Both the position numbers and the translations under genes were made by a program. From Tetrahymena thermophila SB210 (taxonomy: Eukaryota; Ciliophora; Oligohymenophorea; Hymenostomatida; Tetrahymenidae), in NCBI RefSeq assembly GCF_000189635.1, contig NW_002476004.1, forward strand, positions 64,936 to 128,935: a stretch of 64,000 nt of DNA, given 5' to 3'. How positions within the stretch are numbered: position 1 is the stretch's first letter; each line of letters opens with the position of its first letter. Of this stretch, positions 1 to 64,000 are shown piece after piece. The notes below the pieces were generated by a model. It saw only the letters and a program-made list of their open reading frames with translations. It was not told the origin of the DNA and searched no databases.

Positions 1-2971
1 TTTAAAAAAATTCTAAGTATATTTTAAAGAATGAAAATATCAATCAGAAACCATTATTAATTTTAATTTTAATTCAATAAAAATAATTTAGAAAGGTACA
101 AAATATCTTGAAAAAATTAAATTACCTTGTTGCTGGAGATTAATTTAAATCTAAACAAGCACCACTTGTACTAACACCAACTTACCCGTTTGACCCATCT
201 AATAAATAACAAGCGTATTGAGTATTATCCTAAGATGGTTTTACGCAGTGATGGAATTCGCAAACACTTAAACCTAAATTTTTAAATTGAATTAATTAAA
301 CATATTAATTAAGTTTATTTATTTAATTACTTGATGTAAACTGTTATCTAGATAAACAGCTTCCTTATGAATCTATTCCCTATAAATAATAATTAGATAT
401 ATAATAACATTATGAGTGATTATTTATTTACAGAAGCTTGATAATTGTTAACATTCAACCATAAGCATACACTACCAGAGAGACAAACTTAATAACTAGG
501 AAACGCACATTATACTGCACCACTTTAGAAAGCTTACCCACAATAACCATTACTTAATTTTGCTATAGAAACCCCATCAAATCCTAAAGGTTAACAAGCT
601 TACTGATAAATGCAATATCTTATTTTTAAAAATTATATTGAATATGAAATAACATCCAAAAAATTGTAATTACCCTGAACTACAAGTAAATAAAACACAA
701 TTTAACTAAGGACTACCATCTCTTCCTATGATAGGAAAAATAATTCTTCTGATTACAGAACTACTATCTTAGCAATAATTTGGGTTTAAATTTATCAAAC
801 CTAAAATTATATTTGAAGTTCATAACAATTAAACAAAAAATTAAAAATACTTTAAGGTACAGAAGAAGAAGAAGTACTTGCATCCTATTGAGCACATACT
901 CCTTAACCAGTAATATATCCAAGATATGTTTAAGTTGATGGATAGTAAATACATTGAGATAAATCTCCTTTAACGCAAATCTCTGAAGGGCTATTAAAAC
1001 ACATATTTATTCCATTTGAAGAACTTTGCATATTTTTGAGACATATATATCTATTATCTCTTCCAACATACAAAGAAGAAGACATTTATTAACAATATGA
1101 GTTTAAAATACATATATTAGGATAATCATTGGCATTAAAAATGAAGATACATTTATTTGTAGATTGATCAAAGCACCCAAACCAAACATTACATCTTTAT
1201 TATAAAAATAGAAAATAAAAATATAATTTTTAAATTTGTTATAGATAAGACTAATCAAAAGTATATCAATGATTATATTAGCCTAATCTAATTAAATCCT
1301 AGAGAGAATATTTATTTATTTGCTATATTATTCTTTTATCTAAAAAAATTTTGATCAGAATAAATCATACAAAAATAATGATCAGTTCAAATTTAAAAAG
1401 TAAATAAAAAATAAATTAAAATTATTAAATACATTCTTAATGTATTTGATATTTTTATTAAAATCAAATAATTTTAAGAATTTAATAAAATAATTTCTTT
1501 TCAAAAATTATTTAATTTTTCAATATTTCTATAAATTTGCAATAAATTGAAAACTGTATTGCTATAGTATATTTATCTAAACTAAATTAAAAATGCAAAA
1601 TTAAATTAAAAGACAAGTGTCTTGAATTGATAATTCTTTTATATAATTTTTGATTACTAACTAAGTAGTCTATTTTCACCTGGTAAATAGTTCATAAGTA
1701 TTTTATTTATAGAATGATTGCTGTCTTGCTTTATACACTTTTGGTAAAATTAAGTTTTTACTTTGCTATGTGATTTCACACAAGTTATAATGAGTGATTA
1801 ACTAATTTCTTATTCCTTTATTATACAATCTCCTTCTTGAGTAAAACCCTTTTTTCATAGCAAAAATTATAATTGTTGTTTTAAAAAATAATAATTATAT
1901 GATTACAGTAATAATTTGTTAAATTGAGGTTTCTATACTTATGCATTTTACTTTGAAATTGTTTATATATCTACAATAAGACTTTTTACATGTCATTTAA
2001 TAATCAGTTGTGTATTAATAAAAATACACACATTAATTTGATTTAGTTTTTCCCTTTATATAGAAAAAACAAACTTTCAAAAATATTTATAATGAAAAAT
2101 CAAACTAATTACAAATATGAAAGTAGCTTAGTTATAAGGTTAGCAGGATTATTTTTTCAAATTGTTTTCGTACAAACAATAATTATGATTACACATTACC
2201 TTTTAAGAAAAGTAATCAAAAGGAAAAACACATATCCCATCTATTGTAACACCCTTTTTAATGAATTAATATTTCTGTCATAAGAAATTTTCTTTTCTAA
2301 ACAAAAAGAAATTTACTGCTGCGAACTCTAATAAATTAATACATGAACCTGTTTACTAATTGTAACACTAATTACTTTTTAATTATAAAATGAAAATTTT
2401 TTTTTCTATCTTAGGATAATTTTTTCATTACCTGCCATTGCATAATCCAACACCAAAAAGTTTATGACTTTCATCACATAAGTAGTATTATTAAGAATTT
2501 TCAAGAGATTTTCCTTTTTTAATAGTTCCTCTTAAGTCTTAACAATAACCAATTTTAATAAAAGATAAGACTAATTTGATAGTAAAAGAAATTAATATTT
2601 AATTAGCAAATAATATTGTTTCTATCAAAAATTATACCTTAAATTTAAAATCTATTAGAAAAGTTCTCATTTAAACCTAAACAAATTTAATTCTATTATT
2701 AAATAGCTTTGTATTTGTCTTCGTTTAATATTTATATACATTAATTTTTTTGTTTGGTCATACATACAGTATTTTATTTACTGTAACAGAAATCTACTTG
2801 GTTGTTAGGTTTTGAATCAAAAATACATAAACCTTATTTCTCTCTACCAATATAAATTTATCCATCTATTTCTTAGCATTTTTACGATTAAATGTCATAA
2901 CATTAGTCACTAAAATTACAAAATTAGGTAAGAGTAAATCCTATTTAAATTATAATTATTGCGAACTTCAT
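1..2971 (-). CDS. Gene 0: Cys-rich multi-module surface protein, N-terminal part (runs off left edge)
   Basis: Start ATG is at 2971-2969 and opens a hydrophobic signal peptide (MKFAIIIIQIGFTLTQFC). Exons read by eye: 2638-2971, 2432-2570, 2317-2374, 2113-2253, 1907-2053, about 1680-1848, 861 to about 1194, 674-800, 432-618, 126-273, and one beginning at 12. All are joined by GT...AG introns and carry TAA/TAG as Gln. Exons mostly encode one Cys module each, with motifs such as YIGREKQGLC, TIDGICV, YVGRDNRYIC and YLGYITGQGVC. The first five exons match gene D's first exons almost one for one (EIDG, YIG, GLC; SFIK.GYC; GKT..NQC), so this gene belongs to the D-like branch. The furin-like, beta-helix and membrane parts should lie to the left of the window. 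I infer a secreted or surface-exposed N-terminus; function is unknown. The exon ends near 1680 and 1194 are uncertain. Confidence 0.8.
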
Positions 2972-4899
2972 ATTAATATTATTATTATTATTTGCCTATG
3001 TTTCTTTTCTACTTTGTATTTTTCTTTTTTAAAATTAATTAGAGATTGTAATACTAATCAAAATAAGCTTATCTTTTCAGTTTATGAATAATTCTTTGTT
3101 TCTTCTATAAAGAGATAAATAAATTAGATTTCAGATATTAATTTCACATTTGATAAAAACACAAATGAAAATTTGTTAATTATAATACTATGTTATTTTT
3201 TAACTAGACAAAGTTAAATTTTTTTTGAAAATCCTAATTTATTCAACTCAAAATCTAAAATTTGCTAATTAAAATTCCTAATTAACTAACAGCACTCATT
3301 ATTTTAAAAAAATGAAATATTAATACATATTTACAAGTTAATAAAAGGGAATTATTTGTAATAAAATAATTGAAAACATTAATTAATTGATACAAAAGCT
3401 ATTTTCTTCTACTCATACCTAAATAAATACATTTAAATCTAACCTTTTATAATTGAATTATTAGTTATCTAAATTATGTTTTAAAATGCTAATTTTTAGG
3501 ATAAAAATAAAATGTAATTTCTTTTAATAAAAATATTTTTGCAAAATTAAAATGAAATAACTATTTATTTAAATAATTTCAATTCTTTTTAAAGATGGTC
3601 TCATAATAATTTAATTTACTTAATTGAGATATTATAAAGTTCATTTCAAGTGAAGAAACTTTCTCAAAATATAAGTATAAAATTTGAAAAAAAATATAAA
3701 ATAAAAAGTTTGAATAATTGAAAAATATTGTTTTAATTATATATCTGTAATTAAATTCTTGATAAAAGATTTTTCTTTGCTGACCAGGATTTTGATTTTA
3801 TAATCAAAAATTTTAAATTAAATAAAAGCAAATATTTGATTAGACTTGCGTAAGTATTAATTATATCTGCTTTTAATTATCGTTTGTAATTAACACTTTC
3901 AGATTTTAATATTATTAGCTTACTGATTTATGTTACTATTATATTAAATGAAGAGAAAAGTTGAATCTTATTTTAACAATTAATTAAAAATATTTACAAT
4001 TATATTTTAAAAAAATTAGAATCACCACATTTTATTTACAATTATTCTTAGAATCATTTAACAATATATTTTTTTGATATAATTCTTTTGCATTTTTTTT
4101 AATTCAATCTCATGAACATAATTAATTTACTAATTACATAGAAATATTTATTTTCCTAATTATTTCTTTTTTCTTATGTTTACTCAACATCAAATTGATA
4201 AAGGCATTTTTGTTACCTGAAATGAGTATATAAAAGAAAGTATCATTCCTTTTAATCAATACACTTACATCTTTTTGATTAAATTTTATACAAATTCTTT
4301 TTGTTCTAAATTATTATTTTTTTTGATAAAATAAACACTGAAATAATTTTATCAAATCTCTTTCTTTGATTTAATCAGATTATGTTATTTTTTTGAGTTA
4401 AATTTTTTAATAAATAACATATTAAATTATAGCAAGATACCATACAAAAATATAGAGGTCGTAATGCCACTTTTTATGAAATATATTTATTTTATATATA
4501 TTAAAAAATCTTATTTCTATATTTTATAATAGAATAATAATTAATAATTCAAAAAATTAATTTGATAGAAATATTTTTGTTGTATATTATTTAATATTAT
4601 TAAAATAAAATAAATATAATACATAAAAATTTGAATTTAATTATATAATTACAAATATAAAATATGTAATAATTTAACTAAAGTAATTTTTTTTTTAGAT
4701 ACTTTTTTTAAACATAGTTATGTTATGGTTTTGTAAAATAAATTTCAAAGAAATAACTTTTTTTTATGTTCTAATTTATGTCTTACACCTAGTATCTTTT
4801 ATGACTATTTTGTAACTAAAACATTTTTATGAAAATAAAAATAGCTAATAGTCTGATTTATGAAATAAATAAATTTCCTAAATCTATTAATATTTATGA
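2972..4899. other. Intergenic region upstream of gene 0
   Basis: This stretch is extremely AT-rich with long A and T runs and no convincing coding stretch on either strand. It should hold the promoter and 5' leader of gene 0 next to 2971. Its left limit with the decayed fragment is vague: faint similarity to the membrane-segment exon of gene D may continue down to about 4700. Confidence 0.5.
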
Positions 4900-6060
4900 T
4901 ATAATACTTGGGGAATTTTAGCCATAATAGAAAACTGTTCCTATGATAAATGATTAAAATAAAAAGAGCTTAAGAATATTTACATAGTATTATTAAAAGT
5001 ATAATATTTGTTTCTTAAAAAAGCTCTAACATATTGTATAAAGTAAATTATTTGAAACTTATTATTGATAACCTTAAGTCATAGTAAATGTCATAATCAG
5101 AATCATCAAACAAAAGCATAATGGATATAATATTTCTGATAAGTTAATTTCTGAGCACCTAATTTTTATTAAAATTTAATTTATTTTATTTAAATTAAAA
5201 AATACTTCTAGCATTTTTGATCTATATTCATAAAATACTGTTATCCCCAATTTTTTCCACTGATATCACAATCTTAACAGAAAGCACCAATGTATCCTTA
5301 TAAAAAAATGTTAGATAAATTAAGAAATACTAATTAATAATGAAGTGATAAATTACCAATTTAACAATAATATTTTAGATCGCTCTCTATTTTTTTTATT
5401 TGCTTACTTATGAGACTAGATTTGGATTAAAAAATGAATCTCCTATACAGTTTTTACAGTAAAAAATCTAAGAAGAATGCTGATTAACCCTCCAATAATT
5501 ATAGGTTAAAAGAATCTGATTTTTGATACACTTTGTATTTGTGTTTGGACATTTAGACAAGTATCTGAATTTGTAAAGCTGTAAGAATCTTAGCAGGGAA
5601 AGCAATAATTAAATTATCCATATATATTTTTTTTACCAAACCTACTGGACATTAAACTAAATGATAAGAATTAACTAATAATTTTTATCATATCCAATTA
5701 TAAAATTAGAACTATTATACTATGGCCTTTAAATCAAATCACTTGTTATTGATAAAGTTATTTATTAGCCCATGACTCCATAAATTTAGAATTGCTTAGT
5801 TAAATTATATATACCACTTTATTATTGCAATGTGTACTTGTTTAAATAACCTTAACCATTTTATAGCTTTACATTCAATACTATATTTGATGATAAGTTT
5901 ACTATTTCTTCATTGAATTCTATTGATAATTTGAACACTATATTTTGCTTAATTAATTTTAATAATATTTAATCTATGTTTTTAGAAATAATTACATTTA
6001 TGATATGTAGATTAATTTATAAGTATAATTAATTATAAAAGTTGAGACTATGATTAAATA
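4900..6060 (-). pseudogene. Decayed C-terminal fragment of a D-like family member
   Basis: Reading right to left, this region matches the end of gene D's ectodomain in order. Near 5700-5900 is a stretch like NLTQQIKVYG and TSDLILIP (here NLTKQFQIYG and TSDLIQRP). At 5400-5600 comes a Cys-rich knot (WRVNQ, CKNCIGD). Near 5225-5300 is GYIGAFCQDCDISGKNWG, against GYVGALCEDCDRSGEYWG in D. Frames change between conserved pieces, for instance near 5670 and 5565, and the YYCKQ stretch that precedes an intron in D is missing. No upstream beta-helix or N-terminal part was found between here and gene A. This looks like a truncated host pseudogene left by an unequal duplication. Two assembly errors could mimic the shifts, but the missing 5' two thirds argues for a true relic. 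Confidence 0.65.
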
Positions 6061-6606
6061 AAATTTTATTTATTAAATAAAATGAGAAAATTGGATGTAA
6101 AAAAATAAATTATTATTAAAAAAAAGACTATTATGTAATAGTATAAAGCTAATCCTATAATTAAAATACTACCAACTGTGAAGGTACAGATGGTGATATT
6201 TCATTTAATTTTATGATTTTAAGCTAATTTTACTGTTTCTATTTTTTAATTTTTTTATAAAACTATTTTTATTAAATTTTGAAATATTTTTTCTAGCTGA
6301 TTAAATCCTTTTTTCAAATTTTGAGAATAAAAATGTTTTTTAATATTTTTAATGCAATTAATTTAAATTATTTTATAAATTACGGTTGTTAATTAATATG
6401 TTTGTTGGGAATGAATATAAAATATAAAATACAAAATACTCATCATCAGATTATTGTTTAATAAGGGTTATGAGTAAGTTATTATTTATTTTATTAATAA
6501 TTCTTATTGATATTTTGATAAATATGTTTGCTATGATTTTCATTAAGCTGTTTAAATTTAGGTGATTATATTATTATTCTTAGATTTTTCCATAGATTTA
6601 AAATCT
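6061..6606. other. 3' flank of gene A
   Basis: AT-rich sequence between gene A's TGA (6609-6607) and the decayed fragment. No coding signal was seen. It presumably holds the 3' UTR and poly(A) region of gene A. Confidence 0.4.
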
Positions 6607-9600
6607 TCAGTCTATCAACATAGCCAATTTTATTTAGAAAATATTTTAATTTAGGTAAATTTTAGATCTTTTATGAGATTATAGTAGCAAAGCTGCTAAT
6701 TTACTCTTTGATAATTATATAAAGTATATTTTTGACTAAAAAACCAACAGAAAATATATTAACTATTATAAGAATACTGAAAGCTGCAGTTTTGCTTGAT
6801 TATTAATATGATTCTTAGGCTTCAGATAAGAAGGCACATAAGCCTATGCTAATCGAACAAAATATATAAACCAATTATTCTACATAATTTAAAGTTGTAT
6901 TACAATTTGGTTTGACTATTTTATTTATTAAAAAATAATCAATTAAATTAAAGACAATTAATAATAAATTTACATTATTTTATTGATATTGAATAAACCA
7001 GTAGTATAAAGCATAATATTGAAGATTTTAAAGGATTTTATTCATCCAAAAACTAGTTATTTACTATTACAATCAACGATTTCAGAAACATTTTAACTAT
7101 TTCCCAATAATAAAACTAATCTTTGTATTCAAAGTAGAATATTCCATATATTTTAAGGTTATTTAGTCTATTTAATTTTTCTTTTACACTCCTTAATTTT
7201 AATAGTAAAAATAAAGGAATTAAAATCACCCATAGTCCTAACAAAGGGTAAAGAATCATATTTCTATGCTAACTGTATTAGTCATCACAGTCAACAGATG
7301 AAAAACTCTTAACAAAGTTTTTTCCGTATAAATTTACACAGCTGGCCTTTAAATATAAGAAAAAAATTTAATTTAATATTTTTTTGTGAATAATTTTTTT
7401 TTTTTGTTTATTGTAAAACAAAATAAAACCACCAAATCCAATATCATCCATTTTATTTTACAATTTATATAAACAAATTTAATAATTTTTAGTCAGTTTT
7501 AAGAGTAAAAAAAATGATAAATTTCTAATATTAAAAAATAAATAAATACTTACACTTCCCATAATTTATTGAACAACAGAAGGTTAGTTAGCTATAAATA
7601 TGAAATTAATGCCAGAAAAAATATCAATAAATTTGAATTTTTATTTTAAGATAGCTATCTATGTTATATAAAGTATTATAAAAAGAATAATGTAAGAGAA
7701 GATTAGTGCTTGGCCTATTAAAACTTTAACAAACACATAATTCATATCTACGCTTTTGTAAATATCTATGAAGGAGCAATCTAAAGAAAATAGGGCTTGC
7801 TTTCCTGAATCTGAAACAGGAGATAAAAAGGTTTGATACTTTTACAACTAATTTTTAATGATATAGCTTACTATCATAAATATTTGCAAATATGAAGTTA
7901 TGAGCTTAATATAAAAGCTTGTTTGTTGAATATTTCTAGGAATATAAATTTTCATTTAGTAAAGAACTTTAATTTATATAGTCAAAGCAACTTATTTCAG
8001 AAAAACATTCACCATATAGACTGTTAAAATCGAATTTAGTATCATAATCAAAACGAATAGCCATAATGAGTTATGACTAGAGCAGCTATTATTATTATAA
8101 TTAACTTTAGTTTTTAATCATATTAACAAATTTTACTTAACACAGTTAAGTCCACCGTCTTAGGCATATGATTCATTCCAAAATTTTGCATAAATATCAC
8201 AATCTGAGCACAAAGGGCCTAAGGATCCTAATATTTTTTAATTTAAAATAAAGTGTATCTTGGAATTTATAAAAAGAACTTTTTACCTTTTTAACAATAT
8301 CTAATATTAATGTCTCTTGTTATCTTCCCACTATTTTAGTATATGTCTATGTCACCTGTGCAACTATTAACTTCAGTGTTACATTAATAAATATCAGGAC
8401 TAGTTAGGTTTAATCTCCAATACCCATTTTTAAGGAAGATCATTCCTCCATCACATATTCCATAAGATGGACACTTCATACATTTACCACCAGGCTAGTA
8501 ATTGAAAAGTGGATTATTGCATCTATAACAAAAATCAAAGTTTTAATTTTATATGTGCCAGTATCCTAACTCGCAAGATTAAATGAATTAAACAATTAAA
8601 TCAACACTATTTTAAGTAGTGTTATATGAAGTTATTTCGCCAGTTTTTTAATCATAAATAGGAGATTTAATTAATTTTGATACGAATGTAAGTTTTACTG
8701 TTTATCCAAACTTTCCATTTAATGTTAGTTAATTTAATTCAAAATTACCACTTTGCTAAGTAATTTATGAGCTACTTAAATAAGCATTTTATGTATCATT
8801 TAGTATTACTTTTAGAGTCACATTTACAGGAAATATCTTAAAGTACTCATTCTCCTGTGTCATAAATTGTATGCTAAGTTTTTTCTATTAAATAATATTT
8901 AGATACTTATTTTAAAATAAACTAAAATTACATCTAATTTTCCACTAGAGTGATAGACGGTGTTGTTATTTAGCTGAACTTGATTTAAAAGAACAACCAT
9001 GTGATGAGGATACTAAAAAATATTGAATGAAAAAGATTAAGCTATGTTATATATAAACGTGTTTTTAGTATTAAGATTTTAAATTGATTATCCACTTTCT
9101 GAGTAAATAGCACCTCCTATTTAAGCAGTATTATATACGAAAAAGCTTTACTCTACTTTTATATTAGTTTTTTAATCAATTCCTTTATAATAGATAGCTC
9201 CTCCATTACTCTTATTAGCTTTGTTGCCAACAAATGAACAATTAAAAAAGTATATGCTTGAATTATCGATGTAGACTGCTCCTCCAGATTGTTATGAAAA
9301 GTTATTTTCAAATCTGTTAAAAGAAAGCTATTTCATATAGTTTAAATCTGAAAATCCTTACAAAAATCTTGAGTTAAAACTATCAATTTTATAAATATAC
9401 AATACTCCTTTATCTTCTACTTTATTTTACTCAAATTAGTTATTTATGACCATTAAGTAGTAACTTTTAAGTTAAATCAAACCATATTAGCAGGCCAAAC
9501 ACTAATTGTTCGTAAACTAACTATAAGAAATCTAAATATAATTAGAATATATTTGTAGAAAAGTGTTAGCTATTTAGCTATAGGAATTACTAAAAATGCT

Positions 9601-12600
9601 ATTATAAATATTAACTTGTAAAATATTCAACAATGTAATAAGAGAGACCTAATAGTTAACATTTGAGTATTAATTATTTTAATCTAAAAAGTATTAAACA
9701 TCCTATGCTTCGATTAATGTCTTTATTCCGAAATTAGTCTACAAAAGAGAGCTGTATTGTTAATTTGCCATTATGAATTGATTATTTTAAAGATAAATTT
9801 CAAAGAACCCAATCAAGCATAATTATTAAAAACTTACATTTTCTTTGATTAAATATTTTTTTATCCTTATCACTAAGGGATGTTAAGAAATGCTAACTGG
9901 ATTATAATTAATCTAAGAATTTTTCAATTAAAATATATTATTTTGCTTTTATTAAAAGCTAAAGTAGAATACTGAGCCAAATTCACTGAAGTTATCAATA
10001 AATTAAGTATTATCAATATTTATTAACTTCTTAAAATTTGAGTTTTATAAAAATATTACACCACCTTAATAAAGTGCAACATTCTACATAAATATTGAGG
10101 CTTGTATTTCTCCATAAAAGCTGCAAAGTTGAGAGTCTAAGTAAAGAGCACCCCCTTTACTTTATCCATCAAAAGAATTGAAACTTAAATTGCTAATAAA
10201 AGCAGTGTTTTAAATACTTAAATAGCCACTAATATCGAATTTAATATAAATTGCTCCTCCCTACTTTGCTATACCACCATAGAAATTAGAATCAGTTATA
10301 TAAGCACTTTGTGTATAAGATTATATAAATCCTCCAATTACAGTTGTATTTGAGAAATCTATTTTTGAATAATCATTATTGAATTACGAGCTGTTAATTA
10401 CAAATGATTTAGTATTTAAAACTAAGCAATTATTTTTCTAAACAGAGTAATTATTTAAGAATCTACAGTTTGTTAGTTCAATTTCACCTATCAGGGCTTC
10501 TATATATGCACATGTAGCAATTTTAGAGGAAACTTCCTTTTTAATTAAAAATTTAAATTATAAAATTATTTTTAAAACTAAAATAAATAAAATTTGGAGT
10601 AAAATTTATGTTAATAAAAAGAAAATTTTTTAAATACATCAGCTTTTATTTAGTAGACCAAAGATGAATCTTAAACAAGCAAATTAGATATTTTAATAGT
10701 ATCTTATATCTGAGAATTTATTTATATTGGAGCTGTACTAAATTATTATTAAGTTATGTTGACAATACAGTTTATCACTTATATATCTTAAATCTAAAAA
10801 GATTTATTCATATTTTTATCATGCGGTTTTTATTTTAAAGTTATAGTTATAAGGGATTTTTGGAAAGATGTATTTTAGATTAAAACACTTTTTAATAATA
10901 ATTAGTAAAGCAAGCTTTTAATTTCTACAATAGAATAGTTAATAATATTTTAATTAGTTTACTAACTCTTTAATACCTTTATCTTTAAATTATTAACCTA
11001 TTGAACTTTCAAGAATTATATTTAAGCATAGTCGTTTATTTCAGTGTTTAGTACCACTATATTATCGACATTTGAAAGACTTATAAAGTTACAAGCTTGA
11101 AGATTGGTTGAAGGATTACTGATAATTAAATTACTCTTTATACTTGTAAACTAAAGAATAAATTCGTCTATTTTTTGATTGTTATCTGTTAAAAAGATAA
11201 ATTAATTGCTATAAATGACATTCTAGATGTATTGAATATCTTAAAGATGTAAATAATTTGGAAATTAATTTGTTGTTCTAAGTATATTAAAAAACATATA
11301 TTATTTTATTGTGTTGTTAGTAACAATAAAAGATTTTGTCTCAAGACAGTTTACCTCAAATAATGATGGATTTTAGTTTATAATTTAGCTTTCTTACTGT
11401 AACGTATTATTTCTTATTTAAATATTTGTTAGCATAATACTAATAAATTGATTAAAAGTGAGTATTTTTGAATAGTTTTAAATTTAATTATCACTTAAAA
11501 TAAGACCAGAAGCTCTAAATGTATTTATAAACTATTGATTAAATATCAGATAGTTAAAAAAAAGACTTTGATTATCAAATAAGCAGGAGTTAATTAAGTT
11601 ATTTTTAACAGTGATAGATGTATTATTTTGAATTATCTAAATAAAATTTGAAGCATTAAATACGACCTAATAAATTTAAAATAATAATATTTATGTTAGT
11701 TAATATGTATTTTTATATGAATTTAAATTTTTTATATTTTATGAATTTAAGAACATTTAAAAGGGGGGTAAAGGAGAATTAATAATAAATAAATGTTCGA
11801 ATTTTTTTTCTTTAAGATACTTTTGTAACTAATAAATAGTTGTATTAATTAATCTTGAATTTATGCATTCTTTAAAGTATATTTAAAATGTGGGAAATAA
11901 AAAATTAAATTATTTACATTAGAGATTTTAATAGAATCTAGCAATATCTGAATACTAGGATTGATTAAATTTTAAGTGTATTAAAGCTAGACAACTTAAG
12001 AATTATTAAAGGTAAGATTATCAAATGTAACATTTTATAATACAAGGCTGTTCTACAAATTATTGATAAAGATAGATAATATATTTTGAGGTCCTTGCTA
12101 TTTTCTTATGAATTTAATGTTGCTTATATATACTTATTTTAAAATAGATGAGAATATCTAAAATCCTATATTAAACTTGTCAAAATCTATAGAATATGAA
12201 TCAATATTCATATTAGAAATCGTTACATTAGTGAAACCTTGGATTACAGTAGGGCCTATTTGTAGAAAATAGAATTATTTATCTTATACTTATTCATAGG
12301 TTATATTTAAATGAAGCACTTCTAAGGATTTGATACTTTATTACAAATTAGATTTCAAAATAAGAGATTTTGTAAGTTTGCATTAGCTAAGCTCTGAAGA
12401 AAATACCAATTGCAAATCTAATTATTTTAGAGAAATCTCATTCAAACCAACAAATGCCAAATTAGGATTCTATTCTCCGAGAATTATATTGTCAAAATTA
12501 CTTATTTCTGAAATCATATTAAGATTTAAAGGACTATCTCTCGTTCCTAGACCAATAGAATCTATATTTAAGCAAGTTACATAAAGCTTAGTAACTTTTT

Positions 12601-15600
12601 TGAAATAGCAAGATTAATCTCCAATTTTGCATATAGTACACTAAAATCTTTATTTGTCAAATCTTATTTCATATCCCTAAAAATAACTCTAAAATTCTCC
12701 TTAGCTTGCTGCTTAAAGTTATGCTATTGTCTTGCATGAATAACACTTAGTTTAATAAATAGAATAAGTGTTTTTAAACTAATTATTCGACTAGTCACAA
12801 GTTTCACATCTATTATTTAAAATAAAAGTGAATTTATACATTTAATGAGATAATGAATAAATGAATGATAAACAATATTATTATTATAATGATTTATTTA
12901 CAAGTAAGGGCAAATTTAGCAAGATTATTGTTCAGCACTAAAAGTACTAATTTACATTTATTAGCTGATATAATTTTTTCCAAAAAAAAAGTTAACCATG
13001 AAAATATATATAGATTTAATAGACTCCAAGACAGCTGTTTAATTACAATCAAGGCAAAAGAATTTATTTAATTAAAAGACACAATTATTGCATAGTTATC
13101 CACAAGGAGATTTTATGCAAATTTATTAAACAGGATCCAGATAATACCCATCATAGCAAGAGCTACAATATTTTTATGTTTGGAATATACTTTTATAGTT
13201 CAACCTAGTTTAAATATTGTAATCTGTATCTCCATAAATGATATCTGCAGTCAAATTATATTTCTGCTAATAAATATCATACGCCATCTCATAGCATGTT
13301 GAACATCCTTCCTAACATTAATCACAACCAAGTAATGTTACCATGTAATTTTATTACTAACATTAAACGCATTTAAAATATATTACTTTTTCATTTAAGT
13401 CATTATTATAGTATGAGTATTGGCATTTATCACATTAATTTATCTTATTAATTTTTATTTTTAGAACATTTTTTTTATTATTTAAAGAAATTTCAAAATA
13501 AAATCAAAATTAAATTAAAATAATAAATTTGAATTTTATTTTACTTAATTTTTGCACGGTAAATCTATATTACAACTTCTATTGTTTTTATCAGATACAT
13601 CGAGAGCAAATTATTAACATAAACTACATTTAGTGCTAGTAGTATCAAACTTAAGACAAGCACCATTTAGATCTGTATTTTTTTTACATGATTTTTTATT
13701 TTTTGAAAGTATATAATAATTGTTGCAAGCCCAGCATACAACTTAACTCCAATTATTATTGAAATTGTAAATTAAATTAATCTTTGAACCATCTTATAGA
13801 GCATATAAATTACAAAAAGATATTTTACCATCTTGGCAGGATCCTAATTTAAATATGAAATTTATTTATTTACTTGGGATATTTAATAATAAGTATTTTA
13901 ACAAATTACCATCTGGTTGAACAGTTTAAGTTACTGATTAGCATCGTGTGCATTTTTTGTAATATTATTAATATTAAAATGAAAAATAATCTAGTTAGAC
14001 AATATTTTAATATCCAGCATTCAGATAACCATTTTTATTTGCTTTATATTTTTAAATATTATATAAGAAAATATAAATAATAAATTTACCATATTGGCAG
14101 GTAGCACAATTATTGCTGCATTATTCACAATTATTTAAGTTATAAGATATGACGTAATTAGTTCCTATACAAATTTAACAAAATGGTTAAAGCAAGTATA
14201 TGTTTACATACTATCTTTGTTAGACACTCAATTAGTAATAATAAACTTTAATTCCTTAATTGTTCAAATAACCTAACTCGCATTATTTACAATAGCTATT
14301 ACATTATACACATTAGTTATATAAGTTTAAATAATAGCCTGTCACACACTTTATGCATACTTACTAATAATAGCCTTAAACTTACTAATATTAACAAAAT
14401 GCACAATACAAAAAAGAACCTAAATTTAAAATATTTAAATAAAATTATTATAAATTTTAATTAATCAAATTTATTTGAAAATATTAATTTTATATCTTTT
14501 TAATTCAATTTTAATCAAATTTTTTAAATAAAAAGTCAAATTTGAAAAAAATGTCTTTTTAATCATAGAAAAACAAAAATTTTGTATCTTTTATTTTAAT
14601 TTTAATCTAGATTACTAACCAGAGTTAAATATGAAATTTATGATATTATGTATATTTTCATTAATAAAGTTATTATTTATTAAATCAAAAATATTTCTGA
14701 ATTGTGGTCAAAAAAAGGAGAAAAAATGTTAAAAGTAAAAAGGTTAATTATTGAAAATATATTATTATTTTTTTGAACTTAAAATTTAAAATGTAAGTAT
14801 TTTTATTAAATAAAAATGAATAGAAAAATAATGAAAATTAACCAAAATTGAATTGATAATAAATTACATGAATTCACCTAGCTTAATTAAAATTTCGGGT
14901 ATTAATAAATATAAGGATTAATAATAGGATTAATTGTGTAGCTGTTGCCAAATGAAGGTTAGTTTTGAATTAAAATCAAACTTTTAGAACTATCAATAGT
15001 AAACTTAACAACTACTTGTTAGCAAATTTTAGTAGATATTTATTTATTATTCCTTTTTAAATAAAATAAATTTATGTGAAATTTATAAATTGCTTTTATA
15101 TTACCAAATATCATTTATTTCAAGACTACAATCAAGACATTTTTAATAAATATTTGTAGTTGCTAAAGGAATTTTTTAAGAATCAGGATATTATGTTATT
15201 AATTAAAAATCATAGTCACACTTAACACATTGAACACTTAAATCCTAACTTGTGTAAAGAAAATATCCTTCTATACATTTAGTACAAAAGTTCAAATCTT
15301 TGCATGAATAGCATCTTTTTCATAATGAAAAAACAAATATAATTTGATTATATATCAATAATTTTTACCCTATTGGACATTTTTATTTATTAGTTTACTT
15401 ACAAATGGCTCCTTAGCATTAGTCCTCTGGAACATAAATTAGATTTAATGAGAATATTGTGCTTGTACTCTAAACATTGCTTGTATCTCTTTACTAAAAT
15501 GATAAACATCTATTGTCGCCCAGATTAAAAAAGTTTATAGGACATCTTCTGCATTAAAATTTTAAGTTTGCTTAGTTTTGCAAGATGCAGATATTTTAGC

Positions 15601-16307
15601 TGTCAGCACATAATAAATTAGAATCACTACTAAAAATATTCATATCAATAATTTAGCAAGGCGTATCTGGTCTTATTTACTAAATGCATTCGTTTGCTTT
15701 CATTTTCATATCTAAAAATGCTATACATTTTCCATTTTATTTATCTAAACAATGCTATTAAGGGCAAACATTACAAATTCCTGATGTTTTATCTTCACAT
15801 CTCCCTTTATATTTATTTAAAAATCCATAAAATATATATTTAAAGATAAGTTTATTTTAAAATACCTAATGAATCCTAGCAGTAATTATCTATAGGCACA
15901 CAAGTTGAGGACTTAAGACAATATTAATAGTTGCATTAGCTACAATTATATATACTTGATGAGCATTTTCCATTTAAAGTACATTTGTTGAATTAATTAG
16001 GATCTACATATTAACATTAATTGTTTGTCCCCAAGCAAGCCATCCCTTCAAAGCATTTCACCTAAAAATTAAAAAATAAGCAATAATAATAAGAATTTTA
16101 TTTTTTTAAGATATTAATAATTCAATAAATAAATTTATTTATTTAGACTTGTTAAGTAAAGTAAATAATTTTATCTAAAAGGAAATATTAAATTTATCTA
16201 TTTTAATTTATTTTTACAGCGACAGGAGTATATGCAGGCAAGCAATTCTGTTAAGCATCTATCCCTATATTTGACAAAAATAAAAGTTTAAATTGAGGTA
16301 ATATTAA

Positions 16308-16354
<47 letters not shown>

Positions 16355-19300
16355 ATAGAAGATTCTTTTTAAAAGTTTGTTTTACCTAGAGCATTTTTCT
16401 TTATATCATAATCTAGTTTTATGCATGAGTACGTTTTATAAAAAGGAGTAGAGATGCAATACCTTTTAAATTAAATTTTTTATTTATCAATTAATTTCAT
16501 AAAAAATAAATAAATATTTATAAGCACCAAATATAAGGGAGAAAAAAGAAAAATTAAAATAGTAAATAAATAGAAAACAAATAAACTTAATAAATAAAAT
16601 AGGGCCAACTTCCATTAAAAATGATAAAACTAAAATAAGTACAAAAACAAAAGAAAAAACAGATTTAGTAAACTTAAATCATCATTTTCTTTTATAACAA
16701 GAAGAATATCATTATCCTAGATATTGTCAAAATAAACAAATAATTCGAGAAGAAAAAATTAATTTAATTAAATAAAAAGAAATCGTTATGTTGTTAATTA
16801 CCCATCAATACATTAAGAAATGAGTTAGCTTGTATTTTAGTTATCTGACAAACAACTAGAGGTATACAACTCTCTGCCAACGTTCTAAGAATCTAAAGGT
16901 AAGCATTAATCATCTTACAAGCAAAAATCTATTTTGCAAAATATTGCATATTTTTTTATTTCAACACAATCATATGAATTTGCATCTCTGCCTACAAGAA
17001 CTGTATCGGTATAACTAGAATCAATTAATGAAACACATTTGTCCCCATTAAGACAAGTGTAAGGACCAGCACAGGAAATCGAATTTGCTATATTATTTTA
17101 TTATTGATTAATCTTAATATAAATAACTAAGACTAAAAAATTATTTTTACGTTAGTTTACAGGTTAGCAAGTATCATCATTTTTATTTTTAGCAGCTTAA
17201 TTTTATAGAGGTGGGTTTTATAGATCTGGAGGAAAAATGAATTTCAAAGCTACACAGGACTATTAACTACTAATTATTTATATAGAATTAATAATATTTT
17301 AATTTAGCAAAATTCAATCTACCCTTAAGTTAGTATGCAATAGTTATTTCCATAACACCTCATAATATCTTTATTTATTAATAATATTGTTTACATATCA
17401 CAAAATTAATAAGATTAAATCTTTTACTTTTAGAAGTTTGTTCATTTTCAAGCAAACATCTTTCAGTTATAGATTCTATACCAATATAAGGACCATATGT
17501 ACCTTGGCTGTTAATAATTGTATCGCCATAAAAAACACAAAAATCTGATGGTGGTAAAGAAGAAGTTGTAAGGAGACATAATCCTGTTGCACATATTTCT
17601 ATATTTTACCCATTGTCATTGTTTTGAGATAAGCATTTCATAGTTATTTTTTCTCTAGCTATTCTATCTGGAAATTGAGGATCAGAGGTTAATTCTACGC
17701 ATGTAAAATTAGTTTGCTCTATGCAGAATTTTTTTTTTTTACATCTATTTTGATTTATAAATTTCATATTAAAATAAATTTTGAATTTATTTATGTGAAA
17801 ATGATATTATTTTATACTACAAAATTATTTTCCTCTTTTTTTGTAAATTTATTTACTAGTTTGGTTAAATAATAAAAGAAATAAAAATAATTCAAAATTA
17901 CTTGACAGCTGTGCTTTAGCCTAATTATAGACATAATCCATCTTTATCAATTCCTATGTATGTATCATCAAAAGGAATGCATTTAAATTTATTTCCTACT
18001 TTGATTATGCAGCTTTAATCTGAGCACAATTAAATATCTTGATAAAATTATAAAGAATTAGATATACTCATCTCAAAATTATGAATGATTTTAATTAATT
18101 ACTGTCATATACTTAATTTTACTAAACACAATCACCATTAGGCAATATTCCCTAAATAAGCAAATAAATAAATATTAACAAAATATTTCATGCTAATTAA
18201 TAATTTTACTATTGCGTTTATGGAGAAATCAAGTATTTAGGTGCAAAATTTTTTCTACTAATCAAAACATATTGAATTTGTAGTAAAAGGGTGGTCTTAT
18301 TAGCACTCAATTGCAACTGTAGTATTTAATTTGGCACAACTACCATCTGTTAGTCTTGATGGCTGACTAATTGATAGACTAGTACATACATTATTATTAA
18401 GAATGCAATGTCTAATAAATATTTTATTAAATATTAATTTCTGATATGCTAATTTCATAAATTATACCCAGGTTGACATATTGAAATTCCGCTAGTAGAA
18501 GTTTAGTCAGCATATAAGCATGAATATTTAGATGAATCTATAGCTACAAAATTGTTTTGTTATGTTAAATCTATCACTTTATTTTATGTATCTTAACAAT
18601 AAGGGAGTTTCAATTGATATATTTGCTGTCCTTTTTATTTAAAAATATAAATTAATTAAGTTGTCATGGATCCATAACATTTTCATATTTAGATAGTTAT
18701 CTAACAAAAATAAATTATCCAAATAGAATTTATTTAATTAATTTTTTTATAATTTGTCTTCAAATTTATAAATTTATGGAATATTTGCATCAAATTCTAC
18801 TGTTTTTTCTATTAAGAAAATTATTTTTTTTAAGCTATTAAAATAGACTTTCATTAAATATTTTTTAAAAATATATAAAATCTCATTAAAAAAGAGAAAT
18901 ACCTATTGCTACTATAGTATTTAATTATGCACAAATGTATTAGCTTTATTAAGTATTGCTATTCGTTATCAAACCTATATATTAACTACTAGGATTAGAC
19001 TATTCTGCACTATAATCAACACATGAATTAAATAACTATGTTATGCATATGTTATTTGAAATCATACATTGCACATTATTGCCTATTTAGTTCACCATCA
19101 AACATTTATTATCATTACTTTTACCTACATAATTAGATATGCTAAATTAATTACAGATTAAATTTGTGTCAAGACATTAATTTTAGCTCAAGGTCGTACA
19201 TTATTTAGAACTTGAATCTATGCATTAAGAAGAGGATGGAGTTGAGCATATTTTAGAACTAGGATCTATGCATTACTATGAAGTTGGTACACTGCATAAT

Positions 19301-19512
19301 TTAGAAGATTAGATAATGCATTGATTTGATTGTGGAAAAGAGCAATTCATTGAAGAATCAATACATTAAGAAAGTGATGGAGTCACGCAGTTATTAGAAC
19401 TAATGCACTGTGGAATCGAGCAAGGAGGAGGAGGAGGAGGCGGTGAACTTTGTTAAAAAGAAGCCTAAAATGCTAATGCTAAAAAATAAAAAAGTATATG
19501 TATTGGATTCAT
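6607..19512 (-). CDS. Gene A: giant Cys-rich / beta-helix / multi-pass membrane protein
   Basis: Start ATG is at 19512-19510 (signal peptide MNPIHILFYFLALAFQ) and stop TGA at 6609-6607. Exon 1 is 18903-19512. It encodes seven prolines, then a run of short Cys repeats unique to this copy. Exons to about 15.9 kb carry modules with YIGIDKDGLC and GIDAQQNC. From about 15.9 to 12.9 kb lie closely spaced CxxC pairs like furin or growth-factor-receptor repeats. The beta-helix-like part uses large exons 11918-12809, 10638-11666 and 8932-10536, with motifs such as SGGAVYID. Exons 8287-8884 and 8137-8227 hold the Cys knot (CPSYGICDGG, CSDCD). Exons 7554-8085, 6974-7346 and 6607-6915 encode about seven hydrophobic segments including YPLLGLWVILIPLFLLL and FYFEYKD..YYWE. 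Estimated length is about 3,000 residues. Surface location is inferred from the signal peptide and membrane end. Middle exons were sampled, not all traced. Confidence 0.85.
8932..10536 (-). other. Gene A beta-helix exon with GGAIY-like repeats
   Basis: This single uninterrupted exon of 1605 bases has no in-frame TGA. It encodes repeated short strands ending in Asn/Ser-rich turns, interspersed with GGA[IVL]Y-type motifs (for example at about 9275 and 10260). This pattern is known from chlamydial polymorphic membrane proteins and other right-handed parallel beta-helix proteins. Its boundaries are AC at 8930-8931 and CT at 10537-10538 on the plus strand, that is, GT and AG on the minus strand. 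Equivalent exons exist in B, C and D. Confidence 0.65.
11757..11775 (+). other. Polypurine tract AAAAGGGGGG in an intron of gene A
   Basis: A run of four A and six G followed by TAAAGGAG lies in the intron between exons 10638-11666 and 11918-12809. In the transcript it is a C-rich tract. It stands out sharply in the AT-rich background. It has no obvious complementary arm nearby, unlike similar tracts in B, C and D. Confidence 0.5.
16305..16357. repeat. (TAAA)n microsatellite in an intron of gene A
   Basis: About 13 tandem copies of TAAA lie in the intron between the exon encoding GIDAQQNC (about 16220-16262) and the next upstream exon near 16385. The position is noncoding in this reading, so length change should not affect the protein. 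Confidence 0.9.
19153..19422 (-). repeat. Short Cys/Ser/Pro tandem repeats in gene A exon 1
   Basis: Residues 31-120 of gene A consist of five to six degenerate repeats of 14-16 residues. Their consensus is about Q-C-I-[DS]-x-S-S-K-x-C-[ST]-x-P-[ST]-x-S, with first Cys at residues 36, 50, 65, 81, 97 and 113. They follow the Pro7 stretch coded by a GGA-type trinucleotide run at 19424-19444. Genes B, C, D and 0 do not have this array at the same place, so it arose within copy A. Confidence 0.85.
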
Positions 19513-20933
19513 ATTCAAATAAAGCTTAGCTTGTTATCTAAAAACTTTAAAACTTATGTTTTCTACTTTACTATTTAATTGTAAAATAATAAATCGTCAT
19601 TAAAAAAATTTTAATTTAAAAACAATCATCATTTTTTAGATGAATCTAAAGAATAATAAATCTTTTATGCTTTCTAAAATTGTAAACTAAAAAAATGATA
19701 GTTCTTTTATTACCAAAAGTGAACATACTAATTTTAAAAGCGAATTTATTTTTTTTATTTTTTATGACTAGCTTGAGTATCTTTTTTTTAACTCGCTAAA
19801 TCATTTAACTTACAGTAATATTTACCAAATATCAAGTTTTAATTATTTTAACTAAGATCTTTCTTCTTGATTGAATCGGCTTTCTTAAATTTATATTGTC
19901 TAAGTATATTAAAATAATTTCTGTATATTTTATACAACAAAGAATTTTTCAAAATTAATATTATCTGCAATGCAATCTCATTATTTTAGAAAAATCTACA
20001 ACTTTATAAAATAGAAAATTAAAATTTGTTATTTTAATTAGCTCACTAATTATTTTTAAGATATTTAATTATAAATTGATTAATTATTATAAGGAATTAA
20101 ATAAATATTTCAATTTAATAAATAGAATAATATTAAATTAATAATTATTAGTGTACAATTTCTGCAACATAAATAAATAAATTATAAAAATTTATTATTA
20201 GCATATATTTGTTTTGATGAAATTTATTTTTTTAAAATATTATACCTTAGTGCCTCTAAACTCGGCCCTAGGTTTTCTGTAAAACCGACCGAGGATATCA
20301 ACATTTTCACTCAAATATTCATAATCAAAAAAGTATACTGAATATAATTAAATTTATTGAATATTTTTTTAAAAATCATTTTTTCAAATATTAATTTATA
20401 TTTATTATTTCAATTCAATCGTTGCGAATTTTATACATTTTTAAAATGATAATTTTATTTTAATCTTTTGATTAAGAGTTTTTTTATTAATTTTATTGTT
20501 TGATATAATCAATACAGACCTCACAACCTTATGGTAATTTATATATAAATTCATCAGCTAATGAAGTTCTTTAGCAAAAATATATATGCATATTTATAAC
20601 AAAATGAAACTAAAATTTTCTACTAAACAAATATTTTATTTAATCATAACTAATTTTCTTGTATAATTAATTTTTACTACTTTTTGAATAAATTATATTT
20701 CTAATTTAATAAAAAATATATCTTTTTCTTTCCTGAAATAAATCTATATTAAAAACTAACAGACTAAATAGCTTTTCCTAATTTTATCCAAAAACTTAAA
20801 GTTTTTTTTTTGTCAACAAATCCTAGCTTGTAAAATAATTAACTAAGCTTGGGATAATTATTTAGTTTTTTTTCAATAATCTAATAAGAATTATTTACTT
20901 TTTCTTTTATTATTTTTAAAGAAATGCTTTTTA
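19513..20933. other. Intergenic region between genes A and B
   Basis: This is AT-rich DNA holding the upstream region of gene A (left) and the 3' flank of gene B (right). No coding exon is supported. From about 20530 rightwards it aligns with the 3' flank of gene C from about 35695, marking the left end of the B/C duplication. It contains one GC-rich hairpin, listed separately. Confidence 0.5.
20261..20293. other. GC-rich hairpin in the A-B intergenic region
   Basis: Two nested complementary arms are visible: CTCGG with CCGAG outside and GGTTTT with AAAACC inside. They close on a CTGT loop, with a small unpaired bulge (CCCTA against GA). The GC content is far above the flanks. It could be a structured noncoding RNA, a regulatory site or a relic of a small inverted-repeat element; nothing in the sequence decides between these. 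Confidence 0.55.
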
Positions 20934-23900
20934 TCAATTAAAGCAAAGAAAGAAAATTAATAACAAGAAGAAATACCAATGCTCGTCTTTTGCTTAAATT
21001 CGAAAAGGTTGTTTAATCATCAGATATATAACAACATAACCCTACACTAACAGAGCAGCATATATAAATTAATTACTCTAACTGATTTTAAGTCTCGTTT
21101 TTATTAGGTTTTACTAATATTTAAATTTATTTAAATTAAATAAATAAAAAAATAAGTTACAAGTGTGTATAGAAATGGTGTAAAGTAAAAGGATCAAACA
21201 AATTATTGAAGCTTTTAATGGATTCTAAGAGTCTAAAAATAAATTATTCACAATAACTAAACTGAGTTTCAAGTAAATTTTAATGAATTCCCATAAATAG
21301 AATTTCTCTTTATATTCAAAGTAAAATATTCCAAATTTTTTCAAATTTTTTAAACGATTTAACCAAAACCTTATATTATATATTTTGTAAAGAAGGAATA
21401 CAGGTAAAATGATAGACCAAACAGCAAATAAGGGATACAAGATAAAATAACTTTATTGCAAATAAGACTAATCACATTTTACTGAAGGATATCCCTTCAC
21501 ATATTTTTCTCCAAATTAATCTAAACAAATAGACTATTTATTAAAATAAATTAAAAAAAATAAATAATTAATTCAAATTTATTAATATATATTTAATTAT
21601 AGTTAGCTGTCTTTTAAAATATGGAATTTAATTTTAATAAATTTACACTATCTAAAATCTATTAGATTACTGAAGGCTAGTTTAGCCAGAAAATAAAGTT
21701 AATTCCTGATATTATATCCATGAATATCACTTACTGTTTTAAGTATATTTTCTGTATTACATAAGCAAAAGCAAAACAAAGAATATAGGTAATAATCATA
21801 AGCTATCTCAGAATGACTTTAATTAGTATAAAGCTTAAACTTTGCTGCCTATATATATGTACAAATGAGCAATCTAGCAAAATCAGTGCATATTTATTTG
21901 GATCTGAAATAGGATTTAAAACATTTTAGAATTCAAACAAGTAACTTTTTATAATATCACACACAATCATTAATACCTACAAGTAAGATACAAGTAGCTT
22001 AATGTAGAGCTAAAAGTATTAGACTTTTAATGGCATAAATATCTTTATGAGAAATAGAAACTTAATTTTAATCTTTAAATTAATTTATTTTAAGTAATTG
22101 TTAACAACATTCAAAATTAAAAATAAGTTTATCATAAAAATTAAAATAAACACCCAAGTAGTGCTAGAAGCTTAAGAACAACTTTTGATTTATTTATAAA
22201 TTAATTAATTTAAATTTATAGAATAAAATTTGAATTACTTTTTACAGTTTTAGTTTCCATCCTTGACATATTAATCATTCCAATATATTCCGTAAACATC
22301 ACAGTCAGAGCATAAGGGCCCAATAAAACCTTTTTAATTCAAATATTAATTATTTTAAATTATCGAATTTAATTTTAATATTTAGACTCAATACCTTATT
22401 TGCAGTATCTAGTATCAGAGCTTCTTACAGTTATTCCTTTTTTTTCAAATATATCAATGTCTCCAATACAAGAATTAACATAAGGATTGCATTGATAAAT
22501 ATCTGTTGAATTTATGTTTTTTTTCCAGTAACCTTATTTAAGATATATATTCCCGCCATCACAAACTCCACCATATTCAGGGCATTTTATACACTTTTAT
22601 CCAGGATAGGTATTGTAAAATGGCTTGTTGCATCTCTAGCAAAAATCATAATTTTATACTTTATAATGCTATTCACCTAATTCACAGCTGTAAGCAAATT
22701 AAACAACTAATTCTAAGCTATTGAAAACAGAGTTATAGGAAACAATTTCTCCTGTAGTTAGATTATATACAGGAAATTTTATTTTTTCTGATGAAAATGT
22801 AAGCTTAACAGTTACTCCAAAGATTCCATTCAGAGTAAGCATGTTTAATTTGAAGTTACCATCTTTTTAAGTAAGTTAGTTAACATTTAAGAATGCGTTT
22901 TTTGTATCATTCAATCTTATATTTAAAGTAACTTTTTCTGAGAACTTTTTAAAATACTAATTATCTTCAGTCATAAATTAAATGCTTAGTTCATTCTTTA
23001 TAAATAAATTAATTATTAAAAAAATTAAATAATGATTTTTTAGAATTAATATTTTGAAAAAAGTTTTAACAAAAACATCTTATGTAATTTAGAATGAATA
23101 AATATTTTTTTAATGAGCAAAGCTAATAAATTAAAAAGTTTTTTGTTAAAAGAGGAAAAAATAGTAAAAATTACATTTATTCTGCCACTAACATGCCTTA
23201 TGAGGTTTTTATTTAGTTTTGATCCATTATATATAAGAATTAAGTGATGAGGATATTAATATAAATTATGAGAGAATTATTAAGCAAGATTATTCATAAA
23301 AATATTTTGACTGTAAAAATTTTAAACTGCTTAACCACTTTCTGAATATATAGCCCCTCCAATTTATGCTTAATTAAATGTAAAATTACTAGTTTTGACT
23401 TTTAAATTAGTTAAATTTTCGATACCTTTATAATAAATTGCTCCCCCATTTCCTTGAAGCGCTTTATTATTCATAAAAGTACAGTTTTAAAAGGTTACAC
23501 TAGAAGTGTTAACATAAATAGCTCCTCCAGATAGCAATGAAAAATTATTTTTAAACATTATATCTATAAGTAAAATATGGTAATTTTAATTAGAGATTAC
23601 TTATAAATTTCTAAATTAATTACTGAGATTATTATTTTTAACTTATTAAACATAAAGCACTCCTTTGTCTTAACTATAATTTTACTCGAACTAGCTTTGT
23701 AAAATTATTATATAATCAGCATTTAGTTACATTAATCCTATAGTACAAGTCTCACATTGATTTTTAATAAACTAAATTCCATAGATTTATATAAAATTAG
23801 AGTTCATTTATATGAAATTCTTTGCTTATTTACTAGAAATCCTTTTAAATTGACTGTTAAAAAAATTAACTTATAAAACATTAATTAGCTAAATTAAAGA

Positions 23901-26900
23901 GTCGTTAAATGTTATATCATAATATTAGTTATTTTAATCAGTAAAGATCTAAACATATTCAATTTAGAAAAAACTATTCAAGCTAAAATAATTTTATTAG
24001 ATTTAATTCACCTAAGTCTCATCCATCATAATTTAATTATTTGAAAACTTCATTTCAAAAAAGCCCTTAAGGAAAAATAAATATTAAAATTTTGATTATT
24101 TAAGATTTGGCCTAATTGATTTTATCAATATATTTTAAGAAATATTTATCCGATTATAACTAATCACGCAGCTATTCAATAAAAAAATATTTCTTTGCTT
24201 ATGATTGAAATCGAAATATATTATTGAGCCTTTTTAGCTAAAGTTATCAATAAACTAAGAATCGGTTATTTCAAATACCTTTTTATATTTAGAATTTTAA
24301 ACAAATATGGCTCCTCCTTATTAAAATGCAATATTTTAGATAAAAGAAACAGTTTAAATTTAAGCAGAGAAATTACAAAGCCTAGAATCTATGAAAATAG
24401 CACCTCCATTATTTTCGTTATCAAATTTATTAAAGCTCAAATTGTTTACAAAAGAAGAATCCTAAATCTTTAAAATTCCTAAATTATTAAAAATTAAGTA
24501 TAATGCTCCTCCTTATTTAGCTTTCCCACCTTAGAAATTAGAGTCTTCGATATAAAGAGATTAAATAGATGATCTCAAAAAACCACCCAAAACTGTAGTA
24601 TTTAAAAAGTCAATTCCAGAGTCTTCTTCATTTTTAAAAACTGAATTATTAATTGTTAATTTTTAAGTATATATGACTAAACAATTATTTTAATATATAG
24701 AATGGCTGTTAAAGAAATTAAAGTTATTAATTTCAATATTTCCAATTAAAGCCTCCAAATATGCACACTAAGCTATATTAGATGTAACTTCCTATTTTCA
24801 TATTTAATATAAAATTAAAATATTTTTAAAACATATTTTTCATAAAAAGATTTGAAGAGGGTTAACTCATCTAATGGTAACAATTATAAAAAATAAACTG
24901 GGGGGTTAAAAATATTTTCTATTTAAAATATCTAAAACATAAATATATTAAATTCCCCCTCCACTAAAATAATTTATTACAATTAGATATTTTAACATGG
25001 CTATATTTCAACTTTTTAAATAATATTAAATAAATAGTTTTTTTAATTTACATTTGTTTTGACAGAATATTGCATCTATGAGTCTTAAACGATAAAATTA
25101 AATAAAGTTATAGTTTCTTAAATTTGAGAAATGACTTGAATAGGAGCATTGCTAAATTAAGTTTAAGTGATATTAGCTATACAATTTATTATTTTAAAGT
25201 CTTTAATAAGTAAGATTTTGTTAGCTTTTTATAGATTACTTGATTACTTTAATATAATACTAATTAATGATTTTTAGTAAATGACATTTTAAAAATATAC
25301 ACTTTTTATCACCATTTAATTATATAAGCACTAAATGTCTAAAATATAGTTATTATTTCTATTGTTTGATTTACTTTAGATACTCCTTAATCCATTTATT
25401 TTTAAATTATTTACTTATAAAACTTTGAGAAATTGTATTTCATTAGTATCAATAAGCTCAGAATCTTTAGCATTTAGTATTTTGACATAAGACAGACTTA
25501 TAAATGAAAAAGTTTTAGGCACATTTAAAGAACTATAAACTATTTAATTATCATAAATTTTAGTAGAAAAAATTAAAAATTGATCAATTTATTGACCACC
25601 ATCCATGAAAAAGATAAAGTCGTTACTTGTTATGTTATTCTAATAAAACTGAATATCAACTAAATGAATTTAGTTTGATAAAGAGTTCGCCGGTTTGATG
25701 GATTTAAAGAATACATATTAATTTATTGTGTTATTATAAATGTTGATAAACTTTGCTACAAGGCAATTTAATTAAAACAAAAAAGGACTTTATTGTTAAT
25801 TTTAGGTTTTTAAAAGCAAAATATTGCTTGTTATTATTATATTTGAAAAAACAACATTTATGTATTAGTTTCCTGAAAAAATTATTGAATAATTTAATAT
25901 TTAGTTATTTTTAAGTTTTAAATTTATGACGCTAAGCTATTATGTGAATTTTTGATGAACAAATAATTAGTTAAATAAGATGCTTGAATAATCTAACTTA
26001 CAAGATAGTACTTAGAAATTATTCACATTTAATACTGTATTGTTTTGAGTGACCTATATAAAGTTAGATGCGTTAAAAAATACCTATTGATAGTTAAAGA
26101 ATTATTATTTAAGCAATATTGTTTAATTTTAATTTAATAAATTTTTTTATTTTCAGTTAATGAGGCGGGGTAAAACAAAAATTTATTAAATCAAGTGTCC
26201 TACTGAGCTTTAAACATTGAATTGATTGTTATAAAGGACAAATATTTTCCATAAATTTTTACCCACCTTCTTAAGATAATTTACAAAACTTTTTAATTGA
26301 TAAGAAATAAAATTTACATTGACGATGCTGATAGATTCTAATTTGATTATAAGGCTAGGTTTTATTTAGGTTTATGAATATTAAAGCTAAATGGCTTGAG
26401 TATTATAGTAAAATAGATTATTAAATGTAACGTTTCTTAAGATTAAACTGTTTTTTAAATCATTAATTAGTAAATGAAGTACGTTTTAAGGGCCAAATAA
26501 CCCTCTGCTAAATTTAACATTATTCAAATATACTTAATTTAAAGATTATGAAGATATTTAAAAACCTATTTTAAACTAATCAAAATAACTAGAATAAGAG
26601 TCGATATTTATATTAGAAATGGTTACATTAGTAAATCCTTGAATTATAGTTGGGCTTGTTTATAGGAACTAAAATTATTGGTTATTTACTTATTAATACG
26701 ATATATTTAAATGAAATATTTCTAAAGATTTTATTTTTTATAGTAAATTAGACTTTAAAACTAAAGGTTTTAGAGTTTAACATTCTGAATATTTTGAAGG
26801 AAATATGATCTATAATTCTAATTCTTTTAAAGCTATTTCATTTAAGCCTACTATTGCTAGATCTAAATTATTTTCACCAATAATAATATTTTCAAAATAG

Positions 26901-29900
26901 TTGATTTATGTTATCATATTAATATTTAATGGATCATCAAAAGTTCCTCTTCCAATTATGTTATTATTATCTAAGCAAACAGCATATATAGTTGTAATCT
27001 TCTTAAAATAGCAAGATTAATCTCCTATTTTACATAACGTACACCTAAATCTTTCTTTATCATACCTTATTTCATAGTCTTAAAAATTGGTTAAAATGCT
27101 TTTACTAGCTGTGTTTAGCTGTGTAATAGTTTTGCATGAATAGCATTTTGTTTAGTAGATAGAATAGAGATTATCAAAAAGATTGCCAGACTAGTCACAT
27201 GTTTCACATCTATTTTTTAAATTGTAAATAAGTAAATGACATTAAACAAATTAATTAATTACAGATAAGGACACATTTAGCAAGAACCTTAATCTTTTGA
27301 AAGTATACTAATCTAAATATCCTCAGGTATTTAATTCTATCCAAAATAAAACTATCCCAAAAATAAAGATATTTATGAGATTGATTAAAGTATTGCTGTT
27401 TGATTGCATTATAGACAATAAAACCTATTGATTTAAAACACACAATTAGCACATAGCTATCCACATGGCAAAAGAGTACATATTTTGAGAATAGGATCAA
27501 AGTAATATCCTTGCTAACAAGAGCTGCAAAAAGATTATGCTTTTAGGATAGTTTTATAATTTAATCGAGTATTAACGTCATATGTTGTAGAACCAAAGAT
27601 AATACTTGCTGTTATGTTAAACTTCCTCTATTAATCATCATATCCTATTTCATAGCATTAATCGCACCCATCTAAACATTTCACACATCCAAGAAGAGTT
27701 GTCATATAATTAGCTTATTAACATTCTACACAAGTAAATAGTTAAATTACGTTACTATTATTCTAAAAATTTTCGTAATAGCATTTATTACATCCTGAAA
27801 TCTATTTAAGTAAAAATTATTTTTTTTAAAAAAAAACTGAGAAAAATTTAAATAATTTATTAATTATCAAAACCAAAATATAAGAAATGGTAAACAAAAA
27901 AATCAAGAGTGGGGGTAGTACTAATATTGTGGGTAAATACACTATAAACAATGCTATCAAAGGCTACTCTACATATGTATTTTATATGTATGTAGCCTTG
28001 AAAAAGGCAGTACCCTAGGTACTATATATATTTATTAATATAATTTGAAAAGATCTTTTCTAGAATAGAATAGAATAAAATAATACAGCTTAAATGCACT
28101 TGATTTTTGAATGACAGACTTTATTTTTTAAATCTAGAGCAAAGGCTTTACAAAGTTAGCAAGAATTACTATCAGGATAAAACTTCAAGCAGTTGTTATC
28201 TAGAATATTTTCATTTTGAGAACAACTTTATTTATCTGGTGAAAGAATATAATTGTCTTGGCAGTAGGCGCAAATAAGAGTATAATTACTCGTTAAACCG
28301 TTTTAGTAATAAGCAAAATTGTAAATTAAATCAATTTAGTTTGTATATTGATTAATTAAAGTATGTAATTGGCAATTTAATATTGATTCACCGCAGTCAC
28401 TTCCTAATTTTTAAGTTTTAAAAATTTAATATTGATGCTTAAAAATTTTTATTATTAGCTACCGTTTGTTTAAATAGTAAGCTCTTGGCTTTTACAAGTC
28501 AAGCATTACTTGAAAATTTTTAATGATTAGTATTGATCTTAATTCAGCTAAACATTACTTTTCTATCCTATGTTATAGTAGTTTTAACCATTTGCTTTTA
28601 ATTAAAAATAAATGTTAAAAAAAATATTAATTAATTTAAAAAAGAAAATTAATTACTGTATTAACAGGATGCACAACCTGTTCCGCACTAATCACAAGAT
28701 ATTAAATCATAAGATATGATAGAATTATTTTTGCAAATCTAACATAAAGGATATAGATAAGAAGAAGCTAAAGTCTATCTTAATTCAATAGGTAATTCAT
28801 AATAGTAAATTTTGTTTCCATAAATATCTAGTGTACCTAATTCACATTATAAGCAGGTAGAATTACACATCTGGCATTAGTGCTACAAATCCAAATAATA
28901 GCCTAAGGCACATTTTTAACATATCTACTTATACAAGCCATTTTTGAATTGCATAACACAGGATTAGCAATTATTTTGAGTACCTAATAATGTAAATATA
29001 TGTAAAATTTTAAAGTATAACATAAATTTTAAAGAAAACAATAATACATAACTAAGTAGGAGCTATATAATACTATGGATATAAAAATGGATCAGTTTCA
29101 TTTCTATTTTAGATTAAGTAACCTGCAGTAATTGGAGGTAAGTTTTCAATTAATAATAAGCTTTAAGTTTCATTTTTTTTAAAATTTAACACAACTAGCT
29201 CACAATTCTTTAATAGTATTTAATTATTATTCCTTTTAAAGTAATATTTTATTTTAAATTATTTGATTAAAGTATTAAAAAAGTGTTTTTATTTACCAAA
29301 GCCCCTTTTCAAGATTACAATCAAGACACTTTTAACTTATCTGAGTTGTTCCTTTAGGAATCCGATAGGTGTATGGGTAAGCAGTTATATTATTATACAA
29401 ATAATTGCATTTAATACATTAAACACTCTTGTCTTAACTTTGAAACAAAAAATAACCCTCAATGCACTTAGTACAGATATTCAAATCCTTACATGAATAG
29501 CATCTTTAACATAAATTATTATAAATTAATAATTTATTTTCAAATTCTTAGTAATATTTATTACCCAATTGGACATTTATCTGTCTTAATAGAAAGGCAA
29601 ATCTACCCTTAACATAAGTCTTCAACAATGTAAATAAGATTTAGTTAAAAAATTGTATTTATTTATTGCTGGTAAATGCTCTCTCTTTCCTTAAATGTTA
29701 AACATCTATTATCCCCTACATTTATAAAGTTTTATGAACACCTTTAGCATTAAAATAATTGATTTGCTGTGCTTTGCAATACACATTCATTTTATAAACT
29801 AGCACATTAAAAATTTTAATCTCCATTTTATTATTTTATTTCTTATAAAATGCAAGGTAAGTCAGGTCTAACTTGCTACAGACACTAATATTTTTCCATT

Positions 29901-32900
29901 TTTACATCTTTGAATGCTATGCAAATATGTTTGACGTTATCGAAGCAATAATTTTATGGGCAAACCTTACATTATCCAGATTATAGCTAAGCACAAAATC
30001 CTAAAATTAATATCATCATAAATCAACAAATTAAAGTAAAATAGAAATAAATTAATATTTAAAATAAAAAATAATAAATAAATTACCTTATGAATTTTAG
30101 CAATAGCTTCCTATTTAAGTACAAATTCCTGTTTGAGTTTTTATATTAGTAACATCTAAACATTAGGAAAAGCTGCAACTGCTGCAATTAGTTAGGTCAT
30201 CTGAGCAAAATCCATCTGTATTAGTGCATTTATATTATCCTAAAGGATCTACATTAACACATACTTGCCCTTGTGAAGTGGTGTTAATACAAGCCATGTT
30301 TTTAAAGCATTTGACCTAATTAAAAAATAATAGCTTAAATTATTTTTTTAAGAATTTGAGAGAAATTGAAGAAAAATTAATAATATATTTTCCTTTTAAT
30401 TAAAAATCACTTTCAAAAAATTTTTGTTGAAAAAATGTTCTAATTGCAAAGATTTTTTTATTTTACAAAATATGTTAAAATTACTTTTAAAAGCGAAAAA
30501 AAATTAAAAATTAATTTCCAAGAAATTATCAACATTGAAAAAATTTTATTTTTATTCAGTAAAAAAATGGTCTTAATTAATAAAATCAACAGCATATACT
30601 CAAAAAAGTAAATTTAAATTATATATAAATTCATCAAAAATTTTAAAAGTAAAAATATCTAAAAAATTTACTGCACCAAGTTAGTTAATTCCTAAACAAT
30701 TCCCATTTTAGTCAACACCTTTTTTTTAATTTTATGTTTTAAAGCAATTTATTAAGAAAATAGATTTAAAATAATTTATTTTACCTGCAGCATTTTTAGA
30801 TTAGTCAATATCAAGTTAAATGCATTAGTATTTTCCATAAGTTTAAGATATACAATAGCTTTTAATTATATTAAAAAATTATTTTTGTTTGTTTATATAT
30901 TTAATTTACCCATCTGTGCACTGCTAAATTTTTTTCATAGTTACTTCTCCATTTAATAAACATTTAGAAGTAAAATATTCGCTTCCAATAAAATTAGAAT
31001 CAAAATGTATGCATTGATTTTAAAATAGGCAATAGTTTTTTTTGCAATATTAAGCATAATATGTATTATCCCCTATACACATTTAAGTATTTTAATCTCT
31101 TCCTATAAAATTGTTTTTTGGGTCATTTAAAGATACACATTATTCGTTAATGAGACATAACAAAGGTTCAGCACAACTAATTGAATTTGCTTTAAAAAAA
31201 AATAAAAATAACTTTAAATTAATAAAATTACAATATAAATAAATAAATATACGTTAATTAATTTGCTAGCAAAATCCATCAGCATTTTTGGATGCTTAAG
31301 ATAATTAATTAGGATCAATGTCTTCATTAAAAGGATAAAATAGCTATCTACATTATTACTAATTACTTTTTAAAATAATTAAATAAATAACCTAGAAAAC
31401 TAAACTAAATTTATTTTACTTAATATTTAAAAGGCAATATTAAGGGCCATAACAAAGACTAATAGCTTTTTTTATTTTTAAAAATACTAAAAATTAAATT
31501 TTTAAATTTTAAGTTATTTACAATTAGCTGATTCATCCACCTATAAACATCTCTCTGTTATACTTTCTACACCGATAAAAGGCTTCTAAAAATTTTTGAA
31601 AGTGCTACCATATAAGATACAATAATCTGTAAAAGGTTAAGTCGAATCTTAAGTAAAAAAACAATATCCATCTGCACAAAGATCTATATTTTGACCATAA
31701 AAATCATTATATGGTAAACAGTTTGAAGTATCTTTTTGTCTTGCAATTCTTAAATCAGATTCAACAGAAGACAACTCCATACATGAAAAATTTATTTATT
31801 CTATACAAAATTTTCCTTATTTGCATCTAAAATTATTATTTTTTAATAAAAAAATTTCTTCATTTTATCTAAAATCTTTTGAAATTTATTGTTTTGGTAT
31901 TTTAAAAATGTTAAAATAATAGGTTTATTATAAAATCTTTTGAAAATTATTGTTTTGGTATTTTAAAAATGTTAAAATAATATGTTTATAAAATATTTTA
32001 AAGTTACCTAACTGCATGTGGCTAAGCCCTTTCAAGGCAATATCCTTATTAATTTATTCCTATGTAAACATTATCAAAAGGGATACAAGAAAAACCTGTG
32101 CCATTTTTAAGTAAGCAGCTCTGATCTGAACACAAAGGTTTCTCTTATTTTTAAAAAATAGTTAATTTAATTTCGCTGAATAGTTTAAAAAAAATATTTT
32201 TACCATCATACGCTTTTTATTATTAAACGCAAGTGCCATTCGGTAATATACCCTAGAAATTATTAAAATAATAATGCTTATCTCACAATTTTTAAGTACA
32301 AAAATACAATATTGTAAAATGAGAAATCTTTAATCCAAGAGCATGTCTAATTGAGTTAATCAAAACAAATAGATTTATTTGTTAAAGGATCATCTTAAAA
32401 GCATTCTATTGAAATTTTCTCTCCTAACTAATTGCATTGACCACTTTCTAGTTTTGCAGGATAACTTAAAGATAACTGAGTGCATGTATTATTTAGTACG
32501 CAATATCTAATCAGAATAATTAATAATATTATATTAAGAAATCAAACTCCATCTGTTTAAATGTATTACTTACCCTGATTTGCAATAAGGAGTACCATTT
32601 GAAGTTTAGTTTACTTTTAAGCAATTATAATTATCTGGATCTTGACCAACATAAACATTCGAAAGAAGAATGTTTTTAACAATCCAATTAGAGTCAATAC
32701 AATAGAATTGCTTGAGAATATAAATATCCACTTTTTTAAAAAGATATTTTACTTTATCAAATAATGACTTTCTTAATTATTTTGATTAGTAGTTTATATT
32801 TGATTTAAATAAATTCAAGTAATAAAAATTTTCGTAGTATTTTATTTAATCGCGCTTTATTAATAAATTATAATTTTTTTAATTTTCGTTTATCCTTTTA

Positions 32901-33452
32901 AAAAATCTATATAGTTTTCATTAAAAAAATATACTACTATATTTTGGAGTTATAATTATTTAAATTAGCTATGTTAAATATATAAAAAAAGAACTAAAAT
33001 TAATAATAATAAATACATTTTTCAACACTTTAATTTATCTCTGCACATTTAAATCTGCGTTTTTCAAATATATTTAAGCCTATTTTTATTAATCCTGCAT
33101 ATTAGCTAGTAGGATCACTTTCACTAGAATATTCAACACATTAATCCTCAATAGAATTCAAACATATTTAGATTTCAGGTCTAAATATATTTATCCAACA
33201 CTATGCTTAATTACTTACGGCAGTTTATTTGCTTTTTAAACATGTTTTATACTATGAATCTCTCCCAACAAAATTTCCTAGACTGTATGAAATACAGTTA
33301 TTAGAAGATACGCATTCGTCATAATCTGGAAATTTACATTCATAGGATTTAGATGTATAGTTATAAAAACTACAATGAGCTTCTGGGCATTTCTAGTAAC
33401 CTATTCTGAATAGTAATGATAAAATTGAGAAGATTATTTTATAATATCTCAT
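20934..33452 (-). CDS. Gene B: giant Cys-rich / beta-helix / multi-pass membrane protein (paralogue of C)
   Basis: Start ATG is at 33452-33450 (signal peptide MRYYKIIFSILSLLF), with exon 1 at 33017-33452; stop TGA is at 20936-20934. N-terminal exons carry FVGRDSQYKTC, YIGINQQGYC and GVDQNGNC modules. About 30.3 to 27.2 kb is rich in CxxC pairs. About 27.1 to 23.1 kb is the beta-helix-like part with IGGAIY, NGGAIYY and LSGGAIY. About 23.0 to 22.2 kb holds the Cys knot (NYDFCQRCNKPF, CPEYGGVCDGG, GPLCSDCD). The C-terminal exons give about seven hydrophobic segments, including TTWVFILIFMINLFLIL and YPLFAVWSIILPVFLLY, then a short tail. Ectodomain followed by membrane base suggests a cell-surface protein; no ligand or enzyme motif was recognised. 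Two introns differ from gene C: one carries a structured insertion (about 27870-28050), one a 61-base tandem duplication. Confidence 0.85.
24900..24959. other. Paired G and C tracts in a gene B intron
   Basis: Six G at 24900-24905 and five C at 24955-24959 lie about 50 bases apart in a long intron (about 24.79-25.05 kb). They could pair as a stem in the transcript. The same intron in gene C has weaker tracts at 40104-40107 and 40200-40204. Confidence 0.45.
26162..26269. other. Paired G and C tracts in a second gene B intron
   Basis: GAGGCGGGGTAAAA at about 26163 and TTTTTACCCACCTTC ending near 26269 are largely complementary and sit within one intron of about 200 bases. The paralogous intron of gene C keeps both arms although the bases between have diverged. 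Confidence 0.5.
27870..28050. other. Structured insertion in a gene B intron, absent from gene C
   Basis: Alignment of B and C introns shows about 180 extra bases in B between shared flanks (ATTATCAA on the left, GATCTTTTCTAG on the right). The insert contains a strong hairpin at 27960-27999 (AAGGCTAC / GTAGCCTT, with the stem continuing inwards). It also has a perfect 6-bp palindromic pair at 28009-28023 (AGTACC / GGTACT) and GGGGGTAGTAC. It is richer in GC than its surroundings. It has no reading frame. Candidates are a small inverted-repeat transposon (MITE-like) or an intron-borne RNA. Confidence 0.6.
31871..31992. repeat. 61-base tandem duplication in a gene B intron
   Basis: Two nearly identical copies start at 31871 and 31932, each beginning AAAATCTTTTGAAA. 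Gene C has one copy at the matching position (about 46910), so this duplication followed the B/C split. Confidence 0.8.
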
Positions 33453-34478
33453 TTTTCAATCTCTTAATTATTATTATTTGCAGATTTAATTAGATTCTTG
33501 ATTTTCTAACTCACCGATCTATTTCTTAATCAAAGTAATATTTTTTTATTTTTCAATTTATTGTTTTTATAAAAATTGGATCTTTTATTTTGATATCTTT
33601 TAAATTAATGAATTAATTATTCATCTAAAAGAATTATTTAAAATAATTAAGTAAAATTAACCATTTAATTTATTTTTGCTATTCCTCTTATTTACCAAAA
33701 TAATAGTATATTCATTTTTCATGCATATAAAAATCTATTTATTATTTAATGCAAATGTAAACTTACATCTAATTCTGAGTATTTGATAATCATTTGTTTT
33801 AATCAAAAGAAAGGAAATGTATCACTTGTAAAAAAGAATGATGATTGAAAAATTCTTTCATCATTTTTATTTAATTTTTACATATTCATAAATTTATTTT
33901 TTTATTAATGTAAGAGTTATTTTTTTTGTAATTTATCATCAAATATTTTCTGATTATTTTTAAATGAAAAATTTTTTATTGAAAATTTAAAAATATTTTA
34001 ATCTAAAATTATTTAATCTATTTTTATTAAAGTAATTAATAAATCATCATAATTTAAATAAAACTTGATTTATAATCAAAAAGATGAATTTGATTCTTTT
34101 ATTAATAATTTAATTGATAGAAACTTGTGATTAAATACTTTTGTTAACTAATTCTTTTACAATATATTAGTTGGATTAATACTTTTTGCTATTAATATCT
34201 TTGTTATGTAGATAGATTACAAAAATCTGATTTGAAAAAAATTAATAATAAATTACTAATAATATCCTAAAAATATTCATTCCTTTATCTTAACTTTTAG
34301 ATTATAAATCATACAAATTAAATATCAATAATAAATAACACTTAAAGATGAAGTATAAAAATATTTTAAGTAATATCAATCAATTTATTAGCCATTTAGA
34401 AATATGCTTTGTTAACTGCAAGGATATTAAAAGATAAAATATTACTTTTTGAATAAAATTTTGCCTTAGATAAAAGAA
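33453..34478. other. Divergent intergenic region between genes B and E
   Basis: This stretch lies between the starts of gene B (minus) and gene E (plus), so it probably carries both promoters. The half next to gene B, up to about 33915, aligns with the upstream region of gene C. The rest is AT-rich and unique. No coding exon seen. Confidence 0.5.
33517..33590 (-). promoter_or_regulatory. Conserved upstream block of gene B
   Basis: A block about 65-140 bases upstream of the gene B start (CTATTTCTTAATCAAAGTAA followed by T-rich sequence on the plus strand) is almost the same upstream of gene C. It is better conserved than neighbouring noncoding DNA. This may mean shared regulation or just recent duplication. 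Confidence 0.35.
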
Positions 34479-35333
34479 ATGTTTTGTAGCTTTGATCCTG
34501 AGGATTTTTTGTATTAGTAGTAGTTCCCTTCTCTCTTTGATACTCAGTTTAATATTGGAACTAAAAGAAAGGAATTTCGCTAGATTATATAAAGAAATCA
34601 GTTATCTAAAAGCTAGTTTGCTATACTAATAATAATATAAACTAATATCTTAAGAATTAATTGATGAACTTCCATAAGAACCCTTATAAAAATTTAAGTG
34701 ATTGATTGTATTAATAATGAAATTAAATTAAGTGAAAATAAAATTTCAGAATAAAAAATAGACGAAAATAGCTTTATAATTCCTCTACTTCCTACTGATG
34801 CAAAATGCAAATTATGTAAAATACTTCAATTATTTGTAAAAAATATAATGCTCTCCATTTCTTTTTTAAATTTAGCGCTTAATTAATATTTTAATTATCA
34901 ATAAAACTTACCAATATAAATAGATTAAAAATTAGCATTTATAAAGTTGTAACCAAAAAATTAAATCAAAGAAGAAGCTGCAAGAAACATTTTCAAGTTT
35001 ATATTAGATTTATACATTAATGATATATTAAAAACTAATTAAAAAAAAGGTTAACTTCAAAAAAGACATGAAAAGAGTTGGATAATTTTCCTTAAAATAT
35101 TTCAATTAATTATTAAGAAATATACTATAAAATAATAATTCAAGCTCCTTAGAGCCAATTTGAATTATTTTTTACTTTAATTCTAATTTAAAAATTTATA
35201 ATACATATTCGATCTCAAAAAAATAATTTATTACTACATATTTTTTTCTACAATAAAAGAGAATCAAAATTTATTTGACCCCATTCACTATATATAACAA
35301 TATAATTAAAAATAGTACTAAAATAAATGTTGA
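34479..35333 (+). CDS. Gene E: small hypothetical protein on the opposite strand
   Basis: ATG at 34479 opens a frame (MFCSFDPEDFLYQQQFPSLF...) that needs TAG as Gln. It runs to an intron of 63 or 78 bases (34616 or 34601 to 34678) that removes two in-frame TGAs. The same frame then stays open to TGA at 35331-35333, giving about 260 residues. The product is Lys/Gln/Ile/Leu-rich with no signal peptide, one CKLC pair and a predicted mainly helical character. GC content over 34480-34870 is clearly above the flanks, which supports coding. It lies in unique DNA between the B and C duplicated units and is the only plus-strand gene. I do not recognise the family. A minus-strand frame over much of the same region is also open but hydrophobic and looks like an antisense shadow. 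Confidence 0.5.
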
Positions 35334-36116
35334 TATGAAGAATGTATGGCTATAAAAACAATTGAAGCATAATTAATTTTCTTCAATTAAAAATTCATAG
35401 TTAGATTTATGAAAAAAAATAAATTAAAAGGAAAAAAATGATAAATTGGTAAAAACTGTTTGTAAAAAAATTTGTTCAAAAATTAAATATTCATTATAAA
35501 ATTTAATTTTTCTAATAAATAAATTAAAAGGAAAAAATATAAAAACAATTAAAAAATTCATTAACAAAATTATAATCAAAGTTAAGAATGAAATAAATAA
35601 AAAAAGGTTTCCAAAATTATGATCAAGTATTAGATAAATCAGAAACATTAAAACACAAAAATTAGAGTGGGTAAGGTCTTTATTGAGTTCATAGCCTTAT
35701 AATCCTTTTTTTATAAATTTATCATCTATAAAGTCGTTTAACTAAAACATAAGCTTATACTTATAAAAAAATTTGTAATTAAAATTTTTCTACCAAACAA
35801 ATATTTTATTTATAAATAAACGTATCTAATTATAATAAATTTTTATTAAATCATAACTAATTTTCTTGTTTAATTAGTTTTTACGACTATTTGAATGAAT
35901 TATATTTCTAATTTAATTAAAAATATATCAAGCTTTTACCTGAAATAAACTTATATTAAAAATTAACAGACTAAATGGTTTTTCCTAATTTTATCCAAAA
36001 ATTTAAGATTTTTTTTTTGTCAACAAATCCTAGTTTGTAAAATAATTAACTTAGCATAGGATAATTATTTAATTTTTTTTCAATAATCTAATAAGAATTG
36101 TTAACTTTTTCTTTTA
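35334..36116. other. Intergenic region between genes E and C (3' ends converge)
   Basis: AT-rich 3' flanks of gene E (plus) and gene C (minus). From about 35695 the sequence aligns with the 3' flank of gene B, which marks the duplication edge. A hydrophobic minus-strand frame (35648 leftwards) is open but has the composition of antisense A-rich DNA and is not called. Confidence 0.45.
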
Positions 36117-39100
36117 TCACTTTGAAAGAAATACTTTTTATTAATAAAAACAAAGAAAGTAAATTTATAACTAGTAGAAATTATAAAGCTGGTATTTTGC
36201 TTGAATTCTAAAAAGCTGTTTATTCTTCCGATATATAACAACATAATCCAACACTAACAGAACAGCATATATAAATTAATTGCTCTAACTGATTTTAAGT
36301 CTCGTTATCATTGGGTTTTACTAATATTTAAATTAATTTAAATTAAATAAATAAAAAAATAAATTACAAATGTTCGTAGAAATGGAGTATAATAAAAGGA
36401 TCAAGCAAATTATTGAAGCCTTTAATGGATTTTAAGAGTCTAAAAATAAATTATTCACAATAACTAAACTGAGTTTCAAGTAAATTTTAACGAATTCCCA
36501 GTAATAGAATTTCTCTTTGTATTCAAAGTAAAATATTCCAAATTTCTTCAAGTTTTTAAAACGATTTAGCCTATACCTAATATTATATATTTTGTAAAGA
36601 AGGAATAAAGGTAAAATGATAGACCAAACAGCAAACAAAGGATACAAGATAAAATAACTTTAGCGTAAATAAGACTAATCACATTTTACTGAAGGAAATC
36701 CCTTCACATAGCTATCTCCATATTAAGCTAAACAAATAGACTATTTATTAAAATAAAATAGATAAATAATTAATTCAAATTAATTAATTTATGATTTGAT
36801 TTAATTATTGTCTTTTAAATATAGAATCGATGATTATAAATAAATAAGAAAGATAAAGAAATAAAATAAATATAATTTTAATAAATTTACACTATCTAAA
36901 ATCTATTAGATTACTGAAGGCTAGTTTAGCAAGAAAATAAAGTTTATGCCAGATATTACTTCAATGGATATCATTTATTGTTTTAAGTATATTTTCTTTA
37001 TTATGAAAGCTAAAGCAAAACAAAGAATATATGCAATAATTATTAGCTAGCCAAGAATTACTTTAATAAATATAAAGCTTAAACTTTGTTATTTAAATAT
37101 AGGTAAAAATGAGCAATCTAGTTAAATCAGAGCATACTTATTTGGATCTGATATAGGACTTAGGAAACTTTAAAACTAAAACAAATAACTTTTTATAATA
37201 TCACACACAATCATCAATATCTACAAATAAGACACAAGTAGCTTAATGTAGAACTAGAATGATTAGATTTTTAATGGCATAAATATCTTCATGAGAAATA
37301 GAAACTTAATTTAAATCTTTAAACTAATTTATTTTAAATAATTGTTGACAACATACAAAACCAATAGTATGTTTAGCATAAAAATTAAAATAAACACCCA
37401 AATAGTGCTGGCAGTTGAAGAGCATCTTTTGATTTATTTAAAAAATCAATTAATTAATTTAAATTTATCTAATAAAATTTGAATTACTTTTTACAATTTT
37501 AGTTTCCATCCTAGACATATTAATCATTCCAATATATTCCGTAAACATCACAATCAGAGCATAAGGGTCCGATAAAACCTTTTTAATTGAAAAATTAATT
37601 CTTTTAAATAATCGAATTTAATTTTAATAATAAAACTTAATACCTTATTTGCAGTATCTAATTTCAGAGCTTCTTACAGTTATTCCTTTTTTTTCAAATA
37701 TATCTATATCACCAACACAAGAATTAACTTAAGAATTGCATGGATAAATATCTGTTGAATTTAAGTTTATTCTCCAGTAACCTTATTTAAGATATATCAT
37801 CCCACCATCACAAATTCCACCATAGTCAGGGCATTTTATACAGGTTTATCCAGGATAGGTATTGTAAAATGGGTTATCGCATCTCTAACAAAAATCAAAA
37901 TTTTACTATTTATAATGTTATTAACCTAATTCACAGCTGTAAACAAATTAAACAACTAATTCTAAGCTATTGAAAACAGAGTTATATGAAATAATTTCTC
38001 CTGTAATTTGATCATATTCAGGAAACTTTATTATTTCTGATGAAAATGTAAGCTTAATAGTTGCTCCAAAGATACCATTTAGAGTAACCACGTTTAGTTT
38101 GAAGTTACCTTCTTTTTATGTAAGTTAGCTAACACTTAAATATGCATTTCTTGTATCATTTAACATTATATTTAAAATAAATTTTTCTGCGAACTCTTTA
38201 AAATATTCGTTCTCTTTAGTCATAAATTATATGCTTAATTCCTCCTTTTTTTTATAAATAAATTACTAAAAAGTAAATAATGATTTTTTAGAATTAATAT
38301 TTTGAAAAAAGCTTCAATATTTACAAAAATCTTATGTATTTTTTTAAATATTTTTTAATGAGTGAAGGTAAAAAATAGAATTAGATTTTTGTTAAAAAAA
38401 GTGAAAAAATAAGTAAAAATTACATTTATTCTGCCACTAACATGCCATATTTGGTTTTTTTTTAGTTATGTTCCATTATATATGAGAGTTAAGTGATGAG
38501 GGTATTTATATACATTATAAGAGAATTATTATGCAACATTATTCTAAAAAATATTTTGACTGTAAAAATTTTAAACTGCTTAACCACTTTCTGAATATAT
38601 AGCCCCTCCAATTTATGCTTAATTAAATGTAAAAATACTAGTTTTGATCTTTAAATTAGTTACATTTTCAATACCTTTATAATAAATTGCTCCCCCATTT
38701 CCTTGAAACGCTTTGTTATTTGTAAAAGTACAGTTTTAAAAAGTAACACTAGAAGTATCAACATATATAGCTCCACCAGATAGCTATGAAAAATTATTTA
38801 TAAACATTGTATCTATAAGTAGAATATGGTAATTTTAATCAGAGATTACTTACAAATTTCTAAATTAATTATTTAGATTTTTATTATTAACCTATTAAAC
38901 ATAAAGCACTCCTTTATCTTAATTGTAATTTTACTCGAACTAACTATGTAAAATTAAGATGTAATCAGCATTTAGCTACATTAATCCCATACTGCAAGTT
39001 ACACATTGATTTTTGATAAACTAAATTCCATAAATTTATATAAAATTAGAATTCATTTAAATGAAATTTGTGGCTTATTTGCTAGAAATCCTTGTAAATT

Positions 39101-42100
39101 AACTGTAGTAGATATTAATTTATAAAACATTAATTAGCTAAATTAAAGAATCATTAAATGTTATATCATAATATTAGTTATTGTAATCAGTAAAGATCTA
39201 AACCTATTCAATTTAAAAATAATTATTCAAGCTGAAAAAATTTTATTAGATGTAATTCACTTAAGTTTCATCCATATAAAATTAATTACTTGTAAATTTA
39301 ATTTCATAAAAGCCTCTTAGGAAAAATAAATATTAAAATTTGGATTATTTAAGATTTGATCTAATTGATTTTATTAAAATATTTTAAGAAATATTTATCC
39401 GATTATAACTAACCATGCAGTTATTCAATAAAAAAATATTTCTTTGCTTTTGGTTGAAATCGAAATACATTATTGCACCTTTCTAACTGAAGTTATCAAT
39501 AAATTAAGAATCAGTTATTTCAAATACCTTTTTATATTGAGAATTTTAAACAAATATGGCTCCTCCTTATTAAAATGCAGCATTTTAGATAAAAGAAACA
39601 GTTTAGATTTATGCAGAAAAATTGCAAAGCTGAGAATCTATGAAAATAGCACCTCCATTATTTTCATTATCAAATTTATTAAAGCTCAAATTGTTTACAA
39701 AAGTCGAATCCTAAATATTTAAGAATCCTAAATTACTGAAAATTAAGTATAAAGCTCCTCCTTATTTTGCTTTTCCACCTTCAAAATTAGTATCTTTAAT
39801 ATAAAGATATTAAATAGAGGATTTTAGAAAACCTCCCAAGACTGTAGTATTTGAAAAGTTAATCCCAGAGTACTCTTAATTTTTGAAATTTGAATTGTTA
39901 ATTGTTAATTTTTAAGCATTTATTACCAAACAATTATTTTTCTAAATAGAATAATTGTTAAAGAAAGTTGAATTATTAATTTCTATATTTCCAATTAAAG
40001 CCTCCAAATATGCACAGGAAGCTATTTTAGATGGAACTTCCTAATTTTTATATTTAATATTATAATACTTTTTAGAACATATTTTTCACAAAAAAGCTAA
40101 TGAGGGGTAATAATAATCATTATTATAAATAAACCTAAATAAAAGCCTTTTTTATTTTGAATAGATTTGGGATTTTTTAAAAATAAATTACATTAAATTC
40201 CCTCTTCACAAAAATAATTTAATACAATTTGATATTTTAAAATCTCAATATTTCAATTATAAAATAAATAATTTTTAATAAAAAAAATATAAAGATATTA
40301 CATTTGCTTTGATAGAATATTGCAGCTATGAGTCTTAAACAATAAAATTACTGATTGATATAGTTTCTTATAATTGAGAAGTTATTTGAATAGGAGCATT
40401 GCTAAATTAAATTTAAGCGATATTAGCTATACAATTTATTATTTTAAAGTCTTGGATAAGTAAGATTTTGCTAGTTTTTAAAAATTTACTTGTTTACTTT
40501 AATATAATACTAATTAATGATTATTAGTATATGAGATTTTAAAAATAAACACTTTTTATCACCATTTAATTATATAGGCATTATATGTCTAAAATCTAGT
40601 TATTATTTCTGTTATTTGATTTACTTTAGATACTCCTTAATCCATTTATTTTTAAATTTTTAACTTATAAAACTTAGAGAAATTGTATTTCACTTGAATC
40701 AATAAGCTCAGAATCTTAAGCCACCAGTATATTAACATTAGTGAGACTTATAAATGTGAAAGTTTAAGGCACATTTAAAGAATCATAAATTATTTAATTA
40801 TTATAAATTTTAGTACCAATAATTAAAAATCGATCAATTGTTTGGCCACCATCGATGAAAAAGATAAAGTTATTATTTGTTATGTTATTCTAATAAAACT
40901 AAATATCAATTAAATAAATTTAATTTGCTAAAGAGTTTGCCTGCTTAATAGAGTTAAAAAATGCATATTAATTTATTGTGTTATTATAAATGCTGATAAA
41001 TTTTGCTTCAATGCAGTTTAATTAAAACAATGAAGGAATATATTGTAAATTTTAGGTTTTTAAAAGTAAAGTATTGTTGGTTATAATTATATTTGAAAAG
41101 TAAGTATTTATGAATTAGTTACCTGAAACAATTATTGAATAATTTAATATCTAGTTATTTTTTAGATTTAAATTTATTACACCAAGTTATTGAGTGAATT
41201 TTTAACTAATCGCTAATTAATTAAATAGGATGCTTGAATAATCTAATTTACAAAATATTATTTAGCAATTATTCACATTTAAGACTGTATTATTTTGAGT
41301 GATTTATAAAAAGTTTGAAGCGTTAAAAAATACCTTTTGATAGTTAAATAATTATTATTTAAGCAATATTATTTAATTTTAATTTAATCAATAAATAAAT
41401 ATTTTTATTCTCAGTTAAAGGGGTAGGGGGAGGGAGGGGAATAAATTACATATATAAAAGAGTAATATCTTTTGATATCAATTTTAAAAAGAATAAATAT
41501 TATCTACAATTGAGGTTTACCCACCCAGTTTAGCTAATTTATAATACTTTAAATTAATTGGAAATTAAAATTTACATTGATGATATTGACAGATTCTAGT
41601 TAGATCATAAGGCTAGGTTATTTTTGGGTTTGTGAATATTAAAGCTAAATGGCTTAGGTATTATTGTAAAGTAGATTATTAAATGTAACGTTTCGTAAAA
41701 TTAAAGCATTTTTCAAATCATTAATAAGTAAAAGAAGTACGTTTTAAGGACCATATAACCCTCTACTAAATTTAACATTATTCAAATAAACTTATTTTAA
41801 AGGTTATGAACTTATCTAAAATCCTATTTTAAATTAATCAAAATAACTAGAATAGGAGTCAACATTAATATTAGAAATAGTTATGTTAGTAAATCCTTGA
41901 ATGATAGTTGGACATGTTTAGAGGAAGTAAAATTATTGGTTATTTACTTATTAATATGATATATTTAAATGAAATGTTTCTAAAGTTTTTATTTTTTATA
42001 GTAAACTTGACTTTAAAACTAAAGGTTTTAAAGTTTAACATACGGAATTTATAGATGGAAATATTATCTACAATTCTAATTCTTTTAAAGCTATTTCGTT

Positions 42101-45100
42101 TAAACCTACTAATGCTAGATCTAAATTACTTTCACCAACAATTATGTTATCAAAATAGTTAATTTCTGTTATCATATTAATATTCAATGGATCATCATAA
42201 GTTCCTCTTCCAATATTGTTTTTAATATCTTAGCATACCGCATATATAGTTGTAATCTTCTTAAAATAGCAAGATTAATCTCCTATTTTGCATAAAGTGC
42301 ACCTAAATCTTTCTTTATCATACCTTATTTCATAGTCTTAAAAATTTGTTAAAATGCTTTAACTGGCTGTGCTTAGCTATGTAATAGTTTTGCATGAATA
42401 GCATTTTGTTTAGTAGATAGAATATGTATTATCAAAAATATTGCTAGACTAGTCACATGTTTCGCATCTATTTTTTTAAAATTGTAAATAAGAAAATAAA
42501 ATCAAATAAATTAATTAATTACAGATAAGGACAAATTTAGCAGGAACCTTAACCTATAGAAAGTGTACTAATCTAAATATCTTCAGGTATTTAATTTTAT
42601 CCAAAATAAAACTACCCCAAAAATAAAGATATTTATGAAATTGATTAGAGTATTGCTGTTTGATTGCATTAAAGACAATAAAACTTATTGGTTTAAAACA
42701 CACAGCTAGCACATAGCTAGCCACATGGAAAAAGAGTACATATTTTGAGAATAGGATCAAAGTAGTATCCTTGCTAGCAAGAGCTGCAAAAAGATTATGC
42801 TTTTAGGATAGTTTTATAATTTAATCGAGTATTAACGTCATATGTTATAGATCCAAATATAATATTTGCAGTTATATTAAACTTTCTCTGCTAATCATCA
42901 TATCCTATTTCATAGCATTAAGCGCATCCATCTAAACATTTCACACATCCAAGAAGAGTTGTCATATAATTAGCTTATTAACATTCTACACAAGTAAATA
43001 GTTAAATTACGTTGCTGTTATTCTATAAATTTTAGTAATAGCATTTATTACATCCAGAAACCTATTTAATTAAAATTTTTTTTTTAAAAATAAAAACCCC
43101 AAAAACTTAAATAAACTATTAAAATATCATTAAAATTGATCTTTTCTAGAAAAAATAAAATAATACAGCTTAAATACACTTGATATTTGAATCACACACT
43201 TTATTTTTTTAATCAAGAGCAAAAATTTAGCAAAGTTAGCAAGATTTGTTATCAGGTAAAAATTTCAAACATCTGTTATCTAGAATATTTCCATTTTTAG
43301 AGCAAATTTACTAATTCGGTGATAAAATATAATTATCTTGGCAGTAGGCACAAATAAGAGCAGAATTACTAGTTGAACCATTTTAGTAATAAGCAAAATT
43401 GTAAATTAAGTCAAACTAGCTTGTCTATTTATTAATTAAAGTATGTAATTGGCAATTTAATATTGATTAACCACAATCACTTCCTAATATTTAAGTTTTA
43501 AAAATTTAATATTCATGCTTTTTATTTTTAATATTATACCATTTGTTTAAATAGTTAGTTATGGGTTTATACAACTCAAACATTGCTTGAAAATTTTTAA
43601 TGCTTAGTATTCATTTTAATTCAGCTAAACATTACTTTACTATCCAATATTATAGTAGTTATAACCATTTGCTATTAATTAAAAATAAATGATAAAAAGA
43701 TGATTAATTAATAAAAAAATAAAATTACTGTATTAACAGGATGCACAACCCGTTCCGCACTAATCACAAGATATTAAATCGTAAGATATGATAGAATTAT
43801 TTTTGCAAATCTAACATAAAGGATATAGTTAAGTAGAATCTAAAGTTAATCTTAAATCAATAGAGAGTTCATAATAGTAGATTTTCTTTCCATAAATATC
43901 TAGTGTACCTAATTCACATTATAAGCAAGTAGAATTACACTTCTGACATTAGTATTACAAATCCAAATAAAAGCCTAATACACATTTTTGACATACTTAA
44001 ATATCCAAACCATTATTGAATTTAGTAATACAGGATTAGCAATTACTTTATGTGCCTAATAATGTAATTATATAAATTTGAATGCTAAATAAATTCTATA
44101 AAGAAAATTACATAACTAAATAGGAACTATATAGTATTAAGGATATATAATCTTATTAGTTACATTTCTATTTTAGATTTAGTAACTAGTGGTGTTTGGA
44201 GGTAAATTTTCAATTTAAAGTAAGCTTTAAGCTTAATCTATTTAAAAATTCAGCACAACTAATTCACAATTCTTTGATAGGATTTAATTGTTATTCCTTT
44301 AAAATTTTGTTTTATTTTAAATTATTTGATAAAAGGTATAAAAAAATATATTAATTTACCAAAACCCCTATTCAAGATTACAATCAAGACACTTTTAACT
44401 TATCTGAATTGTTCCTTAAGGAATCCGATAGGTATATGGATAAGTAATTATATTATTATACAAATAATTGCATTTAATACATTAAACACTTTTGTCTTAA
44501 CTTTAAAACAAAAAATAACCCTCTGTGCACTTAGTACAAAAATTCAAATCCTTACACGAGTAGCATCTTTATGGTGAATTATAAAATAATAATAAAAATA
44601 TATTTTCAAATGCTAAGTAATATTTATTACCCAATTGGACATTTATTCTTCATATTCGAAAGGCAAATCTACCCTTAACATAAGTCTTCAACAATGTAAA
44701 TAAGATTTAGTTAAAAAATTGAATTTATTTATTGCTAATTGCTGCTATCTCTTTCCTTAAAAGTTAAGCATCTATCGTCGCCTACATTTAAAAAATTTTA
44801 TGGACACCTTTGACATTAAAATGATTTGTTTGCTGTGCTTTGCAATACACATTCATTTTATAAACTAGCACACAAAAAATTTGTATCACCATTTTATTAG
44901 TTCATATCTATTAAAATGCAAGGTAAATCAGGTCTAATTTGCTTCAGACACTAATATTTTTCCATTTTCATATCTTTGAATGGGATACAAATGTGTCTGA
45001 CGTTATCTAAGCAAAAATTTTGAGGACAAACCACACATTTTCCAGAAGACACCTAAGCACAAAGTCCTACAATTAATACCATAGTAAATCAATAAATTAA

Positions 45101-48100
45101 AAGTTAAATATTAATAAATTACTCATTAAAATAAAAAAAAATAAATAAATTACCTTATGAATCTTAGCAATAGCTTCCTATAGGAGTACAAATTCCTGTT
45201 TGAGCTATAAGATTAGTAAGATTTAAACACTAGGAAAAGCTGCAACTACCACAATTATTTGGGTCTAATGAACAAGATCCATCTGGATTAGAGCATTTAT
45301 ATTAGCCTGAAGGATCTACATTAACACAAACTTGTCCCATCTATGTTATGCTAGTGCAAGACATATCTTTAAAGCATTTAACCTGATTAATTAAAAGAAT
45401 ATTAGTTTAAATATATATATATATAGAGAAAGAGAGAAATTAATAATAATTAATAAAATATATTCTTATTTAGTAATATTACTTTCAAAAAAATTTTTAT
45501 GTAAAAAATATTCAATCTGGTTCAAAGATTTTTTATTTTACAAAAATATTTTAAAATGTTTATTTTTATCGGATTAAAAAATTTCCTTAATTAATAAAAA
45601 TCAACAGTATATACTGAAAATAAGTCAGCTTAGCATCAATATAAATATAAACTAATTAGATAATTTAAAAGTAAAAGTATCAAAAATAATTACTGCAACA
45701 GATTAGTTAATTCCTAAACAATTCCCATTTATATCAACACCTTTTTATTTATTTATTTTTTTGATTTTGTTTATAAAGAAATTAGATTTAATTAAATTAT
45801 TTTACCTACAGCATTTTTAGATATGTCAATATCCAGTTAAATACATTAGTATTTACCAAAAGTTTAAGATATACAATAGCTTTTATTTATTTATTTATTT
45901 TTAGTTAAAAATTTAATTTTGTTTATTTTATTTTTATTTATTTTACCCATCTAAGCATTGCTAAATTTTTTTCTTAGTAATTTGTCCTTTTAATAAGCAT
46001 TTAGAAGTTTAATACTCACTTCCAATATATTGAGAGTTCAAATTTGTGCATTAATTTTAAAATAAGCAATAGTCTTTTTTGCAATATTGAGCATAATATG
46101 TATTAGCCCCAATACATATTTAAGTGTTTTAATCTCTTCCTATAAAATTGTTATTTGGGTCATTTAAAGATACACACTATCCACTAATGAGACATAACAA
46201 AGGTTCAGCACAACTAATTGAATTAGCTACAAAGAAATAATAAATATAACTAAAACAAAAGCACAATAAAAGATATACGTTAATTAATTTGCTAACAAAA
46301 TCCACTAGTATTTTTAGATGCATATGTATATTAACTAGGAATTATACCATCTTAAACAAATGGATAAAATAGCTATTTACAAGTTTGCTAATTACTTATT
46401 AAAATGATAAATAAATAAATCTGAAAAATTTAATGAATGTTATTTACTTAATATTTAAAATGCAGTATTACGGCCCATAGCAAAGAAGAATAGCTTTTAA
46501 TTAATTAATAAATATTAAAATAAAATATTAAAATTTGAAGTTATTTACAATTAACTAATTAATCTGCAAATAAGCATCTCTCTGTTATACTTTCTACACC
46601 TATAAAAGGCTGCTAATAAAATTAGAAAGTATTGCCATATTAGATACAGTAATCTGAATAAGAATATTATGGATATTCAGTATACAAACAATATCCATCT
46701 GCACAAATATCAATATTTTGACCATCAAAATCACTATATGGTAAACAGTTTGAAGTATATGTTTCTCTTGCAATTCTTAAATCAGACAAAGTAGAAGACA
46801 AATCCATACATGAATAATTTATTTATTCTATACAATATTTTCCTTTTTTGCATCTAAAATTATTATTATTCCAAAAAATATTTCCTTTATTTATCTAAAA
46901 TCATTTGAAAATCAATACTTAAATTTTTTTAAAAGTGTTAAGATAAAAGGCTTATAGAATATTTTGAAATTACCTAACAGCTTGTGGCTCAGCCCTTTAA
47001 AGACAATTTCCTTATTAATCTATTCCTATGTAAACACTATCAAAAGGGATACAAGAAAAACCTGTCCCATTTTTAAGTAGACAGCTCTGATCTGAACACA
47101 AATATATCTCTTTTTTTAGAAAATATTTTATTTAATTTCTTTGAATTGTAAAATCTTTTTTTTACGATCATAAACTTTTTGTTATTAAACGCAAGTACCA
47201 TTTGGTTAAATACCCTAGAAATTATTAAAATAATAAAGTTTATTTTAATGCTTTTAAGTAAAATAGTACAATATTGTAAAATGAGAAGTCTGTAATCTTA
47301 GAGCATATGTTATTGTATTAATCAAGACATATAGATTTATTTGTAAAAGGATTATCTTTAAAGCATTCAATTGAAGTTATCACTCCTAACTAATTGCATT
47401 GACCATTTTATAGTTTTGCAGGAAAACTTAAAGATAATTGAGCGCATGTACTGTTTAGTACACAATATCTAATCATAATCATATAATATTTTGTTAAATA
47501 ATCAATAATTTATCAGTTTAAATGTATTAGTTTACCCCGGTTTACAATAAGGAGTAGCTGTGGAATTTTAGTTTACTTATAAGCAATAATAACTAGATGG
47601 ATCTATACCTGCATAAGTATTCTAAGCAAGAATACTATTTACAATCTATGTATTAGAGTCAATGCAATACAATGGTTTGAGAATTTAAGCATTTACTTTT
47701 TTAAAAAGAGATTTTAAACTATATCAAAAAATGACTTTCTATAGTTATTTTGATTTGTGGTTTGATTTTGATTTAAATTAATTCAAGTTATAAAAAATTT
47801 TTGTGGTATTTTATATAATGTTTATTATGGTATTTTACTAAGGAATTATAAATTTTTTGAATTTATATTTATTCTTACATAACATCTACTTTTCTTTAAA
47901 AAACAAATGCTAGGTTATTTTAGCATTAGAATTATTTAAATTAGCAATGATAAATTATAAAGAAAAAGAAAAGAAAACTCAAACACATAATAATAAATAC
48001 TTGATGCAACATATTTATTTATCTCTGCGCATAAATATAAACCTTTTGTTTAATCTGAGCTCTTCATTAATCCAACATATGGGCTAGTAGGATCAGTTTC

Positions 48101-48424
48101 AGCTAAATAGTCAACACATTAATTCTATGAAGAATTCAGGCAAATTTAATGAAATATGGTGTACCAGCACTAAGCTGAATTACTTACTGAAGCTTCTTTG
48201 TTTTTTAAACATGTTTAAGATACAGAATCTCTCCCAACAAAATTTGTTTGACTGTAATCTATACAATAATTAGAACTAATGCATTCACTACTAGATGGAG
48301 ATCTACATTAATTAGTTTAAGATGTTGAGTTAAAAAAGCTGCATTAGCTTGTTGGGCATAGCTATTAGTTGCTTAGTTTAAAAAGTAAAGAAAAAATAGC
48401 AAAGATTATTTTATAATAACTCAT
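36117..48424 (-). CDS. Gene C: giant Cys-rich / beta-helix / multi-pass membrane protein (paralogue of B)
   Basis: Start ATG is at 48424-48422 (signal peptide MSYYKIIFAIFSLLFKLSN), with exon 1 at 48001-48424; stop TGA is at 36119-36117. The domain order is that of gene B: FVGRDS and GVDINGNC modules, then the CxxC-rich region (about 45.3 to 42.5 kb). The beta-helix-like region with GGAIY motifs spans about 42.4 to 38.4 kb, and the Cys knot about 38.2 to 37.5 kb. The membrane exons end in YPLFAVWSIILPLFLLY, FGIFYFEYKEKFYYWEF and an Ile/Gln/Lys tail about 13 residues longer than B's. N-terminal exon 1 differs from B more than the rest, especially between the signal peptide and the first VGRDS motif, as expected for an exposed and fast-changing tip (inference). 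No disabling change was noticed in the exons sampled, so both copies look functional. Confidence 0.85.
41418..41527. other. Paired G and C tracts in a gene C intron
   Basis: A G-rich arm (GGGGTAGGGGGAGGGAGGGG at about 41420) and the arm TTTACCCACCC ending at 41526 lie in one intron. This is the counterpart of 26162-26269 in gene B. The G arm is longer here and long enough for a four-run G-quadruplex on the plus strand; on the transcript it is C-rich. Confidence 0.5.
45411..45425. repeat. Short (TA)n run in a gene C intron
   Basis: Seven TA units followed by GAGAAAGAGAGAAA in the intron left of the exon around 45150-45383. It is noncoding and of low interest. Confidence 0.7.
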
Positions 48425-49489
48425 TCTTCAATCTTTTAATTGTTATTAATTGTTAATATAATTTAATTTTTGATTTGCTTACTCAACAATCTATTTCTTA
48501 ATCAAAGTAAAAATTTTTTTATTTTTCAATTTATTATCATAAAAAAATTGGATTTTTAATTTTGATACTTTTAATTAAATTATTGATTTTCTTTATCTAA
48601 TTCAATTCAAAGAAAAGTATTATTAAAAAATTAAGTAACTTTAACTATTTATTATTTTTTGCTGATCCTCAAAGTCTATTAATATTTCAGAAGAAAACTC
48701 TACTGCTTAAATCTGAGTATAAATACAGTAATCACTATAATTAAGTATAAGAAAGGAAAACTAATTACTAATAAAAAAGCATTATCATTGAAAAGTTCAT
48801 TCATCGTTTTTATTTACTTTATTTATATTTTCATAAATTTATTTTTTTATTATTATTATAAAAAATAATAATTTTTGATTAAAATAAATTCAATTTACAG
48901 ATTTTATTTTTTTATTTAATAGAACTTAAATAATTATTTTAAATATAAAATATGTATTCTATATAGTGGATTATTTGATAATAAATTTGATTTTAATTTT
49001 TATTTTAATATTTTTTTAATTAAATTATTTAATATCATATTTTTAATTTATAATAGATTGTTAGTTTATTATATAATATGCTTAATTATTTATATAAGAA
49101 AATATTAATTATTTTTTAAACAAATAATCACCAATTTCTTTGAGAAATATATTAAAAATTTTTTAAAATTAATGTAATTTATTTTTTACCCCTTCCTTTT
49201 CTTAAATATTCTTAAGAAAAAAAGAAGTATTTAGTTAGTTTCCTTTATAAATTAAATGAAAGTATATTGAAATCATATCAAATAATTTATTTTTATGCTT
49301 ATAATCAAATTAAAACAATAATACTTATTATTTATTAAGTTTTTGATTTAATAAATTCAAAAGCTTACACTTAAAAATTCTAAAAATAAAGCTAAATTAA
49401 TTTAAATATTTTATTAATATACTTATATTCAAAGCAACTAAAATAAAATTAAAAGCAATACAAAATAAAATATTATTTATCAAATTTTT
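48425..49489. other. Intergenic region between genes C and D
   Basis: AT-rich. Its left part (to about 48855) is the upstream region of gene C, shared with gene B. The right part is the 3' flank of gene D. No coding exon is supported. Confidence 0.5.
48489..48560 (-). promoter_or_regulatory. Conserved upstream block of gene C
   Basis: Counterpart of 33517-33590 (CTATTTCTTAATCAAAGTAA on the plus strand plus a T-rich stretch), about 65-135 bases upstream of the gene C start. Could be a promoter element, or simply recent duplication. Confidence 0.35.
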
Positions 49490-52400
49490 GCTTATTCGCT
49501 TATTACTCTTGTTGTTTAATTCCTTCTTTGATTATAAATTTACATCAATTTATTTTTAGAATCTTTATTCTATAAATTCTATTTAAAATTTATAAATTTC
49601 ATATTAGAAAGTATTTTTCTCAGTTTATCCCATTATACTTATGCTTTCAGTCTTCTTTCTACATACTTATCCAAATTAAATAACTTAACTACAAATTTAA
49701 ATTTTGATGATATTATTATTTGTATAGTTTTTACTAATTTTGGCTTATAATTAAACTATAACTATGAAAATGTTATAACCACAGTAAGTAATACTAGGCA
49801 AACAAGAGCTATAGTGCATGTCAGTTGAAGTTCTCTCTGATCCAATCTGAATTATATTGAGTTCAAACAAAAACATATTGCAGTCAGGCATTAAATTCTA
49901 AAGTCCAAAACATTTAATTTCTCATTGACATAAGGATTAACTATTTAAGTTTAAAACAATTTTAGTTAAAAAATTTATATTTATTGAAATAAAGCATAGA
50001 AAATGAATAATTTTTTAGAAAAATAATGAAAAATTGTAATTTTAGATATAAATATATTTTTTTAAATAATTCTTGCTTTTTGAAACTTAAAAAGAAGTTT
50101 TAAAAATTATCTGAATTAAACATATTTTAAAATAATTACAATTGTAAGTTAACAGAGTGTATGTTAATGACACTAGGATTGACGTGACTATCTATAACTG
50201 AGTAGGTAAATATGAAAATTGCATGATAAACAAAAGAAAAATTTTATAAATTAGCCTGACTAAATCCCATAAGTAATACTCTTATTTATATTCATAAGTA
50301 AAGAATCCAAATAAAATCTAATTTTGATAAGTTTTTATCATAAATCTCCTTTAGTAGATTTTAAACACAAAATATCCATAAAATATTAGTAAAGCTGTAA
50401 ATACTAATGCTAAAGCTATCAAGTTATATGCATTATTATTTTATAATTCGCTACATGAAATAGATAAATACTCAGTTACAAAAAGTTGATTGTCAAACAC
50501 CTAGCAATTTAACTTTAACAAAAAAAAGTATTAAAATATTTATTTTGTTTTAATTTAAATAAAAACTTACAGATCTAAAAATTTTGGAGAATATCGTACT
50601 TATTGAATAGTAGACAAATATACTTGTAGAGAGTATAAAATGATTTAAATATTTGTTACCGATAAATTTTTAAAAAATAAAGGTGTAGCAAAGCCCCAAG
50701 CAAAGTATATTTAAAATATTTACCACTAATAAGAAGTAAATACCTTTAAAAATTATACTAATTTCTTGCAGAATCTAAACTAAAAAGCACTCAGACATCC
50801 TTAATCTATCACTAAAAAGATTACCGATATCAATCAATAGTTAAGACACAAATTTTGGGATATTAGAATCATAAAAAAACATTATTCCGATTAAAGATGA
50901 TTAAAAGATCAAAATTTTGATTACACTAAACACATTTAAGGTATCGTAACCATAAAATTTTTTGTAAAGTAATAAGTAAACCACTTTTGTCATGATCTTA
51001 AAGTTAATTTAATCCTTCAATCTTTAAGCTAAATAGATTGATATAATGAATGCCAAGATTGATATTATCAAAGGATAAATGACTTCTGTAAATTTTATGC
51101 TGCTGCATCTATTAAATTTTAAAAGAAGTTTTGTTAAAATTAAAAATATCCATCAAAATAATTAATTACCTTGAACATTTTTAGTCCAATTTCATGAAAT
51201 AAGCTTCACCCCAATATTCTCCACTTCTATCACAATCTTCGCAAAGTGCTCCTACATATCCTAATTTATATATGAAAATAACAATAAGTTAATAAGCCAA
51301 AAAAAATTACCTTATTTGCAATAGTAACTCATATCTTAGTGTTTAGGTGAAAGTTAGCCAGTTTATCCTATTTAACTAATTTGAATATCTCCTACACAAT
51401 TTTTACATGGGTATAAAACTATTGATTATTAATTAACTCTCCATAAATTTGAAGGTAAAAAGATCATATCTCTATAACATTTAACTGACGAATCGGGGCA
51501 CGATTAACATTAGTTTGCTATACTAAAGCTATATTAAGTATCTTTACAGTCTTAACACTAATCATAATTTTATTCAAATTTTATAGGTATCTAGCCAGTT
51601 AGGCAATTTTGAGCCATATCTATAACAATAATTAATGAATAATTTCGATAACCAATTAAGTATTAGCTTGAATTGAATATGGGAATTAAAATTAAATCGC
51701 TTGTAACTTAGAGCTTAAGTTACTAATTGAAGTTTCCATAAACTTTAATTTACTGAGTTAAATTAAATTCACCATTTGAACTATAAATTTTATTCTAACT
51801 TAAGTAACCATTTCCTTCTAATATGGCTATTTAAAGAAAGCTATATTTAGGAATATTCAAAATTTCTTAATTCTAATCACTACACAATCTTAAAATTATA
51901 TCTTCCTATTTTTATTAAAAATATTTATTCTGAGAAGGTTAAATATTTAAAAAAAATTAATTTATTTTATATTTAATATTTTTAACTTTTATGATTTAAC
52001 TAATCTAAAAAAATTTTACCTAAATTTATCCTCCCATATGATTGCTAATCAGTACTATTTGTTAAGAAGAATAAAAATATTGCAGCTTATAATTAATGTA
52101 AATATTTAATTATGTTGGAGAGGTAAATATATTATTTCCATAATAGTTAGCCCTATTAAATGAGTAAGTATTGTTTAAGTATCTATTCACACTTTAGCCT
52201 GTGAGTGAGGCTATTGCACCTCCATTTTGGGACATATTCTCCAAAAATATATTGTCTGTTATTTCAAGCTAGTTTTTTAAGATCTATTACTTTTCATTTT
52301 CGATATAAATAGCACCACCATTTAACATTGCAATATTACTTTCAAATGTTGATTAATTTATGAGCATTGAACTATTTTTTAAATATATTGATCCACCATT

Positions 52401-55400
52401 AATCATGGCTTTATTATTTTTAAAGAGAGTGTTTTGGATAAATATTGGGGGTAATTAATACTGAGTATTTTAGAATTACTAAGCATACAAACCTGCACCA
52501 AATTATGCCACATTATTTTCGAATATTGAGTCTAAAATTATTTATTCTTAAGAGATAATTTAAATTGTGCCATGAGAACAAGAATTGCATTTATTGTTAA
52601 ATGTATTTAATTTATAAATTTTACAATTTAAGCTTTAAAAAAAGACTGCATTTTGTATTTGGATATTTTAATTAGGTAAAGTTAAAGTATTGTTAATATT
52701 GTTATTGTTACTTATTGTGTTATTATAAATATTTATACTAATTGCTTAAGTGACTGTCACAAGATTTTCTAAAAAGATACTTTCATTATAAATGTTATTT
52801 AACTCTGAGTAATATTAAGTATTTAGGACAAAAAGGATCTTCTAAAATATGTAATTATTAATTTAATTTAAACTAATATTCTCAACATTATTGCATGAAA
52901 TTTTAAATTAAGAATTCTCTATTTAAATTTCTTAAGTATTTTATATTGAAAATAAAGAATTTCTAGTGGAGCTTATTTCACTCATATAGATGTCTGTAAA
53001 TAATGGATTTAAATTTAAAAATGAATTAATCATCGCCTCTATTTAATTTAATGATTTAATGTATTATAATACAACAATTGTTTTTGAAACAGTAGAACTA
53101 TCTATGTTTAAATTACTACCTTATAGTGAAAAATTATTGTTAAATACAACATTTTCAATGAATATAGCACTCCTTGGTTTTATAGAGGTTAGTATATGTA
53201 TGGCTCCGCCTTTAAAAGAAGCAAAGTTAGATAAAAAAGATGATTAGTAAATAAAGATATCATAACCCAAAGATTGCTACCCATCTATGTATAAAGCTCC
53301 ACCTTTTGCTTCTAAATCTGTGTTACTATATGCAATGTTATTGCTAAATGTACAGAATTTAAAATATAAACTTCCTTTATTTTATGAAATCCAATATAAA
53401 GCTCCTCCATTTAATGCTTATCCATTAAAAAAGTGTGAGTTATCAGCATTGAATGTTTCACTTTAAATAAATACGAAACCTCCATTTTTTTAGTTATCTA
53501 AATTTACTGATTAGTTTTAAAGAATAGGATTGGTGAAATTAGAGTCAAATATATGAACCTATTTCACCTAGCCAAATATCCAACTAAAGGGACTATTTAA
53601 ATCTTAATTAATGAAACTCGAATTTTTGAATACAACAGTTATTGTAGGAGATTAAAAATAGAAGCCTAAAGCAATTTGTCCGATTGGTTTCTAAAATTTA
53701 AAAAATATTAAATTAAAAAAAATATACACAATTAATCTTAAAGATACCTATTTTGTCAGAGTTTAAACCTGGTAGTTAGAAAAGGTTACATTAGAGATTA
53801 ATATTTATAAATCTTATTTTGAATTTATTGATATGGGTGAACAATACTATGCATTTTTTGAGAAGTAAAGTTTGTTTTAGTTGCTTTATATATTACTAAT
53901 AAAAATTCCTTATAAAGATGACTAATTTTAATTTGAGAAAACATGATTTTTTAAGCAAGTGTAGCTGTCTTCAATTTAAATGATATTCTTTTATATGCTA
54001 AGACCTTATTGTTAAATATCATAAATATTTACATAATTAAAAATGGAGTATAATTTGCAAATTATTGGAGCCATAAATTGGTTTGAAGTCTAAGTTTAGA
54101 TAACTTTTGAGATAGAAATACTTTCAAAGTTATTAACTTATAAAAATTAAAATTCTATGTTATCTTCCATAGAAACATTAAAAATTTAGATCGTCTATAA
54201 GTTTTCTAGCGTTATTAATATTTGAGTTAAATCCATTTAGAAAATATTGTTATTAATTATTATGGTACTAATTTAAGTGTTGCTATTTAAAAAAGTTTTA
54301 AAATTAAATAAGATATAATTATTATTAATAAATTAGTTATTTTAAATTGTTATTTATTTCAGTATAGATTACTGTATAAAATTTTTAGAATATGATTGAC
54401 TATCCTATTGCTAGAGAAAGCTATAATTAGTAACATTATTTTTTATTATTTAAAATCCATTTAAATTAAATGTATTTGACATAATTAAAGGAAATGCTTA
54501 AGTATTTTGTTATTAAAGAATGTTTTGACTTAATAAGATATTATTTATTATTAATTAGTTCATAAAATTTGAATTTAAGATTTATGAACCCAGTAGAATC
54601 TAACACTATAAAAAAGAAATACCACTTAGCTAAGCATTTATCTATTAAATTGTAATATAATTAGGTTAGATATCAAAAACAATAGCTCTATTAATTAAGA
54701 CTGATTATAGAAATGTTAAATTTTGAGTGTTCAATCTAATATTTGGCATATTCAACTAAATTATAGATGACTAGTTAAAATTTACCTAATTAATCAAAAC
54801 AAACACTAAATTAATATTTTTTAATTTATTTAAAAATAGAAATAAATAATTATTTATTAAAATACTCCCTTCCTCCAAAACTTTAATATAAATAACTTCC
54901 TTTGTATATTTTTGCGTTTGTGTGAAGGGGAGGGAGAAAAAATATGATATTAATTTTATTATTTTTTGATATTAAATAAATAAAATATATTTAAATATTA
55001 CATTTTAGAAAATAACTTAATCAAGGGTAACATTTAACTAGGAATTTAAATTTTGATTAGTATTCATTTCAATTAGCTATCTCTAGCTTATAATTTATAT
55101 ATTTAGAAACTAGACTTGCTATAAGACTATGTTTGTCTACTGTAGAGTTGAAAGTTGAAGTGCAAAATATTACTGAATGGTTTTCGAGCTTTAGGAAGTA
55201 ATAAGCTAATTAAACTAACAGTTAAATAACTAAAAATCACTTAAATTTTAATTATTAACAGATAGTCCAAATACACTATTAACTTTTTACTATTAAAATT
55301 AAATATTACTTACAGAGACTTAATTGAAACCTGTTATGTTGAAAGTATTATTTTATTAAAATACCATCATATTGTTTGGTTTAGTACCAATCGATGTAAT

Positions 55401-58400
55401 ATTAAGTATAGCTAATTCAAGTGATCTTATTTTGTCTTTTAAAGTAGTTATGAATGATTGTGTACTTTGTTCTAAACAAATATCATCTAAGAATATTAAC
55501 TATACCTCTAATTACTTTACTTAAAGTTCATTGTAATAAATTATTGCTTGATCATAGTCAATTTCATTTAAAATTAACTAATCTATTCCTATTTCATTTA
55601 ATCTATTGTAGTTAAGAGGATTCTAAAATGATCCATCACCTTTACGACTATTTATATCTAAACATTAGATATAAACAGTTTACTATTTTTTAAAAAAGCA
55701 ACCTTACTCTGTATTTTAACACAGGTAACACTTTCTTCTTTCTTTGTCATAAGTTATTTTGTATTATTCTTGAGTGGAGCTTGTAGGTAATGAGTGTTTA
55801 CAAGATAAGCATTAGGCATCGTATAAATATAGAGGATTTACACTTATGTCTTTGGTATTAACACAAGTTTCACACCTTTTAATTTAACACAAAATATAAA
55901 TATTTTTTTTAGTAAATCAAAGTATAAGTTACATCAATGGGCAAAGTTGGCAATCATTACCTGCAGATGTTAAAGAAACCAAATTTTTAATGTCAGGTAA
56001 ATTATTAAGATTATAATAAAGCATTCCAATAAAATATGATTAATAGGAAATTAACGAGGATAATAAATCATAGTTGCATTGAATACATTAAGGCTTATTA
56101 TTTATTAAGATACACTGCAAGCAATATTATCCACATTATAATTTTACACACAATTTTATCTCTTAGTCAAATTAATATCCATCTTAACATTCTGTGCAAA
56201 TCAATTAATAGTTTGTTTGTGATGTGTTATAGTTTAATCTTTGCTAGATATTCAAATTATTTCTTTTGTAAATAAGCTAAGATGTAAAATTAAATGTTCG
56301 AGTACCTTTATTTAAAATTATTTTAAATTTAATAATATTGATAATAATAATAAATCTTTGAAGATAAAAACTCAAAGTTTTTAAAAAAATATTTAATCTC
56401 ATTCATATACTTTAGTATTTAATAATCATAAATTTAGATTTTAAAGATTTTTTTGATAATTTTATTAAATTGATTGTTTATAAGAAGATTTATTTTATTA
56501 TTATTAAATAGTTTTATAGATATCATTAAAAATCTAAAACTGAAATGAAAAATAATAGATTCTTTTCATACCTTCATAACATTTAGAACATCCTTAGGGA
56601 CAACTTATACAGCCATTTATCGATGGAATACTAAGTTTATCTTGACACCTGGTGCATTGATATATACTTTAATTTGATAAAGGATCTAAATATTAGTAGC
56701 ATTCTGAGCAACTATTAATCTATTTATAAATAATTATTTTAAATAATATTTAATTAAAGAAAGTTTACATTCTCTGAGCACATACTATATTAACATTTTT
56801 TAGGAAGTGTAGCTAAATTAAGAACATATCCATTACTACAAAATTGGCATTCAGGAAAGTTTTAAATGTTAGTAGAGCAATAACTGCATTTATTTTACTA
56901 AGTTATTTATTAACATCCAAAGCTACACTTTGACTAATCAATAGTTGCAAAATAATTTAAACTACATTATTTGCAAATAAATTAACTCTAACTAATATGT
57001 GTTGCAGAATTATAAGTCCATAAATATTCAGTTAAGTCATACTTTTAAGATCCATATGTTACTAATTAACTTGTATAATCACAATTTTATATGTTTTGAA
57101 AGCATTATTTACCTAGTTTCAAAAAAAGCAAATTTATTGTAAAAGTATATAATAATTTAAAGAAAAAATACCATCGTATGATAAAAAGTATCCTTAATTG
57201 CATTATGTACATTTTTAAATATAGTTCATTTAGTTAAATTCAGTTTAACTTATTATTCTTAATTTTTTTTGATTAAAATTTAGAACTTTTTCTTAATTTT
57301 CTATTTAAAAAATAGATAAATTAACCAAATATTATAAATATTATTTACCGTATTAGCATCTCTGACAATTATTACCACACTACAAACATGATTATAAATC
57401 ATATGAAACCATGTATGTTTATTAACATTATTGACAAATAAGAATGAAATTATAATAGTCCAATTAAGTAGGATCATAGTTTATCTCTGAAATCAACTAT
57501 GCATAACCAGACATGAATGTAGCATATTGGCAGTATTAACAATTTAATGGACACTAAAAGCATGATCCATCTCTTAAAACATATCCAATATTACATTATG
57601 TGCATATTGCTATGCTTGCAGATTTCTAAATACATGATTAACATTAAGAAGGGCCTAAAAAATTAATAGTTAATTTAAATTTATTTTGCTAAATGTTTTA
57701 CACAAAGATGACAAATAGGGAACTAATTTATACTTGCCAGATATGAGCTGAACTTAAAAGTTTGTGGCATATAGCGTATTCTCTAATACTTAAAAACCAG
57801 AGTCATATTAAACTAAATAATTTGTACATGTCTTAAAGTTACTTTCAGATTTATTCCTAATTTTATTAAAGTTGATAAAAATATTTATTTCATTAAAAAA
57901 CTAAAATTTCAAAATTACTATTTTTAAAATCTAAAAATAAAAAAATTAATTTATTTGATTAAATAAATGAATGCCAAAATAATTATTAGATTAAGTTAAT
58001 TATTTGATAATATTTTTCAAAATATTTAATATTTGATATAAAATGAAAAATTTTACCATAATCCATATTCTGATAAGCAATCTATACATTTGTATGTTGG
58101 AATATTCTAGTAAAATTGCTAAACTTGAGTATATAAGTAAGTGTATGAGTTGCATTTAATACAAGTTTGCTAAGTAGAAGATATTTGATATAAAAAATAG
58201 CCTTATTAACATTAGTTACAAAATTCAGGAGAAGAACATGAGTAGCATCTATTTAAAAAAATTTTATACTAATAAAAAATTAATGAAAATAATACCCTAT
58301 TGGACACTTCTAATTTGAATCTTTAAGGCAAAACTATTGATCATAGCAATCTTATTTTACATAGGTAAGATGCATTTCAAAAAAAATCTACTAGGAATTA

Positions 58401-61400
58401 TTATTTATAATTGATATTTCTTTTAGACTATAGCACCTATCATTTCCAGGATTAGTATAGTGCTTAGGACACATTAGACATTATTAATTTTTTTAAGCAA
58501 TTTTCTAGCAAAAACCATTTGAATTTGTGCAAAAAATATCTCCATTTTTGTCTGGGTTATCAATATTTTATTAAATGCACTTATTATTTTAGTTTTGAGA
58601 TTATGTAAAGCAAGAATTTCCAACTAAAAGACTCAATAAGTAAGTACCAGTTAAACAATTACCATCACCATTAATATCGCAGTAATTATCAGGGCAAATA
58701 ATACAATTTTAAATATCTAAGTTTGTACAAAAACCTATATTTTATGAAGTAGATTTATTTTAAAATATTTAGTTTGTTTAATTTAAAATAAATAAATAAA
58801 TCTTAATTATTAAAGGTTTGATAACATTTTTATTTATTTAAGTCAGTTAGATAAATTAAATTCTGAAAAATTGAGTAAATTTAAAAATAATTAATTTACC
58901 ATTTTTGTCTGTACAAAAAATAGCTGTAGGCTAAATGAGATCTTAACAAACATTAGATTAAGTAGTAGATAAGCATTAATCATGATCACAACTATAACAT
59001 GAGCCATTAAATGTACATATTCCATTTTAATCTACACACATATTTTAAGTTATATCTATTCTTTAACAAGCTTAGGTTTATAAATTTAAGCAAAATCTTT
59101 ATGTTGCACACTAAACCTAATTTAATTTATTTTATATATTCAATAATTTAAGAATAAATAAATTATTTTACAGCTATTGTTTCATTTTATTTAATACATT
59201 TTAAAGTATCCTTCTGTATTCCTTTTTTACATATAATTTTTAACTTAAAATATTACCAAATAAATAAAATTAAAATAATACCTATTGTTAGAGGATTGGT
59301 AAAATCGAGCTTGTTACATGTACCTAAACCATTTGAATCTACTAAAATACAATAACTTATTTTTAAAATAATAATAGTTATTCTTAAATAATTAAAATTT
59401 AACAATATGGGTTATAAAAAAAGAAAGTTAAAATATAGATATAATAATAATTTATTGGAGTAAATAGTAATTTGTATTTAAAAAATATTATAAATTCTCA
59501 TTAAATAATGACTCCTCAATATTAGGAGGGGGAGGAGAGGGGTAAGTTTTAGTTTTAAAAAAAGGAAAGAGAATATTTTTCAAAAAAATTTGTTAATGAG
59601 AGTATACGATATTTAGGAATATACAAATTTTATCAAATTAATAACTTAGGGGAATGTATTTTACAAAATCTCATCATATTAATAACATTGATTATTGATC
59701 AGTTTTTTTAAATTTAATTCCCTTATCTCTTAAATAAAACATTAATTTACCCATTTTTATAACAATTAGAAGCTCCGTATTTGCGAGACTCACCTTATTA
59801 AAGACATGAATGAGTGTTTTTTTCTTTTCCTGGATAGAGATCAGATAATGGGATACAGGCTCCTTAAAATATACAGAATTCCATTTGACATACACTAGCA
59901 ATAGAGACATTTTAAGGCATGCACTATTAAGTATTTTAATCTCTACCAATTTTGTTTATCTGTGTTGCATCATTCATTTCTTAGCATTTATTTGCATCAC
60001 TAGAATTAATGCAGTACATTCCATCCATGCATCCTATGCTATTTGCTATATTAATTTAGAAAACTATAATATCTTATTTAAGTAGAATTTTATTAAAATT
60101 ACGCATATTCAAATCTTAGCACATTTAATTAGAATTCTTTGCTCTGTAAATTAAATTAGGAAAGTTAGGATCAAAATCCTAAACTATTTGACATTTTTAA
60201 AATCCTGTGCTTTTTTAAAAAAAATGAATTAACTATCAAAATAAAATAAATAAGTGATTACGATATTTAGAGAATACAAAATGTCATCCCAAAGCATGAA
60301 ACTATTTCTATTATAAAAATATTTCATAATAAAGATAAAAATTTGAATAAAATTTACAAGTAGAAGTTATTTAATCCTGAAAAACACATTATTAATTTAT
60401 ATCTATTCCAACAATAAAAAAGCCTTTAGCAACCGTTCCTTCATTAACGCAATAATCTTAACTAAAGTTAGGATCAGTAAATAAGCATGTCCCCAAAACA
60501 CATGTTTCGATTTAATCTCCATTTCCATTAGGATCATAATAAGGTAAGCAATAACCTGTATTTATTTATCTGGCATATTTATTTATTGATTTTGATAGAA
60601 CTAAAGCTGAACAAGCATTTCCATTTTAAATGTCTAAGCAAAATTAACCCTTTATACATCTATTAAATTTAATATTATTTTATTGTTGAAAGCTAATTAT
60701 TTCAAAAGTAAAACTAAACCTAACACTATTTGGTTCATCAATCTGTTTGCAATATCCATTTACATCAACTCCAATCCTATTCTAACTGGAGTCTAATGGA
60801 AAACAGCCTTCATATGAATTTGGATCAGAAGGATTTTATTTTTAGATACAAAAATTGATTGAGCAACTTATAATTTCTATTATTATGAAATAATAAATAT
60901 AATTAATCAATAATTTTAATCAATATTTTTACTGGGATAGTATGAGGAATTATATGCACATTAAGAATTGTTTACTCTACCCTTTAAATAAAAAAATTAA
61001 TTTAAAATATTTATATATTATAAATTTTATAATGGATACTGATCTACTAGGTTGTGTATCATTAATATAGTTACAAGTTTGTGCAACTGGATCAAAACAT
61101 ACATTTTTATCAGAGCTACATTCTATGCTAACAGCTTAGCCAGCTTGTAAACATTAATTTTGAGCATTTCTTCCCACAAAATTTTAATTAAAATAAATAC
61201 ATGTGTTTTAAATTTAATCTATGCAAAGTCTATTTAAAATATAAATTAATTTGAATAGTTATTATATAATTTTTAAGTTGTAAGTTACCCTGTATAGCAT
61301 TAAATTATTTAATTCTAGGGAGTTTGATTTAAATTTAAACATAAGTATTTGAAAGAATCTACTCCAACATTAGTTGTATTGTCCAGTTATCTTATAAAAC

Positions 61401-63725
61401 CATTTGAATCTTAACAATAATTCTTTCTTAAATTTACTATATCTAATAAAATGATTATTTAATGTAAATTATTTAAATTTAATTTATAATTACTTGCAGC
61501 AGATCCTACATTGTAAGTCACTTAGTTCAATTATGCGCATTAACCATTTTCTACAATATATCCTAAAAATTAACTGTCTAGGGGATAAACTACACAAAAA
61601 TAAGCTGGCGAAATCACAAGACATATATTTTAAGGGTCGTATATGCAATTTAAAGCATCTGTTGATTATTAATAATTCTCAAAACATTGATTGTTTGACA
61701 CAGATTTTCCTATGTACTTGGAGTTTGATTAGATTTAACAAATACCATTTTATTAACATCCTATTCCATAACCTCCATATAAGTATGTTTGATAACAATT
61801 TTAAGAAGCAGTATCAAAGCAAATTTATCCTGATGGATCTTTACAGCTGTTTAAAAATAAATGAAAAAATAAAATTAGCTTTTTAAGAAATTAATTCATA
61901 TATTTAATAAATGTTTGAATGATAAATTTACTATTATTATTTAGAAGATGGGTCACTACAATAAATTTATTGGTTTGATGATAGATTTATACTGGAAACA
62001 GTTAAGCAAGTTTTCTACGAAGGATTTGAATACAATGAAATACAGAGACTTTAGCTGCAATAATATAAATCTAATTTTTAAATTATTTTATTAAATTTGA
62101 TTAATTTTTCAAATTTATCAAAAACCTGAATAGTAATTATATAAACTCGCACATTATCCTCCAATCCTTTAACCCTTTTTGTTAAAAAAAAAGTTATTTA
62201 ATTATCATAATGAATTTTTATAATAAATAAATACCACAGATTATTGATTAGATATAGTTACTTGTAAACATAATTAATTCGAAGATAAGCAAGCTGGGTA
62301 GGTGTAATAACAAGCAATAGCGGAGGCTTAGTTTAATCCCCCACAATAATTATTTTACAAGAGAGCTAGGCTATTATTTGAAGTACCTAAATCTACACAA
62401 GAAAATGTATTCACATCAATGCATTAACTATTTTAAAATATATTAAATCCTTTATTTAAATTCTAGAAATGATAATATATTGAAAATAAAAATGTAATTA
62501 ATAATTTTGGAGAAACAAATTTGAGCAATTAAGTTTTAGAAACAATATAATATTTTACGGATAACTACAGAGGTCTAATTATCTAAAATTATTTTTTAAC
62601 AAAATACAATCACCATTTGAATCAACTCCCTTTTATTTAAAATAAAATATAGATTTTGTATTTAGAGTAGTATAAATTATAAAATAATACCTGAATATTA
62701 GAATTATTTAATTTGATACATTATGATTTAGTTTTTCTAATCAATCTACAGTATGTGGGTTTGCAGTAAATTTAAATGATATTGAGAGGTTCTTCATCAA
62801 AAATACACTGATTTAAATATGTTTTCCCCTATAATAAATTTAAAAGAGTGTTATTAAAAATTGTTTATTTGTTTATTTGCTTATTAGGCTCTTACTATTA
62901 TCTTGTCAGAATTATAAAGTATGCATGTATTCAAATTATCTGAGTTTTTATAATGACAAAATTAGTTGTTGCAATAAATTTATTATTAAAAAAACTGGTT
63001 TTCATCAACACAAAATCCATCTATTGTTCTTCCCTTGAATAAAAAAGTAATCATTTTTTAGTTTAACTCAATTTAGAAAAAAAATTACTGCTACTATTGA
63101 GAGCATCTTTAATTAATTAGTTGATATCTCTTTGCATTCAAGCCTTTTTAAAATGAGAAATTAAAATAATTAAAAATTATAATCAATTTACATATTCTGG
63201 TGTGACTTTATCTATATTTTTTCTTAATTAACACATAAGAAGTAATTAAGAGAAAACTTGTTAGGAATTCCTTCCTCTATTTAAAAATTTTAGTTTTAGC
63301 AATAACCTTCTTTGATAAAAGACAATTCTATTTTTATAAAGTTGAAAAAATTATAGTTCATTTTTTTTATTGATGATACCTAGAGGAGCATGAAGGTCAG
63401 ATAATTTTTCACCTAAACTAATACATTAATTGCTCAATTTTTCTATTGCAACATACTTATTATCATATTTTACCTAAATACACTTATTTTTTTCTTTTGT
63501 AATGCAAATGTTGTTATGCTTATCAAAACAAAAATCAATTTCATCATAGTCGTAAGAATCCATCACACAAAGACCTTTCGCTTTCTCTTTTCCTATATAT
63601 TTAATACCATCTATTTCTTAACATACTGACTCAAACTAGTCTAGGCACTGACTTTTTTAACTACAAACAAAGCAATAAAGCTCAACAAATAAGCTTAAAT
63701 AAATTAGAAATTAGAAATATTTCAT
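49490..63725 (-). CDS. Gene D: giant Cys-rich / beta-helix / multi-pass membrane protein, divergent branch
   Basis: Start ATG is at 63725-63723 (MKYFQFLIYLSLFVELYCFVC), exon 1 is 63380-63725, and stop TGA is at 49492-49490. The N-terminal half carries many modules with GRTIDGFCV, GVDSNGDC, YIGKSVSNNQC, GVDVNGYC, GIDINQQC, VDSNGLGTC and DINGDGNC. The D-x-[ND]-G loops recall degenerate calcium-binding loops, but that role is inference. CxxC-rich repeats lie at about 58.6-55.7 kb, and the beta-helix-like region with NGGAIYI and KGGALYI at about 55.5-52.0 kb. The Cys knot (GALCEDCDRSG, CKNCVGD) is at about 51.6-51.2 kb. The membrane part includes GFFTYEYKQEYYLWDLVRL. An intron at 49941-50139 precedes the last exon, which encodes NPYVNEKLNVLDFR, two hydrophobic stretches and a basic tail longer than in A-C. 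Many exons are short and Cys-rich; not every splice site was resolved. Confidence 0.85.
54865..54937. other. Paired C and G tracts in a gene D intron
   Basis: CTCCCTTCCTCC at 54866-54877 and GAAGGGGAGGGAG at 54925-54937 are complementary enough for a stem of about six or more pairs. They lie within a long intron in the beta-helix part of gene D. In D the C arm of the plus strand comes first, the reverse of B and C. Confidence 0.45.
59524..59551 (+). other. G-rich polypurine tract in a gene D intron
   Basis: AGGAGGGGGAGGAGAGGGG on the plus strand lies in a 400-base intron between the exon ending near 59757 (encoding CIPLSDLYPG and NCYKNG) and the short exon at about 59283-59338 (VDSNGLGTC). 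No complementary C arm was seen nearby. Confidence 0.5.
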
Positions 63726-64000
63726 ATAAATTCAATCAGTAGAGTAACTTGATTTCTATTTTATTTTTGATAAAGGAAATTTTTTTAAATAAATAATTAT
63801 TTAATTTATGTCTTATGTTTTAATTTGATAATTTAAATATTATACAAATAAATAATAAATTTTAGTTAAAATAAATATTCATGAAAAGTAACGAATTAAA
63901 ATTATATTTTAAGAATTAAGAAAACAAGAAAATATTTTTTTAGTTTTTATTTTTATAAAGATATTACGATAAAAAAAAGTAGCGCTTTAAATATAAAAGC
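63726..64000. other. Upstream region of gene D
   Basis: AT-rich leader and probable promoter of gene D, cut by the window edge. No coding stretch and no match to the conserved upstream block of B and C was seen. Confidence 0.4.

Follow-up and report, generated by a model that had tools for sequence, protein, structure and literature searches.

A head-to-tail array of giant ciliate genes for predicted beta-helix membrane proteins, enlarged by tandem duplication

The window, by which we mean the whole 64,000-nucleotide stretch of DNA that was analysed, contains five related membrane-protein genes, all of them very large, lying head to tail on the minus strand, together with one broken fragment (Table 1). 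We put at roughly 60% the reading that this is an array of giant receptor genes of two types, I and II, which would have been duplicated, occasionally swapped and then each preserved. Read directly from the sequence are the gene anatomy, an architecture common to the genes, their tandem duplication and a single 3' cassette that the neighbours G1 and G2 share. Ciliates have large, unexplained gene families given over to the cell surface, and one of these now gains a defined anatomy (a beta-helix ectodomain and a multipass cassette), a count and an array layout. To these are added a mosaic gene and a relic, both broken at one and the same intron, and a counterpart conserved in the model species T. 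thermophila.

Table 1. Positions of the array features within the window
Feature	Span	Strand	Start (ATG)	Stop (TGA)	Description
G2	49480..63725	-	63725-63723	49482-49480	giant gene, type I, ~3.5 thousand aa
G2 3' cassette	49450..51990	-			juxtamembrane, Cys-module and membrane exons with introns; common to G1; edges approximate
G3	35851..48424	-	48424	35853-35851	giant gene, type II, 3,366 aa
G3 beta-helix exon	38424..40040	-			last 539 beta-helix residues; GGA(I/L)Y-type motifs
G4	20644..33452	-	33452	20646-20644	giant gene, type II, 3,423 aa; whole-gene duplicate of G3, 79% aa identity
G5	6446..19512	-	19512	6448-6446	giant gene, type II, 3,426 aa; ~50% aa identity to G3 and G4
Relic	4562..5991	-			partial, frameshifted copy of the G6 3' cassette; ~1.14 kb missing inside; edges approximate
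G6 5' end	1..2971	-	2971		type I; whole model 3,897 aa

Gene models were built with a purpose-written, splice-aware gene finder working on DNA only, without RNA, and their exon edges are approximate; 87% of the window lies within gene spans, 67% within modelled exons. The original prediction of a one-strand array with five signal-peptide starts, four TGA stops and a relic was correct in each of these parts: all five starts combine an ATG with a hydrophobic leader, all four stops are in frame, every long gene lies on the minus strand, and the fragment matches the 3' end of G6 with its frame shifted. G2 has 34 exons in one model, the last two of which read as a single exon in a later one, G5 was joined from two model pieces, and modelled G6 extends about 11.8 kb past the window's left edge. 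On the plus strand, strict gene-finder settings gave one model only (121 or 188 aa), and loose settings gave many, the longest of at least 833 aa, antisense to the minus-strand genes. Past the left end of the array, the gene models are of genes that read as unrelated.

The encoded proteins share one order of parts, namely a leader, Cys repeats, a beta-helix, a juxtamembrane Cys module and a membrane part, and each contains 169-294 cysteines. The expectation of related genes with matching domain order is corrected in one point, there being two subfamilies with 26-29% amino acid identity between them, type I (G1, G2, G6 and G7; 42-55% among themselves) and type II (G3, G4 and G5; 49.5-79%). By a simple hydropathy cut-off, most models end in 5-7 hydrophobic segments, G7 showing three at a poorly modelled end. 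Structure-based matching assigns the last 539 beta-helix residues to the pectin-lyase (right-handed beta-helix) fold; Foldseek by itself gave no match at an E value of 0.001 or better. Chlam_PMP repeats (PF02415) rose above the Pfam cut-off in two of nine fragments scanned, a likeness to chlamydial PMP proteins and autotransporters that does not extend to the C-terminal beta-barrel of the latter: no autotransporter family is among the Pfam matches, and the C-terminus here consists of hydrophobic segments. Pfam called no furin-like domain, the kind of repeat expected of MTA/MTB mating-type proteins, in 15 fragments scanned. Candidates rejected as below their Pfam cut-offs were a pectate-lyase-like family (E 0.0059), SOP4 (0.0052), NCD3G (0.06 and 0.13) and two ribosomal families; a PDB profile search with the alignment of the G3 membrane exon gave two weak caspase matches only (E 0.33 and 0.5). 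Because the AlphaFold model of that exon was unusable (pLDDT 43.7, pTM 0.20; input of six window rows, one in-frame intron retained), channel, receptor and plain anchor are indistinguishable.

Comparison among the genes points to repeated copying at several scales. G3, G4 and G5 carry direct repeats, up to 300 nt long, spaced 14.2-15.3 kb apart, and the whole-gene duplicates G3 and G4 have a pS of 0.26 overall (0.17-0.44 per 150 codons). In its ectodomain, G1 has a dS of 0.17-0.22 to each of two genes on contig C166, which are 0.22-0.39 from each other; on these distances G1 is evidently a recent copy of the two, tail values being excluded since the first C166 gene is mis-framed at its 3' end, which inflates them. 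In G7, a five-exon module of about 297 aa stands in four consecutive copies (57-63% to the reference copy) beside an additional, weaker one (34.5%), and elsewhere G6 and G2 have one good copy each (57% and 47%). Tetrahymena LRR and exon arrays show a like combination of tandem duplication and exon-unit multiplication (PMC6564038); these encode LRR proteins, not beta-helix receptors, and the part of that report used here does not name the beta-helix and multipass architecture; it lists the GFR Cys-rich domain in its top seven for species-specific genes. Taken together, growth of this cluster of paralogues by tandem duplication is supported at the level of sequence comparison.

The 3' cassette has a history of its own. 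Between G1 and G2 its dS is 0.15-0.18, with saturation upstream; over 51905-49647 their exons are 93.2% and their introns 88.0% identical, and the similarity breaks inside the intron at 52019-51906. The relic begins in the homologous intron; on either side of its internal gap it agrees with the 3' end of G6, in 90.8% of 1,154 columns on one and 87.0% of 284 on the other. As a general rule, cassette sharing was rejected by six neighbour pairs on contigs C144, C9 and C255: in four, linker region and tail have diverged about equally, and in the remaining two (one on C144 and the C255 pair) the linker is more alike than the tail. Exchange, as read from these patterns, is one clear putative case (G1/G2) plus the relic.

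If these are receptors, they would lie in the plasma membrane, the leader side facing out. The Cys repeats and a beta-helix region some 1,100 residues long would together form a long rod that may bind a partner, be it a second cell, prey or a glycan. Anchorage would come from several helices together with the juxtamembrane Cys module, and these may also relay a signal. Unequal exchange would enlarge the array by copying whole genes, would multiply the five-exon repeat module of G7 and would occasionally swap the 3' cassette at one intron, after which purifying selection would keep each copy as its own receptor.

Alternatively, the array may encode mating-recognition machinery, relatives of MRC2 that serve cell-cell contact in conjugation, which we consider unlikely. 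MRC2, of the mating-type recognition complex, is described as having a pectin-lyase fold and eight membrane helices (PMC10901506), and by that description resembles the beta-helix fold and several C-terminal hydrophobic segments found here; in the titles and abstract openings searched, which do not describe this array or architecture, it is the nearest description. MRC2 is smaller, the components of the complex being given as 92-212 kDa against about 390-540 kDa predicted here. MTA and MTB, again compared by description, are large Cys-rich membrane proteins whose 3' membrane exon is common to different ectodomains (PMC3608545), which the shared cassette recalls. According to the same account these genes form a head-to-head pair and undergo programmed joining from a germline array, whereas the array genes run head to tail and a common cassette was found in a single neighbour pair.

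The original prediction, that this is an expanding locus possibly making variable surface proteins, fared well in its first half, given tandem duplication and the G3/G4 whole-gene duplicate, and poorly in its second. A locus whose copies are expressed one by one and diversify so as to alter the cell coat, as with the Ser immobilisation antigens of Tetrahymena, seems to us distinctly unlikely, although Ser genes too stand in tandem on macronuclear scaffolds and encode Cys-rich ectodomains, as outlined in PMC4136848, and repeat number does change in this family. In the same outline Ser antigens are GPI-anchored; the array proteins have multipass C-termini and lengths of several thousand residues, and no GPI-anchor signal was seen by hydropathy, several hydrophobic segments giving way to a hydrophilic tail. 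In all domains tested, pairwise dN/dS stays under 1 (0.11-0.67); the ratios are rough where dS is saturated, and the value of 0.67 belongs to a tail whose end is mis-modelled. Between G3 and G4 dN/dS is 0.34 overall and, among the longer regions, highest in the N-terminal repeats (0.53), a point for diversification, as is the equality of pN and pS (0.214 and 0.209) in one of 21 windows, within the Cys repeats. The model of that window probably contains an unspliced intron. One family member, moreover, is 85-92% identical to a T. thermophila counterpart. The array genes thus look individually preserved, to judge by their substitutions, and not built for surface-antigen variation.

An extension of the receptor reading, which we regard as very unlikely, would make the arrays a second recognition system in Tetrahymena, one not concerned with mating. 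Its giant beta-helix receptors would form a repertoire, and recombination at a fixed intron could attach one 3' membrane or signalling cassette to different ectodomains; in evolutionary terms this would parallel the membrane exon that is shared at the mating-type locus. Less credible again is a set of surface enzymes for feeding, whose beta-helix would cut or modify polysaccharides. Among the 50 fold matches shown are many polysaccharide lyases, epimerases and tailspike proteins, but the adhesin and autotransporter entries PfbA, Vag8 and pertactin match too, and a common fold by itself shows no function.

That the array is an artefact of assembly or annotation, made of unrelated short genes or misplaced copies, has a nearly negligible probability: contigs do end within near-identical copies (the 5' part of a G1-like gene stands at the start of C166, and apparently at that of C146 too) and the exon models are home-made, but collapsed duplicates are unlikely because G3 and G4, the closest pair in the window, differ at about 13% of exon bases, and long spliced genes agree with the excess of G3/G4 change at third codon positions (0.176, vs 0.114 and 0.096), with a larger share of multiples of three among exon indels (4 of 6, few as these are) than among intron indels (14 of 55; two comparisons pooled) and with the alignment of G2 to a giant protein of T. 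thermophila.

This protein, 7w5z_U2 ('Transmembrane protein, putative'; 3,634 aa), places G2 in its family through homology in four parts in the same order: Cys repeats (E 6.7e-152), beta-helix (2.6e-91), juxtamembrane exon (8.5e-68) and first membrane exon (3.9e-39), with identities from 34% in the beta-helix piece to 53% in the juxtamembrane exon. The repeat-region query of G2 matched after splicing, its ORF with introns retained giving no match. Used as single-exon queries, the G3 membrane and linker exons found no match; a four-row beta-helix profile led by G3 matched 7w5z_U2. Its nearest relative in this genome, however, is one member on C146, outside the window, to which the high-identity comparison is confined: the two are 90% identical in a cassette exon, 92% in the beta-helix piece and 85-89% in the Cys repeats, all other loci reaching at most 57%. 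The search for further copies that had been suggested with the original prediction found 40 loci, spread over 17 contigs, with the family linker domain, which makes for a larger family; in 22 of 22 cases (counted manually) neighbouring family loci less than 40 kb apart share a strand, which is more than chance. The 7w5z_U2 protein was deposited in a mitochondrial complex IV entry, and a member of this family standing in the structure of a respiratory complex deserves a check.

The head-to-tail cluster that the original prediction described as at least five giant surface-type genes plus a relic is real, and it extends beyond the window (C404:64936-128935), with the rest of G6, together with G7 and G1, also lying on contig C404 (141,270 bases, of which the initial 2,935 are N). 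Gene models came from a home-made semi-Markov gene finder trained on the window and using GT-AG introns, and their exon edges are approximate; codon-position mismatch and indel lengths support them. Within the genes TAA and TAG are read through and TGA is the stop, and window GC is 18-25% per 2-kb step. All long genes lie on the minus strand; the plus strand yielded a single model of 121 or 188 aa under strict settings and many models, up to at least 833 aa among those listed, under loose settings. On its left the array ends, and a one-exon gene of 336 aa, apparently unrelated, starts ~32 kb beyond the window's left edge.

Members of the tandem array (window coordinates unless a contig is named)
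Feature	Position	Strand	Source
G2	63725 to 49480	minus	gene finder
G3	48424 to 35851	minus	gene finder
G4	33452 to 20644	minus	gene finder
G5	19512 to 6446	minus	gene finder
3' relic	~5991-4562	minus	
G6 5' end	from 2971, off left window edge	minus	gene finder
G6 remainder	C404, left of window		gene finder
G7, 4,668 aa	C404:34612-52525 (window -30323 to -12410)		gene finder
G1	C404, outside window; truncated by right contig end		gene finder

Two modelled G5 exons are separated by a perfect (AATA)13 tract (16306-16357). The G3-G4 spacer holds a 393-aa open frame with many hydrophobic stretches (34749-35927, minus), which overlaps the G3 3' end and matched only itself in a genome search.

Several duplications are visible. 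G3 and G4 form a pair duplicated over the whole gene (dN 0.111, dS 0.322; pS 0.17-0.44 per 150 codons), and G1 and two genes on contig C166 are recent copies, with ectodomain dS of 0.17-0.22 from G1 to each C166 gene and 0.22-0.39 between the C166 genes. Because C166 opens with the 5' portion of a gene resembling G1 (C166:1-7600, minus strand) and repeat matches in C146:1-4200 appear to mark another at that contig's start, one of the two probably continues the array beyond the right end of C404. Within G7, a module of ~297 aa and five exons (~350/154/184/49/150 nt) occurs four times consecutively in the Cys-repeat region, at 57-63% identity to the reference copy.

G1 and G2 form a clear mosaic. 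Their ectodomains share 45% amino acid identity (dS 1.74; 1,933 aligned codons), whereas the 3' cassette of juxtamembrane, Cys-module and membrane exons shares 88% (dS 0.172; 598 codons). In 100-base steps, nucleotide identity jumps inside the intron at 52019-51906 from 40-67% to mostly 85-97%, with two intronic steps at 77%, and drops from ~49,550 to 49,350, at and beyond the stop. Over 51905-49647 introns are 88.0% and exons 93.2% identical, and a longer BLASTN alignment averages 86.2%. Such a low dS, together with the likeness of the introns, argues for a recent exchange of DNA rather than for stronger constraint alone. Similarity between the relic and G6 begins within the homologous intron, ~42 bases upstream of the 3' splice site; that one intron saw two events is no more than suggestive. 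A common tail with differing linker regions was found in none of six neighbour pairs in three other arrays, on C144, C9 and C255 (235-291 and 177-205 codons each). On C144 (L034/L035) and C255 (L047/L048), linker pS (0.04) is below tail-exon pS (0.12-0.17), a hint of ectodomain conversion.

The suggestion that these genes encode variable surface proteins is disfavoured. Between G3 and G4, dN/dS is 0.53 in the repeats, 0.25 in the CxxC region, 0.21 in the linker, 0.27 in the beta-helix, 0.58 in the juxtamembrane part (89 codons), 0.34 in the Cys module and 0.28 in the membrane part, and pN (0.214) approximates pS (0.209) in one of 21 windows, located in the repeats. The comparison across species covered one member, on C146, set against 7w5z_U2, a T. 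thermophila 'Transmembrane protein, putative': it is 90% identical in the cassette exon (198 aa), 92% in the beta-helix (199 aa) and 85, 89 and 88% in the repeats (116, 54 and 34 aa); the remaining matched loci reach at most 57%. From its 90-92% best match to this protein, the genome is taken to be that of a close Tetrahymena relative. These comparisons argue that the genes are individually kept. A conserved, putative adhesion or recognition role is the most likely reading but unproven.

Among known systems, MRC2 of the mating-type recognition complex is described as combining a pectin-lyase fold with eight membrane helices, MTA, MTB and MRC1 carry a GFR domain and five helices, and the complex's components span 92-212 kDa (PMC10901506). 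MTA and MTB are a head-to-head pair with a membrane exon common to mating types (PMC3608545). Ser antigens are GPI-linked and frequently in tandem arrays (PMC4136848), and a study of ten Tetrahymena genomes reports exon arrays and tandem duplication, and finds the GFR domain among species-specific genes (PMC6564038).

Across the searched genome (101.0 Mb, 445 contigs), the G3 linker matched 42 rows, or 40 loci on 17 contigs after merging two same-gene second rows, and neighbours at most 40 kb apart, counted by position, shared a strand in 22 of 22 pairs. Membrane and juxtamembrane queries reached further relatives (at least 88 and 119 rows), such row counts being lower bounds. C218 and one C146 locus have identical tail scores and may be redundant. 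The locus is of an ordinary Tetrahymena kind, a family of Cys-rich membrane proteins encoded in tandem, set apart by unusual size and its clear mosaic. At C140:384258-414338, a tandem type II pair has another modelled gene in between (400462-398536), presumably transporter-like from its C-terminal motif.

PDB entry 7w5z, of T. thermophila mitochondrial complex IV, includes as chain U2 a 3,634-aa member of this surface-receptor-type family that matches G2. A Foldseek search with the beta-helix returned no 7w5z chain among the 50 matches listed. 7W5Z served as a complex IV starting model (PMC10227065). Chain U2 may be a mistaken sequence assignment to a small density.
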